Positions 1 to 64,000 of a stretch of 64,000 bases of DNA are shown in pieces. The position numbers and the translations under genes are program-made. Each line of letters begins with the position of its first letter. Position 1 is the first letter of the stretch. Origin of the DNA: Allorhodopirellula solitaria (lineage in GTDB: Bacteria; Planctomycetota; Planctomycetia; Pirellulales; Pirellulaceae); contig NZ_SJPK01000012.1 in the NCBI RefSeq assembly GCF_007859855.1, positions 1-64,000 of the forward strand, in the 5' to 3' direction. The notes under the pieces are model-generated. The model made no database searches, was not told the origin of the DNA, and saw only the letters and a list, made by a program, of their open reading frames with translations.

Positions 1-345
1 GAATCATCGACGGCATCCTTGCTTGTGTTGAGATTTTTGTGAAGAAAAACCACGATGCAACAAGGATGCCGTTCTTCGCTAGCTCAAAATTGTTTCACGC
101 CAGATTCGCCCTAAGTCCACGCCATTCTCCCGGCAATACGATTGGAACGCAATGTCATGTGAAAACCAAAATCATTGGACGCAGGAGCCCAGACCTCTCA
201 AAATCCAACATCCTGGATGGGATTTGCAGAGCGCGGCGTGCCGGCACGGTCAGCGAGTCGATCTCACCACTGATTCTGCGGATGAACCTCCCTTGAAAAA
301 GGCCAACACATCCGCTTATGGGTTGATCATTAATCCATCGCGTTG
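1..345. other. Stretch without a recognised gene
   Basis: No convincing coding frame is visible. Open frames here are short, overlap each other and show no family motif. The segment ends where the first RAYT transposase fragment begins. Confidence 0.5.
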
Positions 346-617
346 GCACGCAAAACGACACCGCCGCACCGGGCACCTTTACCAGGGACGGTACAAGACC
401 TTTCCCTGTTGAGAACGCGATTTGTCGGCTTATCTTTGTCGTCGCCACGCCACCGCGACGCTGGCTGGACTGTCCGAGCGGTTCGATTTGAAACATCCCG
501 ATCGATCCTCCGACATGGTCAAGCGAGCCAAACGGCTCGTCAATGAGAATCAGGTGGATGAAACGAATCCAGAAGAAGCCAGGCGATGAAACCCGAAACG
601 CGAGCCTGCCCCCGTAG
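346..617 (+). pseudogene. RAYT (REP-associated tyrosine transposase) 3'-part fragment, copy 1
   Basis: This stretch repeats 3354-3634 almost base for base. Read across its frames it encodes fragments typical of planctomycete Y1-type RAYT transposases: a GHLYQGRYKTF block followed, after a frame change, by LSERFDLKHPDRSSDMVKRA near the C-terminus. The N-terminal HUH part is missing. Relative to the second copy it has a 9-bp deletion near 555 and a 1-bp insertion near 587. No complete frame exists, so it is a dead remnant. Copies 1 and 2 together bracket the gene at 715-2613. Confidence 0.75.
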
Positions 618-714
618 GACGTATTCTCGCGAGCAAGACTCCATGCGAAGTATTCGTACATTTCGCCACGGCATTTTAACAGCGCGAACTGCCAATGAAT
701 GACACCCCAGTCAT

Positions 715-2613
715 TCATTCATGACTAATAATGCCCTTCTTTGAAAAGTCTATGCGCCCTGTAACAGTGTCGTTGTTCGTGCGATCGCGAAACAATATTT
801 TGCCCTTCGGACTTGGCCACAGTTCAAACTTTTGTCCCGGGCTAATAATCCGCAGCCTAGCGTTCTCGTCGGTTACATGTCGCTTAATTGTCCACTTCCA
901 GTTTCTCCCCGCCGTGTTTATTTCCTCTACGCCGTCTATCCGGTCAATGTTCAGGATATCAACACCGCCGCTTCTGCTGAAATGACTCTCCCGAAATCGC
1001 TTCTCTGACTGAACGGTCTTGCTCAGGTTGCTTGCGTTTATTTTTAGTTGCTGTAAGCCATCACGTTGATCCTCAAGAGCCTTAGCCACATCATCGGACC
1101 TGCTAGCAGTGCTCATCCGATGTTTTTCTAGATCCGACCTCAAAGCCGCGATTTCCGCACGCAACTCTGAAAACACGTCGGACGCGCCTTCACGACGGGA
1201 CCACCGAACTTGCTTTCGAGCGGCCGACTGAACATACCGAACAACATCCGCCGTGTATACTAAGTCTTCTGAAAGCAAATCCCAATCGCGTTTCCGGAAC
1301 AACCTGTATTCCTTAAGCTCCCAGATATCACCCGCCCCCTTACGGATCCATTCAACTTCGCTTGACTCAGCGCTTCGTGCAGTATCCTTCAGGTGCTCTG
1401 TCAGTTTTGACTTCTTGTTTTCCACCTCAAGTTTCTCGTTACCAAGGATCTTTCGAACTTCTTCATTGACCCGTGCTTTAGCCTCGCCGCTCCCCCAGCC
1501 TATCCCATACGAGCCGCTACCCTTGGTTTCTCCCTTTCGTTGCATCTTACTCCATTCATCTTTAAGCGAGCTAAAATGCTTCAGGCTTTCTTGGTCGCTA
1601 TACTTGTCGATTAAGTGATCAGATAGCGTTTCTGCACTTTCCTTCACTTTTTCTATTTGTCGCTCATATAATTCGGTGTAGTGGTCGGGTTTAAACTGTT
1701 CGCCATCTACGTACGCATTTTCAAATTCGCTAGCTCGAATCTCCTCTCCCGATTTGGTGGCTAGCTCAAAATGATCGTTTAGTAGTCCTCGCAAATCTTT
1801 AATCTTCGAATCTTGCAGTGGGTACGGAGCATTTGCGCTACTGCGATACACAGCTGAGACACGTTTCTCGACGTCGCTGAAAAGCCTAGATTTCGCACGT
1901 ACTGTAAAATACTCGTTGTCATTCTTGACTTGGGACGGCGGTCCGAATTCATTCGACCAGTCTTCCACAAGCTTGACAAACCCTTTCACTTCAAGGGCAT
2001 GCTGCTCTTTGTCCGCGGTGCCAGTAAACTGCCATTTGAAAGAAAACGGCAGTCCATCCTTCATTTTTGCAGCAAGCAACTCGGCGGTCCGCACATCTGG
2101 GCACTTCCACTCGACGGCAGTACCTTCGTAGTCAGGTGAAATCGTTCCAGTCGCCGAGTCAATGGCAGATACCCAAGGCTGCACATCCTCGAATCCCCGT
2201 TGAGGCTGCAGCATCATGAAGTCCAATTCCAGCGGATTGACATCAGTCGCTTCAAATGCATCACGTGACGTCGACAGCCTTTCCGCAACTTTCCTTCGTA
2301 GTTCATACGGACAACAATCCACCGTTGCGTCGACATATGCTTCCAATGAATCTAAAGACGGACGGACCTCAATGTCCTCTAGATTCATGACTACCGCTGG
2401 AGAAACAAGCAGTTTACCCGGTTGCCCCTGGTAGACCTTCACGGAACCCCCTTGCCAGTCAACATCGTCTATATAAGTTGGCCGCAATGGTTCGGTATCG
2501 CCCGCAGAGGACGCTTTGAGATCGGTCTGCCCCATCGCCGTGTTACCCCGACACAAAACGCTACTTAGGAGCGTTAGCGTCACAATTGAGGCCAGATGCG
2601 TTGTAGAAGTCAT
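715..2613 (-). CDS. Secreted protein of unknown function (632 aa)
   Basis: The frame begins with a classical Sec signal peptide: MTSTTHLASIVTLTLLSSVL followed by CRGNTAMGQ, with likely cleavage after AMG or nearby. The first half carries two cysteines in a CCPYE context near residue 98. The middle (about residues 270-420) is rich in K, E and S and probably helical; residues 500-560 look like a coiled coil (heptad L/I pattern around SELRAEIAALRSDLEKH). The last 70 residues form a short beta-rich tail with FELWPSPKGKILFRDR. I recognise no family. It stands alone, flanked by the two RAYT remnants, and its AT content is higher than that of the hsd genes, which fits acquisition. The start at 2613 is the only one that gives the signal peptide. 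Confidence 0.75.
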   Translation of the reverse strand: MTSTTHLASIVTLTLLSSVLCRGNTAMGQTDLKASSAGDTEPLRPTYIDDVDWQGGSVKVYQGQPGKLLVSPAVVMNLEDIEVRPSLDSLEAYVDATVDCCPYELRRKVAERLSTSRDAFEATDVNPLELDFMMLQPQRGFEDVQPWVSAIDSATGTISPDYEGTAVEWKCPDVRTAELLAAKMKDGLPFSFKWQFTGTADKEQHALEVKGFVKLVEDWSNEFGPPSQVKNDNEYFTVRAKSRLFSDVEKRVSAVYRSSANAPYPLQDSKIKDLRGLLNDHFELATKSGEEIRASEFENAYVDGEQFKPDHYTELYERQIEKVKESAETLSDHLIDKYSDQESLKHFSSLKDEWSKMQRKGETKGSGSYGIGWGSGEAKARVNEEVRKILGNEKLEVENKKSKLTEHLKDTARSAESSEVEWIRKGAGDIWELKEYRLFRKRDWDLLSEDLVYTADVVRYVQSAARKQVRWSRREGASDVFSELRAEIAALRSDLEKHRMSTASRSDDVAKALEDQRDGLQQLKINASNLSKTVQSEKRFRESHFSRSGGVDILNIDRIDGVEEINTAGRNWKWTIKRHVTDENARLRIISPGQKFELWPSPKGKILFRDRTNNDTVTGRIDFSKKGIISHE

Positions 2614-3095
2614 CGAATTACCGTTTGCCTAGGGGATAGAAAATGCCTTCTGCCTTATCTCAGACCAAGTTCCACCTATAAATCTGTGACAAGCCGTAGC
2701 AGGTTTATTTTCGAAGACCTGCGGTAAGCCATTCCAGGATGAAGCAGTCAAAGCGGCACAGTATTACCCACCAGCATAGGGCCCTGCAGAGGGGGCGTCA
2801 ACCCATCCACTTTTCCTCGGCCCTTGGCAACGATGAGACCTGGCTGAGAAGCCGGAGAAGAAAGCAATCACAGTGAGCGACCTTGAGCCATGATTAAGTT
2901 GCGTGGCAAGACAGGGCCAACCAGCATCACCCTGACTGTCGCAGTAACTGGAGTCTTTCAAATCCCGGGTCGTCGTGCCTTCGATGCCAAACCACTACAT
3001 TTGCAAGAAACGCTTCGCGTGGGGGCAGGCACGGGTTTCGGGGTTGGCAAGCTGCGAATCCGGTCCAGCACCCGCCCGCGACCTTGAGGTTTTAC
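2614..3095. other. Intergenic stretch between the secreted protein gene and RAYT copy 2
   Basis: About 480 bp without a supported gene. It must hold the promoter of the minus-strand gene that starts at 2613, but I see no clear -35/-10 pair. Near 3045-3090 the sequence turns G+C rich just before the RAYT start. Confidence 0.5.
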
Positions 3096-3634
3096 GATGC
3101 CACGCCAACCAAGGTTGAAATACGAGAACGCGATCTACCACATCGTCACACGGGGTGACGGACGTCGCCTGCTGTTTACACGATGACCGCCACTATGAAC
3201 GATTCACCGAGGGGCTCATCGACGAGGTCGATCCAAGTGGATGGATCGTCGTCGCTTATTGTTGGATGCGCAATCATGTGCATGTGTTGGTCAAGACTCC
3301 CACAGCCCAATCTATGCCCAGGAATGCAACACTGGCCAAGCGGGTACGCCAATTGGCACGCAAAACGACACCGCCACACCGGGCACCTTTACCAGGGACG
3401 GTACAAGACCTTTCCCTGTTGAGAACGCGATTTGTCGGCTTATCTTTGTCGTCGCCACGCCACCGCGACGCTGGCTGGACTGTCCGAGCGGTTCGATTTG
3501 AAACATCCCGATCGATCCTCCGACATGGTCAAGCGAGCCAAACGGCTCGTCAATGAGAATCAGGCGGATGCCCGCCGGATGAAACGAATCCAGAAGACGC
3601 CAGGCGTGAAACCCGAAACGCGAGCCTGCCCCCA
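3096..3634 (+). pseudogene. RAYT (REP-associated tyrosine transposase), decayed copy 2
   Basis: Starts MPRQPRLKYENAIYHIVTRG, the standard N-terminus of planctomycete Y1-type transposases. A 1-nt change near 3177 shifts the frame to HDDRHYERFTEGL and the HUH motif HVHVLVKTP (about 3280-3300). Two further shifts follow, at about 3298 and at about 3418. The block that normally carries the RYIHLNP region is absent, so there is also an internal deletion. The C-terminus (LSERFDLKHPDRSSDMVKRA to KPETRA) is readable. RAYTs act on REP-like palindromes; such palindromes occur nearby at 6955, 11201 and 20809. It is non-functional as it stands. Confidence 0.85.
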
Positions 3635-3674
3635 TGGGAAGCATTCGCTCCACCGGATCGCAGCTGACACGATG

Positions 3675-5297
3675 TCAGTTGCGTTTGGTCTTGGTGGTTT
3701 GGCGTTGTTGGCGGATGCGGGCGAGGAGTTCGGAGGCCGGTTCGTCACGCGGGTCCTGCGGGACCAACTCGCCTCGAAACGCTTTCGAGAGGATGGACTG
3801 GTCGAGATGGGTTAGGGAGTTTTCTATTGAGGATTCGACTGCTGAAATGTTGTCCAACATCTCCAATGCTTGCGTGATTCTTCTTGCAATCTCGTGCTGT
3901 TCCTCGAGTGATGGAAGTGGGATCGGCAACATTCTCAGATCAGAGAGATTTATGCCGGACTGTGCGACGCCCTTGACCTGCCCGGTAATGAGACGCTTCG
4001 CCGCAGGACACGCGAGAAGGTACATCAAGAACGTGGCATCAACCCCCGAAAGCACCGGTATCAAAGCTACTTCTCGGCTGATGTTCATGCCTTTCATTTC
4101 GGCGGGAACAACGGCCGTTTCCCCAACGGTCCCCCGAATAGCAATGATCACTTCTCCACCTTGCAGGTACGTGCGTCGGTACTGCCTGTGAACGTCGGGA
4201 TTTACGAGTTTCAGATCAGTGATCGCAATTGAGAAACGTTTTATATCTCCACATCTGACTGTAGGGACTCCGTTTCGATATGGGTCGCCGGTTTTAACGA
4301 TGCCGTAAGGGATGCTCTTTTCAGGATCGACCAAAAGTTCAAGCGGCGCGACCTCCCAATTGCAAGTTTTCTCTACATTGAACTCTGTTACTAGAGCGTC
4401 TGCATCGAGAATGCCGTCAGGTTCTTTGTACTTATCCTGCCAGTTCTTCGGCGGCTTTTTGCCTTTGGCTTCGTACTTGGCTAGCTGCTCGGATTGCCAG
4501 CGTTCTCTTCGCTCGGTGCGGATGCGGAGGAGAAGCTCGCGGGCCGTTTCACCGTCAGCGGCGGGATTCTGCCGCCGCCAGTCGGCAGTCAGCTTGCCGC
4601 TGAAAGCATCTCGCAGCACACTCTGACGAAGCTGACCGATCAGCGGACCGACTTCCGAAAGCAATTCCCGTGCTCGCGAACTACGCGTTTGAAGCGACTC
4701 GATCGCCGATACGATACGGGATTGCTCGGCGAGGGGAGCCCAAGGTATCTGAAACGAAAGCACTTGGCCCTTTGTTAAGGCGGGGCGTGTTACACCGTAT
4801 TCTTCGCCGGAAATCTGGTTCTGAATCGCTGGGGATGACAGGTAGAACCGGAGATAATCTTGTGAAAATGATTCCACTAATCTAAGGATGCATACATGCT
4901 GATTGACTCTGGCTTTCGCTAGATCGTCGGGCACATACGAGACTCGACCGATAGAAGCTCCCGTGATGTTCAATAGCGTATCGTTCGCGTTTACTGTCAC
5001 CCCATCGAGCGCCGCAGCTTGATCATCATCGATGAATGCCAATCCATCGCGATTAAACTCCTCGAAGTGAACATTCATAGAACGAATAAGCGGAGTGCCT
5101 GATGCCTTGTAAGCAGCCTTGCCCCCTTTCGGTGTCGCGCCACTTCCAACTTTTGTCGTGGTATCTTTGATCGAACCAAACGCCCAGCCATCCGGCAACG
5201 CTTCTTCATTGCCACTCTCGCTTGCGTTTCGTGCGCCCTCGTTCGAATCGCTTTGTGACAATTCGTCAATTTGCGGGCGGTTCATTCTCGCCCCCAT
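3675..5297 (-). CDS. hsdS: Type I restriction-modification specificity subunit HsdS
   Basis: HsdS gives the DNA target sequence to the HsdM/HsdR complex. The 540-aa length and the two-fold layout fit: target recognition domain 1 (about residues 35-190, with PLIRSMNVHF, LLNITGASIGRVSYVP and QDYLRFYLSSP), a first conserved helix (LAEQSRIVSAIESLQTRSSRARELL), domain 2 (about 310-470, with GVPTVRCGDI, VIIAIRGTVGETAVVP and FLMYLLACP) and a second helix (LEEQHEIARRITQALEMLD). Both halves end with the repeated form SVLRDAFSGKL and SILSKAFRGEL. Start 5297 (MGARM) or 5285 (MNRPQ) are both possible. It follows hsdM by about 90 bp on the same strand and has no visible lesion. Confidence 0.93.
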   Translation of the reverse strand: MGARMNRPQIDELSQSDSNEGARNASESGNEEALPDGWAFGSIKDTTTKVGSGATPKGGKAAYKASGTPLIRSMNVHFEEFNRDGLAFIDDDQAAALDGVTVNANDTLLNITGASIGRVSYVPDDLAKARVNQHVCILRLVESFSQDYLRFYLSSPAIQNQISGEEYGVTRPALTKGQVLSFQIPWAPLAEQSRIVSAIESLQTRSSRARELLSEVGPLIGQLRQSVLRDAFSGKLTADWRRQNPAADGETARELLLRIRTERRERWQSEQLAKYEAKGKKPPKNWQDKYKEPDGILDADALVTEFNVEKTCNWEVAPLELLVDPEKSIPYGIVKTGDPYRNGVPTVRCGDIKRFSIAITDLKLVNPDVHRQYRRTYLQGGEVIIAIRGTVGETAVVPAEMKGMNISREVALIPVLSGVDATFLMYLLACPAAKRLITGQVKGVAQSGINLSDLRMLPIPLPSLEEQHEIARRITQALEMLDNISAVESSIENSLTHLDQSILSKAFRGELVPQDPRDEPASELLARIRQQRQTTKTKRN

Positions 5298-5388
5298 TTT
5301 GTCGGTAGGCTTGAAGGCTGGCGAACAGACTTGTACCGGCGGCTAGCGTCTTGCCGCTCAGGGGTTGGGCGAAGAGGTTGTGGTTGGC

Positions 5389-6885
5389 TCATTTGGTTGG
5401 CTCCAGCAGTTCGGTCAGGGCGTCCATCTCGGCGAGCGCGCCGCTCAGGCGTTCGCGGATCATCGCTGCAATCTCAGCTGGCTCGGCAAGCTCGTCACCC
5501 GAACCGCCGCCGCTGTCGTCCTTCAGCCAACTAATGTCCAGGTTGTCGCCGCGCTCTCGCACGAAGTCTCGCGTGAAGACTCGAAAGCGGCTGTTTTCGC
5601 CTTCATGGATCGTGTCGCCTTGATTGATGGCAGGACAAACTTTCTTGCCGCCCGTCTTCTCGGCTCGTTTGCTGCTGCCGTCCGCTTTCTTGCCGTAGCA
5701 TTTCTCGAACTCGGCGAAGTGACCCAGTGTCAGTGGTGTCCGCTTGCCGAAGACGGGGACGTTGGTCCGCAGGTCATAGACCCAGGTCTTCTTCGTGTTG
5801 CCAGTGTCGCTCTGGCCTCGGGTGAAGAACAGTACGTTCGTCTTCACGCCCTGGGCGTAGAAAATGCCGGTGGGGAGCCTGAGGATCGTGTGCAGGTTGC
5901 ACTTGTCCATCAGGTCAACGCGGATCCTGGTGCCCACGCCTTCCTCGAACAGCACGTTGTCCGGCAAGACGACTGCCGCGCGGCCGCCCGGTTTCAACCC
6001 ACGATAGATGTGCTGCAAGAAACAGAGTTGTTTGTTGCTGCTGAGGTAGGTGAAGTCATCTCGCGTGATCCCGCCTCCTTTCTTGGTGCCGAAGGGCGGA
6101 TTGGAGAGGATCAGGTCGGCGGCGGGCAGTTCCTGACCGGCCGAGCCCATGGTGTCGCCGGAGACGTAGTTCCCATCCATGCCATGCAGCATGACGTTCA
6201 TCAGAAGAAGACGCTGGGTGTCGTCGACCAGTTCGACCGCGTGATAGGCGTCGTGCTTCTGAAAATGCTGCTGCTGCTCATCCAGGTCGAACAGGTCGTC
6301 GGTGTTCGCTTTGATGTAGCGGTCGGCGTGCGTCAAGAAACCACCGGTGCCGGCTGCCGGATCCTGAATGATCTCGCCCGGTTGCGGTTTGATGCAGTTG
6401 ACCATGCACTCGATCAGCGGACGGGGCGTGAAGTACTGGCCGGCGCCCGATTTCTTCTCGCTGGCGTTCTTCTCCAGCAAGCCTTCGTACAGATCGCCCA
6501 GCCCCTCGGTGCGAGCGCTATACCAATCCAGCGCATCGATGTCGGTGACAAGTTTCAGCAGGTTCTTGGGTTTCTTCAATGACGAGTTGGCATTGTTAAA
6601 AATGGCCTGAACACGTCCGGTGGGCTGGGTGCCCAGGTGAACCAACAGTTCACGGTAGAAGTTCAGTTGCTCGACGCCTTCGCGACCGTGGAGGTCGTCC
6701 CAGCGATAGCCTTCGGGCAGCTGGCTTTCCTGACCGGTCTCCTTCATCATTTTCAAAAACAGCAGGTACGTCAGCTCGGTGACGTAGGCCTGGTACGTGA
6801 TGCCATCGTCACGCAGGACGTGGCACATGCTCCAAAGCTTGGCGACAATATCTTGGGTGTTCATTAAGGCTTGATGGGGTGGCAT
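5389..6885 (-). CDS. hsdM: Type I restriction-modification N6-adenine methyltransferase HsdM
   Basis: The 498-aa protein has the HsdM N-terminal helical domain (VAKLWSMCHVLRDDGITYQAYVTEL) and the N6-adenine methyltransferase core. The S-adenosylmethionine motif is DPAAGTGGFL (about residue 180) and the catalytic motif IV is LSNPPFGTKKG (about 265). It modifies adenine in the site chosen by HsdS. Length and motifs are normal and there is no frameshift, so with HsdS it should form an active methylase even though hsdR is broken. A REP-like hairpin sits between it and hsdR. Confidence 0.95.
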   Translation of the reverse strand: MPPHQALMNTQDIVAKLWSMCHVLRDDGITYQAYVTELTYLLFLKMMKETGQESQLPEGYRWDDLHGREGVEQLNFYRELLVHLGTQPTGRVQAIFNNANSSLKKPKNLLKLVTDIDALDWYSARTEGLGDLYEGLLEKNASEKKSGAGQYFTPRPLIECMVNCIKPQPGEIIQDPAAGTGGFLTHADRYIKANTDDLFDLDEQQQHFQKHDAYHAVELVDDTQRLLLMNVMLHGMDGNYVSGDTMGSAGQELPAADLILSNPPFGTKKGGGITRDDFTYLSSNKQLCFLQHIYRGLKPGGRAAVVLPDNVLFEEGVGTRIRVDLMDKCNLHTILRLPTGIFYAQGVKTNVLFFTRGQSDTGNTKKTWVYDLRTNVPVFGKRTPLTLGHFAEFEKCYGKKADGSSKRAEKTGGKKVCPAINQGDTIHEGENSRFRVFTRDFVRERGDNLDISWLKDDSGGGSGDELAEPAEIAAMIRERLSGALAEMDALTELLEPTK

Positions 6886-6954
6886 GATGTCATCTTGTTC
6901 GGTGCAGGGAGTCTGCCGAACAAGCTGGATTGATTATGTGGCGGTGTTGGAATT

Positions 6955-7018
6955 GTCGCTCGGCTCTCCGAGCCGAAGGCGGAGGGACTAGCGCATTCGG
7001 TTCGGAGAACCGAGCGAC
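6955..7018. repeat. REP-like palindrome between hsdR and hsdM
   Basis: Arms at 6955-6977 and 6996-7018 are inverted repeats that begin GTCGCTCGGCTCTCCGAG and end CTCGGAGA-type complement. The few differences between the arms are mostly G-T wobbles that keep pairing. The same core occurs at 11201-11267. It lies in the 150-bp gap between hsdR and hsdM and may act as a terminator or a processing site inside the operon. Confidence 0.85.
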
Positions 7019-7038
7019 ATTGATTGTTCCGAGAGTCC

Positions 7039-9912
7039 TCAGGCGGCGACGCCCCAGATTTCGTCGGTGATTTGGGCTAGTAGTTCGGAGAGGTTCCCGT
7101 CGAAAACCTTGTTCAAGCGATCGAAGCCGCCTTGTTCGCGGAATTGTCCCCGCTCGATGGCTTCTCGGTCGACGAGTGTGTTTTCTTTGAACTGTTTTCC
7201 GATCCGATTGAGCCATTGGCGCTGAGTGCCGGTCCACTGACGCGATGTCAGTATCGTGGTCATGGCTTTGTTGACGCGATCTTCGAACGGTTCCAGAGGC
7301 GTTTGCAGGATCGCGTTTCGGATGTAGCCGATGATCGTGGCGGCAATCTCGACGTTCTTGGTCTCGCGCCAGGCGACCCGCAGCCGAGTTTCGCTGAATC
7401 CCTCCTTGTCGAGTTCGATCTGCAGATCTTTGAGGGCTTGCCGTGTTAGGTCTCGAGGCCGGGTCGCACACAGCTTGATTGCCGCGATCTCATCTTGGTG
7501 TCCGGTGACAAACTCGCGAAACTCTTCCAGATAGTCTTTCGGCCTTTTGTTGCCTTTGCCGAATCCTGATTCGACTGACACGACTTCATCGTCGTGCTCA
7601 GAGACGAAGAACCGGACACCATTGCCGCCACCTTTTTGATCCAGAAATTCGATCACGTTGGTTTTGTCGGCAAACCACTCGACAATTTCGTCAGGCGTCG
7701 CCCGTTGAATCTGCTCGACCAGCGACTCCGGATTCTGGCCCGATTTTTCTTCCAGCGTCTTCGCTCTCGGGCCTTTCAGGGAGCGTTTTTTTCGCTGGAG
7801 TTTGGCAATCAATTGTTCTTTGATGGTTTGACGTTGTTCGTCACCGGTGACGCTTGCGAGTTCGTCGATCAGTTGGCCGAAGGACAGGTTGGGATTGGTG
7901 ACCACCGCCTTCATGTCGGTGTACGATTTCAGCGACGAATACAGCTCGACACAGTCGAAGATACGAAAGCAGGATTTATCATCGTTGGGCCCGTGAAGGC
8001 TAGGGCAAAGCCTTGTGCCTCGGCCGAGCATCTGATCGTAGAGAATGCGGCTGCGGACGCGTCGCAGGAAAACAAGGTTGCAGATCTCAGGGACGTCGAT
8101 TCCCGAGGTCAGCGAATCGACTGTCACGACGACACTGGGGTATTGTTCGTTCTTGAACTCGCGGATCAGCCCGAGCGGCTTGTGAGCTTTGCCGGTGATT
8201 TTCCTCACGGCTTGGTTCTCGATTTCGCCGTATCGTTCCTGGAACGCATCATTCAGGTCCGAGACGACCATGTCGGCGTGCATGTCATTGACGCAGAAGA
8301 TCAGTGTTTTGCCTGGCAAACTCGGATCGATGTGCCTTGCCAATTCACTGCAAATGGCGCGATTGAAGTTCTCGTTGACGACCTTGCGGTTGAAGCTGTC
8401 GATTTCCAACGTGATTTCGTCGGGGGTGTTGAAGAGTTCGAGTTGCTGTTTCTGGGTGTCGTAGACGGCGACATCTTCGTTGACCTGGAACTGAATGCCA
8501 TCCTGCGCCAGTCTGGTCTTGATTTGCAGCGGTGGTTCGTGATCCACCAGGTAGCCGTCCAAGACGGCTTGGCGATAGCTGTATTGGTAGATCGGCAATC
8601 CGCTGGTGCCGCCAAAGATCTCGGTGGTATGAACGGCGGGGGTCGCTGTCAGCCCAATTTTGACGGCGTCGAAGTACTCCAGAACGCGGGAGTATTTTGA
8701 GATGTAGTCTGTCTCGTCACGGAAACTGAGTTCACTGTCGGTGAGTTCCTGGTCGAGGCTGTAACCGCGGTGGCATTCGTCGACGACGATGCAGTCGTAT
8801 TGGTCCACGGGCAGAGTGACACCGTGTCATCGGATCCCAGGACCCGTTTGACCATGGCTTGGATGGTGGCGATGTGGAATTTGGTGTCTTGATCGGGATT
8901 GAGGTCACCGAGTTCTTTCACATCGTAGATATCCGCGAATGTCTGGTCGTTTTCGATGCGCAAGTCATGAAGCGAGTCGGAGGTTTGCTCGCCCAGGCTG
9001 GTTCGATCAACCAGAAACAGGATTCGTCGAAAACGCTTGGCTTTGATCAGCCGATAGCAGATACCGATGCATGTCCGCGTTTTGCCGGTACCAGTCGCCA
9101 TCGCCAGCAGCATTTCTCGTTCGCCGTCGCGGATGGCATTCTCAACCGCATTGACGGCGTCGTGTTGGTAGTAGCGAAGCGGCAGATACTCGGTGGATTC
9201 CGCGCACAGCCGTTTCTCGGCTTCGTCGATGTCCTGTGAGAGCAGTTGTTTCAATCCCTTTGGGGTGTACCAACTGACCAGCGGGCGTGGGAGATTGGTG
9301 CTGCGTCGAGAGTCCTGGAACCAGACACCGCTCTTGGTTTTGAGTTGTTTCAGGTAGCCACGTCCGTTCGTCGAGAACAGAAAGGGGACTTTGCAGTCTC
9401 CCCGAGGCCCGCCCGCTGACACGATGTCATCGGTGATAACAAAGTCGTTGCTGTACCGGCGGGCTTGTTCGATGGCCCCGGCAACGTCGATGTTCTTTCG
9501 TTTCGCTTCCCACCGTGGCGACAGGCGTCAATCAAATGAACAGCACATAGTCCGCTGGGCCGCTGGACGTGGGCCACTCCGCGATGGCGGTGTTCTTGTT
9601 CTTTTGCGGGCGTGAGCCTTTGCTGTAGCGGAGGTTCTTGGAATCCACGATCCACCCGGCTTCTCGCAACTGGATGTCGATCAGTTCACGGGTGTCGGCT
9701 TCCGAGAGCACTTCGTCAGCGACTTGTTGGCCGGTTTCGATCATCTGCTCGGCTTCGGATTCGGTTGGCTTGGCAGCCTGGGACGCTTCGGCCAGCCGGC
9801 CCTCCAGTTCCGCGATTCGCGTTTGTGTTGTCGTGGATTCTTCTTCCACAAGTCTGAAACCCCAGGCGTTGCCTGGGGTTGTCATAGGACTGCCCCGTTG
9901 GGGCGTTTTCAT
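7039..9912 (-). pseudogene. hsdR: Type I restriction endonuclease subunit HsdR, broken by a stop codon and two frameshifts
   Basis: Joined across frames this encodes a full HsdR (DNA translocase plus nuclease). The N-terminal region (DTRELIDIQLREAGW) runs into ADYVLFI, then a TGA at about 9532 stands where family members have a glycine. Just after, near 9510, an extra G shifts the frame exactly at the VEAKRKN nuclease motif of the PD-(D/E)XK site. The helicase follows with motif I MATGTGKTRT (about 9090); a third lesion, one extra base near 8815, splits it from VDECHRG (DEAD-type motif II), GLTATPA and the C-terminal half (7039-8808 open). The N-terminal 15 codons overlap two palindromes, so the ancestral start may be the GTG at 9849. 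Sequencing error is the main alternative; three lesions argue for real decay. Confidence 0.88.
9858..9904. repeat. Two short perfect hairpins at the 5' end of hsdR
   Basis: AACCCCAGGC and GCCTGGGGTT (9858-9867, 9871-9880) pair around a 3-nt GTT loop. GCCCC and GGGGC (9892-9896, 9900-9904) pair around another GTT loop. Both fall in what is the extreme N-terminal coding part of hsdR, and look like an inserted repeat unit that replaced the original leader. Confidence 0.8.
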
Positions 9913-9920
9913 GAGCGATT

Positions 9921-9950
9921 AAAACTGACTGTTATTCATCGTGCGTTGCT
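9921..9950. repeat. Half-copy of the palindromic element found at 20809-20918
   Basis: This 30-bp stretch matches the right arm of the 110-bp palindrome at 20809-20918 (common core TTATTCATCGTG then GTTGCT). Here it forms the stop codon and the last residues (ATHDE) of the neighbouring minus-strand gene. Confidence 0.7.
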
Positions 9951-10672
9951 TCGACCTTGAGCGCGAAGATCTTGACGTCGTCAACGACTGCGCTGTGGGG
10001 TACCGATAGACGCAGCGTTCTCTTGGTCGGATGGGCGAAGCCTGGGGCGATGAAGCTTCCGGCCTCGGTGTCATCGACCGTTGCGGTCACCTTGTCGCCT
10101 TCGATCCGTACGACGAGCTGATGCCATTGGCCTGTTTCGATCTTGGCGGGAAATTTTTTGGTCGTTGTCTTGATGAACGCCTTTTGCTGCTTCGTCAACT
10201 GCTTTGCCTTCTTGGCATCGTAGAACTTCATGTTCATGTTGCCGCTCTTCATGTCATTGATCTGTACAAATCTGGGCGTCACATCGACTTTGAATAAGTG
10301 GCCCGCGTGTACGTCTTTGAACTTCAGGTCGGCGAAGTCGAGGCCGAGTCGGTCGTTGTTGTTCTCGAGCATGAACCGCAGCTTCACGATGCCGTCGCGG
10401 AATTCAGCGGGGTGGACCACCGATACCGCGTGGTCCGCGGCCGGGTGCATCTGGATATGCATCGCGCCATCTTGGAGATCGACTTGCTTGTTTCCTCCCG
10501 CCCGAGCCTTGCTGTTGGTTCTCCAGCCATTGCCGACTTCATCCTTGTTTTCTTGCGATTCGGTTCGCTCAAAGTCGTCACTGAAAATCAGCGTCTCGCT
10601 GTCGTCCGAGCGTGCGGCATTGGTGAGAACCAATGGAATCAAGAGCGTCAGAGCCAAGAGTGTTTTGAACAT
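9932..10672 (-). CDS. Secreted LamG/DUF1080-like beta-sandwich protein
   Basis: The start at 10672 (MFKTLLALTLLIPLVLTNAA) gives a clean Sec signal peptide with cleavage near ARS-DD; the longer upstream frame adds an implausible basic leader. The mature 220 residues have the alternating beta pattern of concanavalin-type sandwich proteins of planctomycetes (FSDDFER, GNGWRTNS, VDLQDGAMHIQMHP, LRFMLENNNDRLGLDFADL, WHQLVVRIEGDKVTATVDD). Such domains are common in sugar-acting or surface proteins of this phylum (DUF1080, 3-keto-disaccharide hydrolase-like). The C-terminus ATHDE is contributed by a repeat. Function not known. Confidence 0.7.
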   Translation of the reverse strand: MFKTLLALTLLIPLVLTNAARSDDSETLIFSDDFERTESQENKDEVGNGWRTNSKARAGGNKQVDLQDGAMHIQMHPAADHAVSVVHPAEFRDGIVKLRFMLENNNDRLGLDFADLKFKDVHAGHLFKVDVTPRFVQINDMKSGNMNMKFYDAKKAKQLTKQQKAFIKTTTKKFPAKIETGQWHQLVVRIEGDKVTATVDDTEAGSFIAPGFAHPTKRTLRLSVPHSAVVDDVKIFALKVEATHDE

Positions 10673-10748
10673 GAATTTTGTTTGCTGTAGAGAGACTGCC
10701 GGGATAGGATGCTGTTGTTTCGAGGGTCTTGGTCGAGGAGATCGTCCG

Positions 10749-11191
10749 GTGCAGATTCTATCCCATTGCCTGTTCGCTGGCGCGGTCATTCTACCATTGC
10801 CTTTGGCGTGCCTATGGGATTACGACACGCTGGCGGTCGAGCGGACTGAGTTCCCTGGGATCCACGAAATGATCGTGGGTCAGTTTGCGCGGCATTCGCC
10901 CGCCTACTACCGCTGGCGGATCGCCGATCGATCGGCGATGCCGTTCGAACAACGCACTCCTGAGGTGGAAGACGACATCGCGGTGGCGCATGAGAAGCTA
11001 GGCGATCACGACACAGCCATTCGAATTACCAACGAGAAGATTGAGCGCTGGCCGGTGACAGGGCGGTATCAGTCCGAAGCGAATCTGGCGACGTTTTTGA
11101 TTCACGCAGGTTACTCGGGGCGGTGCTTTTCGCCCTCGCCCTCGCGATTCTTTTCGTTTTCCTTCAGCGTCGTCGGGCGAAGGCTGGCTGA
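10749..11191 (+). pseudogene. Truncated TPR-containing membrane protein gene
   Basis: From the GTG at 10749 the frame reads a short hydrophobic N-terminus (LFAGAVILPLPLACLWDYDT) and two TPR-like helices (DDIAVAHEKLGDHDTAIRIT). After ATFLIHAG near 11110 it leaves the expected course. In the next frame the last 23 residues form a C-terminal membrane helix with a basic tail (LFALALAILFVFLQRRR). So the N-terminal part and the C-terminal anchor remain while the middle has been deleted, with a frame change at the joint. A REP-like hairpin follows directly. Confidence 0.65.
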
Positions 11192-11200
11192 GTAAGCTTT

Positions 11201-11267
11201 GTCGCTCGGCTCTCCGAGCCGTTGACGTCGCGGGGAACTACGCTGTCGGCTCGGAGAGCCGAGCGAC
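11201..11267. repeat. REP-like palindrome with perfect 21-bp arms
   Basis: Arms 11201-11221 and 11247-11267 are exact inverted repeats of the GTCGCTCGGCTCTCCGAGCC type, around a 25-nt loop. It shares its core with the palindrome at 6955-7018. It ends 93 bp before hemDE and has no T-run behind it, so a terminator role is not evident. Confidence 0.9.
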
Positions 11268-11360
11268 AATAATTGCCCCGCATCCCCAACGCCGCAGATT
11301 GCCCTACAATCAGCGCAGTCCTGGCTCCCACTCTCTTTCCCTTCCTACCCTGCTGCCGCT

Positions 11361-13328
11361 ATGACTTTCTCTGGACTTCGCATTGCCTCGCTCGAAAGTC
11401 GTCGGGCGGAAGACATGGCCCGGCTGATCACCAAGTTTGGCGGCGATGCCTGCGTGAGCCCATCGATGCGGGAGGTGCCGATCGAGCCGAACCGGCCTGC
11501 GATCGACTTTGCTTACCGCGTGATCACGGGCGAGATCCCGATCATGATTTTCATGACCGGCGGCGGTTTCCGGTACCTGCTCAAGAGCATCGAAAAGCAC
11601 GTTCAGCCGCAGCGGTTCCTCGATGCGTTGAGCGACATCACGACGATTTGCCGGGGCCCCAAACCGGCTGCCGCGATGCGGGACGTCGGGGTGACCCCCA
11701 CCTACCGGGTGCCGGAACCGAACACGTGGCGGGACCTGCTCAAGATGATCGACGGGGGCATCCCGATCGCCAACCAGGTCGTTGGCGTCCAAGAGTATGG
11801 TGTCACCAATACCTCGTTAATCGCTGGCTTGGAAACGCGGGGCGCGATCCCCGAAACGGTTCGGGTCTATGGCTGGGAATACCCTGAAGACACCGGGCCG
11901 CTGGAGTCCAACATTCGCGCCATCGCCGCGGGCGAACGTGACATGCTGCTGCTGACGAGTGCCCATCAGGTCGTCAATATGCTCCGCATGGCGGATTCGC
12001 TGAACCTGACCGATGCACTGCGAAAAGGACTGAGCCATACCGCCGTCGCATCGATTGGACCGACGACGAGCGACATGCTCCGCGAGAGCGATATTCATGT
12101 CGACATGGAACCCTCGCACCCGAAAATGGGGCATCTCGTCAATGAAGCCGCCCGGGATTCGGCGATGCTCGTGGAGAAACGACGGACTTTGGCGGCGTCG
12201 AATTCCCCGATTCGCGTCAACGCCATCGATGAAGAGGATCGTGAGCCTTTGACGGCGATCGACGACCATCCGGCCCAGTCCAGCTTGTTCATGAAAGCGT
12301 GCCGGGGTGAACCGACGTCGCGGACACCGGTTTGGCTGATGCGCCAAGCCGGACGCTATATGCAGGAGTATCGTTCCGTTCGTTCGCAGCAGTCTTTCCT
12401 CGAACTCTGCGCCAATCCGACCCTGTGCAGCGAGGTGATGTGCACGGCAGTCGATCGACTGGGGGTCGATGCCGCGATCATCTTCTCCGACCTGCTGCCG
12501 ATCCTCGTGCCAATGGGTTTCGACCTCGAGTTCGTCAAAGGCGATGGGCCGGTTATCCACAACCCAGTGCGAACGGCAGCAGACATCGACCGCGTCAAGG
12601 GACTCGATAACCCTCAAGACCTTGGGTTTGTTTACGAAACGGTGCGGCAAACTCGCAAGGACTTGCCCGAGGCGATTCCGTTGATCGGATTTGCCGGCGC
12701 TCCGTTCACGCTCGCTAGCTACGCGATCGAAGGCGGCGGCAGCAAGCAATACGCGGCGACCAAGCAGTTGATGCGGGCTGACGACGGGGGTTGGTCGGCG
12801 CTGATGGATCGCTTCACCGATGCGATCATCGTCTACCTGAACGAGCAGATCGCCGCCGGTGCGCAGTGCGTGCAGCTCTTCGATAGCTGGGCGGGCTGCC
12901 TCTCGGCCGCCGACTACAGCCGCTTTGTCTTGCCGTGGATGCAGCGAATCATCGCTGGGGTCACCCCCGGCGTGCCGCTGATTAATTTTGCCACGGGAAA
13001 CCCCGAATTACTGCCGCTGCTGCGGGGCGATCGCCGCACGGTCGTCGGCGTGGATTGGCGGATTGACATGGAAACGGCATGGAAACGCATTGGCCATGAC
13101 ATCTCTGTCCAAGGCAACATGGACCCCACGGTGTTGCTAACCGACCCCACCACCATTCGCGCAGCCGCCAAGGAGCTGCTCGACCAGGTCGGCGGCCGGC
13201 CCGGGCATATCTTTAACTTGGGCCATGGTGTCATGCAGATGACCCCCGTCGAGAACGCCATCGAATTGGTCAAAGCGGTTCAGGAGCTCTCGGTGCGGGA
13301 CGATTATGCGGGCGGACCGGACGCATGA
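11361..13328 (+). CDS. hemE: Fused uroporphyrinogen-III synthase / uroporphyrinogen decarboxylase (HemD-HemE)
   Basis: One 655-aa frame holds two successive enzymes of tetrapyrrole synthesis. Residues about 1-275 resemble HemD (LRIASLESRRAEDMARLI, PTYRVPEPNTWRDLL, VRVYGWEYP, LLTSAHQVVNML, ASIGPTTSDML), which closes and inverts ring D. Residues about 300-650 are HemE, which decarboxylates the four acetate side chains: TPVWLMRQAGRYMQEYR is its signature near residue 320, and IIFSDLLPILVPMG, GFAGAPFTLASY, QLFDSWAGCLS and NLGHGVMQMTP follow. A linker of about 30 residues (IDDHPAQ) joins them. HemE alone is usually about 350 aa. The fusion should channel uroporphyrinogen III. The next gene overlaps by 4 bp. 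Confidence 0.93.
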   Translation: MTFSGLRIASLESRRAEDMARLITKFGGDACVSPSMREVPIEPNRPAIDFAYRVITGEIPIMIFMTGGGFRYLLKSIEKHVQPQRFLDALSDITTICRGPKPAAAMRDVGVTPTYRVPEPNTWRDLLKMIDGGIPIANQVVGVQEYGVTNTSLIAGLETRGAIPETVRVYGWEYPEDTGPLESNIRAIAAGERDMLLLTSAHQVVNMLRMADSLNLTDALRKGLSHTAVASIGPTTSDMLRESDIHVDMEPSHPKMGHLVNEAARDSAMLVEKRRTLAASNSPIRVNAIDEEDREPLTAIDDHPAQSSLFMKACRGEPTSRTPVWLMRQAGRYMQEYRSVRSQQSFLELCANPTLCSEVMCTAVDRLGVDAAIIFSDLLPILVPMGFDLEFVKGDGPVIHNPVRTAADIDRVKGLDNPQDLGFVYETVRQTRKDLPEAIPLIGFAGAPFTLASYAIEGGGSKQYAATKQLMRADDGGWSALMDRFTDAIIVYLNEQIAAGAQCVQLFDSWAGCLSAADYSRFVLPWMQRIIAGVTPGVPLINFATGNPELLPLLRGDRRTVVGVDWRIDMETAWKRIGHDISVQGNMDPTVLLTDPTTIRAAAKELLDQVGGRPGHIFNLGHGVMQMTPVENAIELVKAVQELSVRDDYAGGPDA

Positions 13329-14353
13329 CGAGCATCGTTTGCCCGCTCTGTCCGCTGCACTGTGACGACGTAGGCATCGATGAGCAGGGTGGACTGGAAG
13401 CAAACGGCTGCCCGATCGCGGCGGCAGCACCACCGGAAAAAAACCGGCCTCCCTGCCGGGGTGAAATCTTAATCGCGAGCGATGCGGCGAAACCCCTTCG
13501 CGTGGTCACGACAGGAGTTGATTTGACGACCGCGAGACAGTTGGCTCGCTGGCAAGCGGCAGGGCGGATTGATTTAACGTTCGAGTCTGACCCGAGCATC
13601 GAGGCGCTGCTGCAGGCGGCCAGCCGTGATGGGATCGTCTCGGCCACGCTCGCCGACGCTGCCACTCACGCCGACCTCGTCTGGCTGCTCGGCCGCGCCG
13701 ATCAGGCTTGGCCAAGGCTGGCGGAGAAACTACGGCTGGGGGGCAACGGTGCCGATGAAACGAAGTCGCAACGGTTCGAGCGCTGCACGGCCGACGATCT
13801 TTCTCGCTTTGCCGCCGCTATCGAAAGCGGGGCGGGCTCCTCGTCGCCGGCCACCGGGGAATTGGCCGATCACACGGACACCTGGACGTCGTCCGAGTAT
13901 GCCGCTGTATTGGTTGGTCCGGGGGCATTCGCGGACGGCGAAGAATCACTCTGTGCGACCATGCTGGCGAGATTGGTGCGACAACGCAATACAAAGTTTC
14001 GCTGCGTGCTGTTGACGCTCGACGCCGCGGCGACACTGCGCAGTGTCTGCTTGTGGACCAACAACACCAGCCCCTCCGCAACGACTGAGGGCGACCAGAG
14101 CGTGGGTTTCGACATCCGAATCGGCTCGCCGCTCGGCCGCGATTCGCGAGCAGCAAGCGTGCAGATCGGCGGCATCGATCCTGGAGCGGAATTCGCAGCC
14201 GCCTACCGAGCCTGTTCGGTCGCTGGGCTGCATCGCCCGGGGATGGTGATCCGAGGCGACGGCTCGGTTTCACTGCCGCTGGCGGCTCCAGTGGAAGCCG
14301 ATTTGCCGAGTTCCGCCGAGTTGCTCAACGAGATACTGAGTGATGGATTTTAG
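13325..14353 (+). CDS. Formylmethanofuran dehydrogenase subunit B-like protein
   Basis: The N-terminus CPLCPLHCDDVGIDEQG is the cysteine-rich signature of FwdB/FhcB-type proteins, followed by NGCPIA. In planctomycetes such proteins belong to the tetrahydromethanopterin C1 transfer pathway. The rest is divergent: ADLVWLLGRAD (about 118) and VQIGGIDPGAEFAAAYRACS (about 278) resemble the family's Rossmann-like parts. At 342 aa it is shorter than archaeal FwdB, as usual for bacterial FhcB, which may lack the molybdopterin site. The ATGA overlap with hemDE suggests translational coupling. An unrelated oxidoreductase-like protein is possible but less likely. Confidence 0.6.
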   Translation: MTSIVCPLCPLHCDDVGIDEQGGLEANGCPIAAAAPPEKNRPPCRGEILIASDAAKPLRVVTTGVDLTTARQLARWQAAGRIDLTFESDPSIEALLQAASRDGIVSATLADAATHADLVWLLGRADQAWPRLAEKLRLGGNGADETKSQRFERCTADDLSRFAAAIESGAGSSSPATGELADHTDTWTSSEYAAVLVGPGAFADGEESLCATMLARLVRQRNTKFRCVLLTLDAAATLRSVCLWTNNTSPSATTEGDQSVGFDIRIGSPLGRDSRAASVQIGGIDPGAEFAAAYRACSVAGLHRPGMVIRGDGSVSLPLAAPVEADLPSSAELLNEILSDGF

Positions 14354-14437
14354 TGCCCCTTTCGCAATTTCCACGCTTCCACGACACTTGGCGTTCAGTG
14401 TTAAAGTCCCCATGAATGAACCGGCGGAGGAATCGCC

Positions 14438-15673
14438 ATGAAGTATGTAATCATTATTCCCGATGGCTGTGCCGACGAACCGCTCGATTCCCTCGGCGGG
14501 AAAACACCGCTGCAGGCGGCGCGTTTGCCGACCATGGACGCCATCGCGGCGGCGGGATGCGTGGGCGTGACCAACAACACACCCGTTGACTTTCCGGCTG
14601 GTAGCGAAGTCGCCAATCTGTGCTTACTGGGCTATGACCCGAACGAATTTTTCACCGGCCGGGCACCGATCGAGGCGGCCGCGACCGGCATCGAACTGGG
14701 GCCCTACGACTGCGCCGTTCGCTGCAATCTCGTCACTGTCGACGATCAGATCATGGTGGATTTCACCGCTGGGCATATCAGCACGGAGGAATCCGGCGAG
14801 CTGCTCGCCGAGCTGAACCAGACACTGCTCAGCGGGGAGCATCCGGCGGTACCCGCCGAGCTGGCCGAGCGGTTGGAGTTCGTTCGCGGCGTCAGCTACC
14901 GCAATCTGCTGATCTATCGCGGTGACGCCGATCACCCCTCGCCGTTCACCCCCACAACTCGATCGACGGCGCCTCACGATCTGACAGACCTATCGATTGC
15001 CGATGATTTCCCCCGCGGTCCGGGCAGCGATCTATTGGTGGCGTTGATGAGCGCCTCGGCGGAGATTCTCGCCGACCACCCGGTCAATCGGGCTCGCGCG
15101 GCGGCGGGCAAGTCAACGGCCACCAACGTGTGGCTATGGAGCAGTGGCGGGGCACCGGGGCTGCCGACTTTTGACGAACGATTCGGTTTAAAAGGCGTCA
15201 TGATCACCGCGGTCGACCTGCTGCGAGGGCTGGCGGCGTTGGCGGGTTGGGACCGCATCGAAGTCGAGGGAGCGACGGGATATCTCGACACGAATTATGC
15301 TGGCAAGGGTCAAGCCGCCGTCGATGCCTTGGAACAGTACGACATCGTGTGCGTGCATGTGGAGGCTCCCGACGAGGCTTCGCATGAAGGACGGGCCGAC
15401 GCCAAGGTCGAGGCGCTCGAGCAGATCGATCGCCTGATCGCTGGGCCGTTGTGGACAGCGGTCTCCGCACGCGAGGACGCGCGGATCCTGATTCTGCCCG
15501 ATCACCCAACCTTTTGCCGGACGAAGAAGCACGCCCACGGCCCCGTGCCGCTGGTGATGGCCGGCTGCGGCGTCGAAGCAGACAGCGCGAAAACCTACGA
15601 CGAAATCTCCGCCGGCGCATCGGGGCTCACCTACGATCCGGGCTGGACGATGATGGCAAAGTTCCTCGCTTGA
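14438..15673 (+). CDS. apgM: Cofactor-independent phosphoglycerate mutase, archaeal type (ApgM)
   Basis: Interconverts 3- and 2-phosphoglycerate in glycolysis and gluconeogenesis. Of the alkaline phosphatase superfamily: MKYVIIIPDGCADEPLDSLGG starts with the metal-binding Asp, PAGSEVANLCLLGYDP carries the catalytic Ser with its Asn, and the second metal site is given by HVEAPDEASHEG and ILILPDHPTFCRTKKHAHGPVPLVMAG. Length 411 aa is normal. An RBS-like GGCGGAGG lies 9 bp before the ATG. Confidence 0.93.
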   Translation: MKYVIIIPDGCADEPLDSLGGKTPLQAARLPTMDAIAAAGCVGVTNNTPVDFPAGSEVANLCLLGYDPNEFFTGRAPIEAAATGIELGPYDCAVRCNLVTVDDQIMVDFTAGHISTEESGELLAELNQTLLSGEHPAVPAELAERLEFVRGVSYRNLLIYRGDADHPSPFTPTTRSTAPHDLTDLSIADDFPRGPGSDLLVALMSASAEILADHPVNRARAAAGKSTATNVWLWSSGGAPGLPTFDERFGLKGVMITAVDLLRGLAALAGWDRIEVEGATGYLDTNYAGKGQAAVDALEQYDIVCVHVEAPDEASHEGRADAKVEALEQIDRLIAGPLWTAVSAREDARILILPDHPTFCRTKKHAHGPVPLVMAGCGVEADSAKTYDEISAGASGLTYDPGWTMMAKFLA

Positions 15674-15908
15674 CCCGCTCATTGAGGAACTTCCGGAAAA
15701 TTCGCACCGCACGGGTGAGTTGAGGTTGACGATCGGCGGACCGTTCGCCAAACTTCGCCACTTCTCACGAGTCGACCTTCTTATTGAGCCGGCCGGAATC
15801 TCGTGAGACCCCAAGTGGGAGAAGTGATCGCTCACTATCCAATCGCCAACCTGAGCGACTGGATAACCAACGCGGGTCATTTCGCCGAACCACCCGACAC
15901 CTTGAGTC
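15674..15908. other. Leader region of the ribosomal protein genes
   Basis: About 230 bp with no gene. It should hold the promoter and any autoregulatory L1 binding site for rplA. I cannot identify either with certainty. Confidence 0.4.
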
Positions 15909-16595
15909 GTGACCAATATGGCAAAACAATCCAAGCGGTATCGCTCCGCGCTCGCAAAACAACCCAAAGAGCTTCAGCCGCTGAACAAAGCGGTTGAAAC
16001 GCTCAAGACTTACGATGCAACGAAATTCGACCAAACGGTTGAAGTTCACATGCGTTTAGGAGTCGATCCCAACCAGGCGGATCAGATCATCCGCGGTTCG
16101 CTCGTCCTTCCCCATGGTATCGGCAAGACGCAACGCGTCGTCGTGTTCGCCAAGGGTGACCAAGCCAAGGCGGCTGAAGAAGCCGGTGCGGATGAAGTTG
16201 GCCAAGACGATTTGGCTAAGAAGATCAAAGACGGGTACACCGACTTTGACGTTTGCATCGCCGCCCCAGACATGATGGGTTTGGTTGGTCCACTCGGCCG
16301 AGTCCTCGGCCCCCGTGGATTGATGCCTAGCCCCCGTGCGGGAACTGTAACCGCTGACGTCGGCAAGGTCGTCGGCGAATACAAAGCGGGTAAAGTCGAG
16401 TTCCGCAATGACAAGGGTGGCAACGTCCACGCGATGGTGGGCAAGATGAGTTTCGACTCACAAAAGCTCGAAGAGAACATCTCGGCATTCGTCGACTACA
16501 TCTCTGGAATGAAGCCCCAGTCCATCAAGGGCACGTACATCAAAGGCGTTGCCATCTGTGCAACGATGACCCCCAGCGTCCGAGTCCTTACCTAA
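15909..16595 (+). CDS. rplA: 50S ribosomal protein L1
   Basis: L1 binds 23S rRNA at the stalk near the E site and often represses its own operon. The L1 signature is clear: [20 protein letters not shown] and the second block [31 protein letters not shown] without a gap, then [20 protein letters not shown]. Length 228 aa is typical. The ATG at 15918 (MAKQSKRY) is the better start by family comparison; 15909 adds three residues. The gene is not preceded by rplK (L11), its usual partner. Confidence 0.97.
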
Positions 16596-16687
16596 GCGTC
16601 GATTGCGATCGAGAAGGATCGGCGAATTCAAGTTTCTGCCCAGCCACGCGTTGTCGCGGTAGTGAGTTTCGTCAGCGAAAAAATCAA

Positions 16688-17215
16688 ATGAGTAAATACG
16701 TAAAAGAGCTGGTCACCCGTGACCTCAAACGCCGCTTCGATGGCGTGTCCGACGCCGTGCTGGTGAGCTACACCGGCATGGATGCGAACACCACCAACGA
16801 ACTGCGTGGCGAGCTCAGCGAAAAGAACATCCAGATGATGGTTGTCAAGAATTCGCTGGCACGCCGGGCAACCGAAGGCTCCTCGCTTTCCCCCGCCTTT
16901 GATGACACTCGCGGTCAAGTTGCCGTGATGTGGGGAGCCGATGACTTTGTCTCGCTCGTCAAAGAAGTCGTGCGGCTAGACAAGGACAGCGAAAAATACG
17001 AAGAATTCACCGCCACCGGCGGCGTCATGGATGGCGAGCGTCTCGACTCCGAAGGTGTCAAGGCGATCAGCAAGTGGCCGAGCCGCGAAGAGCAAGTCTC
17101 GATGTTGGTCGGTCAAATCCTCTCGCCAGGTGCCAACCTCAGCGGTGCATTGCTCGGTCCCGGGCGCACGCTCAACAGCCAAATCAAGAGCAAGGGCGAA
17201 GGCGACGAGTCGTAA
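16688..17215 (+). CDS. rplJ: 50S ribosomal protein L10
   Basis: L10 anchors the L7/L12 dimers at the base of the ribosomal stalk. KELVTRDLKRRFDGVSDAVL, VVKNSLARRATEG and the C-terminal L7/L12-binding helix (VSMLVGQILSPGANLSGALL) are all present; 175 aa is normal. It is followed 77 bp later by rplL. Confidence 0.96.
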   Translation: MSKYVKELVTRDLKRRFDGVSDAVLVSYTGMDANTTNELRGELSEKNIQMMVVKNSLARRATEGSSLSPAFDDTRGQVAVMWGADDFVSLVKEVVRLDKDSEKYEEFTATGGVMDGERLDSEGVKAISKWPSREEQVSMLVGQILSPGANLSGALLGPGRTLNSQIKSKGEGDES

Positions 17216-17292
17216 CGTCACCTTCATTGCACCCGAGCCTTTCCCCATTCAACTTTTCCGAATCACCTTTTTCGTTTTTGAGGTAGTTTGAC

Positions 17293-17706
17293 ATGTCCGA
17301 TGAAGCAACTGCGGTCGCCGAATACAGCGCCGAATCCAAAGAACTCGGCGACAAGATCGCCAACATGACCCTGAAGCAAGCCAAAGAATTGAGCGACTAC
17401 CTCAAGGATGAGCATGGCATCGAGCCAGCCTCCGGTGGCGGTGCCGTCGTGATGGCAGCTGCAGGCGACGGTGGCGGCGCCGAAGCCGTTGAGAAGACCG
17501 AATTCGATGTCGTCCTGACCAGCTTCGGCGATAAGAAGCTGAACGTTGTCAAGGTCGTCAAGAACATCACCGGCGCTTCCCTGATGGAAGCCAAGAAGTT
17601 GGTCGAAGGTGCCCCTGCGACCCTCAAAGAAGCTGTCTCGAAAGAAGACGCCGAGAAGATCAAGGGCGAAGTCGAAGAAGCTGGTGGATCCATCGAACTC
17701 AAGTAG
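17293..17706 (+). CDS. rplL: 50S ribosomal protein L7/L12
   Basis: This is the stalk protein that recruits translation factors. The N-terminal dimerisation helix ([20 protein letters not shown]), an Ala/Gly-rich hinge ([16 protein letters not shown]) and the C-terminal domain ([40 protein letters not shown]) are in the usual order. A terminator follows at 17738. No rpoB comes after it, unlike the common bacterial order. Confidence 0.97.
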
Positions 17707-17737
17707 TTCGCCAGGTGGTTTCGGAAACCCAATCGAA

Positions 17738-17774
17738 CGTTCACCGAGTCGTCTGTATTCGGTGAGCGTTTTTT
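17738..17774 (+). terminator. Rho-independent terminator after rplL
   Basis: A 10-bp stem, CGTTCACCGA (17738-17747) with TCGGTGAGCG (17759-17768, one G-T pair), is followed by six T residues. It ends the rplA-rplJ-rplL unit. Confidence 0.88.
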
Positions 17775-17888
17775 GCTGCGCCAGACCAGAAGTTGACCTC
17801 AGCTGACTTGCCGGACAGCTCGGCCAGGCGAGCGTCTAGGACGACGGCCCCATCATCAGACCAACACGCAAGCCCCGGAGATCTCCCT

Positions 17889-18899
17889 ATGAAAGCTGCT
17901 TACATCTCTGCGACCGGGTCGCCCGATGCGATCCAGTTCGGTGATGCTGCCGATCCAGTGCCGGGTGCGGACCAAGTCTTGATCCGTGTCGAAGCCAGCA
18001 GTGTCAATCCGATCGATACCTATGTTCGCGGTGGCGTGATCGCCATGGAACTGCCCACACCCTATTTCCCTGGCTGCGATGCCGCCGGGGTCGTTGCTGC
18101 GGTCGGCGAGGGTGTCCAGCGTTTTGCTGTCGGCGATCGGGTCTGGACGACCAACCAAGGACTGCTCGGACGCCAGGGAACGTTCGCCGAACGGATAGCG
18201 GTTGACGAGGACTGGGTCTATGCCCTGCCCGATTCGGTCTCCTTCGAAGACGCCGCTGCCTGTGCCCTCGTCGGCGTGACCGCTCACCTCGGATTGTTTC
18301 GCGAAGCCCAGCTGAAACGCGGCGAGAGCGTCCTGGTGATCGGCGGCAGCGGAGGCGTGGGATCGATCGTCGTGCAGATGGCGGCCGCGCACGGGGCCCG
18401 TGTGATCGCGACAGCCGGGAGCGAGGAGAAAGCAGAGAAGGTCCGCAGCTTCGGTGCCGAAGAAGTCATCCTGTATAAAACCCAGTCCATCGCCGAGCAG
18501 GTTCAGCGGTTTGCCCCCGAGGGCGTCAACGTGCTCTGGGAAACCCGCCGTGAACCCGATTTCGCCACTTCGATCGAGATGCTATCCGAGCGTGGGCGGA
18601 TGGTTTTGATGGCCGGACGCGATGCCCAGCCGCCTCTGCCGGTGGGCCCGTTCTACGTCAAAGAATGCTCGCTGCACGGCTTCGTGATGTTCAAGGCGAC
18701 GCCCACCGAGATGCGTTCTGCTGCCGAAGAGCTATCTCAACTCATGCTCGACGGAAAGATCCGAGCCAACATTGGTGCCCGCTTCCCGCTCGACCAAGCC
18801 GCCGAGGCACATCGCTTGCAAGAATCAGCGACACTCGGCGATAGCGATCAATTGTGCGGCAAGATCGTGGTGAACCACCGCATGAGCAGCAGCACATGA
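17889..18899 (+). CDS. NADPH:quinone oxidoreductase, zinc-free MDR family
   Basis: 336 aa from the ATG at 17889 ([19 protein letters not shown]); the longer frame from 17793 has no family support. The GroES-like domain is at about 25-120 ([33 protein letters not shown]) and the Rossmann domain at about 125-260 with the nucleotide motif [19 protein letters not shown]. It lacks the zinc ligands of alcohol dehydrogenases, as in quinone oxidoreductases (QOR, crystallin zeta). It probably reduces quinones or related electrophiles with NADPH. Its stop overlaps the hisI start (ATGA). Confidence 0.88.
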
Positions 18900-19315
18900 G
18901 CGAGTCACCCGTCACGATCCCGAATTTTACTGCTGGCGTCCGCTGCGCGGCGAGCGGCGATCCCTTGCTGCCCGCCATCGCCCAAGATGCAACGTCCGGC
19001 CGCGTGCTGATGTTGGCGTGGATGAACCAGGAGGCTTGGGACGAGACGCTCCGCACCGGCCGCGCCGTTTACTTCAGCCGATCACGCGGCAAGCTTTGGC
19101 GCAAAGGTGAAACAAGCGGACACCAACAAGTCATCCGCGAGATCCAGATCGACTGCGACGCGGACACAATCTTGCTGCATGTCGAACAAACCGGCGCCGC
19201 CTGCCACGAGGGATACGCGAGCTGCTTCTTTCGCAGCGTCAACGCGGACGCTGCGGTTGAAATCCGCGAGCGGCGGCTCGTCAATCCTGAGGATGTCTAC
19301 GGCTCCAAGCAGTAG
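18896..19315 (+). CDS. hisI: Phosphoribosyl-AMP cyclohydrolase (HisI)
   Basis: Opens the purine ring of phosphoribosyl-AMP, the third step of histidine synthesis. The signatures are [35 protein letters not shown] and the metal-binding block [19 protein letters not shown] followed by [13 protein letters not shown]. Here the family's conserved D-x-D-x-D appears as DCDAD and the zinc cysteines as C in DCD, C in ACHEG and C in ASCFF. The 139-aa length suits a stand-alone HisI without the HisE domain. Confidence 0.93.
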
Positions 19316-19769
19316 AGCGGCGACGGATTCAGGCAGATTCCTGACGTCGTGCCGGACAAGCGAACCCCTCGGCCGCAGCCTCGACTGCGCTGAGTCAATC
19401 CTGGCTCATCCGACGGAAGCGTGCGCCCGAGGTTTTCAAGGCATGGCTCCCGTATCCAAGGATCTATTTGTGGGATGTGATTATCAATGTTAGACTGGCA
19501 GTGGCGGGAGAAACGGAGCCGAGCTCTGCAGAGGTGCTGGCTTGGCAAGGGATATCTCGGTCGCCAGCGTTTCCCTGCAAAAGCGGTACGCCAATGGTGT
19601 TGTCGGTCCCTGGCGAGCGTTTGTTCGTCAGGGACGCATTTTTGAACGATCATTGGATACGAGAGCCATGCCTGGTATGTCCCCAAGTTAGCCTAAAAAA
19701 CTACCAGGGGCGCATTCTGAGTGCTTTCATTGAAGGAATTCACTTTCCCTTCAATCAAGGAACTCCGAT
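19316..19769. other. Intergenic stretch with no recognised gene
   Basis: About 450 bp. Open frames on both strands are short and unsupported. The right end probably belongs to the leader of the IS110-type element whose remnant starts at 19770. Confidence 0.45.
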
Positions 19770-19936
19770 ATGGCAATCGCCACCAAGAAACGTTCGTCAA
19801 AATCGTCAAAATCCAATCAGGCCCGTTACATCGGCAAGCCAGCTGGGGTGATTCAGCAGCGAGTCGAGGCGGTCGGTCCCTCTCACTTTGGTGTCGTTTC
19901 GGTCGACTGCGCCAAACGCAGATCCAAGTTCAATCC
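19770..19936 (+). pseudogene. IS110-type transposase, N-terminal fragment
   Basis: The first 55 residues (basic leader MAIATKKRSSKSSKSNQARY, then HFGVVSVDCAKRRSKF) resemble the N-terminus of IS110-family transposases, where the Asp in the VSVDCAKRRSK-type motif is the first residue of the DEDD site. The frame then enters unrelated sequence that belongs to the opposite-strand oxidoreductase remnant. No other part of the transposase is seen nearby. Confidence 0.55.
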
Positions 19937-19942
19937 ATCAAG

Positions 19943-20575
19943 TCAGCCGCAAGAGGCTTTCGTTCCTTCGCCAACTACCGACTCAGGATTCTGTTTTACT
20001 GCGGCAAACTCGATCTGATGCCGGAAAATACGTGCCACTAAATTCCGAGAAGAACCGCCTGCTTGAGACCCTCGGATTGTGTATTCCGCGTGCATGTTGT
20101 TGGGGAGCACGATGTAAACGGCTTCGACTTCACTATTTTCAGACAGTCGATCGTAGTTATCATTGTCGTAAATGGCGTTCTGCTTCACGCCATAGTACTT
20201 GGCCACCTGGGCGGCTTTCTTAGGATGCCCGCTGACCAAAGCAACGCATTTCGAGTGCTGGGTTTCAGCAAACGCTGGCAGTATCTCTTCGAGCGAGAGC
20301 ACTCCGAGCCCCACAATCGCGAAACCTACCTTCCGATCGACCACCTCGGGCAGCGACAAGTTTGGTGGTTGCTTGTCCGGCGGTGCCAAGGCGACATCAC
20401 TACTGGTCGATGAACGGTCTTGGACAGGTGTCGTTACCGAGCCACCAGACGCCCCACCCGCTTCCGCAGCACGGGACGCAGCGGCGGTCGCACCAGCAAC
20501 GACCGAACCGGTCGTCGCAATCGTGCATGAACGGGTCAGAAATGAGCGACGGGATGATGTTTGGGACTCAGCCAT
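19943..20575 (-). pseudogene. Gfo/Idh/MocA-family oxidoreductase, 3'-truncated
   Basis: It starts with a Tat-like signal (SSRRSFLTRSCTIATTGSVV) and a linker, then the Rossmann domain: KVGFAIVGLGVLSLEEILPA, CVALVSGHPKKAAQVAKYYG and VEAVYIVLPNNMHAEYTIRG. These are typical of exported glucose-fructose oxidoreductase-like dehydrogenases. After MHAEYTIRG (about 20090) the frame no longer matches the family, where CEKPMA is expected, and it stops by 19943. About half of the protein, including the catalytic EKP lysine, is missing. The break lies beside the IS110 fragment. Confidence 0.75.
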
Positions 20576-20808
20576 GGAAGTGAACTCAGCTTCTCTGGAG
20601 GGGCGAAACAGTTGTCAGACCCTATGTCCAGCTCGCAAATGACGTTCCTCAAATCGAAGCCAAATAAGCCTCTGGCAGTCAGTCACGGCAGTCAGGTATT
20701 AAAGGAAAATGACCTGCTAGGCTCGTTAGGCACACCGGATGCTGGGAAGAAGTGCTCCCCCGAGCCGTCCCAACGGTACCTGCTGGTCCACCTTGCAGCG
20801 ACTTGTTA

Positions 20809-20918
20809 AGCAACGCACGATCAATTTCTGTCGTAGTGGACGAGGCGACGAGTCCAAAGCCGCAGGACTCGTCGCCTCGCCCACTACTAAAACCGACACT
20901 TATTCATCGTGTGTTGCT
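20809..20918. repeat. MITE-like 110-bp palindromic element
   Basis: The ends are inverted repeats (AGCAACGCACGAT at 20809-20821, ATCGTGTGTTGCT at 20906-20918). The centre is a strong hairpin: 23-nt arms at 20833-20855 and 20865-20887 (GTAGTGGACGAGGCGACG type) with one mismatch. The whole unit can fold on itself. A half-copy of its right side occurs at 9921-9950. It carries no gene and could be mobilised in trans. Confidence 0.8.
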
Positions 20919-20967
20919 AAGCCGTCGGATCCCTCCCCCAGAGTTTCAGTAGTATGAGGTGCTATCC

Positions 20968-21570
20968 ATGAAAACAGCCGATAAAACGAAGGGGCTCGGC
21001 GCGAGTGCGGCGGCAACTGGGGCGACTGCGCTTCTACTCGTCGACGTAATCAACGACCTCGAGTTTGACGATGGGGAGGAATTGTTGAAGCTCGGTGTTC
21101 CAGCGGCGATCAATCTCCGGAATCTGAAGCAGCGTTTTCGCTCCCATGATTTGCCAGTGATTTACGCAAACGACAACTTTGGCAAATGGAAGTCCGACTT
21201 TAGGGCGCAGTTTGAGCACTGCGTCGGAGATGATACGCGGGGCAAACCCATCGCTGAGCTGTTGGCCCCCGAACCAGCAGATTACTTCGTGCTAAAGCCG
21301 AAGCATTCCGCCTTCTATGGCACCACGCTCGAATTGTTACTGCAGGCCCTGGAAGTCAAAACGCTCGTCGTCACCGGGTTCGCGACCGATATTTGTGTGT
21401 TGTTTTCAGCGAATGACGCGTACATGCGGGATTACAAGGTGTGTGTACCGCCAGATTGCGTTGCAGCTAACACTCAAGAACGCTCCGATGAAGCTGTCTC
21501 GCTGATGCAGCGGGTGCTCAAAGCAGATGTGCGTTCAGCGAGCGAGCTGGATGTCTCGGTGGTCCAGTAG
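20968..21570 (+). CDS. Isochorismatase-like cysteine hydrolase
   Basis: 200 aa with the catalytic triad of the family in order: Asp in ALLLVDVINDLEF (about 27), Lys in VLKPKHSAFYGT (about 112) and Cys in GFATDICVLFSANDAYMR (about 147). Members hydrolyse isochorismate, nicotinamide or other amides; the substrate here cannot be told. An alternative ATG at 20959 adds three residues. It leads the stress block that continues with katE. Confidence 0.85.
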   Translation: MKTADKTKGLGASAAATGATALLLVDVINDLEFDDGEELLKLGVPAAINLRNLKQRFRSHDLPVIYANDNFGKWKSDFRAQFEHCVGDDTRGKPIAELLAPEPADYFVLKPKHSAFYGTTLELLLQALEVKTLVVTGFATDICVLFSANDAYMRDYKVCVPPDCVAANTQERSDEAVSLMQRVLKADVRSASELDVSVVQ

Positions 21571-21789
21571 GAACGTCGGAAGAAATCATTCCACGTAACT
21601 CTTTTGAGTCGACGGCGATACGGGCTGTCGATTTAGTAACCCGACGGTTTGAAAGCAGCGAACACTACCGGAAAAGTCAGCAACTCTAATCGGCATGATA
21701 AATGCTACGGCGATACTCGCAATCGCACACTCGGGAGGGCGTCGCATGCACTCTCACCAATGAAACCGCCACAGGACAAGTGAAGCACA
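21571..21789. other. Leader of katE
   Basis: About 220 bp with no gene; presumably the katE promoter region. No clear promoter or regulator site was identified. Confidence 0.4.
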
Positions 21790-23862
21790 ATGGCTAAGAA
21801 ATCTTCGACGTCTCCTCTGAACGCAGGCAAAGGTGGCGAGCCCCACCAAACGGCAACAGGCAAACCGGTACTGACGACCAACCAGGGTCTGCCCGTCGCA
21901 GATGATCAAAATACGCTCACGGTGGGCCCGCGTGGGCCACAGCTTCTCGAAGACTTTATGATGCGTGAAAAAATCACGCACTTCGACCACGAGCGGATTC
22001 CCGAGCGAGTCGTGCACGCTCGTGGATACGCCGCTCACGGTTGCTTCCAGGCGTACGAATCTCACGCCGATCTGACCGCGGCTGACTTCTTGAGCGATCC
22101 TAAAAAGAAGACTCCTGTCTTTTGTCGCTTTTCTACCGTCGCTGGCAGCCAAGGCTCTCACGACACCGCGCGAGACGTGCGTGGTTTCGCCGTCAAGTTC
22201 TACACCGAGCAGGGCAATTATGACCTGGTCGGAAACAATATGCCTGTGTTCTTCATTCAGGATGGAATCAAGTTTCCCGATCTGATCCACTCCGTGAAGC
22301 CCGCTCCCGATCGCGCGTTTCCACAAGCTCAGTCAGCCCACGATACGTTTTGGGATTTCGTGTCGCTCAATGCCGAAGCCATGCACATGCTGATGTGGAT
22401 CATGTCGGACCGCGCCATCCCGAGATCATTTCGGATGATGGAGGGTTTCGGCGTACATACCTTCCGGATGATCAATCAAAAGGGAGAATCCAAGTTCGTC
22501 AAATTTCACTGGCGACCGAAGCTAGGCACCTTTTCGCTGATTTGGGATGAGGCGGTGAAAATTGGGGGTGCCGACCCCGATTTCAACCGTCGCGATTTGT
22601 TTAATGCAATCGAGAGAGGCGACTACCCCGAGTGGGAGCTTTCAGTGCAGGCATTCACTGAGGAGCAAGCCAACGAGTTTGATTTCGACGTCCTCGACGC
22701 CACCAAATTGATACCCGAGGAAATCGTGCCGCTGACACCTTTGGGGAAGATGGTCCTCGACCGCAACGTCGACAACTTCTTCGCCGAAACCGAACAGGTC
22801 GCTTTTTGTCCGTCCCATGTTGTGCCGGGCATCGATTTCTCCAATGACCCGCTGCTGCAGGGGCGACTGTTCTCGTATCTCGACACTCAGTTGTCGCGAC
22901 TGGGCAGCCCCAATTTTCACCAGATTCCCGTTAACAAGCCAAAGTGCCCATTTGCAAACTTTCAGCGGGATGGCCATATGCAGACCGAAGTGCCTACGGG
23001 CCGTGTCGCGAACGAGCCCAACAGCCTCGACGATGGCCTGCTGCGTGAAGACCCGAAGCGGGGGTTCCATTCCCATCCGTCCGACGAAGCCGGATCGAAA
23101 CTGCGGGTCCGCCCCGAGAGCTTTGCAGATTACTACTCCCAGGCCCGGCTCTTCTATCGTTCGATGACCGAGCCGGAGCAGAGACACATCGCGGCTGGAT
23201 TTGCATTCGAGCTAGGCAAGTGCGAGGAAGCAAAAATCCGCACACGCATGCTCGGCCATCTGCAGAACGTAGATGCATCCTTGGCTGACGTGGTCGCTGA
23301 GTCGTTGGGCATGAAAGGACAGGCTGACGACATTTCGCCTCGGGTCCCCGTTCAGGACGTTGATGCCTCGCCCGCTTTGTCGCAGTACGCCAAGGCCCCC
23401 AAATCGATTGCTGGCAAAAAAATCGGCGTGCTGGTGACGGAAGGCTCGGACAGCAAACTGATCGCTGCCATCCGAAAGGCTGCGAAGGCGGAGCAGGCAG
23501 TGGTTGAACTCATCGCTCCAAAAATTGGTCCGATGAAGGACAGCAGCGGCAAAACGGTTCATCCGGATCACTTCTTATCGGGAGCACCATCGTCGCTATT
23601 TGACAACGTGGTGGTTGCGCCCGAGAAATCACACGTCGATGCGTTGCTCAATCAAAGCGCCGCAATCGACTGGATACGTGACGCTTTCGGGCACCTGAAG
23701 GTCATCGGCTACACGGCCGCTGCGATGCCGCTGATGGAGAAGGCCGCCGTGCCCACGGAAGGCGAAGTCGGCGTTATTGACCTTACCAATGCCAAGGTCG
23801 CTGATTTTATCGAACAAGCCAAAGAGCATCGCATTTGGGCGCGAGAGACGGAGGTTCGCTGA
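21790..23862 (+). CDS. katE: Large-subunit catalase HPII (KatE)
   Basis: Heme enzyme that turns hydrogen peroxide into water and oxygen. The 690-aa length marks the large-subunit clade. The distal His lies in [11 protein letters not shown] (about residue 76), the distal Asn in [13 protein letters not shown] (about 149), and the proximal heme Tyr in [14 protein letters not shown] (about 363). The last 150 residues ([34 protein letters not shown]) are the flavodoxin/DJ-1-like domain of this clade. It stands at the head of a run of stress genes. Confidence 0.97.
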
Positions 23863-23876
23863 CCATGAATGCTCTT

Positions 23877-24199
23877 TGAATCAAACGATCTGCCGCTATG
23901 TGCTTGCTGAGGCGGTGATGTGTTGTCGCAAAGGAGGCACGGTGTCGATCCCAGGCGTCTACACCAACGTCGTGGACAACTTTCCAATGAACGCGGCGAT
24001 GAACAAAGGCTTGACGCTGAAAATGGGGCAGACTCATGTGCAGCACTACCTCGACGATCTACTGGCCAAGGTGACCGAAGGCAAGATCGACCCTTCGTTC
24101 GTAATCACACACCGGGGCTCTCTCGATGATGCCCCCAAACTCTACGAAACATTCGCGGAGAAATCAGACGGGTGCATCAAGGTTGTGCTGACTCCTTAA
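23877..24199 (+). pseudogene. Zinc-dependent alcohol/formaldehyde dehydrogenase, C-terminal remnant
   Basis: Only the last 105 residues remain: [38 protein letters not shown] and [16 protein letters not shown]. These match the C-terminus of glutathione-independent formaldehyde dehydrogenase-like MDR enzymes. The GroES and zinc-binding parts are absent; katE's 3' end lies where they should be. The upstream in-frame extension overlaps katE in another frame and is not homologous. Confidence 0.8.
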
Positions 24200-24245
24200 G
24201 CAAAGTCGCACTCGTATATCGCAACTTCAATTGCCGTAGGAAGAG

Positions 24246-24557
24246 ATGACCATGGCAACTATCAACGCATACTGGCGGCACGCTCCCTTTTCGCATGACG
24301 CCGGCCAACGCAATCGTGACGATATCGCTGGCTCGGAAGCCGACAGCGTTCATACCGGTACTCTGAGCGATGAGCACCAGGAAGTCAGCGACGGGCGACC
24401 GGTATTGGTTGAAGACGAGACAGGCCGGGTCTATCAAGCGGCTGATTTGCCACCAGGAACTCAGGTAATGGTCTCCCATACAACTGACCAGATCCAACAG
24501 ATCATCGAAAAATCTCGTCGCGTGGGCTTTGAAGTTATTATCAATGATAAGAATTAG
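24246..24557 (+). CDS. Small hypothetical protein (103 aa)
   Basis: Soluble and acidic, with an N-terminal NAYWRHAPFSHDAGQRN segment and a C-terminal part (GTQVMVSHTTDQIQQIIEKS then GFEVII) that looks like a small alpha/beta fold. A purine-rich AGGAAGAG lies just before the ATG. I recognise no family. Its place between katE and the DUF892 gene suggests membership in the stress block. Confidence 0.6.
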   Translation: MTMATINAYWRHAPFSHDAGQRNRDDIAGSEADSVHTGTLSDEHQEVSDGRPVLVEDETGRVYQAADLPPGTQVMVSHTTDQIQQIIEKSRRVGFEVIINDKN

Positions 24558-24671
24558 GAAGTGACTTGAGAAATCGCGAGCCGCTTCCTGGCACAGGTTT
24601 TGCTAAACCAGAATCGGTCGCGAAGGTCCGCAGCCACTGAGCCTTCATTTCTTTTCACCTGGATCCCTACG

Positions 24672-25181
24672 ATGTCTCTCGATTCACTTGCCGATGCGTT
24701 TTACGATGAACTGCGTGATGTCTACAGCGCCGAAAAGCAATTGACCAAAGCACTCCCTAAACTGGTCAAAAATGCGACTTATGCTGATCTAAAGAAAGCC
24801 CTGAAGGAGCATTTGGCTGAGACGGAACAACAGGTCGAACGCGTAGAGAAAGCATTTGAAGACACAGGGAAAGCTGCTCGCGCGAAATCTTGCGCAGCAA
24901 TGAAGGGGCTGATCGAGGAAGCGGAAGAGATGCTCAAAATGGACGCGGAGCCCGCGGTGAAGGATGCGGTCATCATCGCGTGCGGTCAGAAAGTGGAGCA
25001 CTACGAAATCGCGACTTACGGAACGCTTTGCACGTGGGCGGAGCTACTCGGATACAAGACGGCGACAGAGCAGCTCAAACTCAACATGGCCGAGGAAGAA
25101 GCCGCCGATCAAAACCTATCGAAGATTGCCGAGGCGGTTAACTCCGAGGCAATGACATCGGGGAACGCCAAAAAAAAGTAG
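24672..25181 (+). CDS. DUF892 (YciF-type) ferritin-like protein
   Basis: 169 aa from the ATG at 24672. This start gives the family N-terminus [20 protein letters not shown]; the longer frame does not. Four long helices carry the di-iron type Glu/His pattern ([66 protein letters not shown]). Members are stress-induced in enterobacteria; their chemistry is not settled. The gene ends GCC AAA AAA AAG TAG, which forms a -1 slippery heptamer that leads into the next gene. Confidence 0.9.
25172..25178 (+). promoter_or_regulatory. Candidate -1 ribosomal frameshift site A AAA AAG
   Basis: The heptamer sits in the correct phase for -1 slippage at the last two sense codons of the DUF892 gene, directly before TAG. 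After slippage the ribosome reads GTA GCG AAA GCC and stays open for 1540 bp through the FAD/Rieske gene. A GGGGA run about 8 nt upstream could act as an internal Shine-Dalgarno stimulator, as in dnaX. Transcriptional slippage on the A8 tract is an alternative. Confidence 0.5.
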
Positions 25182-25294
25182 CGAAAGCCGACGTCAGTGA
25201 ACTCGCAAAGCTGTCGACTCACAACTCCTACTGGCTAGAACGACGTCCACTGAGCCCGTCGCGGCCGACGCTCGGTGGAAAACACTCTACCGAG

Positions 25295-26719
25295 GTGCTG
25301 GTCATCGGGGCGGGTATCGCCGGTCTGAGCACAGCGCTGGAATTACTGCAGCGTGGCAAGCGTGTCATTGTTTGTGAGGCGACCACGATCGGGGCGGGCA
25401 CGACCGGTGGCAGCAGCGCCCATCTGGATGCTCATCCCGAAGCTGGGACGGTCGAAGTGATCTCAAAACTCGGTGTTGAACAAGCCGCCGCGTACACAAA
25501 ACTTCGCATGCAGGCGATTGATGTGATTGAGCGTCGCGTCTCAAGTAGCTGCGGCTTCCAGCGGGTTCCTGCATATTTCTACACCGAAGATCCCGCCCAC
25601 GAGAAGGATATGCGGGATGCTTTTCATGCTGCGAAGGAACTCGGCCTGGACGTCTCGTGGTGCGATGCCGTACCGATCGCGTCGGCGGCTTGCGGCTACG
25701 AAATCTCCAACATGGGGCGAATTGATGTTCTGCAGTATCTCCATGAACTCGCTGAGGCGGTTGAGGCCGCCGGTGGCGTCATTTTTGAAAACACCCTGGT
25801 CAGCGGACCGGTGGAGAAGCATCCGACCGAACTGGAAACCACCAGTACCTGTACGGTCGAGTCGGATCGAATCAACGGACAGGTAAAGTTTGAACATGTC
25901 GTTTGTGCGGTTCACTGCAACTACTCGAGCGTGCAAAGACTCTATCTTCAAACGCCTGCGTACCAGTCCTATATGATCGCCGCTCGTGTGAGAGAGCCAA
26001 TCCCGGACGCATTGTTCTGGGACGACAGTGACCCGTACTATTATACCCGGCGAGCAACGAACGATGGACTGACCATTCTTGCTGGCGGCTGCGATCATCG
26101 AACGGGCGCTGGCGACGAAGAGGCGTCGATGGCGGCCCTTCAGAACTGGGTGCAGGAGCGGTTCCACGTTGAGGAGATTGTGTCACAGTGGAGTGCTGAA
26201 TTCTTTGAACCGACCGATGGATTGCCCTTCATTGGCGAACTGCCGGGCTTGGAGAACGCTTGGATTGCAACAGGCTTCAGTGGGATGGGCCTGACACTGG
26301 GCACAGCGGCGGGATGGATCATCGCTGACTTGATCGACCGTAAAAAGGTAGGTCTTGCCGATGCGTTCTCCCCGGGTCGGTTAGGTCTGTCCTCATTGGG
26401 ACAGCTCGTCAGTGAAGGCACGACGACGGCATTGGATTATGTCGAGCGTGTCGTTCCACAGTCCGCCGTCGATGCGGATTCACTGGAGCCCGGCGAAGGT
26501 GCCGTGGGATCCTGTGATGGTGCGCAGGTCGCGATTTGTCGTGACCGCAGCGGTTGCGTGCATCGGCTCAATCCTGTTTGCACCCACATGGGCGGCGTCG
26601 TACGTTGGAACCCAGTTGAGCAGACCTGGGACTGTCCCGTTCACGGTGGCCGATTCGCTGCCGACGGAAGCCGTATCTACGGACCTCCTGAATCGGGATT
26701 AGAGAATGCGCAGGAATAG
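25295..26719 (+). CDS. FAD-dependent oxidoreductase with C-terminal Rieske 2Fe-2S domain
   Basis: DAO-type flavoprotein fold: dinucleotide motif VLVIGAGIAGLSTALELLQRG at the very start and the second FAD block GLPFIGELPG then WIATGFSGMGLTLG (about 310-335). The C-terminal 75 residues are a Rieske domain with C-x-H in NPVCTHMGG and C-x2-H in WDCPVHGGRF, which bind the 2Fe-2S cluster. It resembles YhfW-type proteins. The only standard start is GTG 25295, yet the same frame is open and homologous-looking upstream to 25180 (LSTHNSYWLERRPLSP and so on), with no ATG, GTG or TTG there. Hence expression by frameshift from the DUF892 gene is possible. Confidence 0.88.
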   Translation: MLVIGAGIAGLSTALELLQRGKRVIVCEATTIGAGTTGGSSAHLDAHPEAGTVEVISKLGVEQAAAYTKLRMQAIDVIERRVSSSCGFQRVPAYFYTEDPAHEKDMRDAFHAAKELGLDVSWCDAVPIASAACGYEISNMGRIDVLQYLHELAEAVEAAGGVIFENTLVSGPVEKHPTELETTSTCTVESDRINGQVKFEHVVCAVHCNYSSVQRLYLQTPAYQSYMIAARVREPIPDALFWDDSDPYYYTRRATNDGLTILAGGCDHRTGAGDEEASMAALQNWVQERFHVEEIVSQWSAEFFEPTDGLPFIGELPGLENAWIATGFSGMGLTLGTAAGWIIADLIDRKKVGLADAFSPGRLGLSSLGQLVSEGTTTALDYVERVVPQSAVDADSLEPGEGAVGSCDGAQVAICRDRSGCVHRLNPVCTHMGGVVRWNPVEQTWDCPVHGGRFAADGSRIYGPPESGLENAQE

Positions 26720-26721
26720 CA

Positions 26722-27570
26722 ATGATAGACAATCAGACGAAGCGATTTTGGATCGGACTTGCCAGAGCGGTCGCCGGAGCACTGTTGTTCTCGCTTCCAA
26801 TGATGCTGACGATGGAGATGTGGTCTATCGGGCCAACGTCTAGCCCGCTGCAGATGGGTGCTTTGTTATCGATGACGTTTCCAATCCTGTTCGGACTGGC
26901 CAAGCTAAGCGGCTTTGAGGAGCCGGAGGGGTGGGCCGGGACTGCCGTCGACGCCTTCGTCGCGTACGCGGTCGGTTGGTTGACTACCTTTATGATCCTA
27001 AGCGTCTTCGCGGTCTTGAATGTGGCGACAATGCCGCTCAGCGAACTCATCGGGGTGATTTCGATTCAAACGATTCCGGCAAGTATTGGCGCGGTACTTG
27101 CCGCCAGCCAACTTGGGGGCCACACCGATAGTGATGACGAAATACAAACGAATGATGACGATGGGGCTCACACGACGCGGGAATACTTTCGAGAACTCTT
27201 TGTTATGGCAATCGGTGCCCTCTTTCTCGCCTTCAACGTTGCCCCAACCGAGGAAATGGTACTCGTCGCGTTCAAAATGACCGCTTGGCACGGCTGCCTG
27301 GTAATGCTGCTGTCATTGATGATTATGCATGGGTTTGTATTCAAAGTTAAATTCCACGGACAAAAACCGATACCCCAAGAGCAATCGGCGTGGAGTGTTT
27401 TCCTCCGTTTTACCATCCCAGGCTACGCCATCGCTTTGCTCGTCAGTTTATTTTGCCTCTGGTCGTTCGGCAGCACCGCCAATACCGCCATCGACGAAGT
27501 GGTCATGGCGACGACAGTGTTAGGGTTGCCAGCGGCGGTGGGTGCCTCCTCTGCGAGACTGATTCTGTGA
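26722..27570 (+). CDS. TIGR02587-type integral membrane protein
   Basis: 282 aa with about seven membrane helices (ARAVAGALLFSLPMMLTMEM, WLTTFMILSVFAVLNVA, LFVMAIGALFLAFNVAP, FLRFTIPGYAIALLVSLFCL and others) and a charged loop in the middle. The sequence NVAPTEEMVLVAFKMTAWH fits the TIGR02587 family, which is known to occur in a two-gene unit with TIGR02588. That partner follows 9 bp downstream. The role is unknown. It starts right after the FAD/Rieske gene, so the genes are probably co-transcribed. Confidence 0.8.
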   Translation: MIDNQTKRFWIGLARAVAGALLFSLPMMLTMEMWSIGPTSSPLQMGALLSMTFPILFGLAKLSGFEEPEGWAGTAVDAFVAYAVGWLTTFMILSVFAVLNVATMPLSELIGVISIQTIPASIGAVLAASQLGGHTDSDDEIQTNDDDGAHTTREYFRELFVMAIGALFLAFNVAPTEEMVLVAFKMTAWHGCLVMLLSLMIMHGFVFKVKFHGQKPIPQEQSAWSVFLRFTIPGYAIALLVSLFCLWSFGSTANTAIDEVVMATTVLGLPAAVGASSARLIL

Positions 27571-27579
27571 GACAAACAC

Positions 27580-27966
27580 ATGAAAAACGGTAATCAATCT
27601 GCTGCCACCATACCGCTCGCCGAATGTATAGTTGCTGGCGTGGGTCTGCTGCTCGTCCTCGCTACCTTTGGATACTTGGGCCAGCGGGCGATGCGCGAGC
27701 AATCTCCGCCTTCGTTCGTCGCTCGCACCGAAAAGATTATCGCATTGGGTGACCAGTTCGTGGCGAAGGTTGTCGTGCAAAATATCGGAGGAACACCCGT
27801 CGCCGATTTACGAGTGATCGCCGACTTCGGAGAAGACGAACCTCCCAAAGAAGTCGTTATCGACTACTTACCTTCCCGTTCGGATCGCCGTGTGGGCTTC
27901 GTCCTCAAACGGATGCCCAGCGAACCGGAGCCTACGTTTCAGTTTGTCTCTTACACCGAACCTTGA
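27580..27966 (+). CDS. TIGR02588-type membrane-anchored protein
   Basis: 128 aa with a single N-terminal membrane helix (LAECIVAGVGLLLVLATFGY) and an outside domain of beta type (FVAKVVVQNIGGTPVADLRV, EVVIDYLPSRSDRRVGFVL). Length, layout and neighbour match TIGR02588, the fixed partner of TIGR02587. Function unknown. Assignment is from memory of the family, not from a search. Confidence 0.78.
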   Translation: MKNGNQSAATIPLAECIVAGVGLLLVLATFGYLGQRAMREQSPPSFVARTEKIIALGDQFVAKVVVQNIGGTPVADLRVIADFGEDEPPKEVVIDYLPSRSDRRVGFVLKRMPSEPEPTFQFVSYTEP

Positions 27967-27981
27967 ACGCTTGCTAGTTGC

Positions 27982-28009
27982 GGGTGACGGGTGACGGGTG
28001 ACGGGTGAC
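27982..28009. repeat. Heptamer tandem repeat (GGGTGAC x4)
   Basis: Four exact copies of GGGTGAC follow the stop of the TIGR02588 gene. A second heptamer array of another sequence lies at 45123-45143, also at a gene end. Confidence 0.95.
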
Positions 28010-28316
28010 GACGAGGATGAAAGCGAAGTCTTCGCGAACGTACCGATCCCGCTTACCGCATGTTTGCGTCGCGACGCCGCCTGGGATCCAGAGAAAAGAC
28101 CCTACAATTGGTCGATGCAACCGAGCCGAAACATCGCAAAGTAGCGTGAGACGATGCAGCCAGTGAGAAGTACCGAGGGGCGAAAACCTGAGGCCGACTG
28201 CAACTGCAGCGATCGGGCTGGTAGTCCGGCACGGGCCTTGCACCAACCCATCAATGCAACGAAAGCATTGTGCGACAATGCTGCTTCAACCTTGTCGAAT
28301 CACTGGAGATTTTAAC
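28010..28316. other. Intergenic stretch before the PfpI gene
   Basis: About 300 bp without a recognised gene. It should carry the promoter of the gene at 28317, whose Shine-Dalgarno-like CTGGAGAT lies 11 bp before the ATG. Confidence 0.4.
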
Positions 28317-28880
28317 ATGAGTAAAACTCTCGATGGAAAACGTATCGCGTTCTTGGCAACCGACGGCTTCGAGCAAGTCGAACTGACGCAGCCGTGGGAT
28401 GCGATTAAAAATGCAGGGGCGGACGTCGTGCTGGTGTCTCCAGAGTCTGGCACGATCCAGGGAATGAACCACGATGAGAAAGCAGATAAATTCAAGGTCG
28501 ATGAAAATGCCGGTTCGGTATCTGCCGAAAACTTTGACGGCTTGGTGCTGCCGGGTGGCGTTGCCAACCCCGACGCGCTCCGGATGTGCGACGACTCAGT
28601 TAGCTTTGTGCGCGACTTTTTTAAACAGCACAAACCCGTTGCCGCGATTTGTCATGGACCTTGGACACTTATCGAAGCGGACGTCGTCCGCGGCCGGAAA
28701 GTCACGTCTTGGCCGAGTCTGAAGACAGACCTAACCAACGCGGGTGCGGAGTGGGTTGATCAAGAGTGTGTCGTCGACGAAGGCTTGGTTACCAGCCGCA
28801 AGCCGGATGACCTCGACGCATTCTGCGCCAAGGCCATCGAGGAGTTCGCTGAAGGCAAGCACGCTCAGCAAACAGCGTAG
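28317..28880 (+). CDS. DJ-1/PfpI-family protein
   Basis: 187 aa from the ATG at 28317. The nucleophile elbow is AAICHGPWTL (Cys near residue 110), with the family motifs RIAFLATDGFEQVELTQP (conserved Glu) and FDGLVLPGGVANPD. The His after the Cys is kept. Members act as deglycases, proteases or chaperones under stress (PfpI, YhbO, YraA). It closes the stress block. Confidence 0.9.
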   Translation: MSKTLDGKRIAFLATDGFEQVELTQPWDAIKNAGADVVLVSPESGTIQGMNHDEKADKFKVDENAGSVSAENFDGLVLPGGVANPDALRMCDDSVSFVRDFFKQHKPVAAICHGPWTLIEADVVRGRKVTSWPSLKTDLTNAGAEWVDQECVVDEGLVTSRKPDDLDAFCAKAIEEFAEGKHAQQTA

Positions 28881-29105
28881 TGGCCGCCGGTCCTCTCCCG
28901 GCAACGTTGCCCCCTGCTGCCTTGGCCGAAACGACTCCAAAAGTTACGAGCGAACCGAGAATCGCAGCATCTTGCCAAGTATCCCGGCAAGGATGGGGCC
29001 TGTGACCAGAACAACTGATGAAGCGTTCCAGAGAGCGATGCGACGTCTCGCACCGAGTATCAGCGCGAAGCCGTTTCGGGGACCATCCCTCCAAACACCG
29101 TCCAC
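28881..29105. other. Stretch without a supported gene left of element 1
   Basis: The minus strand has a frame around 28990-29110 that reads like a decayed membrane segment (SSVVLVTGPILAGILGKML), but it has no proper start or end. I do not call a gene. Confidence 0.4.
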
Positions 29106-29147
29106 AAAAAAACCGCTGGAACCATCGTAAATGACGGTGCCAGCGGT
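29106..29147 (-). terminator. Rho-independent terminator facing left
   Basis: On the minus strand an ACCGCTGG/CCAGCGGT stem (29112-29119 with 29140-29147), extended inside by three further pairs, is followed by seven T residues. It lies 31 bp outside the left attachment repeat and would stop transcripts leaving element 1. Confidence 0.8.
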
Positions 29148-29177
29148 CTTGTGACGGTTGGTGACAGTGACCAACGA

Positions 29178-29220
29178 TGGGCGATACAGAACTCGAATCT
29201 GTGACCTCTGCCGTGTGAAA
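29178..29220 (-). repeat. Left attachment site of element 1 (tRNA-Val 3' fragment)
   Basis: 43 nt identical to the 3' part of the tRNA-Val gene at 43861-43934. It stops abruptly within the anticodon loop; the next bases (ACGAATAA) no longer match the tRNA. Confidence 0.95.
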
Positions 29221-29398
29221 ACGAATAAACCATGCGTTGCACGGAAAGCCCGGTCTCGTTTTAGCCCGTTATTTACGTGAAAAAACTCGCAATCGGTGTC
29301 ACATAGGACGTTAGCGAAGCACGCCCAATGTTGCAATAGTTGCATCCAAACGGGACAGTCTTGACCTCTGCCGGGAGTCCGCAGCTTGATTTTGCCTG
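29221..29398. other. Left end of element 1, non-coding
   Basis: About 180 bp between the attachment repeat and the last small gene. No gene seen. It may contain recombinase arm sites, but none is evident by eye. Confidence 0.4.
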
Positions 29399-29467
29399 TC
29401 ATTTTTCAGCCCGTTCGAGGATGTATTCCATCACCGAAACTGTGCTGAACCGCCGATGCCCAATCAT
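29399..29467 (-). CDS. 22-residue peptide, excisionase-like tail
   Basis: Begins at an ATGA overlap with the stop of the preceding gene and reads MIGHRRFSTVSVMEYILERA plus two residues. GHRRFS followed by a short helix is the usual end of a MerR/Xis-type winged helix, so it may be the remains of a larger HTH protein or a frameshifted tail of the gene before it. Confidence 0.35.
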   Translation of the reverse strand: MIGHRRFSTVSVMEYILERAEK

Positions 29468-30579
29468 GGCATCATCCCAGCGATCGCCCGGTCGATCTCA
29501 CGCCTTCGTTGACTGATCCCACTACCGGGAACCCGGCGGGGCCGGAAATTGACGCCTAGCGGCTTGGTCGGCTCACTCGGCTCGGATGTCGCGATTGCAC
29601 TTTGAACGCTCTGAGAGTCGACGTCAGGAACCCGTTTTTCGCCTCCGTCCGACTTGGCACCTCGCTGTCGGTCGATTTGCTCCATTCGCTCGCCTCCGGC
29701 CACCTCATCGGCAGTTGCGAACCGTTCCAGCCCGGCGGCGGTGAGTTTCCGAAACGTGATCCCGGCGGTGATCCACGTCGCGGCACCTTCTGCTTGGCCG
29801 GACTGGGTGACCGATGCGCGAATCGATTCAGCTTCGTCGCTTTGGATCCTCCGTCGCTGATCATCGCGGCGGAGTACCTCGAACACGTCGAACGGCGGCG
29901 GGGTCTTGCCGGTCAACCAGTTCGATAGCTGTCCCGGCTCCCAGCGATTCGGGTCACGGTCCCCTCCAGCTTCCAAGAAGAGCTCCCGAACGTACTCGAT
30001 CGACCAACCACGCTCACGAGCCGAGTCCACGGCTTGGGCGGCTGTTTTCAAACCCCATCGAAACATTTCCGCCACCACCGCCCCCCATTCGTCTGGGCGG
30101 TTGGTGGTGGGCGATTCTTGGGCGATTAAATGGGCGTTTCGGGGTTCATGGTGAACTCTCGGGGATGCCTCAGTGAGCTCTGGGAGGTGCCTCAGTGAAC
30201 TATCTAAGGTGCTCCCATGAGCGGCCGAGAGCTCATCATGGTCGCTCGTGATCCTCTGCATCTCAGTCCAATTGATTCGGTGATGGTTTGGGCTCCAGTG
30301 ATTCGGACGTTCACGAGTGATCAAGTCGCGGTCGACCAGGGCGGCGATGCCCCGGCGAACAGTGGAAACGGCGTACCCGGTTTCCTCTGCGATTGTCTTT
30401 TGACTCGCAAACGATGCCCGGCTTCCTTCGTGATCATCGATCGCTTTGAGCACTGCTTTCTGAACCGCGCCAGACACCCGGCCCGATGGACAGGTGTGCG
30501 TCGAGAGTTTCAGCCGCCTGAGCGCGGCGAGCTGCTCGCCGCGAGGCAAGTCGGTGAATAGATCCTGTTGGTGATTCAT
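29464..30579 (-). CDS. Winged-helix protein, probable replication or regulatory protein
   Basis: 371 aa. Residues about 40-100 form a winged helix: AVLKAIDDHEGSRASFASQK, TIAEETGYAVSTVRRGIAAL, VDRDLITRERPNHWSPNHHR. The middle (about 165-235, with EWGAVVAEMFRWGLKTAAQA) is helical; the C-terminal 100 residues are polar and probably disordered. The layout is that of phage or plasmid replication and host-takeover proteins. It overlaps the upstream gene by 4 bp, so it is the distal part of the element's long leftward operon. Confidence 0.7.
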   Translation of the reverse strand: MNHQQDLFTDLPRGEQLAALRRLKLSTHTCPSGRVSGAVQKAVLKAIDDHEGSRASFASQKTIAEETGYAVSTVRRGIAALVDRDLITRERPNHWSPNHHRINWTEMQRITSDHDELSAAHGSTLDSSLRHLPELTEASPRVHHEPRNAHLIAQESPTTNRPDEWGAVVAEMFRWGLKTAAQAVDSARERGWSIEYVRELFLEAGGDRDPNRWEPGQLSNWLTGKTPPPFDVFEVLRRDDQRRRIQSDEAESIRASVTQSGQAEGAATWITAGITFRKLTAAGLERFATADEVAGGERMEQIDRQRGAKSDGGEKRVPDVDSQSVQSAIATSEPSEPTKPLGVNFRPRRVPGSGISQRRREIDRAIAGMMP

Positions 30580-31055
30580 CGGCCCACCTCGCTTTCACCT
30601 TGGCTGGCGTTTTGCATCGATCTCGCCTCGGCCTTGGTCATTTCATAGAGGTGCGTGAAAGCGTCGTCACTCATGTGCTCGATGTCGTGCAGCCTGCACC
30701 AATCATCAGCCCACTCGTCGACGTCGAATTGGAAGTGCGACCACAACGTGCATTCTGTGGTCACAACATCGAGCGGTCGCACCTGGCCTGGTTCCAACAC
30801 AACCAACCGGGCGTATCCCTCGAACGTATTCCCAGGAAACGAGTCGCGGATACTGTCGACATGATCGGTGATCTCGATCAGCTCGCCCACTCCGGATACG
30901 CCTGGTCGCACCCCGATAAATTCGTAGTGGGTCGTAACGCACCCGCGATTGAACCGGTAGTGGGCCTGTCCTCCGGAAACACGGCAATCGACCGCATGGG
31001 CGGAGTCTGACTGGTTGAGATTGTCGGCAGCGATGTGGTTAGGTTTGACGCTCAT
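30576..31055 (-). CDS. Hypothetical element protein (159 aa)
   Basis: Begins MSVKPNHIAADNLNQSDSAH, contains a beta-rich core (HYRFNRGCVTTHYEFIGVRP) and an acidic helical C-terminus (WADDWCRLHDIEHMSDDAFT). No family recognised. Start and stop both overlap neighbours by 4 bp (ATGA), which strongly supports its reality. Confidence 0.7.
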   Translation of the reverse strand: MSVKPNHIAADNLNQSDSAHAVDCRVSGGQAHYRFNRGCVTTHYEFIGVRPGVSGVGELIEITDHVDSIRDSFPGNTFEGYARLVVLEPGQVRPLDVVTTECTLWSHFQFDVDEWADDWCRLHDIEHMSDDAFTHLYEMTKAEARSMQNASQGESEVGR

Positions 31056-31309
31056 TTCGTCACCTCACCTTTCGATGTCGCTTCCTGATTGGCATCGGCA
31101 CGGCGGCTGGCCTCATCAACTCGCAGCTTTCCGGCACGTCGCCTCCTGGCATTGCGGGCGTTGTCCAATTTACGCGCGGCAACGTCCGCCCCTTGGGCGG
31201 ACAATCGTCTTGAACATGTTGCGCAGAGAAACGCGGGCCACCGGCAACAGAGCGTTGCCCCGGACGCGCCGCAGCATTCACACAGTTTGGCTTCTGACGG
31301 TCTTGACAT
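31052..31309 (-). CDS. Small zinc-binding protein (85 aa)
   Basis: From ATG 31309 it reads MSRPSEAKLCECCGASGATL, then LCATCSRRLSAQG: a C-x2-C ... C-x2-C zinc ribbon in the first 40 residues, followed by a basic helix. Such proteins often bind nucleic acid. It couples by ATGA overlap to the next gene. Confidence 0.6.
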   Translation of the reverse strand: MSRPSEAKLCECCGASGATLCCRWPAFLCATCSRRLSAQGADVAARKLDNARNARRRRAGKLRVDEASRRADANQEATSKGEVTK

Positions 31310-31350
31310 TGGAAATGTCGACTTCCGCAACCACATTTTTTTGGTTGCGC

Positions 31351-31469
31351 ATGAATCGGCCCGGCATCCCTGTAGAAAACACGGGACTTACTCCGTGTCG
31401 ACATTCTCGTTGCTCCCCGCCTGCGCGGATCAATGCTTCGATGTGTCCAGAAATGCCGGGCCGATTCAT
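31351..31469. repeat. 17-bp perfect inverted repeat, 85-nt spacer
   Basis: ATGAATCGGCCCGGCAT (31351-31367) and its exact complement (31453-31469) can form a long stem around 85 nt. Both strands start an ATG at the arm. Confidence 0.9.
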
Positions 31470-31688
31470 TCTCGCTCGTTTAGATGTAAGTCTTGGCATG
31501 GTCACCGCTGGGAAAAGAAACTCCAGCGGTCAAGCGTGATCAAGTTTTCTAGTCCTGATCTCGCTGCCAACGATGCAACGAATTTGTCCGATCCTGGCCG
31601 CGCTGTCAAGCTCGATCAGGATTTTGTTTCGGGGTCGCTCGCAAAGTGGGGCGGAAGTGGCGGGATTTGCGGGGTGGAATTGGGGTAC

Positions 31689-31796
31689 TGTGGAAGTGAC
31701 CGTGGGCCTCGTTGGTTGGTGCATCCGACGGCCCTCGGGTCATCGGTTGAGGCATCGGGTGTGGAAGTGACCGTGGGCCTCGTTGGTTGGTGCATC
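31689..31796. repeat. 37-bp direct repeat, 71-bp period
   Basis: 31689-31725 and 31760-31796 are identical (TGTGGAAGTGACCGTGGGCC and on to GGTGCATC). The intervening 34 bp are not repeated. Confidence 0.95.
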
Positions 31797-31954
31797 ACGT
31801 GTAAGCCAAAGGTCAGAATCCTGACGCTCATTTGATGGTATCGCATCAGTGATTGAACCTCGATTGACTTTTCCAGCAGCACGCCTGGGTTGTACTGTCG
31901 TGGCTTTTCGCGTCGGTGTCCATGGTGCAAGGGTCAGCATCCTTTAAGTTTTGC

Positions 31955-32239
31955 TCAATCGCAATCGCAAGAGCCCTGCTCTCTCTGACCCTGACCCTGA
32001 CCCTCATCAATCATTTGTTGGCACAAGGCAGCGAGTTTCATGTAAAGACGACTGTTCACGATTATTACTGGTATCGCTTCCCTGCAGGTTTCCAGGAACG
32101 CACGCTCGGCCTCTGTGAGCATCGCAGGATTATCGTCTTCCGCTTGATCAATCCAATCTTGCAAGTGCTCGGCTTGGATGCGAAAGGAATCCCCAGCGGT
32201 CTCATACGCCAGCGGAAACTTTGGATTGTTGACTAGCAT
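31955..32239 (-). CDS. Hypothetical protein after the tape measure gene (94 aa)
   Basis: Reads MLVNNPKFPLAYETAGDSFR and is mostly helical (AEHLQDWIDQAEDDNPAMLT, LTEAERAFLETCREAIPVII). Its end has GQGQGQREQG from a short GACCCT tandem repeat (31988-32005), so the C-terminal length may vary between strains. It lies 1 bp after the tape measure gene's stop, on the same strand. No family recognised. Confidence 0.6.
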   Translation of the reverse strand: MLVNNPKFPLAYETAGDSFRIQAEHLQDWIDQAEDDNPAMLTEAERAFLETCREAIPVIIVNSRLYMKLAALCQQMIDEGQGQGQREQGSCDCD

Positions 32240-32240
32240 A

Positions 32241-34802
32241 CTATCCCCACCTCGCCATGTTGTCTTTTCTTACTTGCTTGTCTGAGTTACTGACCAAATG
32301 TTTAAGGCAGATGAGTTGCTTGGATTCAATTGATTCGGTGGCAGCTCCACTGGTTACGGCAGGTTTGGTTGGATCGGCGTTTCGTCCCTTGTACGTGCTC
32401 GCGTTGGCGATCGCATCGCGAGTGTCGATCGCGACTGACTGCCTCGCCACTGTCTGTTTCCTGATGTCGTCCATCGGGGTATCGACTGCGTTACCTGGTT
32501 CCGACTCCGCCCAGAGCGCCTCCAACGCATCATTTGGAGATACTTCTTCGGTCCCAAACTTCTTCTTGTTCTCCTCGGCTTTGACTTGCAATTTTTGATC
32601 GCGAGCTAGTTCTCGATCCGCTTTGCCTTGACGCAGGAAATCTCTTCTCTCCACTGCCTTAGCGATGCGCTCGGTGAGCGTGAGCATCTTCTGAGGCATC
32701 GACGGTCCGCCTCTCATGGCCAACGCCGCGAACCCACTCGATGTGCCGGTGGCTCCGGAATTTGATTTTGGCGTGTCAATCGTCGTTGGTTGCTCGTATC
32801 CATTCGCTTTCAACATCGCCGCAAAATCCGGCTTTTCGTCGGCGCTTGGTTTCTCGGGTTCCGATTTTTTCGGCTGCTTGGCTCTGGCGTTCGCGTCAGA
32901 CGTTGCCGTTTGCAGTTGGTTACGCAGTGCGTCAATGCGTGCTTGACGTTCCTTTCGTGATGCCTGACGCTCGGCCATCCGCTCTCCGATCATGCCAGCG
33001 GATTCAGCTTCGAGAGCTGATCCAAACTCACGAATGCCAGCAATGGTGCTATTGAGGGAATCATTCGCGGTGCCAAACTGCTGTTCGAATGCTGATCCCG
33101 TGGGCTCGACGGGGGCTCCAATCGTCTCGACACCCATATAACTGTCGACAGATTTCGAAAATTCAGATTCAGCTGAATTGTAGATGGAATCGTAGATGTC
33201 TTTGTACGAATCAAAAAGCGTTTTCAGTGTTCCCGCAAGCGATTGAAATAGCTTCCCCATTTGCTCAGTGGTGGTCGATCCGGCATCGAGCACATACCCC
33301 ATCGCTTCCGCCCAGGCATCTTGTAGGCCGCCGGTCAGATCGAGCCATACGAGTTCCATTAATTGCGTGGTGAGTTCCCACGCCGTTTCCAGGTCACCAG
33401 CTTTGATTGCGTCTCCGATGGCGGACACTGCGTTCTGTGCGGTCTCAACGAGTGGACTGAATCGAGTGGACAACCAGTCAACGGCGTCCGCACCGATCGA
33501 CGTGTATTTAACGAATGCGTACCCCATCGCCGCCACGCCCGCCGTGGCCAACACAATCGGTGACAGAAGCAATCCAATACCGGCGGCTGCAATCTGAGCG
33601 GAAATACCGACCCCGACTAATGCTGCACCTGTGCCGATCAGCCCAATCGAGGTGCCAGCTAACGCGAGCACAAGACCCTGGTTTTCGTCGATCCACTGAG
33701 TGACTGCGCCAATGGAGCTGGTTAGTTGATCCACCATGGACTGCAGTGCGGGCGAAAAGCTTTCGCCGACCGCGATTGTGGCACCCTCGATCGCTGACTG
33801 GATCTTGCGGAATGAACCGCCTAGGCCCCCATCCATTTTGTCGGCGGTCTCTGCGGCAACGCCAGCGGCATTTTCTAGAGTTTCCAGTAACTCTCTCGTT
33901 GCGGTGGTAGATTTTCCGATTGCCGATGCACCGGTGATTCCTAGCAGACCGAACGCGGCGTTCATTTTCTCAACACGCGAGTTTTGATCGAGCCCATTGG
34001 TGGCAACTGAGATCTGCTCCAGCATGTCAATCAGTGGCAATCCTGACCCTGCGGCATCGCGGAAACTTCGCCCGAAGATCTTCTCCAGGTTACCGAGTTC
34101 TGCCGCGCTGATAACGCTCAACCGCTTAAGCGTCGTACCGGCCATCGATCCTTGAATGCCGACGTTCCCAAGAGTGCCGAGAATCGCTGCGGTTTCCTCT
34201 AGACTCATCCCGAGATCGGCCGCAACCGGACCTGCATACTTCATCGCTTCGCCCAACGCCTCGACTGTGTTAAACGATCCGTTGGCCGCCGCCGTCAGAA
34301 CATCCGATACACGTGCGGCGTCTGTCGCGGCTAATCCGTATTGTCGAATTGTTGCGGACATGATCCCCGCTGCGAGTGTCGCATCGGTGCCGGTGGCTTT
34401 TGCGAGGTTCAATACGGCCCCGGTCATCTCGTTGATCTGATCGGGTTTGAATCCCGCACGGCCCAGTTCACCCATAAGGCTTGCGACGTCGACTGCGGTG
34501 TAGCTAGTGGTTCGGCCCAGTTCCTTGGCGGTGTCTGTCAACATTGCCAGGTCTATCGCAGATGCTTGACTGACTGCACCGACTGCCCGCATCGCGTCGT
34601 CGAACGCTGCAAACTTCACCGCAGCGTAAGCGAACGGGGTTCCGATCGCTAAGCCAACCCCGCCGATCATTCTTCCGATCGAAGTTGCTCTCTTGCCTAG
34701 CCTGTTGAGATCTCGCTCGACGCCCTTGGCACCCTGCGCAATGCGGTTGCGAAGGCCGATCTCAACTTCGGCCTTTCCGGCCTTGATACTCGAACGTCCC
34801 AT
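32241..34802 (-). CDS. Phage tail tape measure protein, TP901 type
   Basis: A tape measure protein sets tail length and helps DNA entry. The first 400 residues show the TP901/PhageMin_Tail signature: TSYTAVDVASLMGELGRAGF, GIMSATIRQYGLAATDAARV, MSLEETAAILGTLGNVGIQG and SMAGTTLKRLSVI. A hydrophobic stretch follows at about 400-450 (LVLALAGTSIGLIGTGAALV and onward), then a helical and polar C-terminus. At 853 aa it would give a tail near 120-130 nm by the usual 1.5 angstrom per residue rule. Start 34802 (MGRSSIKAG) is preferred over 34838, which overlaps the gene before. Confidence 0.93.
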   Translation of the reverse strand: MGRSSIKAGKAEVEIGLRNRIAQGAKGVERDLNRLGKRATSIGRMIGGVGLAIGTPFAYAAVKFAAFDDAMRAVGAVSQASAIDLAMLTDTAKELGRTTSYTAVDVASLMGELGRAGFKPDQINEMTGAVLNLAKATGTDATLAAGIMSATIRQYGLAATDAARVSDVLTAAANGSFNTVEALGEAMKYAGPVAADLGMSLEETAAILGTLGNVGIQGSMAGTTLKRLSVISAAELGNLEKIFGRSFRDAAGSGLPLIDMLEQISVATNGLDQNSRVEKMNAAFGLLGITGASAIGKSTTATRELLETLENAAGVAAETADKMDGGLGGSFRKIQSAIEGATIAVGESFSPALQSMVDQLTSSIGAVTQWIDENQGLVLALAGTSIGLIGTGAALVGVGISAQIAAAGIGLLLSPIVLATAGVAAMGYAFVKYTSIGADAVDWLSTRFSPLVETAQNAVSAIGDAIKAGDLETAWELTTQLMELVWLDLTGGLQDAWAEAMGYVLDAGSTTTEQMGKLFQSLAGTLKTLFDSYKDIYDSIYNSAESEFSKSVDSYMGVETIGAPVEPTGSAFEQQFGTANDSLNSTIAGIREFGSALEAESAGMIGERMAERQASRKERQARIDALRNQLQTATSDANARAKQPKKSEPEKPSADEKPDFAAMLKANGYEQPTTIDTPKSNSGATGTSSGFAALAMRGGPSMPQKMLTLTERIAKAVERRDFLRQGKADRELARDQKLQVKAEENKKKFGTEEVSPNDALEALWAESEPGNAVDTPMDDIRKQTVARQSVAIDTRDAIANASTYKGRNADPTKPAVTSGAATESIESKQLICLKHLVSNSDKQVRKDNMARWG

Positions 34803-34813
34803 GATTTGTTGCC

Positions 34814-35344
34814 TTATCCTCTCACCACGTTGGACCATGCACCGGCGACGGTGCCTTTTGCGATCTCACGATCGAGTGCCACTGACATGAAGGGCCGTGC
34901 CCTAATGTGTACGACTCGCGAACGGTCGAGCTTTTGTAGTTTTTGCTTTCCCCGTTTGTTGCGTTTGCCTTTTCCTGCAGAGATCAAGGTGCCTCTGCGT
35001 TGGATCACCGATCCACCGTGCTCGAGCACTCCCGGCACAGGCGTTGGACCCACCCAACTACCATTCGTCTTCACGGGCCCGACGACACCGCTAGACGTGG
35101 CTGCGTCGTAGGCAAACCAGATGTTTTTTAATGATGTAACCCGGCTCGTCGAGCGTACCGAAGGCGGACTACCAGGCCGACTGACTCCTACGCGTCTGCG
35201 CAGTACATCTCGCTGGGCCGTCCGCCGAATGTAGGCGAGCGATTTGCTCATCGCACGAAGTTCGGCACGATCCACCGCATCAATGACCGCCTGGCGGTCA
35301 AAGAACGCTTGCTTCATGTTCATCGTGATTTGAATCGCCATCAT
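34814..35344 (-). CDS. Probable tail-completion or HK97 gp10-like protein
   Basis: 176 aa: an N-terminal helix with ELRAMSKSLAYIRRTAQRDV, a Gly/Pro-rich beta part (GPVKTNGSWVGPTPVPGVLE, EHGGSVIQRRGTLISAGKGK) and the ending RARPFMSVALDREIAKGTVA. The order helix, EHGG-type loop and RPFM near the C-terminus recalls head-tail connector and gp10-like proteins. It overlaps the upstream gene by 4 bp and precedes the tape measure gene. Confidence 0.55.
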   Translation of the reverse strand: MMAIQITMNMKQAFFDRQAVIDAVDRAELRAMSKSLAYIRRTAQRDVLRRRVGVSRPGSPPSVRSTSRVTSLKNIWFAYDAATSSGVVGPVKTNGSWVGPTPVPGVLEHGGSVIQRRGTLISAGKGKRNKRGKQKLQKLDRSRVVHIRARPFMSVALDREIAKGTVAGAWSNVVRG

Positions 35345-35646
35345 TTCCGCCTCTCGCGCCTTCGCTCGCGTCGTTTGATTCGTTCGTACTCGTCAGTCGC
35401 GTTCACCGATTCGCCCTTGTCCGGTCGTTCCATATGGGGATGAAAATCAGCTCGCGTGCAGGGATTGCCCGAATGCATCGACGCAAGCAACGCCATCGTC
35501 TCGGCCGTGTGGTTCCACTGCTCCGTGCAATGCGCGGTTGCCGCCGCGATCAGCTCACGCATCGTCAGCGGCCACGGATCCACGCCGGATGTCGCGGCTA
35601 GCTCGACGACGATTGTCCATCCGTTAGACCCAGCTCTTTCCGCCAT
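35341..35646 (-). CDS. Small protein overlapping the tail-chaperone-like gene
   Basis: From ATG 35646 (MAERAGSNGWTIVVELAATS) it is 101 aa: a helical core (PLTMRELIAAATAHCTEQWN, AETMALLASMHSG) and a very basic tail (EYERIKRRERRRERRK). It lies in the -1 frame relative to the gene at 35598-36065 and overlaps it by 49 bp, the arrangement of lambda G and T tail chaperones. The -1 frame itself is open up to 35796. Confidence 0.6.
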   Translation of the reverse strand: MAERAGSNGWTIVVELAATSGVDPWPLTMRELIAAATAHCTEQWNHTAETMALLASMHSGNPCTRADFHPHMERPDKGESVNATDEYERIKRRERRRERRK

Positions 35647-36065
35647 TGCGTCTCCATCGCATCCATGAGTGAATCGAGCCGCCCATTCGTCGCGAGTTCG
35701 ACTTGCCGCGCTCGCAGGTCCGTCGTCAGTCGTATTACTCGCCTTGTCGTCTGGTACTCCTCGATCCGCCCGTAGCGGTGGAAAAAAAAAGCACACTCCT
35801 CCAAGAATGCGATACTCGCGTCCTGTGCTACGGAGTCGCCAGCCAATCGGTCTTCAAAATCGTCAATCGATATGGAGTGCTCTTTCGCCTGCTCCTCACA
35901 CAACAGAAACACGAACGCGAGCTGATCCGTCAGACTGTCCAGGATCTGGGCGTGATGGAGTGGCTTGAGCAGATCGAGACCCAGCTTCTCACGGATCTTC
36001 CTCACCTTCCCCAGCGTCAACGCGATCGTCCACGTCTGCCCCTGGTTGTCCTTGAACGTCTGCAT
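35598..36065 (-). CDS. Probable tail assembly chaperone (lambda gpG-like position)
   Basis: 155 aa beginning MQTFKDNQGQTWTIALTLGK, a beta hairpin typical of tail-assembly proteins, followed by helices (KVRKIREKLGLDLLKPLHHA, LTDQLAFVFLLCEEQAKEHS). Its place before the tape measure gene and the -1 overlapping ORF behind it support the call. Codons 93-95 form a TTTTTTTTC run with a U UUU UUC heptamer in phase for -1 slippage (35787-35781). The family is inferred, not proved. Confidence 0.55.
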   Translation of the reverse strand: MQTFKDNQGQTWTIALTLGKVRKIREKLGLDLLKPLHHAQILDSLTDQLAFVFLLCEEQAKEHSISIDDFEDRLAGDSVAQDASIAFLEECAFFFHRYGRIEEYQTTRRVIRLTTDLRARQVELATNGRLDSLMDAMETQWRKELGLTDGQSSSS

Positions 36066-36099
36066 CTATCATGATCTCCGGTGTAAAGGCGAGAACGCC

Positions 36100-36123
36100 T
36101 GGTGGTTGATTGAAAAACCACCA
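36100..36123. other. Short hairpin between tail-type genes
   Basis: TGGTGGTT (36100-36107) pairs with AACCACCA (36116-36123) in the 200-bp gap before the chaperone-like gene. It could be a weak terminator or an RNA processing site. Confidence 0.5.
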
Positions 36124-36268
36124 TGACAAACCGACGAGTCCGACCGGTCGCCATGGTGGGGAGCGTGCTAAGCCTCAGCGGGAATCACGCCCGCCGATCA
36201 CATCCTGTGGTAGCCACGAAAGGAGTAAGCTGGCCATTTTCCCACGGCTGCAAAGCGTTAGACGTCCG

Positions 36269-36877
36269 TTATTTCGTTTCGAGCGTCGTGACCGAATCCA
36301 AGCCCTGTTGCCTCAAGATCGTGTTCACCTGGTCAACGTGCATCGCGTCGACTCTTGCCTCTGACTCCTTTTCGGATGCGTCAAGACGTTTGCGAATGCC
36401 CGTGATCACGGTCGAGAAAACGGCGTTCACCTCGGTGCCGTCAAAGAGTTCGGGGTTCTCATCTGCAAGCCTTTGAACCCGGGCCTGGGCTTCGGTCATC
36501 GCCGCGTGCTTTCGGCGCTCGACGTTACCGATTCGCTGAGCACGTTTTGACTTCGCGGCGAACACCAGGAAATCACGCTGGGCGGACAATACGCGCTCGT
36601 GACTGCCGTTCGCGTTGATTTTATTGATTTGCGACTGCGCGACCGCTTCGCAAACCTCCTCGATCGCTTGCCGCGTCTTCGCGAAATCCGCCTCGGTCAG
36701 GTCGAGAGCCTGCATCACGCCAATCAACTGGTCGGCATCTTCGGCAGTGGCCTTACCCAGGTAGTCACGCTTGGCGATCGCGAAATAAGTCTTCCGCTCC
36801 TCCGCCAGTGCGTCCGTCAGCAATTGTTTGTCTTCGCTACGGATCTCGGCGATTCGGTCTAACACGCTTGTCGTCAT
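36269..36877 (-). CDS. Helical element protein of unknown function (202 aa)
   Basis: Almost wholly helical: MTTSVLDRIAEIRSEDKQLL, ALAEERKTYFAIAKRDYLGK, LTEADFAKTRQAIEEVCEAV, RRKHAAMTEAQARVQRLADE. The pattern suggests a coiled coil, as in scaffold or assembly proteins. No family recognised. It lies between the HTH-bearing protein and the chaperone-like gene. Confidence 0.65.
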   Translation of the reverse strand: MTTSVLDRIAEIRSEDKQLLTDALAEERKTYFAIAKRDYLGKATAEDADQLIGVMQALDLTEADFAKTRQAIEEVCEAVAQSQINKINANGSHERVLSAQRDFLVFAAKSKRAQRIGNVERRKHAAMTEAQARVQRLADENPELFDGTEVNAVFSTVITGIRKRLDASEKESEARVDAMHVDQVNTILRQQGLDSVTTLETK

Positions 36878-36934
36878 GGTTGGTTCCTTTTTGGAGGAGG
36901 TTAAAGAGTCGCTTCGGTTGCGGTTGGTCAGTGG

Positions 36935-37723
36935 TTAGAACGCCAGCTGCGTCAGGCGAGCGTCGTTCAATTCGAGCCCGCTGGAAAACGCGGAAAATGG
37001 AATCGACTGGGTGACGCGGACGGGATTGGATCGGCCTTCGATGCTGCGAGATTCCGTGAACGAGACCGCCAGCTCTGTGAGTGCGTTGGCCAATGCCAGG
37101 CTGAAAAGACTCTTAAACCGCTCTGGGCTTGCGTAAAGCTTCGCGATGTCCGAAGTCATCCCTTCCGCGCCCGAAACTTTCAGTTGGCGAACCTTCCGCT
37201 GGGCTGCGTTGCGGATTTGGGTAACCAGCGCGGCCTGTCCAAAGCTCAGCGTTGTTTCCGACGCTCCGAAACTCGCGGTCTGTTTTTTGTTGAACGCGTT
37301 CCGCATCGCTTCTGTCGGTCGGGCTTCAAACTTGAAACTGGTCTCGCGGCGGTTGGCTTGGAATGCGGCAACCAATTGCTGATCGGTCACCTTCGCCAGC
37401 GTGGTCCCGGCTTCACGAATCTTGCTCTGGAATGTGATACGGTCGACTTCACCGCGAGAGGTCGCGAACCATCCGGAAGCGAAGAGGGACGTTTTGATGT
37501 TGGGAGTGCCTTGCCCGATGAATCGCTCGGCATCGGCAAGAAACACGACTGAACCTTTGGAATCTCGGGTATCAGGGAGGTTTCCAAATGCGATAGCCCG
37601 TTTGACGGAATGCGGCTCGCATCGGAACATCTCAGCGGCTTGGTCGATGGAGAGGATTCCCGCTGGAGGCGTGTACTCGGTTCCAGGGGTCTCACGCGTT
37701 CTGTTCGTCATGGATTTTGGCAT
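36935..37723 (-). CDS. HTH-containing element protein (262 aa)
   Basis: Residues about 22-70 form a MerR/Xis-like helix-turn-helix (GILSIDQAAEMFRCEPHSVK, RAIAFGNLPDTRDSKGSVVF). The rest is unfamiliar (FKFEARPTEAMRNAFNKKQT, FGQAALVTQIRNAAQRKVRQ, then SIPFSAFSSGLELNDARLTQ). In position it replaces what would be a major tail or capsid gene in an ordinary prophage, so a structural role for the C-terminal part is worth testing. Confidence 0.6.
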   Translation of the reverse strand: MPKSMTNRTRETPGTEYTPPAGILSIDQAAEMFRCEPHSVKRAIAFGNLPDTRDSKGSVVFLADAERFIGQGTPNIKTSLFASGWFATSRGEVDRITFQSKIREAGTTLAKVTDQQLVAAFQANRRETSFKFEARPTEAMRNAFNKKQTASFGASETTLSFGQAALVTQIRNAAQRKVRQLKVSGAEGMTSDIAKLYASPERFKSLFSLALANALTELAVSFTESRSIEGRSNPVRVTQSIPFSAFSSGLELNDARLTQLAF

Positions 37724-37991
37724 CGTTGGATTCCTCGGGAATTATCCGAACCTCGTAGTAGTGGTCGATTCGCCTTGTGCCGCAAGCCTTGCATTTGCAT
37801 CGCTTGGACGACCTGTGTGTCCACGGCGATGATTCTGTAGGCGTCAAGACCACACTTCGGCCTCGGTTGTAGGGGTCGCGTTCTGTGCATCCGCATTGTG
37901 GACACTGGCGACTCTCACCGAAGGTTTGAGTGGTAACCGGTGCTCGGCTGCTACTCGCAATATTAGGCGATGAACCTTTGGTTTCGTTCAT
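37692..37991 (-). CDS. Small zinc-ribbon protein (99 aa)
   Basis: From ATG 37991 (MNETKGSSPNIASSSRAPVT) the protein has C-x2-C-x-C in RQCPQCGCTERD and C-x-C-x2-C in KRCKCKACGTRRID, a zinc ribbon comparable to phage Ogr/Com-type regulators. The upstream part of the longer frame is a shadow of the gene at 38146. It overlaps the next gene by 32 bp. Confidence 0.6.
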   Translation of the reverse strand: MNETKGSSPNIASSSRAPVTTQTFGESRQCPQCGCTERDPYNRGRSVVLTPTESSPWTHRSSKRCKCKACGTRRIDHYYEVRIIPEESNDAKIHDEQNA

Positions 37992-38145
37992 AGAGTGTTC
38001 CTTGTCGAGGACTAACCTTGTTAGAAATGTGGGTGGGCGGTATCGGCTCGGGAATGTCTGTCCAATGTCTGATTGAGTGCGGCTGTTCCCTTTGGCATCG
38101 AGGGTGCGGGGGAGGGGGGAAGTACCTACTTTTTTTTGGGATTTG

Positions 38146-38355
38146 CTAGATCGAGTCAAATTTCGATTGAATGACCGCCTGCACACGATCCATTGCTCTA
38201 TCGGTGTCGTCGAATACTCTAGGAACCCCAGGATCCCCTGGGAAATTCCTCTCGAGGACGTGTCCGAATTGGCGGAGCAGATCCGCCATCTGGCCAATTT
38301 GTTCATTGATGGATTCGCCGATTTCCTGAATGGATTCGTCGTCGGGCTTGGGCAT
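38146..38355 (-). CDS. Small acidic helical protein (69 aa)
   Basis: MPKPDDESIQEIGESINEQI followed by GQMADLLRQFGHVLERNFPG; strongly helical, with a C-terminal second helix. Size and charge suit a small regulator or anti-repressor-like protein, but nothing specific can be said. It fits the co-directional gene order. Confidence 0.5.
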   Translation of the reverse strand: MPKPDDESIQEIGESINEQIGQMADLLRQFGHVLERNFPGDPGVPRVFDDTDRAMDRVQAVIQSKFDSI

Positions 38356-38452
38356 TTTGGGTTCTCGTTGGTGGTTGGCAAAAAACGTCGTGATTCGGTG
38401 CCGTTGGCGGGGCTGAGCGATCGCGATAGCGGTGACGTGGTGGTGATCGGTT

Positions 38453-38743
38453 TCATGGCTTCACCGGCCTATATCCAAGGAAGCTCCCGCAAGCCTCGCA
38501 CTCCGAGCGAATCCATCCCTGCCGGCCGGGGGCGGGCTTATCGACAACGGGGGCAATGCAAGCGAGGTGCGGGCGACATCTCACACTCACAATCGAGGTC
38601 ACTTCTTCGCGACTCCTGGTCAGGAATTCCGCTTCGTCATGGGACAACTCCCCGTGCGGAATTGAATAGACAATGCGATTGTCGCGGATCTTCAAAACAA
38701 CTCCGCGACCTTCCATGAGGGCAATTCGCTCAGAAACTACCAT
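38453..38743 (-). CDS. TubC-N-like docking domain with zinc motif (96 aa)
   Basis: Start 38743 (MVVSERIALMEGRGVVLKIR) overlaps the helicase gene by 14 bp. The first 55 residues match the TubC N-terminal docking-domain pattern: LMEGRGVVLKIRDNRIVYSI, GELSHDEAEFLTRSREEV. Cysteines at CRPHLAC and CEACG may bind zinc. In mobile elements this domain is often attached to primases or helicases, so a link to the DnaB-type helicase upstream is likely. Confidence 0.6.
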   Translation of the reverse strand: MVVSERIALMEGRGVVLKIRDNRIVYSIPHGELSHDEAEFLTRSREEVTSIVSVRCRPHLACIAPVVDKPAPGRQGWIRSECEACGSFLGYRPVKP

Positions 38744-40088
38744 TGGACCCACCCCCAAAGCCTGTGTCGTAGCCCAGGAACTCATCATGCGGCGTCGTCT
38801 GCTCTCGGGTTGGCGCGTCAGCGTCGACGAACCAGGTCGACGGCAAGTCCATTCGCATCGCATGGCGACCAATTCGCCCGTTCCTGACCTTTGCGAACGA
38901 GAATATCGTTTCAGGGTCGAGCGGCTTCGGTCGGTAAAGAATGATCACGTTGTCGCTGTCGGCTTCGACCGACGTGGAGTCTGCGATGTGAGATAGCTTC
39001 GGGCAGCCTTCGGCCTTGTCGCCTTCGCGATTGATCTGGCTCGCCATGAACACCGGAATTTCAAGCTCTCGAGCAAGTCGCTTCATTGATCGCGAGAAAT
39101 TGGCAATCCCGTCAGACCGGAACCGTTCTGGGTACTCGACCAAGCCAATGTGATCGATGAACAAAGCATCGAGGCCGGTTGTCGCCTTCTTGTTTCTTGC
39201 GGACGCTGCGACGGTGCTGGCGCTCTGTTGCGACGAGTCGTTGATAAACAGCCCCAACTCCCTGTAGCGATCCAACGTGTTGCGGAGCTTGGCTATTTCG
39301 CTCGCATCAACAGAGCGATTCGCCATTTGCTGGCTACACACGCCCGCGTCGTTCCCAAGGAATCGCCGTGCGATTTCTATGGAGGGCATCTCCAGAGAAA
39401 AGTAAAGGACCTTCTTTCCGTCCATTGCGATGTTAACGGCTGACTGAACGCAGACGCCCGACTTCCCTACTGACGTTCTCGCGGCGATCGTTGTCAAGCT
39501 GCCATTGGTGAACGTCCCGAAGCATTCGTCGACGGCGGGAATCCCCGAATAAACCCCGCCCTCGGAATCAGACTCCTGCTCTAAATGCTCTATCGCAAGC
39601 AGGCCAGCCTCATATGCCGAGACTTCACCTCGTGCTGACTCAGTTGCTCGCGTCGCCGTCGCATCGCGAATCAGCGAATCGAGCAAGCTATCCAGCGACG
39701 TCATCGGATCTTGGATCTCGGCAGACGCCTTTCTGAGCAAAGCGGCAACTCTCCTGCGATTGGCCAGGTTCTTGATCTGGCGTGCGTAGGTCGGCGCGTT
39801 TGGAGGATAACCGGAACTGTCCATCAGTTTGGCTATCCTGGCCATGCCGCCGACAGCTCCGAGTGCGTCAACGGAACGCAGATGACTGACCAATTGTGTG
39901 AGGTCGGCGTGATCGCCTCCGCCGTCGACCATGTCACTGATTTCAGCGAATAGGCGACGGCGAGTCCCTGTCATATCGTCGGCACTGATGATCTCTCGAG
40001 CGGCGTGGATCTGCTGCCGATCAATCAGGATCGAATAAAGCAATGCCGTCTCGATGTCTTCGGTCTGCTCTGGGTGAGGGTCTCTCAT
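38730..40088 (-). CDS. dnaB: Replicative DNA helicase, DnaB type
   Basis: 452 aa. N-terminal domain (EQTEDIETALLYSILIDRQQ, LTQLVSHLRSVDALGAVGGM), then the RecA-like domain with Walker A ARTSVGKSG (about residue 205), LYFSLEMPSIEIARRFLG, Walker B GLDALFIDHIGLVEYP and FMASQINREGDK. It overlaps the initiator gene by 4 bp, as lambda-type initiators are followed by a helicase or its loader. It should load at the iteron-bearing origin next door and drive replication of the excised element. Confidence 0.93.
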   Translation of the reverse strand: MRDPHPEQTEDIETALLYSILIDRQQIHAAREIISADDMTGTRRRLFAEISDMVDGGGDHADLTQLVSHLRSVDALGAVGGMARIAKLMDSSGYPPNAPTYARQIKNLANRRRVAALLRKASAEIQDPMTSLDSLLDSLIRDATATRATESARGEVSAYEAGLLAIEHLEQESDSEGGVYSGIPAVDECFGTFTNGSLTTIAARTSVGKSGVCVQSAVNIAMDGKKVLYFSLEMPSIEIARRFLGNDAGVCSQQMANRSVDASEIAKLRNTLDRYRELGLFINDSSQQSASTVAASARNKKATTGLDALFIDHIGLVEYPERFRSDGIANFSRSMKRLARELEIPVFMASQINREGDKAEGCPKLSHIADSTSVEADSDNVIILYRPKPLDPETIFSFAKVRNGRIGRHAMRMDLPSTWFVDADAPTREQTTPHDEFLGYDTGFGGGSNGSF

Positions 40089-40984
40089 TTGGATCTCCCT
40101 GCTGACGTGGGCCGCTTGAACTTACGTTCCATTTGGGGCGGATCGTCGGCGGACTGCTGCGCCGTGGAAATAGGCGTGTCAGGCTCAAATAACCCGGCCC
40201 ATCCGCTCTTTATTGACTTCTCGATCGCTGCGATTGCCTTCGCCTCTCCCATCGCTGCGAGATCCTTGATCTGGAGCGAAGCCGCGTTCTCGGTGATCGG
40301 CTTGCGGCGGGCTTTTCGATCCGAGCACCACGACGACCACGCATCACGGAAGCGATCGGTACGCAGCACGGGCGGCAGGTCGATGCCCTCGGGCGAGAAC
40401 TTCGGTTTCTTTGGCTTTCGCTTTTTTCCTGAAGGAGAAACGGCGGCGGCAGCCGCGCCCTCTTCTTTAGGTATAGGGTTAGGGATAGGGTTAGAAGGCT
40501 TTCCGCTTCGTGTTCCGCAACGTGTTCCGCAACGTGTTCCGCTTCGTGTTCCGCTTCGTGTTCCGCTTCGTGTTCCGTATTCGGAATGCTTTCCGCTTCG
40601 TGTTCCGTATTCGGAATGCTTTCCGTTATCGGAATGGGTAGGCTCAATTGGCGTATCGTCGAAGCCCGACACCGACGTTGGAATCTCGGTCCAATAGTGG
40701 CCAACAGATCGGTCGTTGGTCCGGTGGTAGACCAACCAACCGGCGTCGACGGCAGCCTCTCGAGCATTGTTGAGTTGCTTTGGACTCTTGAACCCTAGGA
40801 CCTCCATCAGCTGCGAATTCCAGAACCGAACTGGTCCCTGGTATCGTGCCGCGTCCTCTGTGTGGGCGATATGGATCACCAGGCAAACGGCGTGATGCCC
40901 AATCGATTGAGCTGCGCAGCCCTTGAACAGTAGGCGGGTGATCCTGTGTGCATGATGTGATTGACGGGTTGGGTATGGGGTCAT
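40085..40984 (-). CDS. Lambda-O-like replication initiator with internal iterons
   Basis: 299 aa from ATG 40984, set by an ATGA overlap with the gene before; the longer frame is not supported. The N-terminal 120 residues are a winged helix (HAHRITRLLFKGCAAQSIGH, HAVCLVIHIAHTEDAARYQG, FWNSQLMEVLGFKSPKQLNN), as in phage O-type initiators. The middle (about 118-160) is a low-complexity run of SGTR and HSEYGTR repeats that comes from tandem DNA repeats. The C-terminal part (FRDAWSSWCSDRKARRKPIT, LAAMGEAKAIAAIEKSIKSG) is helical and may contact the helicase. Confidence 0.8.
   Translation of the reverse strand: MTPYPTRQSHHAHRITRLLFKGCAAQSIGHHAVCLVIHIAHTEDAARYQGPVRFWNSQLMEVLGFKSPKQLNNAREAAVDAGWLVYHRTNDRSVGHYWTEIPTSVSGFDDTPIEPTHSDNGKHSEYGTRSGKHSEYGTRSGTRSGTRSGTRCGTRCGTRSGKPSNPIPNPIPKEEGAAAAAVSPSGKKRKPKKPKFSPEGIDLPPVLRTDRFRDAWSSWCSDRKARRKPITENAASLQIKDLAAMGEAKAIAAIEKSIKSGWAGLFEPDTPISTAQQSADDPPQMERKFKRPTSAGRSK
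40508..40640. repeat. Iteron array inside the initiator gene (candidate origin)
   Basis: Five 12-bp units CGTGTTCCGCTT/CGTGTTCCGCAA stand head to tail from 40508, then two 30-bp units made of CGTGTTCCGTAT plus TCGGAATGCTTTCCGCTT, then a degenerate one. Just to the left is AGGGTTAGGGATAGGGTTAG (40473-40492). Iterons within an O-type gene directly before a helicase gene are the layout of lambdoid origins. Confidence 0.75.
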
Positions 40985-41337
40985 CGTCCAGCCCTCCGGC
41001 TCCCCGCGAATCGTCCGAACAATTCCGCGATCGCGATCTCGTACGCGATCGATGTGCCGAGCAGCTCGTCGCGCACGTGCCAGCCGACCAACTTCGCCGC
41101 AGACCTCTTGATTGACTCCCATTTCCGCCACCAGTCGAGCGTACGGCGTCGACGGCACCCGCAGCCTGCCTGTTCGACCCGCTTGGCGAGAACGCCCAAG
41201 CGGGGCTCGAGCTCGACCAGGTCCCGCCACGTATGGGGGCGTGGGATCATGGGGTAGTGATGGCCAATCGCCCATTTATCAATTGACCGGTATGCTGAAT
41301 CGCGTATCATATGTGATGCCTCGGGCCTCCAACCCAT
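40981..41337 (-). CDS. Hypothetical element protein (118 aa)
   Basis: Basic protein: WAIGHHYPMIPRPHTWRDLV, LEPRLGVLAKRVEQAGCGCR, LGTSIAYEIAIAELFGRFAG. No family recognised. Its stop overlaps the initiator start by 4 bp. A frame on the opposite strand is present over the same ground but has no such coupling. Confidence 0.6.
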   Translation of the reverse strand: MGWRPEASHMIRDSAYRSIDKWAIGHHYPMIPRPHTWRDLVELEPRLGVLAKRVEQAGCGCRRRRTLDWWRKWESIKRSAAKLVGWHVRDELLGTSIAYEIAIAELFGRFAGSRRAGR

Positions 41338-41412
41338 TGTTTGATTGCCGCTTGCGACGGCATGAATAGAAAACGAAAGCCATCGAACTGTCAGCTCAGC
41401 TCGATGGTTTTT

Positions 41413-41703
41413 TTATTTCTTGGCGGTGCGGCGAATCGGCTGGGGGCCGATCGTCTTGGCCGTGCGGGCGGCGATGAACCGAGTGAGTGCCTGCCGACTG
41501 GTCAGCAGGTGCGATCCCCCAATACGAACGGCCTCCAATCGGACGCCTCCTACACCTCGATGAATCCACCTCGTCATGGTGGCTTTGTCTGGCCGTTTGC
41601 CCGTGATGTGGCGTAGCTCGGCGCGGGCGTCGGCTAGTGTGAGGACGTCCTCGCTCAGGATCTGAGATACCACCGTTTCGGCGGTGGATGGGGTGATAGG
41701 CAC
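41413..41703 (-). CDS. DUF1580-type HTH protein, probable excisionase
   Basis: 96 aa. LTLADARAELRHITGKRPDK, ATMTRWIHRGVGGVRLEAVR and IGGSHLLTSRQALTRFIAAR give the planctomycete DUF1580 pattern, a winged-helix fold like MerR/Xis: recognition helix near TRWIHRG, wing near VRLEAVRIGG. A related protein (48467-48712) also sits next to the other integrase. That pairing suggests a recombination directionality factor. Confidence 0.75.
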   Translation of the reverse strand: MPITPSTAETVVSQILSEDVLTLADARAELRHITGKRPDKATMTRWIHRGVGGVRLEAVRIGGSHLLTSRQALTRFIAARTAKTIGPQPIRRTAKK

Positions 41704-41822
41704 TGTGGATACTCCTGTGTGCGGTGCGGCGGAATTGCAACACGGGGGAGTATCAGGGGGCTGTGGACGCTCAGCCGGATGTGCCGCTTATTTGCCGCTT
41801 ATGCCGTATGTTTGCCGCTTGT

Positions 41823-42497
41823 TCACGTTTCGATTTGCCGCTTATCGAAATAGAACAGCCGTCCTTTCGGCGGGACTAGTTGGATCGCAGCGACTTCGTT
41901 TGCAACGACCATCCTTCGGAACTCTCGCTTCTTGTGATCTGGGGAGTATTCGACGTTGCGGAAATACCGCAGCGCCGCTTTTGCTTGGCTCATCGCTTGG
42001 GTTCGATGCTCCTCGGGTATCGTGGATCTGACTTTATCGTCACCTGTGATCTCCTCGGGTGATGCCGTCCCGTCGTCGCCTGATATTGCTTTCTTCTTGG
42101 CGACGCCGTCAATCGATTCCATTCTCTCCAGCAATCGTGCCTCCAGTACCTTTTTCCGTGCTTCCGTCACGACCGAAACGGCCTCCTTGAATGAGATATT
42201 GTTGATACAGTAGCCTTCCTCCTCCAGCCAATAGAGGACTTCGGTTAAATCCTTGTATGGCAATCCCAGGTCTCTCAGTTCGGCCCTGATTGCGTTAAAG
42301 AACGCATCAGCTCGCGCCTGGGCAATTGCGCGTTCATTGGCAACGGATGCCTTCCTCTCTCCAGATTCCAGCCAACGATACATTGCAGCCGGATCGTCTG
42401 GGTCGGCCTTTCCGCCTCCAGGAAGCGAAAGAGGCTGTTGGTTTACAGGAACGAACAGCCTTAATTTCTTTTGGAACCAGTAGTCTTCGACAGCCAT
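41823..42497 (-). CDS. Hypothetical element protein (224 aa)
   Basis: MAVEDYWFQKKLRLFVPVNQ, then a helical middle (ANERAIAQARADAFFNAIRA, LPYKDLTEVLYWLEEEGYCI, SFKEAVSVVTEARKKVLEAR) and a C-terminus with KAALRYFRNVEYSPDHKKRE. No family recognised. It lies between the integrase and the DUF1580 gene, on the same strand. Confidence 0.65.
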   Translation of the reverse strand: MAVEDYWFQKKLRLFVPVNQQPLSLPGGGKADPDDPAAMYRWLESGERKASVANERAIAQARADAFFNAIRAELRDLGLPYKDLTEVLYWLEEEGYCINNISFKEAVSVVTEARKKVLEARLLERMESIDGVAKKKAISGDDGTASPEEITGDDKVRSTIPEEHRTQAMSQAKAALRYFRNVEYSPDHKKREFRRMVVANEVAAIQLVPPKGRLFYFDKRQIET

Positions 42498-42612
42498 CGT
42501 TCAGAATCCCTTAGTGATAGAAGTCGCTGCCGATCCATCGAGCATCGCTAAGGGACGATGACGACGGACCGGCGGCGCGGGGATCAATCCGCTGGCGACA
42601 GTGATTTCGTTT

Positions 42613-43740
42613 TTAGCCGTTCGTTAACCGTGGTGCAACCTTGGCGGCTTCGATGGCTTTGAGCTCCGACACCTTGGCATAAATCTCCGTGGTGCTTAGG
42701 CGGCTGTGCCCCGCCAATGCCTGGGCTCCCTCGGGGCCCTGGACATCTCGGACAGCTTGAAGCGATGTGTGCCGAATCTGGTACGGCGTCCAGTGTTCGG
42801 CCTTGGCCGCTTTGGCAGCGCGGCGGATCGCAATCCGAAACGCGTCTTTGTTCCATGCGGTCCCCTTCTCGGTCATGAAACAGGGTTGGTCGGCATCACC
42901 GAATAGAAACGGCGTCAGGGCCTCCAGGGCATCGCCCAGGATCGGCACGGCCTTCTCTTTTCCGTGGTGCTCGGTCTTGTGCCGAGCTGGTCGATAGAAC
43001 CAGACCTCACCACTCCTGTCGATCATCGATGGCGTCATCGAGAACATTTCGCTAGGACGCATCGCGGTCGCCAGCTGCAAGCGGACCATAGCGGCGGCAG
43101 TTGACGTCAGGTGTGGTAGCGTCGCCTGGACCGTCTCGAGCGATACGCCTTTGCGTTTCGGATTCTCTCGGGCCTGTCCACGGCGCAGCGGCGGCAGTGA
43201 TCGCAGAGCGACAATCCGCTCCGGCGAGACCAGTTCACGGGAAACCCCGTGCTCGATGATCTTGATGATCTTGCGGGCTTGATCATTGGCGTAGGGCCTC
43301 GAGTTGGGCCGGTGCTTCTTACCGATACCTCGGGCAATCAGCACGTCTCGCATCGCCTCCAGCTTTCTCGGGCCAAACTCCTCGGCAGGTTCATCCCCGT
43401 GCCGCTCGTCCAGGAAGTCGCAAAGGTTCGCGTACTTAGACTGGTTCGCTGGGTTGCTCTCATGCAGCGGCAGCACCCGCGCCCGGAAGTCGGCAGTGAT
43501 GTGTTTGACTCGAACGACCGAATCGGCAAGCCGTACCGCCTCCGCTTCGCCCTCGTCCTCAGCTTTCTCAGGTGCCTGCTTCCCATTGGCGTTGTACTCA
43601 GCCAACAAGGAGTAATACCTCGCATAGCTCTCAGGTGAACCGTGCTTGCCGAGGTAGAAAACCTCGTGCCCCAACCGCACCCTGGCTTGGCCGCTCGTGT
43701 GATACGAATAGGCAGGTTGCTCGCTTCGTTTACGTGGCAT
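42613..43740 (-). CDS. int: Tyrosine recombinase (integrase) of element 1
   Basis: 375 aa from ATG 43740 (MPRKRSEQPAYSYHTSGQAR). The N-terminal arm-binding and core-binding domains are followed by the catalytic domain: first Arg in QLATAMRPSEMFSMT, box II in EHWTPYQIRHTSLQAV, GHS in ALAGHSRLSTTEIYAK with the nucleophile Tyr. The usual His of H-x-x-R is Tyr here (PYQIRH), a trait shared with the integrase of element 2. It lies 120 bp from the tRNA-Val gene, its target. Confidence 0.93.
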   Translation of the reverse strand: MPRKRSEQPAYSYHTSGQARVRLGHEVFYLGKHGSPESYARYYSLLAEYNANGKQAPEKAEDEGEAEAVRLADSVVRVKHITADFRARVLPLHESNPANQSKYANLCDFLDERHGDEPAEEFGPRKLEAMRDVLIARGIGKKHRPNSRPYANDQARKIIKIIEHGVSRELVSPERIVALRSLPPLRRGQARENPKRKGVSLETVQATLPHLTSTAAAMVRLQLATAMRPSEMFSMTPSMIDRSGEVWFYRPARHKTEHHGKEKAVPILGDALEALTPFLFGDADQPCFMTEKGTAWNKDAFRIAIRRAAKAAKAEHWTPYQIRHTSLQAVRDVQGPEGAQALAGHSRLSTTEIYAKVSELKAIEAAKVAPRLTNG

Positions 43741-43860
43741 CGGCGAATCTCCTTCGATCGATTCAGGACAGTCCTTTGTCCCGGAATGATCCGATTGGGA
43801 GCCGCTCGCCATGATGGCGGTAACGCGTTTGATGCGTTCCAGCAGGGATAAAATGAGAAG

Positions 43861-43934
43861 TGGGCGATACAGAACTCGAATCTGTGACCTCTGCCGTGTG
43901 AAAGCAGCGCTCTAACCAACTGAGCTAATCGCCC
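43861..43934 (-). tRNA. tRNA-Val (anticodon CAC), attachment site of element 1
   Basis: A 74-nt cloverleaf on the minus strand: acceptor GGGCGAT/ATCGCCC, D stem GCTC/GAGC, anticodon stem CTGCT/GGCAG with loop TTCACAC, T stem ACAGA/TCTGT with TTCGAGT. CCA is not encoded. Its 3' 43 nt are duplicated at 29178-29220. Confidence 0.97.
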
Positions 43935-44029
43935 GTATTTGCGAAAATACGGTGGTCCCATGGTGCGACGTCGTCTGGGGCGGCTCGAAAATCGCGGCTG
44001 GGACGGACGTTCTTGGAACTGATGCGGGC

Positions 44030-45139
44030 ATGATAGTGCTCTGGCGGCGCGGCTGCAAGATCCGGTCGCTGTCCGGATCAGGCGGGCGATGGGATTCGGA
44101 CGCCGGTAGGCTGGAGGCTGGTGGCGATTTGACTATCCTGGTGCCCTACCCCGCTTTCCGATTTCCAGGTTTTGCTTTGTCCCGCCACTACCAACTGATC
44201 GACTTTGGCAACGGGCGGAAACTCGAGTCGCTGGCCGGTCGGATCATCGATCGGCCCAGCCCTGCGGCCGAGAACGTATCGCCCCGCGACCCGGCTGCGT
44301 GGGCGGACGTTGACAGTCGCTATGACTTGAACTCGCGAACCTGGAACCACAGGACCGCGTGGCCCGATCAGCTCGCTATCGAGGTGCCTGACCTCGCGGA
44401 TCCTGAAACGCCAGCGCTGCGGCTGCCGGTCCAGCCGACGCCGTTTGGTCATATTGGTGTCTTTCCCGAACAGATGGACAACTGGCGGTGGTTGATGCGC
44501 ACGGCCCCAGTGGAGGAACTCTCCGGTTCGCCGCGTAGTCGCCAGCGTCATGCGCTCAATCTATTTGCCTACACGGGGGCTTCGACGATGGCGATGGCCG
44601 GCAGCGGGATGTCGGTCGCCCACGTCGATGCGGCCAAGCCGAACGTGGAAGCGGCCAAGCGAGTGGCCGTCGCCAGTGGACTGCGGGACGCTCCGGTGCG
44701 TTACCTCGTCGATGACGCTGCCGCCTTTGTGCAGCGAGAAATTCGCCGCGGTAACCGCTATCACACGATCGTTCTTGACCCGCCCGCTTATGGGCATGGC
44801 CCCAAGAGCAAAAGCAAGAGTAAAGCCAACGCCAACTCAGCGGATAAACGCCCCGCCAAGCAGGCTCAGGCCTGGCGGATTGCTCGCGATCTTCCTGAAC
44901 TCCTCAAAAACTGTTTTCAACTGGTATCGGGCCGATCCTTCCGCATCCTGGTGACCGGCCACTCCGCGGAGATGGACCAAGCCGATGTGGTCGATCTCGT
45001 TGAGCGAAATCTCAGTCACCGCCGCATCGGTCGACTCCAGCCCCAGGTCGAAGCGGGCCGGATGACGCTCAGCGATCAGGCCGGCCGCAAGCTCGATGCG
45101 GGTTTCTACGTCCGCTGTTTGCTAGCCACTAGCCACTAG
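44030..45139 (+). CDS. Class I SAM-dependent methyltransferase, RlmI/RlmK-like
   Basis: Probably a 23S rRNA methyltransferase. Motif I is HALNLFAYTGASTMAMAGSG (about residue 165), followed by VAHVDAAKPNVEAAKRVAVA; motif IV is HTIVLDPPAYGHGPK. HIGVFPEQMDNWRWL before the Rossmann core is typical of this group. A low-complexity KSKSKSKANAN loop follows motif IV. The start is uncertain: 44030 (MIVLWRRGCKIRSL) is a compromise and the open frame extends to 43952. The stop lies in a heptamer repeat. Confidence 0.82.
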   Translation: MIVLWRRGCKIRSLSGSGGRWDSDAGRLEAGGDLTILVPYPAFRFPGFALSRHYQLIDFGNGRKLESLAGRIIDRPSPAAENVSPRDPAAWADVDSRYDLNSRTWNHRTAWPDQLAIEVPDLADPETPALRLPVQPTPFGHIGVFPEQMDNWRWLMRTAPVEELSGSPRSRQRHALNLFAYTGASTMAMAGSGMSVAHVDAAKPNVEAAKRVAVASGLRDAPVRYLVDDAAAFVQREIRRGNRYHTIVLDPPAYGHGPKSKSKSKANANSADKRPAKQAQAWRIARDLPELLKNCFQLVSGRSFRILVTGHSAEMDQADVVDLVERNLSHRRIGRLQPQVEAGRMTLSDQAGRKLDAGFYVRCLLATSH

Positions 45140-45143
45140 CCAC
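45123..45143. repeat. Heptamer tandem repeat (TAGCCAC x3)
   Basis: Three exact copies, plus a partial TAGC, span the methyltransferase stop codon. Compare the GGGTGAC array at 27982. Confidence 0.95.
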
Positions 45144-45559
45144 TAGCTTCTTTCCTTCCGCATTCGATCGAGACGGTGGCGATGATGGAGCATCGTGCGA
45201 ACGATGTCGAGCGCCGCCAGAGCAACGATGGTACAGAGCACGACCATGGCGCTCATCCAGCAACCGATCCAGAAGACGCGGTGTTCGGGGGTCGCCAGCG
45301 TCGCTGCGAGAACCAGCAATCCACAGACGAAAAACAGAGCGTTGACCCGTTTGCGAGAACGCGAGCGACGGCGCAGGTACAGCTCGTCGGCGGGATCGTC
45401 GTAGACGTCATTCGGCCACCCGAGCTGCTCAGATCGAAACAACCAGATCGAGAAGAAAATCAACGTGGCTGCAAGGATCAAGCCGCCGGCAAACATGGGT
45501 TGGTTGTCCAAAGAGGGAAAGGGGATCGAGGCATCAGTCGGCGATTTCAGACTGCTCAA
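45143..45559 (-). CDS. Membrane protein of unknown function (138 aa)
   Basis: Three membrane helices: MFAGGLILAATLIFFSIWLF, ALFFVCGLLVLAATLAT and FWIGCWMSAMVVLCTIVALA. A basic RRRSRSRKR loop separates the first two. It overlaps the 3' end of the M28 peptidase gene by 26 bp, so the two are coupled. No family recognised. Confidence 0.7.
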   Translation of the reverse strand: MSSLKSPTDASIPFPSLDNQPMFAGGLILAATLIFFSIWLFRSEQLGWPNDVYDDPADELYLRRRSRSRKRVNALFFVCGLLVLAATLATPEHRVFWIGCWMSAMVVLCTIVALAALDIVRTMLHHRHRLDRMRKERS

Positions 45560-46688
45560 CGATCCACTGGTGCACCACCCAAGTTACTGCAGCCAGGCTC
45601 GAACCGCTACACTTATCAGCCGTATCCTCGGTCGTGTGCCAGTACTGGGGGGCCCGAAAACCGGGTCGAGGGTAGTCGAAATCGATCAGGTCGGTGGTCG
45701 GGATTTTGGCAATCTGGTTGAGCGGTAAGTGGTCGTCGCGAAGCTCCTGCATTCGCGTGCGGGGCACAAACGCACTGACGCCCAATTTAGCCGCAGTCCG
45801 CCAAATCGACTTGGTCACATCCCTGGCGTACCGCAAGCTGGCGCGGTCATAGATCAGTTGCAGTTCGCGGTCACCGACCATATCCAGCAACACGCCGGCG
45901 CGGTAAGGAACCTCCGGTGGCGACATCCGGTACTGCTGAGCAAAGAAGATCGAGCCCAGGAAATAGTCGTCACGCCCCTCTTCGAAGACAAACTCCTCGG
46001 CATCAAAGAGCACCACGTCGACACCGACGTCTTCAGGCAGGTCGGTAAAATGGTGGCTCATTTCCATCCACGCCGCCACACCGCTGGCCCCATCATTGGC
46101 ACCGACGAACACGCCCTTGGGATCCTTTCGGTCGCGGTCGGGAAACGGCCGGGTGTCATAATGGGCGCACAGTAGAAACCGGATCGGACGCTCGGGGTAC
46201 CAAGCCGCGATCAGGTTCGCCATCTCGACGCTCTCACCGGTAAGCGGATGGCGGATATTCTCCTTCTGCAGCGAGACCTTGGCACCTTGTTTGGTAAAGA
46301 ACTCTGTCAGGTACGCCTGCTGCTGCAGCATCCCTTCGCTGCCTGTCGGTCGCGGCCCGATATCGACGATCTCGCGCAAGTATCCGATCGCCCGGTCAGG
46401 CGAGTAGGCTGGCGGGATCGGGGCGCTGGCCAGCTGCGTGGCCTGACCCGGACCCTGTCGCCGCGCCCCCCAGTAATAGGCGGCCAGGCCAGCACCGATG
46501 GCGAGCCCCAGCACGAACAGGGGCCAGTATCGTCGCAGCCGACCCGAAAAAGCACCACGCCGAGGGCTGGCATCCTGCTGCCGGGACGCCGTTCCCGCCG
46601 CCTGCGGAGACAACCCGGCTGGGCGGGAGAGCCGCTTTTCGGCTGATTTTTCTGAATAGCGATGTGTCTGATCCGAAACCGACATCAA
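45534..46688 (-). CDS. Membrane-anchored M28-family peptidase, glutaminyl-cyclase-like
   Basis: 384 aa. A membrane anchor at about residues 53-72 (YWPLFVLGLAIGAGLAAYYW) follows a cytoplasmic leader. The catalytic domain has the zinc ligands: RFLLCAHYDTRPFPD (His), VGANDGASGVAAWMEM (Asp), VVLFDAEEFVFEEG (Glu-Glu), VLLDMVGDRELQLIYDR (Asp) and PQYWHTTEDTADK (His). These are shared by M28 aminopeptidases and glutaminyl-peptide cyclotransferases; WHTTED favours the latter group. The active site should face outside. Confidence 0.88.
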   Translation of the reverse strand: MMSVSDQTHRYSEKSAEKRLSRPAGLSPQAAGTASRQQDASPRRGAFSGRLRRYWPLFVLGLAIGAGLAAYYWGARRQGPGQATQLASAPIPPAYSPDRAIGYLREIVDIGPRPTGSEGMLQQQAYLTEFFTKQGAKVSLQKENIRHPLTGESVEMANLIAAWYPERPIRFLLCAHYDTRPFPDRDRKDPKGVFVGANDGASGVAAWMEMSHHFTDLPEDVGVDVVLFDAEEFVFEEGRDDYFLGSIFFAQQYRMSPPEVPYRAGVLLDMVGDRELQLIYDRASLRYARDVTKSIWRTAAKLGVSAFVPRTRMQELRDDHLPLNQIAKIPTTDLIDFDYPRPGFRAPQYWHTTEDTADKCSGSSLAAVTWVVHQWIVEQSEIAD

Positions 46689-46832
46689 GAAATTCCGTTA
46701 TTTCCGTGAGTTAAACGACATACCAAAACAAGCTCGGCGGTCTGGTATCACCCTAGCGAAAGTCTGACAGTTTCGGTAGAGTTTGTCGTTCGAAAGGGAA
46801 GCCCGATTTTTCGGCCCCTCTCTTTCGGGTCG

Positions 46833-46907
46833 CGGGATGTGGCTCAGCCTGGTTAGAGCGCTGCACTGGGGGTGCAGAGGTCGCAAGTTCGAATCTTGTC
46901 ATCCCGA
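46833..46907 (+). tRNA. tRNA-Pro (anticodon GGG), attachment site of element 2
   Basis: A 75-nt cloverleaf: acceptor CGGGATG/CATCCCG, D stem GCTC/GAGC, anticodon stem CTGCA/TGCAG with loop CTGGGGG, T stem GCAAG/CTTGT with TTCGAAT. CCA is not encoded. An integrase gene starts 142 bp downstream. Confidence 0.97.
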
Positions 46908-47048
46908 TTTCTTGAAGATGTGGTAAACTCAGTGTTTTCCGGGTCGATACGCTTCAAAGCGTAACCAGCGATGTCGCTGTGCGGTCCTCTCTCAATCTAG
47001 TTTTCCGGTAATCCATACCGGAAAACCCATTTTGACAGGGTTTCACAC

Positions 47049-48260
47049 ATGGGACGTCCCAAGAAATCAATGCCTGACTACCGATACCACGTGTCGGGTC
47101 AGGGCGTCGTAGAGTTATCGGGTAAGACTTTCTACCTAGGGACCTACGACTCACCAGAAAGCCGGGCCAAGTATTTTGCTCTGCTTCAGATCTACAATGG
47201 GAACGGTCTGTCGATTCCAGACGACCTCAGCATCGTTCACCAACAAGACGTGCCGGTCAGCGTCCGATGCGTGACGGCTGAGTTCCGTGAGCACGTCAAA
47301 ATCAAGTACGCGAGGTCCCCCTCCCACAATGGCAGGCTCACTAACCTCTGCAAGCTACTTGAAGACGAGTACGGTGATGAACCAGCTGCCGAGTTCGGCC
47401 CCCGAAAGCTGGCGGCTCTCCGGGATACCTTTGTCGCCTCCGGCAATAATCGAAACTACGCAAACTCCCAGACCCGCAGTATCTGTCAAATCTTCAAGTA
47501 CGGCGTCGCTCGCGAGCTGATCGAAGTATCGGTGCTGCAACGACTGGAGACGCTCGAACCACTGCGGCAAGGTCAAACAACCGCCAAAGAGACCAAACCG
47601 CGCCAGCCGATATCGCTGGAAGTCGTGCGTGCAACGGCACGCTATCTATCCCCAACGATCAAGGCGATGGTCATGGTCCAATTGGCGACTGGCATGCGTC
47701 CGTCAGAGGTGTTCGCAATGCGCCCAAGGGATATCGACCAACGAGGCGATGAATGGATCTACCGTCCCGATAGCCACAAGACAGCACACCACGGAGTCAC
47801 CAAAGCAGTGCCGATCGTCGGCGATGCCCGGCTAGTGGTAGCGAGATTTCTTGACCGGCCATCTGATCAATATCTCTTTTCGCCCATCGAGAGTGCCGCG
47901 TGGCATCGTGAGCAACGCAGCCTCGCTCGGAAGACGCACAAGAGCTGTGGCAACCGCGTGGGATCCAACCTCAAGAAAGATCCAAAGCGAAAACCGGGTG
48001 AGATGTTTACGAAGGACAGCTATCGTCGAGCCGTCGTGAACGCGGCCAAAAAAGCGGAGGTCGAACACTGGACGCCTTATCAGCTCCGTTACACGGCGGC
48101 AGCGGCCATTCGCGAAGCTCTGGGGATCGAAGCCGCCCAGGCGATCCTTGGACATACGAAAGCCGCGATGACCGAGCACTACGCCAAGAGCACGGAGGCG
48201 AAGGCAATCGAAGCGGCCAAGGTCGGCCCCACCCTGGGTGCTGGATTTCTCGACGGTTAA
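47049..48260 (+). CDS. int: Tyrosine recombinase (integrase) of element 2
   Basis: 403 aa, clearly paralogous to the element 1 integrase over the full length (DYRYHVSGQGVVELSGKTFY, LATGMRPSEVFAMRPRDIDQ, EHWTPYQLRYTAAAAIREAL, ILGHTKAAMTEHYAKSTEAK). Both carry Tyr at the H-x-x-R histidine; this one also has Tyr where most have His after the Arg (LRYT). It has an insert (KTHKSCGNRVGSNLKKDPKR) before box II. It reads away from tRNA-Pro. Confidence 0.93.
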   Translation: MGRPKKSMPDYRYHVSGQGVVELSGKTFYLGTYDSPESRAKYFALLQIYNGNGLSIPDDLSIVHQQDVPVSVRCVTAEFREHVKIKYARSPSHNGRLTNLCKLLEDEYGDEPAAEFGPRKLAALRDTFVASGNNRNYANSQTRSICQIFKYGVARELIEVSVLQRLETLEPLRQGQTTAKETKPRQPISLEVVRATARYLSPTIKAMVMVQLATGMRPSEVFAMRPRDIDQRGDEWIYRPDSHKTAHHGVTKAVPIVGDARLVVARFLDRPSDQYLFSPIESAAWHREQRSLARKTHKSCGNRVGSNLKKDPKRKPGEMFTKDSYRRAVVNAAKKAEVEHWTPYQLRYTAAAAIREALGIEAAQAILGHTKAAMTEHYAKSTEAKAIEAAKVGPTLGAGFLDG

Positions 48261-48466
48261 GCCAGTCCCATCATGGCCATGAAAACGATGATCGGGAGAT
48301 GCCCGGTCGCCGCTAGGTCCCTGTTCGCCGGCAGCGGCCAGAAATCTTGAACCAGATCACAGCCACGCTGAGTGAATTCGCCTGCGAATGGCCGACACAT
48401 TTTGGAGATCCTGAGACTATCGGCTCTGCTGCATCTTGATTAACACACTTGCACGGGAGCTACATA
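48261..48466. other. Gap between integrase and DUF1580 gene
   Basis: About 200 bp without a gene; likely the promoter region of the DUF1580 gene. Confidence 0.4.
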
Positions 48467-48712
48467 ATGCCACGACCCAACATAAACTCAAACACGAAGC
48501 CGCCCCGCAGTACTCCGATGCACCTGCTCACCGAAGATCTGCTCGGTATGAGCGAGGTCCCGCCACTCCTTCAGAAACGCGTTAACGTATCGACGGTCTG
48601 GCGGTGGGCGAACCGGGGAATCAAGGGCAACAAGCTGGAGACGATCAAGCTCGGTGGCAAGACATTGACCAGCCAGCAGGCGTTGACTCGATTCATCGAG
48701 ACGACTGCGTGA
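48467..48712 (+). CDS. DUF1580-type HTH protein, probable excisionase of element 2
   Basis: 81 aa from ATG 48467, with GGGAGC as ribosome binding site. LLTEDLLGMSEVPPLLQKRV, NVSTVWRWANRGIKGNKLET and IKLGGKTLTSQQALTRFIET match the element 1 protein at 41413-41703, notably the shared ending S-x-QALTRFI. The small winged helix next to an integrase again fits a directionality factor. Confidence 0.75.
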   Translation: MPRPNINSNTKPPRSTPMHLLTEDLLGMSEVPPLLQKRVNVSTVWRWANRGIKGNKLETIKLGGKTLTSQQALTRFIETTA

Positions 48713-49992
48713 GACGCGATCCATGGTCCCGGTGCCTGCCAACGCTCGACACACCACTCAGGTCGTTCGCAGGACACCACGGTCAGCCATCTCGAGCAAA
48801 TCTTACACGGGTGCCGATGTGTTGGTTTGCGAGATGCCCAATACTGGAGCCAGCGACATAGGTCCGCCCTTCACCGTCAATCAAAGAGTTCTCGTGTTCT
48901 GCAGAGGCTAGAGTCTCCCGCCAAGGAGTCTTGACGAGTGCCTCGTCGGTAGTGGAATGGCCAGAGAATATACCCTGCCGAGCTCGTGTAGTACTGTCAA
49001 CAGCGTGACCAGCACCTCTCTCTCATCGCGAAACAGCTGCGCATAGCCCAGGCTGTCGGAGATCAGCCCCTCGAAAGACGAGAACTGTTTGGTCAGCTTC
49101 GGCAGGTCGACGGCGATGCAGGCTCGTAAGCCATCCTCGACGGGCTGTTGGCTTTCATCGGTCCCCTGACAGGCCACGAGATTGAGAACTTCCAGAGCTC
49201 GGCAATGCGATCGCGTACTGTGATTTGCGTCACCGTTCGCCGAACAGGGCGATCGTTTTGAGAAGAGGTTCAGCGTAGGGCGACTGCTCGACCTCATCTC
49301 AAACGTCAGAAAACGGATCTATCCGCGTTTCGGTACTGCCGGGTTCGTTCCGACCCAGTAGCGATCGCTCGTCATCGCGGTGGGGCGAGTAGTGTCCTTG
49401 CCCATAACAGCGGCGTCCTGGGCAAGATGAAACACCCGCTGACCGGCTCGCGACTGGAATGAACCTGGTGCGCGAATTTATTCCACGCGTGTGACAACGT
49501 CTTGCAGTTGGCGGATTCGCTGTACGGCAGCGGATCCGATAAGACAGGTGTATGGGCGAAGCTGCCGCAGCATACCCTACCGCACCAGGTCAACCCGCCC
49601 AGGACAGCGATCACGCGAGCGGCGATGTGGACTGAAAGATACCAAGGAATACTCCGCCCAGGCACCGAACGACTTGAAGAAGCAGAAGTCGCACATGAAC
49701 GACGCGGAGCGCAGGACAGGGACTGGAGTGAATGGACATTACGGTAGTCGCACAGGGTGCCCCAACACATCGACTCGGGAAATGTGGACGGCGTGTTGAC
49801 CAGAGTAAGAAACCCAACAGAAACGGTGGCGAAAAGAGGGTTTCCACCCAAGCAATCGAACGAGCCAAAAGCAACAATCGGCAGTAATTGGAGAACTCAT
49901 GTTGGTAATCTATCGCTAATGGGACACGATATAGCCATGGCAAGTGCATCCCGCATGTACTTATCCGCCATAGCTTAATACTAATAAGAGAG
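48713..49992. other. Sparse region of element 2
   Basis: Nearly 1.3 kb with no certain gene. The best candidate is the minus-strand frame at 48908-49297, listed apart. Plus-strand frames at 49502-49747 show no motif. The end holds the leader of the replication gene, including TGCAT and TGTAC half-sites near 49941-49955. Confidence 0.5.
48908..49297 (-). CDS. Possible hypothetical protein (129 aa)
   Basis: The C-terminal 90 residues (VEDGLRACIAVDLPKLTKQF, SFEGLISDSLGYAQLFRDER, EVLVTLLTVLHELGRVYSLA) look like real helical protein; the N-terminus does not. No family recognised. It may be a decayed gene or chance. Confidence 0.3.
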   Translation of the reverse strand: MRSSSRPTLNLFSKRSPCSANGDANHSTRSHCRALEVLNLVACQGTDESQQPVEDGLRACIAVDLPKLTKQFSSFEGLISDSLGYAQLFRDEREVLVTLLTVLHELGRVYSLAIPLPTRHSSRLLGGRL

Positions 49993-51201
49993 ATGGAAGT
50001 GATGGCTGCCGTATCACGCGTAAGAAGTAGTAGCGTCCCGGTGCGCCCCCGCGGCGAGATTCTGCTAACCCATGGTGCAGTGGGCATAGAGAGTCATGCT
50101 GATTACATCGACGATGCAGAGGAGCGAATCAGCCAGCTCTACGCCAAGGATCCGACAAGGCTAGAGGACTGCGTTGATGCACTGGTTTGCGCCCGCACGA
50201 TCGGTCGAGCCAGCCCTGCAGAGGACTATCAGATACTGAACTATTGCCGGAGGAACCGAGTCTGCGGCCGATGTGCGCACTGTTGCAATGCGGCTAGGTC
50301 CGCGAACATTGCGGGTCAAACCGTTTCTCATGGTCGCGAGCGAGTGTTTTCGAGCGTGTATACAACTCCAGAGCCCTATGGCTACGAGCAATCTCTCGAC
50401 TTCCTCATTCGAATCGCAAAAGGACTCAAGGCGATCGCCCACGCGATAACGGTTTGGAATGCGAGGCGGATCGGTAAGCCAAGCTATCGCGTCCTGGAAT
50501 ATGGTCTCGGTCTGCACATGCGCCCCTGCGACACGCCAGAATCAGCCTGGTCACATCTACATCTGACGATGGTGACCGGCCAATCCGTCCGACCGAACAC
50601 TGATGGTGTTGATGGACTGGCGAAATACCTTAATGAGGCATTCTGGCACGCAGTGGATTTCGACCAGCAGCCCGCGTGTCCCTTCAAGTCGATGGGAACG
50701 CTAGCTAAGAAGTCTCTTTCAGAGGTCGAGCGACAGCGTCAGCATCGAGGAAAAACAGTGACTTTCGTAGATCTCCAGAAAATGCTGACCTATGGTTTCA
50801 ACCTTCACAAGCCAGGTGACAGCGCCGAGACGATCGCTCTCCGCAACCGTCTCCTCTGGGATGCAAACCTGACTACGACTCTGACCCACTCGCGGGTCAA
50901 ACGCGGTCAACTAGCCGACCCGGCGGATTGCGTGAAGAAGAGGTCGCAACCACATCTATTTGATCCAGTCGCACTAGGCAAAGAAGACGTCTTGGTATTC
51001 GATTTCGATGAGCAACCTCCGCGTCCGATCGCTGCCGAGCAATGGAGGACGGAACTCAAGCAGTTGAAGAAAGAAGCCAGAACCCGGCTTGAAACCTGGA
51101 CACCCCGTAACCTCACCATCTTTCTCGAAGGAACTCAGGATGCCACGCCCACCCCGCCACGAACTGCACCGATACGTGTCCAGGGCCCCAGACGACAATG
51201 A
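49993..51201 (+). CDS. Probable HUH-type replication initiator (Rep) of element 2
   Basis: 402 aa. A cysteine motif RNRVCGRCAHCCNAARS (about 90) resembles the C-x2-C-x3-R of pUB110-type rolling-circle Rep proteins. WSHLHLTMVTGQSV (about 188) offers an H-x-H (HUH-like) strand, and GLAKYLNEAFWHAVD a following K-Y pair of the kind that contains the nicking Tyr. Starts at 49993 and 50002 are both possible; AAGAGAG precedes. The next gene overlaps its 3' end by 62 bp. The alternative is a relaxase-like or unrelated zinc protein. Confidence 0.5.
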   Translation: MEVMAAVSRVRSSSVPVRPRGEILLTHGAVGIESHADYIDDAEERISQLYAKDPTRLEDCVDALVCARTIGRASPAEDYQILNYCRRNRVCGRCAHCCNAARSANIAGQTVSHGRERVFSSVYTTPEPYGYEQSLDFLIRIAKGLKAIAHAITVWNARRIGKPSYRVLEYGLGLHMRPCDTPESAWSHLHLTMVTGQSVRPNTDGVDGLAKYLNEAFWHAVDFDQQPACPFKSMGTLAKKSLSEVERQRQHRGKTVTFVDLQKMLTYGFNLHKPGDSAETIALRNRLLWDANLTTTLTHSRVKRGQLADPADCVKKRSQPHLFDPVALGKEDVLVFDFDEQPPRPIAAEQWRTELKQLKKEARTRLETWTPRNLTIFLEGTQDATPTPPRTAPIRVQGPRRQ

Positions 51202-51940
51202 CGACAATTGGCTTCGCCCCTACTCCGAAGTCATCGCAACCGCTGGTCAAGAATGCTCCGTGTCTTCCCAAGCGAAAGCATTGACAGCAGCCATCGATAT
51301 TTGCTGCCACATCCGCAACAGCAACGATGCTGAGTTGAATCAGAAGCACAGCCTCGAGCCCGTAATTATCGACTACCTCGGCAAAATGGACGCCCTGGGG
51401 AGGACGCTGAAGGCGGCAGGAGTCAGGGAGTATCGAACCACAGCTGAAGCCATAATAACGATTGGGTTTACTCTCCACGATCTACCAGAGCGATTTGGCT
51501 TAGGCTCGATCCTCTCTCTCTGGAGCAAGAACTTCGAAATCGAGTGGCAATACTGGGTCGAGATCGCATCTGCCTGCCGCACAGACATCGCCCGATACCC
51601 AGGAACGTATCAGCTGGTCACACACGATCGTATCCTCCGGGTATGCCCGGTTGGACCAAAGCCGACCAATCCATTTCAACATGAATTCACCTTCTTCGTG
51701 GACGACTTTCTCGAGGCGATGAACGACAATCGCAAACGAGTTTACTATCTCTTCGCGGCTGTAGCCAACGATCAGCTCTCTCCCGGCCAGCTACGCGCCA
51801 GAAAGGAGCATTTGATGCGGGACTACACTCGGCGGTACGGAACGCCGTCACATCCCTACATATTCTCTCCCGATGTCCCGGCTCCGCTAGCAACAGCCTC
51901 GGAGCATCCTAAGCTCCGGTACGTATCGCTGAACTGGTGA
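51140..51940 (+). CDS. Hypothetical element protein (266 aa)
   Basis: Starts MPRPPRHELHRYVSRAPDDN at 51140, preceded by GAAGGAACTCAGG. Helical middle (LGKMDALGRTLKAAGVREYR, AIITIGFTLHDLPERFGLGS) and a C-terminal part with EFTFFVDDFLEAMNDNRKRV and YTRRYGTPSHPYIFSP. No family recognised. Overlap with the Rep gene suggests joint expression and a role in replication or transfer. Confidence 0.6.
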   Translation: MPRPPRHELHRYVSRAPDDNDDNWLRPYSEVIATAGQECSVSSQAKALTAAIDICCHIRNSNDAELNQKHSLEPVIIDYLGKMDALGRTLKAAGVREYRTTAEAIITIGFTLHDLPERFGLGSILSLWSKNFEIEWQYWVEIASACRTDIARYPGTYQLVTHDRILRVCPVGPKPTNPFQHEFTFFVDDFLEAMNDNRKRVYYLFAAVANDQLSPGQLRARKEHLMRDYTRRYGTPSHPYIFSPDVPAPLATASEHPKLRYVSLNW

Positions 51941-52293
51941 TTGCTTGGCGCAGACGTCGCCGTGATCTGGGCTTGGGCCAAGTAAGGGCAATAGGCTCGA
52001 GACGCAAGCATTGATGTAGCACCCGTGCGGGTCGTGCTCTGCTCCTGATAATCTCTCCAGGCAAGGTTTGCCGGGGAGCACTCCCCGGTCATCTACGCGA
52101 ATGAAAACTCAGGTTCGACCGCTAGCTGAGTTGATTCGATCCGCGATGGTTGCAAACACTATTTGGAGTCAAGCGACAAATGGCACATATTCGTCTTCGC
52201 CACAACTGACCCACTTCAACTACCTGATCGATCTGCCGACGTGCCTCTGTGGCAACTCACGGGACTGGGCGATCGTCCATTCGGAGCAAGAAA
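51941..52293. other. Gap before the ParB-like gene
   Basis: About 350 bp, no gene. It contains the palindrome at 52071-52088 and must hold the promoter for the following genes. Confidence 0.5.
52071..52088. repeat. Perfect 18-bp palindrome CCGGGGAG-CA-CTCCCCGG
   Basis: 8-bp arms around CA. The right arm equals the CTCCCCGG core of the motif found at 58117, 60331 and 63453. Confidence 0.9.
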
Positions 52294-53292
52294 ATGTCTA
52301 AAGACAAGGCGTACACTTCCAAGTATTCGATTCCCGATTTCGACGTTGTGTTGGCGAAAAATGAGGCGTCTATCAGTGAGGTGCATCCCACCTGTATGAG
52401 TGTACCCATGATTGACGCTCAAGACTTCGATCGGCTGGTGGACGCCATTCGGGCCGACGGCATGATCGATTCGATCCGGATCAATGATAAGAAGCAGCTG
52501 CTTGATGGGCGATGTCGCCTCAGCGCGCTTTACGTACTTGGTGAATCGCTGGAAGACAGCCAAGTCATCGTGGCCGATCACCCCGCCGAGTCTATCGCGG
52601 AAGCGAACTACGCTCGCCGACACCTGACCTCCGACCAGAAGGCGATGCGTGCCGTTGCTGACCTCGAGACAGAACGAACTGCGGCTGCGGACCGGAAACT
52701 GCGGGGTAGCCAGAAAGGGAGGCAAAGCCGAATGGCGAAGTCGAACTTGGATGCAACCGACGCGGTTGCAAGCAAGGCAAAGGAGAGCCGACGGGAGCCG
52801 TCGCTCAACAGGGTCGCGAAAGAACACGGTGTGCCTCGTCAGCAGTTGCGAGATGCAGAGAAGGTAAAAAAAGAGCGGCCTGACTTGGCTGAAAAGGTGT
52901 CCAATGGCCAGGTGTCACTCGACAAGGCACGTTCGGAAGCCGGTATCAAGAAGACACCCACCAGACGCAGAAACGGAAAAACAGCGTCTTCTGACAATCG
53001 CCCAGCGAAGCAATCAGATGACTCTGGAAAGACATTGAAATACTCGGATGAGATGACCTCGATCAGCGATCGTCAAGACGGGATACGAATTGTTCGCAGT
53101 GGCGACGTCACGATCATGCGCCACCCGGATGCAGACAAGCAGGTGCTCGTCTATGCCAACAAGAATAGCTGGCGTGTCCGAACCGTCGGTGCAAAGAAGG
53201 TAGTTCGTTTCAGAAAATCGTCGGGTGCTGAGGAGCTAGCCATCAAGCGGATCAGAGTGCAGCTGTCGTCGGTTACAGACGAGCACACCTAA
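52294..53292 (+). CDS. ParB-like nuclease-domain protein
   Basis: 332 aa from ATG 52294 (AAGAAA before it). The ParB domain is at about 35-110: MIDAQDFDRLVDAIRADGMI, KQLLDGRCRLSALYVLGE with the GxxR-type core, and YARRHLTSDQKAMRAVADLE. An HTH follows (PSLNRVAKEHGVPRQQLRDA). The C-terminal 90 residues are a separate small domain. It probably serves partition, regulation or DNA nicking in the element. No ParA is seen. Confidence 0.8.
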   Translation: MSKDKAYTSKYSIPDFDVVLAKNEASISEVHPTCMSVPMIDAQDFDRLVDAIRADGMIDSIRINDKKQLLDGRCRLSALYVLGESLEDSQVIVADHPAESIAEANYARRHLTSDQKAMRAVADLETERTAAADRKLRGSQKGRQSRMAKSNLDATDAVASKAKESRREPSLNRVAKEHGVPRQQLRDAEKVKKERPDLAEKVSNGQVSLDKARSEAGIKKTPTRRRNGKTASSDNRPAKQSDDSGKTLKYSDEMTSISDRQDGIRIVRSGDVTIMRHPDADKQVLVYANKNSWRVRTVGAKKVVRFRKSSGAEELAIKRIRVQLSSVTDEHT

Positions 53293-53419
53293 TCGCTCAG
53301 ATTCGGCGCCGCTGAGTATTTCACCGATGAGATGTCCACCCTCATGACTCGCCTGCTCGCGGTCGCCTGGACTAGAAAAATGGTTTACTTTTCCACTACG
53401 ACGCAACGCCGACTGAGAT

Positions 53420-54283
53420 ATGCTGGACGATTACGAGGATACGGAGCCGCTGACGCTCGACGACATCCGCCAGAAAAGGATGTCAGCCGAGGAGTTTCGC
53501 CGGTATTGGCGATCGACACTTGGCCCTTCGTGGCGATGGATTAAGGCAGGGCGTGTAGCCGCTCGTCGGCGAGTATCAGGACGCGTCGAGCGAGGTTCAG
53601 TATTCTGGCGGTGCGTTGACTATATCGATGGGCTGCCTGCCGATATGCGAGATAAGCTCTGTGGCGACGGCCAGCTCGATATATCGAGTGCGGAGGCAAT
53701 CTATCGCGATCCAGTGAAGCGACTTGAGGTCGACGCCAGGCTCGTCGCCGGACTGTCACCGGAGGAGGCTGCGGCCCGCTGCGGCCTGAACGCTGAAACT
53801 GTGCGAGACTACTGCGAAATCTTTTTCGACGTGCTCGATAGTCTCCGAGCCACAGACTGGCTGGCAATTCACATCTTTGATCCTGCTGACGAAGCCATCG
53901 ACAACCTATACACAACCGTGTGCCGTGAATCGTATCAGGGCGGTCCTGCGGTCTGCGAGTATTGGCTGGAGCGAGTGCCGCATCTCGATGAGCCATGTGA
54001 TTTGACAACCATCGCTGGTCGCGAGATGAAACGCCTGCATCTGACCCTACTTCAAGATCGCCTGATGCGTACGACCCCGGATCGACTAGGAGAGATCGCC
54101 ATCAGGGTTGGTGACCTGTCGTCGCAGCTGCCTCCGAGCTTTGTGAATGCCAGCGATGTAATCGGACGACGAGCCGCTCAGCAGCTTGGGCTGTTACTGA
54201 ATCGAGATGACAACGGAGCACAGACTTTGCCGTTTACGAACGGAACGCACTCATTGGTAGACCATCAAACACACATCGCGTAG
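53420..54283 (+). CDS. Hypothetical HTH-bearing element protein (287 aa)
   Basis: MLDDYEDTEPLTLDDIRQKR, then a helix-turn-helix at about 112-135 (VAGLSPEEAAARCGLNAETV, RDYCEIFFDVLDSLRATDWL). The C-terminal third is helical (EMKRLHLTLLQDRLMRTTPD). Family unknown. It lies between the ParB-like and primase genes, all co-oriented. Confidence 0.6.
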   Translation: MLDDYEDTEPLTLDDIRQKRMSAEEFRRYWRSTLGPSWRWIKAGRVAARRRVSGRVERGSVFWRCVDYIDGLPADMRDKLCGDGQLDISSAEAIYRDPVKRLEVDARLVAGLSPEEAAARCGLNAETVRDYCEIFFDVLDSLRATDWLAIHIFDPADEAIDNLYTTVCRESYQGGPAVCEYWLERVPHLDEPCDLTTIAGREMKRLHLTLLQDRLMRTTPDRLGEIAIRVGDLSSQLPPSFVNASDVIGRRAAQQLGLLLNRDDNGAQTLPFTNGTHSLVDHQTHIA

Positions 54284-54319
54284 TTTTTGCGATATCTGTG
54301 GGTCTGTTACACAAGGTGG

Positions 54320-55090
54320 ATGCAGATTGAAAACCGACCCGGCACGACAAATACGTATGTCGTCTCCACGTTCCGACGCGATGGCAAGCTACGAAAACGC
54401 TACATCGGAAAAGCGAGCGACTCAGTCGTTCATCTATTCGTGGAGTACGAGCGGCTAGCCAAAGCGAACGAGCATGCTTACCGCGAGGCGTGTAGCCTCG
54501 AACAGGATAATGATATCGCAGCGAGCAAGTCGCTCGATTGGCTGTGTCGGTGGTCAGCCGGCTGGAAAGTCATCAGTAAGATTAACGAGTTAGAGATGAG
54601 CAGTAAGCCAACGTCAGCAACAGCGTCCGAGCGAGAGCTCCCCGGCCTGCATAGGATAAATCGGATTTGCAGTCTCGCTCAAGAGGGCGATCCCGACGCA
54701 CAGCGGCAGCTCGATATATGGATCGCAGAGACGCCCGAGGTACTCAGTGTCGCAACCGATCTGATGGGCCTCACACGTGAATACTTGGTTCAATTTGTCA
54801 GTTCGGCGGCGCCCGAAAACTCCATGCTGTGGCAGAAACAGATTGATGAAAAATCAGCCCAGCTATGTGCCGACTTGCCCGACGATCCACTCAGCGACAT
54901 GTACGCTGAGCTCACCACGCTGGCGTGGCTTGACGTTATGCGAAGTTCGCTTATGCCCTACGTAGCGGGTGGTGACGTGACGAGGTCATCGTATTGGGGA
55001 TCGGAATTAGGACGATCCCAACGGCGATGGACGAAGATCAGCACAGCTTTTCAGCAGCATCGCAAAACACGATGCGTCACGAGACGCTGA
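54320..55090 (+). CDS. Hypothetical element protein (256 aa)
   Basis: From ATG 54320 it begins MQIENRPGTTNTYVVSTFRR then GKLRKRYIGKASDSVVH, a small beta unit of the type found in proteins that carry a nucleic-acid-binding ryIGK motif. The remainder is helical (RICSLAQEGDPDAQRQLDIW, TPEVLSVATDLMGLTREYLV). No family recognised. It overlaps nothing and sits 219 bp before the primase. Confidence 0.55.
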   Translation: MQIENRPGTTNTYVVSTFRRDGKLRKRYIGKASDSVVHLFVEYERLAKANEHAYREACSLEQDNDIAASKSLDWLCRWSAGWKVISKINELEMSSKPTSATASERELPGLHRINRICSLAQEGDPDAQRQLDIWIAETPEVLSVATDLMGLTREYLVQFVSSAAPENSMLWQKQIDEKSAQLCADLPDDPLSDMYAELTTLAWLDVMRSSLMPYVAGGDVTRSSYWGSELGRSQRRWTKISTAFQQHRKTRCVTRR

Positions 55091-55309
55091 AAAGGGAAAG
55101 AGAACAAGTGGCCAGTGAGGCCGCTCTCATCACGACGTGTCCTGGCGCGTCGCACTTCAAGTACCTGCTCGGCGATCTGCCCTCGCCTTCTTGCGAACGC
55201 ACTCTCTTGTCCCTGCTCAAGGAACTCATATTTGGACGACAGTCGATACCCGCAATCATGTAGGAGATCAATGTGATTGCTAGTAGACGAACCCCAACAA
55301 GGACATCTG

Positions 55310-56359
55310 ATGAAACAAGACACTAACCCAACTCCAACGCAACCATCCATTGCCGAACTCATCTCTACCGCCCATGGTCACTGGGCCGAAATCCTAGACG
55401 ATGCCGGTATCCCGAAGTCTCTACTCGATGGGGGTGCGTACGCCTGTCCACTGTGCGGAGGCTGGGATCGGTTCTCTGCCCTGCCAAATGTGGAGGACCG
55501 GGGTGTCGTCTGCTGCAGGCAATGCTTCTTGCACGACGGAGAGAATGCATTCGTAGACGGGATTACGACCCTGCAATGGATCATTCGGACAGATTTAGAT
55601 TCAGCCTGTCGTTGGTTGGCGGATTGGCTGGGTTTCTATCGCCCAGATAGTGGAGTAGTCGCCCCGAGAAAAATGGCCCGCTACCTCAGGGATCACGTCG
55701 ATGAGATTCTCGAGGAACTGCCCGACGATCGATCGCTCGCCAGTATTTCCGTCGACTTCCGGGCGGCGATGACCGAGGGGAAATGGCGGGAGTTCTCGAA
55801 GCTCCTCGACCTACCGATCGAAACACTTGAGCGGATAGGCGTCGGGTGGTCACAGCGACACGGTGCGATCACATGGCCGATGACAGACGAATACGGCCGG
55901 GTCGTCGGGATCGGATTGCTTTACCTAAGCAATGGGAAGGAGACGTCATTGGTGGGCGAGTTCGATGGTATGATCATGCCCACTGGAGTGAGGGCGCCTG
56001 TCCATCGACTGTACATCGCGGAGGGAGGAATCGATACAGCCGCGCTCCTGTCCCTCGGGATCTCGGTCATCGGCAGGCCGCTTGAGAGGGACGAGACATG
56101 CTATGAGATTGATCAAATGCGAGCCCTCATGGCGTCTGATTGTGTGGTTGTCGCGTCCCAAGGTAAAGCTGGCCGCGACCGTGCCAATCATCTTGCCGAC
56201 GCACTTTTAGAGTACTGCCGAACGGTGCGGGTACTGGTTCTTCCCGCTGGTTACAGCAGCGTGCGAGAGTGGGTGAGATCAGGCATAACGGCAGCTGATG
56301 TTGATGCGGCAGTCTGTCAGGCTCAGCCGCGCAGGCTGTGGGGCCCGTCGCAGAAATGA
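55310..56359 (+). CDS. Zinc-finger/Toprim primase
   Basis: 349 aa from ATG 55310. Zinc finger at about 45-80: ACPLCGGWDRFSALPN and VVCCRQCFLHDGENAF. A linker domain follows, then a Toprim-like core: RLYIAEGGIDTAALLSLGIS supplies the catalytic Glu (IAEGGID in place of IVEGxxD) and VVVASQGKAGRDRANHLADA the second acidic/GxDxA-like site. It matches P4- and plasmid-type primases and should prime replication of the element with the Rep protein. Confidence 0.78.
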   Translation: MKQDTNPTPTQPSIAELISTAHGHWAEILDDAGIPKSLLDGGAYACPLCGGWDRFSALPNVEDRGVVCCRQCFLHDGENAFVDGITTLQWIIRTDLDSACRWLADWLGFYRPDSGVVAPRKMARYLRDHVDEILEELPDDRSLASISVDFRAAMTEGKWREFSKLLDLPIETLERIGVGWSQRHGAITWPMTDEYGRVVGIGLLYLSNGKETSLVGEFDGMIMPTGVRAPVHRLYIAEGGIDTAALLSLGISVIGRPLERDETCYEIDQMRALMASDCVVVASQGKAGRDRANHLADALLEYCRTVRVLVLPAGYSSVREWVRSGITAADVDAAVCQAQPRRLWGPSQK

Positions 56360-56391
56360 GTCTGCCTCCGCGGCAAGACTAAACGCGGAGT

Positions 56392-56784
56392 CTATTGGCT
56401 GTCAATATTCAGTGCATGCTCAAGCAATTGATCATGCACCCGAAACGAACTGCTGAGATTGAAGTCAAGTGACGGGTACGGAGATCGACTGGCACCTCCA
56501 GTGACTCGACCTGCCAGTTGTGAGATCGACTCGCAAATCGATTCGACATACGGACGAATTAGCCGCGGCGCACTCCCCGGCTGTTTCTGGTTGAGGAGGA
56601 CCGAGATACGGGCGAGTGCGAGCAATAGGTCGAGCACTGTGGGATCTAGCCGCGAGTGGTTTCGGGTTTCGAACAGGACGACGCCTAGGCTGTTACAGAA
56701 CCAGGCGGTGGCGAATGCGGTGGAGGTAGCGTGATGGGATTGTCTTTCACGTTCTGTCAACATGCGGTTGATGGCGAGGAGCAT
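56392..56784 (-). CDS. Hypothetical protein, convergent to the primase (130 aa)
   Basis: MLLAINRMLTERERQSHHAT, then helical AFATAWFCNSLGVVLFETRN and VLDLLLALARISVLLNQKQP. Soluble and helical. No family recognised. It is the only minus-strand gene of the central part of element 2. Confidence 0.5.
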   Translation of the reverse strand: MLLAINRMLTERERQSHHATSTAFATAWFCNSLGVVLFETRNHSRLDPTVLDLLLALARISVLLNQKQPGSAPRLIRPYVESICESISQLAGRVTGGASRSPYPSLDFNLSSSFRVHDQLLEHALNIDSQ

Positions 56785-57453
56785 GCCCCGGACAACTACG
56801 CCCTAGAAGAGAATGGGGTGGTAGGGACGAGAACCCTAGAAGGCGTAAGGAAGGCCAGAGCGTGTACGGGGGAAAGCAACACATGGAGCTAGCGATGCTT
56901 GTTGCCGTGAAGCAGGCCCGGGTATTGGAGGGGGATGGGGATGTACGGGAGGCTTGTGTGGTAGCGGAGGTGAGAGACGGGAGTAGATGGAGTTGCTACC
57001 AAGGCTGGGAGTGGTAGGCGTTGATGTAGAAGTGGGAGGTGTAGGGTGCGGTAGGATGAGGAGCCGTTGGGAGTGAAGATGGGCTGTCTAAAGGGTGGTT
57101 TTGGGTGCGAAAAGTTTTTAAACGTGTTTTCGAGGGTGGTTAGGGCGGTTTGACCCCGTAAAAGGCTGGGTTTTTGAAAAGCTGGGAAGCGGGAAAAATG
57201 CGCACAGCCACCCACGGGTATAATAAAGGTCCATGTACCGAACATGCGAGTTCGGTCAGCGGATGTTGCGAGCGGAGGCAACGCCCGGTTTAGATGGTCC
57301 GTATACCAGGGCGCACTCCCGGGTTGCACCGTTCCTTCTTCTGAATCGAATACGCCACCCACCATCGGTGCCGAGGTTCTCGATAAAGCGGTGGGCAAGC
57401 CAATCGAGTCCGCAATCGCCGGCAGGTGCTCCCGGTTTCCATAGGTATTGATA
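56785..57453. other. Non-coding, strand-asymmetric gap
   Basis: No gene supported. From about 56800 to 57130 the plus strand is very rich in G and poor in C, with runs of GGG and GGGG. Further right there is a TATAAT box at 57220-57225 and a CCGAAC/GTTCGG hairpin (57238-57255), probably the leader of the next gene. Confidence 0.5.
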
Positions 57454-57870
57454 ATGGACCAACTCGCCGAACCCCAAGGCCCGATCCTACGCCACGCCAC
57501 AATGTCGAACCATCAGCGGCTCCGTGAGTTCGTGTCGCGATGCAATAAACGAGGGAAGGCATTTCGATGCGGGACGCAGTGGTTTCCCGACATGAATGAA
57601 CTCTCGGAGATCTGCCAGTGCAGTGAGTCCACGATCAGCAGAATCGGGACCGGCCAACAACAGGCGATCAAGGCTCCCGTCTCCGATATCCTGCTCGCAG
57701 TCGGTTGCATCTCCCCGTATGCAGCCTACGAGGAGTGGTCGGACTATGACTCTGAGCAGCGAAGTCGTTACGCAGATGCCCGCCGCCGGATTGACGCCGG
57801 CCCCGCAACGCAGGCTGAGGTCCTCGATGCCATCCTGGATGGGATCCACTCTCGGATCTACGGGGAATGA
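57454..57870 (+). CDS. Small HTH-like element protein (138 aa)
   Basis: MDQLAEPQGPILRHATMSNH, then FPDMNELSEICQCSESTISR, IGTGQQQAIKAPVSDILLAV, which reads as a helix-turn-helix of the XRE type. The tail QRSRYADARRRIDAGPATQA is helical. A regulator is likely. A TATAAT-type box lies about 230 bp upstream. Confidence 0.6.
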   Translation: MDQLAEPQGPILRHATMSNHQRLREFVSRCNKRGKAFRCGTQWFPDMNELSEICQCSESTISRIGTGQQQAIKAPVSDILLAVGCISPYAAYEEWSDYDSEQRSRYADARRRIDAGPATQAEVLDAILDGIHSRIYGE

Positions 57871-58116
57871 GGTCAGGGTCACGGATATGAGCCCAGCCAG
57901 CTGCGGCACGAACCGGCTGAGGCTCATGAGATAGCGATACTACTGGCGGCGACAGTCGCCTTCGACGCCACGCGGTCCCGGTGCCAAAGGTGGGCTCTGT
58001 CGTGATTCGGGAATTTGATTGTCGCCATTGTCACCGCTTGCCGGTTCTTCACCGATCCAGCGGCTCCAGGCCTCAAGCTGCACTATCGCGAGTGCACTTT
58101 TTTGGAGTCTCCACCA

Positions 58117-58155
58117 ATGCACATATCCTTATGCATTCTCAACAACGCTCCCCGG
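58117..58155 (+). promoter_or_regulatory. Recurrent upstream motif, copy A
   Basis: TGCAC, a 9-nt spacer and TGCAT are followed by AACAACGCTCCCCGG; the ATG of the HTH paralogue 1 gene begins 16 bp later. The same blocks occur at 60331 and 63453. Confidence 0.6.
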
Positions 58156-58170
58156 AGAGGACCGAAGTAA

Positions 58171-58836
58171 ATGCCCAGCTCATCACAACCAAAAGTTTCC
58201 AGCTCCGTCCTTGTGGACGAAGCCTACCTCGACTTAATCGGGGCGGATGGTGTAACAAGCACATTGGAGATGTCCAACACTGATCCCGAAGAGTACGCGA
58301 AATACTGTAAGTGGTACGAGGGCAGGTTGGACATCAGGAGAATTGGTAATCCCAAGCTAACAATCGAAGCTCGACTAGCGGCGTATCTGCGAGTTATTGC
58401 TAAGCAACGACAGCGGTTCTCCCTGGGGATGGAGAGTATTCCCAGCTGCAGTTGGCTGCGGGAGCATCTCGGAATTCACCGGAATACGATGAGCAAGTAC
58501 GTCAGCGTTGCTCGGTCCAACAAGCAGATCGAGCTCAACCTTGGCATTGCTGCTCAGCTAGCCTTCGCTGCCGCTATCTATCCGCGGCAATCCAAGTGGG
58601 AAAAGAACTCCTCCAAGAACGTATTGGCAATCCGTCTCGATCTGATCAATGACTTCCACCTCACCGGACGAAACAAGGAGGAGATGGTTCGCTGCCTCAT
58701 GCCGATCACCCGAACCGGTAAGAACAAGTTGTTTACGGTGCCGAAGAGCTATCCGTGCCAATACGACCTGGACGAGAAAATGCGACCGATGAAGCGGGCC
58801 TCCGATCACATCCCACGCCAGCGGGCTGGCAGCTAA
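58171..58836 (+). CDS. HTH paralogue 1 of element 2 (221 aa)
   Basis: The conserved middle SLGMESIPSCSWLREHLGIH then RNTMSKYVSVARS is a helix-turn-helix; LGIAAQLAFAAAIYPRQSKW, RLDLINDFHLTGRNKEEMVR and LMPITRTGKNKLFTVPKSYP follow. All these blocks recur in the protein at 59148-59741. The pattern of an N-terminal arm, HTH and a conserved C-terminal block suggests a DNA-binding regulator or a replication or maintenance factor. I do not recognise the family. Confidence 0.65.
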   Translation: MPSSSQPKVSSSVLVDEAYLDLIGADGVTSTLEMSNTDPEEYAKYCKWYEGRLDIRRIGNPKLTIEARLAAYLRVIAKQRQRFSLGMESIPSCSWLREHLGIHRNTMSKYVSVARSNKQIELNLGIAAQLAFAAAIYPRQSKWEKNSSKNVLAIRLDLINDFHLTGRNKEEMVRCLMPITRTGKNKLFTVPKSYPCQYDLDEKMRPMKRASDHIPRQRAGS

Positions 58837-59147
58837 CTCACGTTGACGGCTGGGTTTTGAGGGGCGTCTATTGAGGCTCGCGTCCTTCACCCACTGCTAC
58901 CTCATCAGCAGGGGGATCAGGTGGTCAACGATCTTCGCCAGATGTTGCCGTTCCTCTTCGTAATCAAGATCCCGTCGCCTCTCCTGGACCGGGCGGAGCA
59001 CCTGATCGACGCGGCGCCTCGCAGTCTCATGCGAGGGCCGCGAACCGCCGTTGCTCGCGACGACGAGACTCACTCTCTGCATCTGGGTGTGGCGACAGCT
59101 GCCCCTAAACATGTGCAACCGACGCACGCTTCCCGGTAAGGCCCCGC
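58837..59147. other. Gap between the HTH paralogues
   Basis: About 310 bp without a supported gene. The right end (59111-59136, ATGTGCAACC and on to CGCTTCCCGG) is a weaker copy of the recurrent upstream motif. Confidence 0.5.
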
Positions 59148-59741
59148 ATGCCCAACCTATCGACCCCGAAACTGCCCAAGCCGACTCTCGTCCATCCCGA
59201 CTATTGCAGGCAGTGGGGGCTGGACGGTGAGACCAGCACGGCTTCACTATCTGTGGCAGATCGGGATAGGTACTCCCACTACTGCGAGTGGCGGAGGAAT
59301 TGGCGTAGGCTGAGATGCGATCGTCTTCCGATGGATGTGCGATTGACAGCCTATCTGTGGCTTGTCGGGGAACAGGGGGGATGGTTTCACTTGGGTCGCT
59401 CGCCGATACCGAGTGAGAAATGGCTGCGGAAGATGCTGGGAATTCACCGCCATGCACTGGGCAGGTACATCAGGGATGCGAAGACAAAAGGGCGGGTCCA
59501 ACCAAAGTTAGCGGCGGTGAGTCAGCTGGCATTCGCTGCAGCAATCTACCCGCCAGTATCCCGGCACGAGAGAGAGGCAGAGCAGGAGGTGCTCTGCAGC
59601 CGACTTGATCTGATCCACGACTATCACCTGACGGGCAGGGACCAAGCGAATATGGCTAGCGATCTGATCCCAATCGTGAGATCCGGGGAGAACAATCTGT
59701 CCACGCATTCCAGAAACTATCCGAGGCTGTGTCTGATCTGA
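59148..59741 (+). CDS. HTH paralogue 2 of element 2 (197 aa)
   Basis: Same design as paralogue 1: HLGRSPIPSEKWLRKMLGIH then RHALGRYIRDAKTKGR as the HTH, followed by VSQLAFAAAIYPPVS, RLDLIHDYHLTGRDQANMAS and LIPIVRSGENNLSTHSRNYP. The two differ at many sites, so the duplication is old or they arrived separately. Each has its own leader with the CTCCCCGG-type motif. Confidence 0.65.
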   Translation: MPNLSTPKLPKPTLVHPDYCRQWGLDGETSTASLSVADRDRYSHYCEWRRNWRRLRCDRLPMDVRLTAYLWLVGEQGGWFHLGRSPIPSEKWLRKMLGIHRHALGRYIRDAKTKGRVQPKLAAVSQLAFAAAIYPPVSRHEREAEQEVLCSRLDLIHDYHLTGRDQANMASDLIPIVRSGENNLSTHSRNYPRLCLI

Positions 59742-60839
59742 CACCCCGTGAGGCGGCAGAGGAAACGCGTCTCGGAGCTCTCCTCACCTCGGGAAACCGG
59801 ACGCAGCAGGTCGAGGGCCAGAGCCTTGTGTGAGTGAGCCGGCGGCAACATGTTCCCCGGTTCTGTTGAGTCCGTCGTGCCTCTGAAGGTGCACGTCATC
59901 CTATGCAAGTCAGGTAAACTGATTGTGCTCCATGGGGAAATACGAGCCGCATCGAGAGAAACCGTTACTCGGCAAGGGGTAAAAATCACGCTTGCGATGG
60001 CACGCGAAAAGCCACCCGCATGGGGGTTCGCAAATGTGGTTTTGATGGCATGCACACGGAACGGACCGAATTCCAGACTATCCACTGCCTCACTCACTAT
60101 GGCGAGTACGAGCAAAATGCTCGGGAGTGAATCCAACCCTATGCGAGAAGGTGCGGTTTTTACGGGGTTTTAGCGATATTGGTGAAACCTCGCTGCCGCT
60201 GAAATCACTTAAATTCGCAAAAACGGCCATTTCGACGGTTCGAGCGGCTCAGAACGTTCAAAGTACCGAAAATCACGATGAGCTGGTTCGGGGCATACAT
60301 TTCGGTGCGTTGAATCGTGTCTGGCGAAGGGTGTACTTTCTATTGTGCAGCCCAACAACGCTCTCCGGCGAGGTGAGTCAGATGGCGAATTTTCGCCGGC
60401 CATCACCCGGTGGCCCGCAGGAATCAAGACGCGACCCCGATGAACCATCGAGGCTGCGGATCGACGCTAGCCCACTGTCTGCTTGACTAGATCTGGCTCA
60501 CTGCTATCTGAACATTGTGGTCGCCTGCCATGACGTTAGGCCCTGCGGTGGTCCTACGCCGAATCCTGCGAGGAGATGCTGGCGAGCAGTGCTGCCTGGT
60601 CGAGGCCGTTCCGGCCAGTCAGCTGACTCTAGAGTGAGATGGTCGAGCGTCTTTGCGTGTTGAATCGATGAGATAGCCTGTGGCTTGTATCCAGTGAAGA
60701 TGGCCGCAACCGCGCCGGCGGTGAGAACGTCCGGTAACGGCATACTGCAGGTCAGGCATGCTTCGCTCTAGGAAGCCTTAGATGTGCACACATCGTCGTG
60801 CAGCCCGTCGAAGCTCCTCGGGCAGAACAACGCAACTAG
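59742..60839. other. Stretch of element 2 with no certain gene
   Basis: About 1.1 kb. Frames on both strands are present but carry no recognisable domain; a minus-strand frame at 60504-60743 is the least implausible. It contains the second copy of the upstream motif (60331) followed by a short hairpin. Confidence 0.45.
60331..60368 (+). promoter_or_regulatory. Recurrent upstream motif, copy B
   Basis: GTGTAC, 8 nt, GTGCA, then CCCAACAACGCTCTCCGG: 29 of 38 positions identical to copy C at 63453, and 8 of the 9 differences are transitions. It is followed at 60382-60395 by GGCGAA-TT-TTCGCC, a small hairpin that overlaps a possible ATG at 60381. Confidence 0.65.
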
Positions 60840-61001
60840 ATGCCCCGGCAACTGGCCAGTAGCTCAATCAGCGATAGCCGCATCATCCAGGCAAACCGTG
60901 GTGAAGTGGTGTTGGTGGTAAGGGGCCGCCTACGTGTGGCCGGTGAACGACGGTATGTTGCGACCACGCTAGCAGTTCAAGACTTCCTGCGACGCAGGTG
61001 A
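60840..61001 (+). CDS. Small protein with DUF1580-like tail (53 aa)
   Basis: From ATG 60840: MPRQLASSSISDSRIIQANR, then GEVVLVVRGRLRVAGERRYV and ATTLAVQDFLRRR. The wing (RLRVAGERRY) and final helix (LAVQDFL) resemble the C-terminal half of DUF1580/Xis proteins. It may be a shortened excisionase relative. Confidence 0.4.
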   Translation: MPRQLASSSISDSRIIQANRGEVVLVVRGRLRVAGERRYVATTLAVQDFLRRR

Positions 61002-61580
61002 TCTCACAGGGAACTCAATCACGTCGCCTGCTCGGAACTCGCAGGTCGCCTGAGGCGCGCGACGACGTAAGCGACAGAGTTCCTGGAATCAAACTCTCGC
61101 CCAGGTATGTCGACGCATGGTTCCGGGCTCAAAAACCCGTGCAATGGTATCGTCCAACGAAATCACCTGACTCCGCCAGGCGAAACTCGTGCAGTCAGTC
61201 GTACGCAGCGGGGCAATCTCAGTGCGCTGCAGTCTCGCGTTGAAGACCACCGACCACTTCCATGGGGATTGCACCGCGAGGGTTTTGTGGTGCCTGGACT
61301 GGAGTCGCCCTGTCAAGTCGACTCTTCACACCTCCGCGGAACAGTTCAATGCACAAAAGCTGAGAACCCGTTGCTTGACTTAAGGATCGCGAGCCCATAA
61401 GATACCCGTCTTCTAGACGGGTGGGTCACCCTCTGGTAAGGTGGATTGCGGCCACTGGCCACCTGATGTATTGCGGGGCTAGCCGACGATAACACCCTCG
61501 TGGATCAGAATATCACCCACACGACCGGTGCTGATTCCCTCGTTCCACGATAGATTCAGCTAGTGCCTACAGGTGACACA
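61002..61580. other. Gap before the DUF1353-like gene
   Basis: No gene seen in about 580 bp apart from the hairpin at 61404. Confidence 0.5.
61404..61422. terminator. Short hairpin ACCCGTC-TTCTA-GACGGGT
   Basis: A 7-bp perfect stem with a 5-nt loop. There is no T-run on either side, so a terminator role is only possible. Confidence 0.35.
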
Positions 61581-62192
61581 ATGAGACTTACCGCGATTGT
61601 TCTTCTGCTGCTATCTGCGCCACATCTGTGTGAAGCAGATAAAGTTCCTGGATTCAAGAAGTCCAAGCCTCCAAGATCTTACGGGCATTTTGAGCCGAAC
61701 ACGCTCGATGTCAGAACCCTTGTTGATGGTCGGCAATACAAACTTCTGCATGATGTAACATACGTTGACAGAAAAGGCACTCGATGGATCGCTCCGAAGG
61801 ACTCGATTGTGAACGGCGCTTCGATCCCCCGAGCATTTTGGACGTTCCTCGGTGGACCATTTACCGGAAGATTTAGACGCGCCTCCATCGTTCATGATGT
61901 CTATTGCGTGACGAGGGAGAGACCAAGTGCAGATGCACATTTAATGTTTTACGAGGCATGTCTTCGAGATGGTGTCCCTCCAATCAAGGCCAAGGTTCTC
62001 TACTATGCGGTGCATAATTTCGGTCCGAAATGGAAGCTTGTCGATACGAAGGCCACAGCAGTAGATGAAGTAAAACTGGGGAAACCGCTAGTGTTCCCCG
62101 ACGCTCCCGAAAAGCAAGAGTGGACCGTCAAGGACGTACAGAAACTGGAGAACTTCATTGCACGCAATGGACTCGATGTCGACAAGCTCTAG
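61581..62192 (+). CDS. Secreted DUF1353-like protein (203 aa)
   Basis: ATG 61581 gives a Sec signal peptide (MRLTAIVLLLLSAPHLCEAD, cleavage near CEA). The core has the DUF1353 pattern: DRKGTRWIAPKDSIVNGASI, PRAFWTFLGGPFTGRFRRAS, IVHDVYCVTRERPSADAHLM, FYEACLRDGVPPIKAKVLYY, with the conserved NGASIP and HD. Such proteins are frequent in phages and plasmids; the HD context suggests a hydrolytic or binding role. Export of it is unusual and hints at an envelope function of the element. Confidence 0.7.
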   Translation: MRLTAIVLLLLSAPHLCEADKVPGFKKSKPPRSYGHFEPNTLDVRTLVDGRQYKLLHDVTYVDRKGTRWIAPKDSIVNGASIPRAFWTFLGGPFTGRFRRASIVHDVYCVTRERPSADAHLMFYEACLRDGVPPIKAKVLYYAVHNFGPKWKLVDTKATAVDEVKLGKPLVFPDAPEKQEWTVKDVQKLENFIARNGLDVDKL

Positions 62193-62284
62193 CGAACGGC
62201 ACAGCACGATTACCAATGGAAAATCAACTCGCCCCCCCCCGATGACGGCAGCCGTTTTACCGTCCGAGAAGCTTGAGATCCTAT

Positions 62285-62818
62285 ATGACCGACCTAACTA
62301 ATAGTCAGCAATGGTGGCGCGACCAGCTCGCAAAATCCTTAAATGGTGGAATACTGACGACGATCGCCCTAGGTAGCTGGGTGCTCGCCGCTATGGGCGA
62401 AATTGATCGCTACTATTTGTTTGAAGCGAATGTGCCTGAGAATTGTGATGGTGACCAATATTCGGACCTGTGGCGATCATGGGGCCTGCTCGTCCTGGGA
62501 TCCGTTGGTATCTCTGCATGGTCCGGCACCTGCATATGGATGCGCCGCACCAAACTTCCGAGGACGACCGGGCACGTGTTCTCGACAAACATGGTTCAAA
62601 AGACCTGCTTCTCGATTGCATTTGCGTTTCAGTCCATTGTCGTGGCGTTAGTCGGCTTTGACGCAACAAAAACAGAAGGGAATCCAGTTCTTCGCGAGTT
62701 TCCGTGCCTGATTGTCACCATACTCCTTGCTTACTCCCCGCTGTTGGTTGTAGCGTGGGCGAGCCGAAACTGGAGGTTTGACGAAGAGGAGTCCCGAGAA
62801 TCCGAATCGGATCGATGA
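62285..62818 (+). CDS. Membrane protein of unknown function (177 aa)
   Basis: Four membrane helices: GGILTTIALGSWVLAAMGEI, WRSWGLLVLGSVGISAWSGT, CFSIAFAFQSIVVALVGFDA and FPCLIVTILLAYSPLLVVAW, then an acidic tail (RFDEEESRESESDR). No family recognised. A run of ten C residues at 62231-62240 in the leader could be phase-variable. Confidence 0.65.
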   Translation: MTDLTNSQQWWRDQLAKSLNGGILTTIALGSWVLAAMGEIDRYYLFEANVPENCDGDQYSDLWRSWGLLVLGSVGISAWSGTCIWMRRTKLPRTTGHVFSTNMVQKTCFSIAFAFQSIVVALVGFDATKTEGNPVLREFPCLIVTILLAYSPLLVVAWASRNWRFDEEESRESESDR

Positions 62819-62985
62819 ACTGGTTGCGGGTAGCCATCACACGCGACGTAGCCGGGATTGCGCTTTTTTTAAATCGAACATCAACCCTTCCGATTCGGTG
62901 CTGTGAAACGTAATCTGTTGGATGTGATCCGGAAGCCAGCGACGAGCGAAGTTGTGTTCCGACATTTTCCGAACTGTGCCACCCC

Positions 62986-63189
62986 GTGAATCAGCACGCG
63001 AGACCAACTGACATAGAAATCCAAAACGGTTGTTTTAACAATTTCCTATTCAGGCAATTTTGTTTTGTTCTCGGATCGGCAGGTGTTGTCACGCATATGG
63101 TTGAGATGTTGCCACTCAGTGGCGTTCCAGTAGTCCTCGGCATATTGATCGTTGTTTTGGGGTGTTTGACAAGCAGACCAAACTCATAA
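62986..63189 (+). CDS. Possible small membrane protein (67 aa)
   Basis: Contains LFRQFCFVLGSAGVVTHMVE and LSGVPVVLGILIVVLGCL, so one or two membrane helices. No family or strong ribosome binding site. It may be real cargo. Confidence 0.35.
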   Translation: MNQHARPTDIEIQNGCFNNFLFRQFCFVLGSAGVVTHMVEMLPLSGVPVVLGILIVVLGCLTSRPNS

Positions 63190-63782
63190 AACTCCGTGTT
63201 ATTCGACGTCATGCAGCCCCAAGACCGCGGAAGTCGAGCTTAGGTACATAGCCAAATTCAGGCCGCAAATGCAGTTGTCGATTGAGATGCCGCACAGGTG
63301 GCCGGCACCATCCTATACCACCCAGCGTGCAGGATCCGCACTCCGCGGTTCCTAGTTCGCTCCATCGGTCTGCTAATACAAGCAGGCCCTGAGCGGCCAG
63401 ACAGCCAGTGCCCTCCACTCGCCCATGTGCGAGGTAGCCTGCCTGGTCTCGGGTGCACCTATCATTGTGCAACCTAATAACGCTCCCCGGGCGCGGATAC
63501 CCTGGCGAAGGGACTTTCGCCAGGGCCGTGCGGGGCCTAGGCCGACGATGCCGCTTGTGGGACCAGCTCTCCATCAGATTCTGATGGTCCCCGCTCGTGC
63601 TGGCGACGATTCAACACGTGATATGGATCTTCTTGAGCGATGGCGGTGACATCCGCAGCCGGTGCCGCCGTTGAGCCGGTGGAACTATCCGATATTCGGC
63701 AAGGCAGTGCTCTGGGGGCTAAAAACCGTGACCGTGATGCGGGAGCATCAGGCCACGGTGACGAGCCAGATCACTGCTGGTG
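63190..63782. other. Non-coding stretch near the right edge
   Basis: About 590 bp without a supported gene. It includes copy C of the upstream motif (63453-63490) and a 10-bp perfect hairpin behind it (63500-63509 with 63516-63525). Confidence 0.5.
63453..63490 (+). promoter_or_regulatory. Recurrent upstream motif, copy C, with hairpin
   Basis: GTGCAC, 8 nt, GTGCA, then CCTAATAACGCTCCCCGG. Downstream, CCCTGGCGAA and TTCGCCAGGG (63500-63525) form a perfect hairpin, in the same relative place as the GGCGAA/TTCGCC hairpin after copy B. Confidence 0.6.
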
Positions 63783-64000
63783 TTAACCGGGCTGGATCTG
63801 GCTCTTCAGTTTCTCGATCAACTCGCTCGCCTGCTGCAGAGTCAGGCTCTGCGGAGACCCGACACCGAACTCGGCGTCGAGTTCGCTGGCGAGCCTCACG
63901 TTCGCTTTGGAAGCGATCGCGTGGATAGCTCGGATCTGAGCATCCGTGGCCGGACGCACACGGTTGGTGCTTGGCCTCGCGTTCGAATGGATAACGGTCC
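63783..64000 (-). CDS. C-terminal part of an element protein, cut by the window edge
   Basis: On the minus strand a frame that enters from beyond the window reads RPATDAQIRAIHAIASKANV, RLASELDAEFGVGSPQSLTL and QQASELIEKLKSQIQPG before a TAA. This short helical domain (ATxAQxRAIxAIA, then LxxxEASELIxxLK) is common at the C-terminus of phage and plasmid DNA-metabolism proteins. The N-terminal part, and so the actual function, lies outside. Confidence 0.75.
   Translation of the reverse strand, partial: TVIHSNARPSTNRVRPATDAQIRAIHAIASKANVRLASELDAEFGVGSPQSLTLQQASELIEKLKSQIQPG

What the first reader, a model, noticed from the sequence alone, without database searches (positions are those of the whole stretch)
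29178..43903. Precisely bounded 14.7-kb tRNA-Val element carrying tail-type genes without a capsid module
A 43-bp att repeat defines the ends. The cargo has a TP901 tape measure protein, tail-assembly-like and connector-like genes and a full phage-type replication module, but no capsid, portal, terminase or lysis gene that I can recognise. About eight genes are unknown. Candidates are a phage satellite, a tail-based particle with its own replication, or a very small tailed phage with unknown structural proteins.
Basis: partly seen in the sequence, partly recalled or inferred. Interest (0 to 1): 0.75.

Follow-up and report, generated by a model that had tools for sequence, protein, structure and literature searches.

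The report
Phage satellite carrying own tail ruler
A 14.7-kb mobile element in a planctomycete bacterium appears to be a parasite of viruses that has no recognisable genes for a virus shell but carries its own tail-length 'ruler' and the ruler's chaperones, so it may build hybrid virus tails from its helper's parts, a trick demonstrated so far in satellites of the cholera bacterium.

Summary
An exact 43-bp repeat bounds a 14,683-bp element in tRNA-Val with integrase, lambda-O-like initiator, DnaB and a tail block: chaperone, p176 and an 865-aa tape measure protein (TMP). No capsid, portal, terminase or lysis gene was recognised. The chaperone keeps a conserved -1 frameshift signature (G/GT-like). 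The "connector-like" p262 and p202 show no capsid fold (modest models): p262 has an excisionase-type HTH, p202 is helical coils. A closed genome of another genus holds two sister elements with zinc ribbon, p262, a p202-type protein and a different TMP, over 700 kb from every lambda-type portal or gpA-type terminase found there; these TMPs are under purifying selection (dN/dS about 0.1). Related prophages carry the window's chaperone-p176-TMP block together with head and packaging genes. Best reading: a satellite that borrows a helper's head, packaging and tail tube but supplies its own chaperone and TMP, as shown for Vibrio PLE satellites (PMC12987554). It is not a PLE by integrase type; it looks like a new satellite family with the same strategy. 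The sequence is already in IMG/VR as a viral contig. Helper, circle and particles are not shown.

The parts
29178..29220 (.). attL, 43-bp copy of the tRNA-Val 3' part
   Evidence: exact direct repeat of 43861-43903
43861..43903 (.). attR, inside the intact tRNA-Val(cac) gene 43860-43934
42613..43812 (-). tyrosine integrase, 399 aa
   Evidence: PF00589 4.8e-16; phrog_1 1.1e-24; 44% to integrase of sister element L187, 42% to that of prophage L204
41823..42497 (-). unknown protein p224
   Evidence: no significant family match; in the loci held it matched only copies of this element
41413..41703 (-). DUF1580/HTH_17-type small DNA-binding protein (excisionase- or regulator-like)
   Evidence: PF07618 2.2e-10; 55% over 77 aa to L187, 48% over 67 aa to prophage L204
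40085..40984 (-). lambda-O-like replication initiator; start inferred at 40984 rather than 41275
   Evidence: phrog_678 1e-17; 79% over 167 aa to L055; dN/dS 0.055 vs L055; homologues begin at about codon 98 of the ORF, except that similarity to L086 runs further upstream, there across a stop
40467..40625 (-). probable origin inside the initiator gene: ~12-bp iterons (40501-40625) followed by CTAACC/CTATCC-type hexamers (40467-40494)
   Evidence: tandem-repeat finder: 11- or 12-bp arrays in 12 and 6-bp arrays in 11 of 13 initiator homologues
38730..40088 (-). DnaB-like replicative helicase, 452 aa
   Evidence: PF03796 3.2e-50
37692..37991 (-). zinc-ribbon protein, ~100 aa (name from its cysteine pattern, no family hit)
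   Evidence: conserved with L187, L189, L191 and weakly (53 aa, E 6e-4) with a place between terminase and portal of prophage L203
36935..37723 (-). p262: N-terminal MerR/Xis-type HTH plus unmatched C-terminal domain; shared by the sister elements
   Evidence: full-length homologues in G354 (two) and G357, weak partial hit in G124, of 241 family genomes; alignment A3; model and Foldseek
36269..36877 (-). p202: all-helical coiled-coil protein; shared by the sister elements
   Evidence: 31% over 193 aa to L189, E 4e-21; A4, 24% and 23% to the L187 and L191 proteins in the same place; model
35598..36065 (-). tail assembly chaperone, short form (G-like), 155 aa
   Evidence: homologues next to TMP in prophages and satellites, 50% to L024, 46% over 135 aa to L203; A2
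35341..36065 (-). predicted -1 frameshift product (GT-like), about 240 aa; slippery T run at 35790-35781
34814..35344 (-). p176, small protein between chaperone and TMP, function unknown
   Evidence: 48% to L024, 35% to L203; 0 of 8 family members match Pfam
32241..34838 (-). tape measure protein, 865 aa
   Evidence: PF10145 4e-42; phrog_28 5.6e-76
31955..32239 (-). unknown protein p94, downstream of TMP
   Evidence: ORF only
31052..31336 (-). small cysteine-rich ORF; 30-aa match in element L054 of the same genus
30576..31055 (-). unknown protein p159
   Evidence: no family match
29464..30579 (-). second HTH_36 / replication-initiator-like protein, last gene before attL
   Evidence: PF13730 9.1e-7, phrog_270 2.4e-7; 48-50% to four copies in genome G005

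Best explanation
A planctomycete phage satellite that makes chimeric tails. Shown from sequence: it is integrated in tRNA-Val and carries its own integrase, small HTH proteins and an O/DnaB replication module with iterons inside the initiator gene. Inferred: on infection or induction of a siphophage helper of the L024/L203 type it excises, replicates, and is packaged into helper-made heads by helper terminase. Shown: it encodes a tail assembly chaperone with a G/GT-type frameshift signature, p176 and a TMP, a subset of the helper-type tail operon, and no tube, baseplate, capsid, portal or terminase gene recognisable by homology search. Inferred: its chaperone loads its own TMP and the helper's tail tube polymerises on that TMP, so satellite particles carry chimeric tails whose length and injection properties are set by the satellite. 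Inferred with least support: p262 (HTH) and p202 (coiled coil) favour the satellite's TMP over the helper's, for example by regulating or displacing helper tail or head morphogenesis.
For: Exact att repeat in tRNA-Val. Sister element L187 in a closed genome of another genus: 45-bp repeat in tRNA-Val(gac), 15,351 bp, with integrase, DUF1580, DnaB-like helicase, zinc ribbon, p262, p202-type protein, 106-aa protein and TMP; that TMP matches 252 phage records, and all 15 listed are annotated as tape measure. L189 in the same genome shares the zinc-ribbon/p262 and 106-aa/TMP stretches at 92-95% DNA identity but neither the p202 stretch between them nor the integration/replication half. In that genome the two portals (0.95, 5.80 Mb) and two terminases (0.94, 5.80 Mb) of the families searched lie more than 700 kb from both elements (1.69 and 3.79-3.81 Mb). 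Purifying selection on satellite-borne genes: TMP dN/dS 0.118 and 0.084, p262 0.188 and 0.044, p202 0.174. Chaperone: in-frame T TTT TTY in 12 of 16 homologues, -1 frame open past the stop in 15 of 16 against a mean of 1.5 (maximum 5) in 500 synonymous shuffles. Prophages L024 and L203/L204 of the same bacterial family carry chaperone-p176-TMP together with terminase, portal and capsid; p262 and p202 were not found in the L203/L204 region. Other partial-set elements: 16,331-bp L088 in tRNA-Lys with capsid + protease + TMP and no lambda-type portal or gpA-type terminase in its genome; L096 with chaperone + TMP beside the replication genes. PMC12987554, section 8 read whole: Vibrio PLE satellites encode TAC + TMP, build chimeric tails, and lose 96-99.9% of transduction without tmp.
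Against: No helper, excised circle or particle shown. No shared packaging signal found: the longest exact match to the resident prophage-like region is 16 nt. The only phage-like locus found in the host genome has portal, capsid and TMP but no gpA-type terminase, so a resident helper is not evident. dN/dS could be measured on sister elements and on the window's initiator, not on the window's own TMP (too diverged); dS is near saturation for the L187/L191 TMP pair (pS 0.73). p262/p202 are narrow: p262 in 4 of 241 family genomes, window and one weak partial hit included, 3 of 343 phylum-wide, window and two weak partial hits included; p202 in 1 of 147 as a single-sequence query, the window itself. 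Most chaperone loci examined belong to ordinary prophages: of 10 loci fetched because no portal had been listed near them, 5 proved to have portal and capsid genes (L169, L170, L171, L173, L174), L168 stayed unresolved, L176 is at a contig end, L177 is ambiguous, and L172 and L175 gave no further match. The satellite-like L096 has lost the frameshift signature and shows no integrase. L187 carries an HNH-like ORF (phrog_1271, 2e-4), a type sometimes tied to packaging (recalled).
Confidence: 0.62

Rival explanations
1. A defective prophage: an L203-like prophage that lost its terminase-portal-capsid-tube segment by deletion and keeps a left-over tail block by inertia.
For: Integrase and DUF1580 (42%, 48%) and chaperone and p176 (46%, 35%) match prophage L203/L204, which has the same relative order with head genes in between; phages with the window's replication type can have the order int-RepO-DnaB-terminase-portal-capsid (L106).
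Against: Intact att repeat and ORFs including an 865-codon TMP; sister elements with the same p262-p202-TMP arrangement but a different TMP and different replication genes; dN/dS about 0.1 on those TMPs; the two-frame chaperone signature is kept. p262 and p202 sit where the deletion would be and were not found in the L203/L204 region.
Confidence: 0.17
2. An anti-phage island: the TMP and chaperone act as decoys that poison tail assembly of incoming phages; the element itself is not carried in particles.
For: Tail-assembly inhibition is a known strategy of satellites and prophages: Tai (PMC11364771, passages seen) and Rta (PMC12987554, passages and section 8). No packaging gene is recognised.
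Against: A complete chaperone with a frameshift signature is expected for assembly rather than poisoning; no convincing defence-family match in 10 window proteins (weak hits of 17 bits or less only); in PLE the TMP itself is built into particles.
Confidence: 0.13
3. A minimal autonomous phage or tail-based particle whose structural genes are too diverged to recognise.
For: Several genes are unknown (p224, p139, p94, p159, p262, p202).
Against: No capsid or terminase fold for p262 or p202; remaining unknowns are small; no tube, baseplate or lysis gene recognised; the scanned ORFs of sister element L187 (12 by PHROG, 9 by Pfam) show no head gene either.
Confidence: 0.04

Closest known systems
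PLE (phage-inducible chromosomal island-like element) of Vibrio cholerae
   Same: Integrated element that encodes tail assembly chaperone and TMP and relies on helper capsid proteins; PLE builds chimeric tails with helper parts (PMC12987554).
   Different: Tyrosine integrase and O/DnaB replication here; no baseplate hub recognised; different phylum; extra p176, p262, p202, zinc ribbon; PLE genes were not compared by sequence.
cf-PICI (capsid-forming PICI)
   Same: Satellite carrying a subset of structural genes; PMC12987554 Extended Data Fig. 10 legend names cf-PICIs with putative tmp genes (passage).
   Different: cf-PICIs make their own capsids and packaging machinery (recalled); the window has neither. 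Relative L088 has a capsid protein and protease but no portal or terminase of the families searched.
PICI / P4-like satellites
   Same: 10-15 kb, att-bounded, integrase, small HTH proteins, replication genes (size of PICIs: passage in PMC11364771).
   Different: Hallmark PICI or P4 genes were not searched by name; they are not known for TMP or chaperone genes (recalled).
Lambda-type prophages of the same bacterial family (L024, L203/L204)
   Same: Same chaperone-p176-TMP block; L204 has a related integrase and DUF1580.
   Different: They carry terminase, portal and capsid genes and a tail-tube candidate, and no p262/p202 was found in them.

Membership tests
Phage satellite (general) | att-bounded element with integrase and replication genes but no complete virion gene set | tested here: met
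Phage satellite (general) | mobilised by a helper phage and packaged in helper-derived particles | not testable with these tools
   needs culture, induction and virion sequencing
PLE | encodes its own TMP and tail assembly chaperone | tested here: met
PLE | large serine integrase (recalled) | tested here: not met
   integrase is PF00589 tyrosine type
PLE | homology of core genes to Vibrio PLE | not tested
   PLE sequences were not fetched or compared
cf-PICI | own capsid, portal and terminase genes (recalled) | tested here: not met
PICI | PICI-type regulator, rep/pri and helper-interference genes (recalled) | tested here: inconclusive
   small HTH proteins and a phage-like O/DnaB module are present; no specific PICI family search was made
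Temperate tailed phage | terminase, portal and major capsid protein | tested here: not met
   p262/p202 models without capsid match
Siphophage tail assembly chaperone | gene next to the TMP with an overlapping -1 frame and a conserved slippery site | tested here: met
   frameshifting itself not measured; sequence profiles gave no meaningful PDB hit and one weak PHROG hit in 1 of 16 members

The most novel reading that the evidence does not exclude
A previously undescribed satellite family of Planctomycetota whose defining cargo is the tail ruler. Unrelated integration/replication halves are combined with a p262-p202-TMP arrangement in L187, L189 and the window, and other planctomycete elements pair TMPs of several types with chaperone (L096) or capsid + protease (L088). 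Satellites outside Vibrio would then have evolved chimeric-tail (and perhaps head-and-tail size) takeover independently, with p262/p202 as a new helper-takeover pair.
Probability: 0.5. Interest if true: 0.77.

Novelty: new variant of a known kind. Interest (0 to 1): 0.64.

Why it matters
Chimeric tails made with a satellite's own tape measure protein were reported in 2026 for Vibrio PLE satellites; [quoted passage not shown] 10 legend lists putative tmp genes in other Vibrio elements and cf-PICIs (PMC12987554, passages, section 8). Finding TMP-bearing elements without recognisable packaging genes, under purifying selection, in a distant phylum would make tail takeover a recurrent satellite strategy. 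The modular comparison (same p262-p202 pair with different TMPs; prophages with the same chaperone-p176-TMP block) makes a defined question testable: what makes a satellite's TMP win over the helper's. I saw no title on planctomycete phage satellites in the listings (13 papers; 12 of 21 listed); one search found no paper.

Tried and rejected
Rejected: hidden capsid in p262 or p202. Defence island by known families. Homology of p202 to the 316-aa protein of L055, which I suspected by eye, was not supported (E 0.38). Empty site by flank synteny led nowhere. A shared packaging site with the resident prophage-like locus was not found. Chaperone loci that turned out to be prophages with portal and capsid: L169, L170, L171, L173, L174; L104 is a phage too by its ORFs. 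L177 (TMP next to DnaB and an initiator, followed by a second integrase and a terminase-like ORF) is ambiguous and not counted as support. L094, L054 and L057 are at contig ends; L096 shows no integrase; L189 and L191 have no defined ends. One head start against me: I first thought the resident C1 prophage could be the helper; it lacks a gpA-type terminase.

That the host is a planctomycete is inferred from this (that genome is in the same family as the window's) and from DUF1580; no tool states it.
Full report
Observation. The window lies on contig C12 of a 6.8-Mb, 62-contig genome. An exact 43-nt direct repeat at 29178-29220 and 43861-43903 is spaced 14,683 bp; the right copy is the 3' part of an intact tRNA-Val(cac), 43860-43934 minus. 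The element genes I keep are all on the minus strand. Family scans of 20 ORF readings identify a tyrosine integrase, a DUF1580/HTH_17 protein, a lambda-O-like initiator, DnaB, a tape measure protein (865 aa) and, next to attL, a second HTH/initiator-like protein. Nothing significant points to portal, terminase, major capsid or lysis. The lambda-type portal family occurs once in the genome, on contig C1, and the gpA-type terminase family not at all. IMG/VR already lists 13,165 bp of it as a viral contig.

Tail block. The 155-aa gene at 35598-36065 has homologues beside TMP genes in many relatives: with a 16-sequence profile, 69 of 296 genomes (own included) have a match. The same position carries an overlapping ORF (35341-35796) in the -1 frame. 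In 12 of 16 homologues, the window included, an in-frame T TTT TTY heptamer lies at codons 92-100; 12 of the 13 with an xFF motif there use it, against an expectation of about 4% per sequence from codon usage. The -1 frame is open from there past the stop in 15 of 16, against a mean of 1.5 and a maximum of 5 in 500 synonymous shuffles; the +1 frame is open in 1 of 16. The homologues are related, so these probabilities overstate independence, but the pattern is that of a programmed -1 frameshift in a siphophage tail assembly chaperone (G/GT). The exceptions are the satellite-like L096, which lacks both slip site and -1 extension, L031 and L026, which have another heptamer, and L022, which has none. 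Profile searches alone would not have named it: one weak PHROG 'tail protein' hit in 1 of 16 members and no meaningful PDB hit. p176 lies between chaperone and TMP here, in L024 (48%) and in L203 (35%); 0 of 8 members match Pfam.

Prophages with the same block. L024 (same genus) and L203/L204 (another genus, closed genome) have terminase, portal, capsid, a tail-tube candidate (no family hit), chaperone, p176 and TMP in order. L204 also has an integrase 42% and a DUF1580 48% identical to the window's. These are the likely helper type and the likely source of the element's modules (inference). Of 10 chaperone loci fetched because no portal had been listed near them, 5 had portal and capsid genes when read, 1 stayed unresolved, 1 was at a contig end, 1 was ambiguous and 2 gave no further match, so lack of head genes is the exception and must be shown case by case.

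Sister elements. In the family search p262 matched 4 of 241 genomes: the window's, G354 (two full-length copies), G357 (full length) and a weak partial hit in G124 that a later comparison did not reproduce. A phylum-wide profile search gave 3 of 343, the window's and two weak partial hits; 50,697 phage records gave no p262 or p202 match at E 0.01 (the p262 query was the L187 homologue). In G354, a closed 10.98-Mb genome, L187 is bounded by a 45-bp repeat in tRNA-Val(gac), 15,351 bp, and reads: integrase (44%), 256 aa, DUF1580 (55%), 107 aa, 363 aa, DnaB-like, O-like HTH, 129 aa (HNH-like), 88 aa, zinc ribbon, p262 (37%), p202-type, 106 aa, TMP (817 aa), 144 aa. Its TMP matches 252 phage records; the 15 listed are all annotated tape measure. 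It shows no BLASTP match to the window's TMP at E 1e-3. L189, in the same genome, shares the zinc-ribbon/p262 stretch (92%) and the 106-aa/TMP stretch (95%) but not the p202 stretch between them nor the replication half, and has a serine-recombinase-like ORF (named by eye) downstream; its p202 is the one closest to the window's (31%). L191 (= L195, Planctomycetales bacterium HKST-UBA42) is a third, cut by contig ends. G354's two portals and two terminases of the families searched are more than 700 kb from both elements. PHROG scans of 12 and Pfam scans of 9 L187 ORFs, and of 2 and 1 L189 ORFs, show no head or packaging family; the 129-aa ORF has a weak HNH endonuclease hit (2e-4). dN/dS is 0.118 (L187/L191) and 0.084 (L187/L189) for TMP, 0.188 and 0.044 for p262, 0.174 for p202; the 106-aa protein is at 0.338. 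dS is near saturation for the first TMP pair.

Wider context. Other planctomycete elements share the initiator/DnaB half and carry partial structural sets: L055 (same genus as the window; initiator 79% over 167 aa, a lone capsid protein, PF25209 1.2e-13), L084/L088 (38-bp repeat in tRNA-Lys, 16,331 bp; capsid PF05065 2.4e-8, ClpP-type protease phrog_94 1.4e-54, TMP phrog_9959 5.8e-36; no lambda-type portal or gpA-type terminase in its genome), L087 (protease), L096 (chaperone + TMP), L094 (TMP, contig end), L098 (none seen). L054 and L057 in G005 are TMP + recombinase + initiator at contig ends. The initiator genes carry internal 11- or 12-bp repeats in 12 of 13 and 6-bp arrays in 11 of 13 homologues, which suggests an origin inside the gene as in lambda O (lambda comparison recalled).

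p262 and p202. The p262 model (four-sequence alignment, mean pLDDT 64.9, residues 90-180 and 200-250 mostly near 70-88) matches MerR/Xis-type HTH proteins over its N terminus only; no hit reaches E 0.001 in BFVD or PDB. The p202 model (pLDDT 73.5) is all-helical with long coils and no hit at E 0.001 in BFVD; it was not run against PDB structures. The chaperone, the third protein it named, was not folded.

Mechanism. I propose a satellite that excises and replicates itself, borrows head, packaging, tail tube, tail tip and lysis from a siphophage helper, and inserts its own chaperone and TMP. The closest demonstrated case is the Vibrio PLE: its TMP enters the particles in place of the helper's, tails are 10 nm shorter, and tmp deletion costs 96-99.9% of transduction (PMC12987554, section 8 read whole). 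That paper calls PLEs the first satellites known to do this; its Extended Data Fig. 10 legend names cf-PICIs and other Vibrio elements with putative tmp genes. The window element works like a PLE in this respect but is not one by integrase type (PLE's serine integrase is recalled). Rivals are a deleted prophage (0.17), a tail-assembly poison (0.13) and an autonomous mini-phage (0.04).

Verdict. Observation confirmed; satellite reading favoured at 0.62; new variant of a known kind. What is missing is any experiment: circle, helper, particles.

Noticed in passing
G000 contig C1, about 145-169 kb (L065-L067): Prophage-like cluster of the window's own genome: portal, protease-capsid fusion, chaperone, 1321-aa TMP, large tail-side ORFs, then glycosyltransferase-like and radical-SAM-like ORFs (named by eye); no gpA-type terminase in the genome. 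Portal and chaperone hits occur several times per genome in some relatives (e.g. G003); may be a defective prophage or a domesticated gene-transfer-like cluster.
   Followed up: partly
L088:1536-17904 (genome G226; IMG/VR UViG_2839956492): 16,331-bp tRNA-Lys element with capsid protein, ClpP-type protease and TMP, but no portal or terminase of the families searched anywhere in its genome.
   Followed up: partly
L055:7476-9727 (genome G005): Related element in the window's genus with a lone phage capsid protein next to a 316-aa coiled-coil ORF; the genome holds four copies of the attL-side initiator gene on different contigs.
   Followed up: partly
window 40467-40625: 12-bp iterons and CTAACC-type hexamers inside the initiator gene, with similar arrays in most of 13 homologues: a probable origin architecture.
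   Followed up: partly
window 31351-31469 and 31689-31796: 22-nt inverted repeat with 75 nt between the arms and a 37-nt direct repeat 71 nt apart, in the gap between p94 and the small cysteine-rich ORF.
   Followed up: no
window 29362-29385: 79% partial match to the att core region just inside attL; could be a trace of an earlier integration.
   Followed up: no
L177:1112-15536 (genome G225): TMP directly beside DnaB and an initiator, an integrase at tRNA-Met, then a second integrase and a terminase-like ORF: a satellite in tandem with a prophage, or one odd prophage.
   Followed up: no
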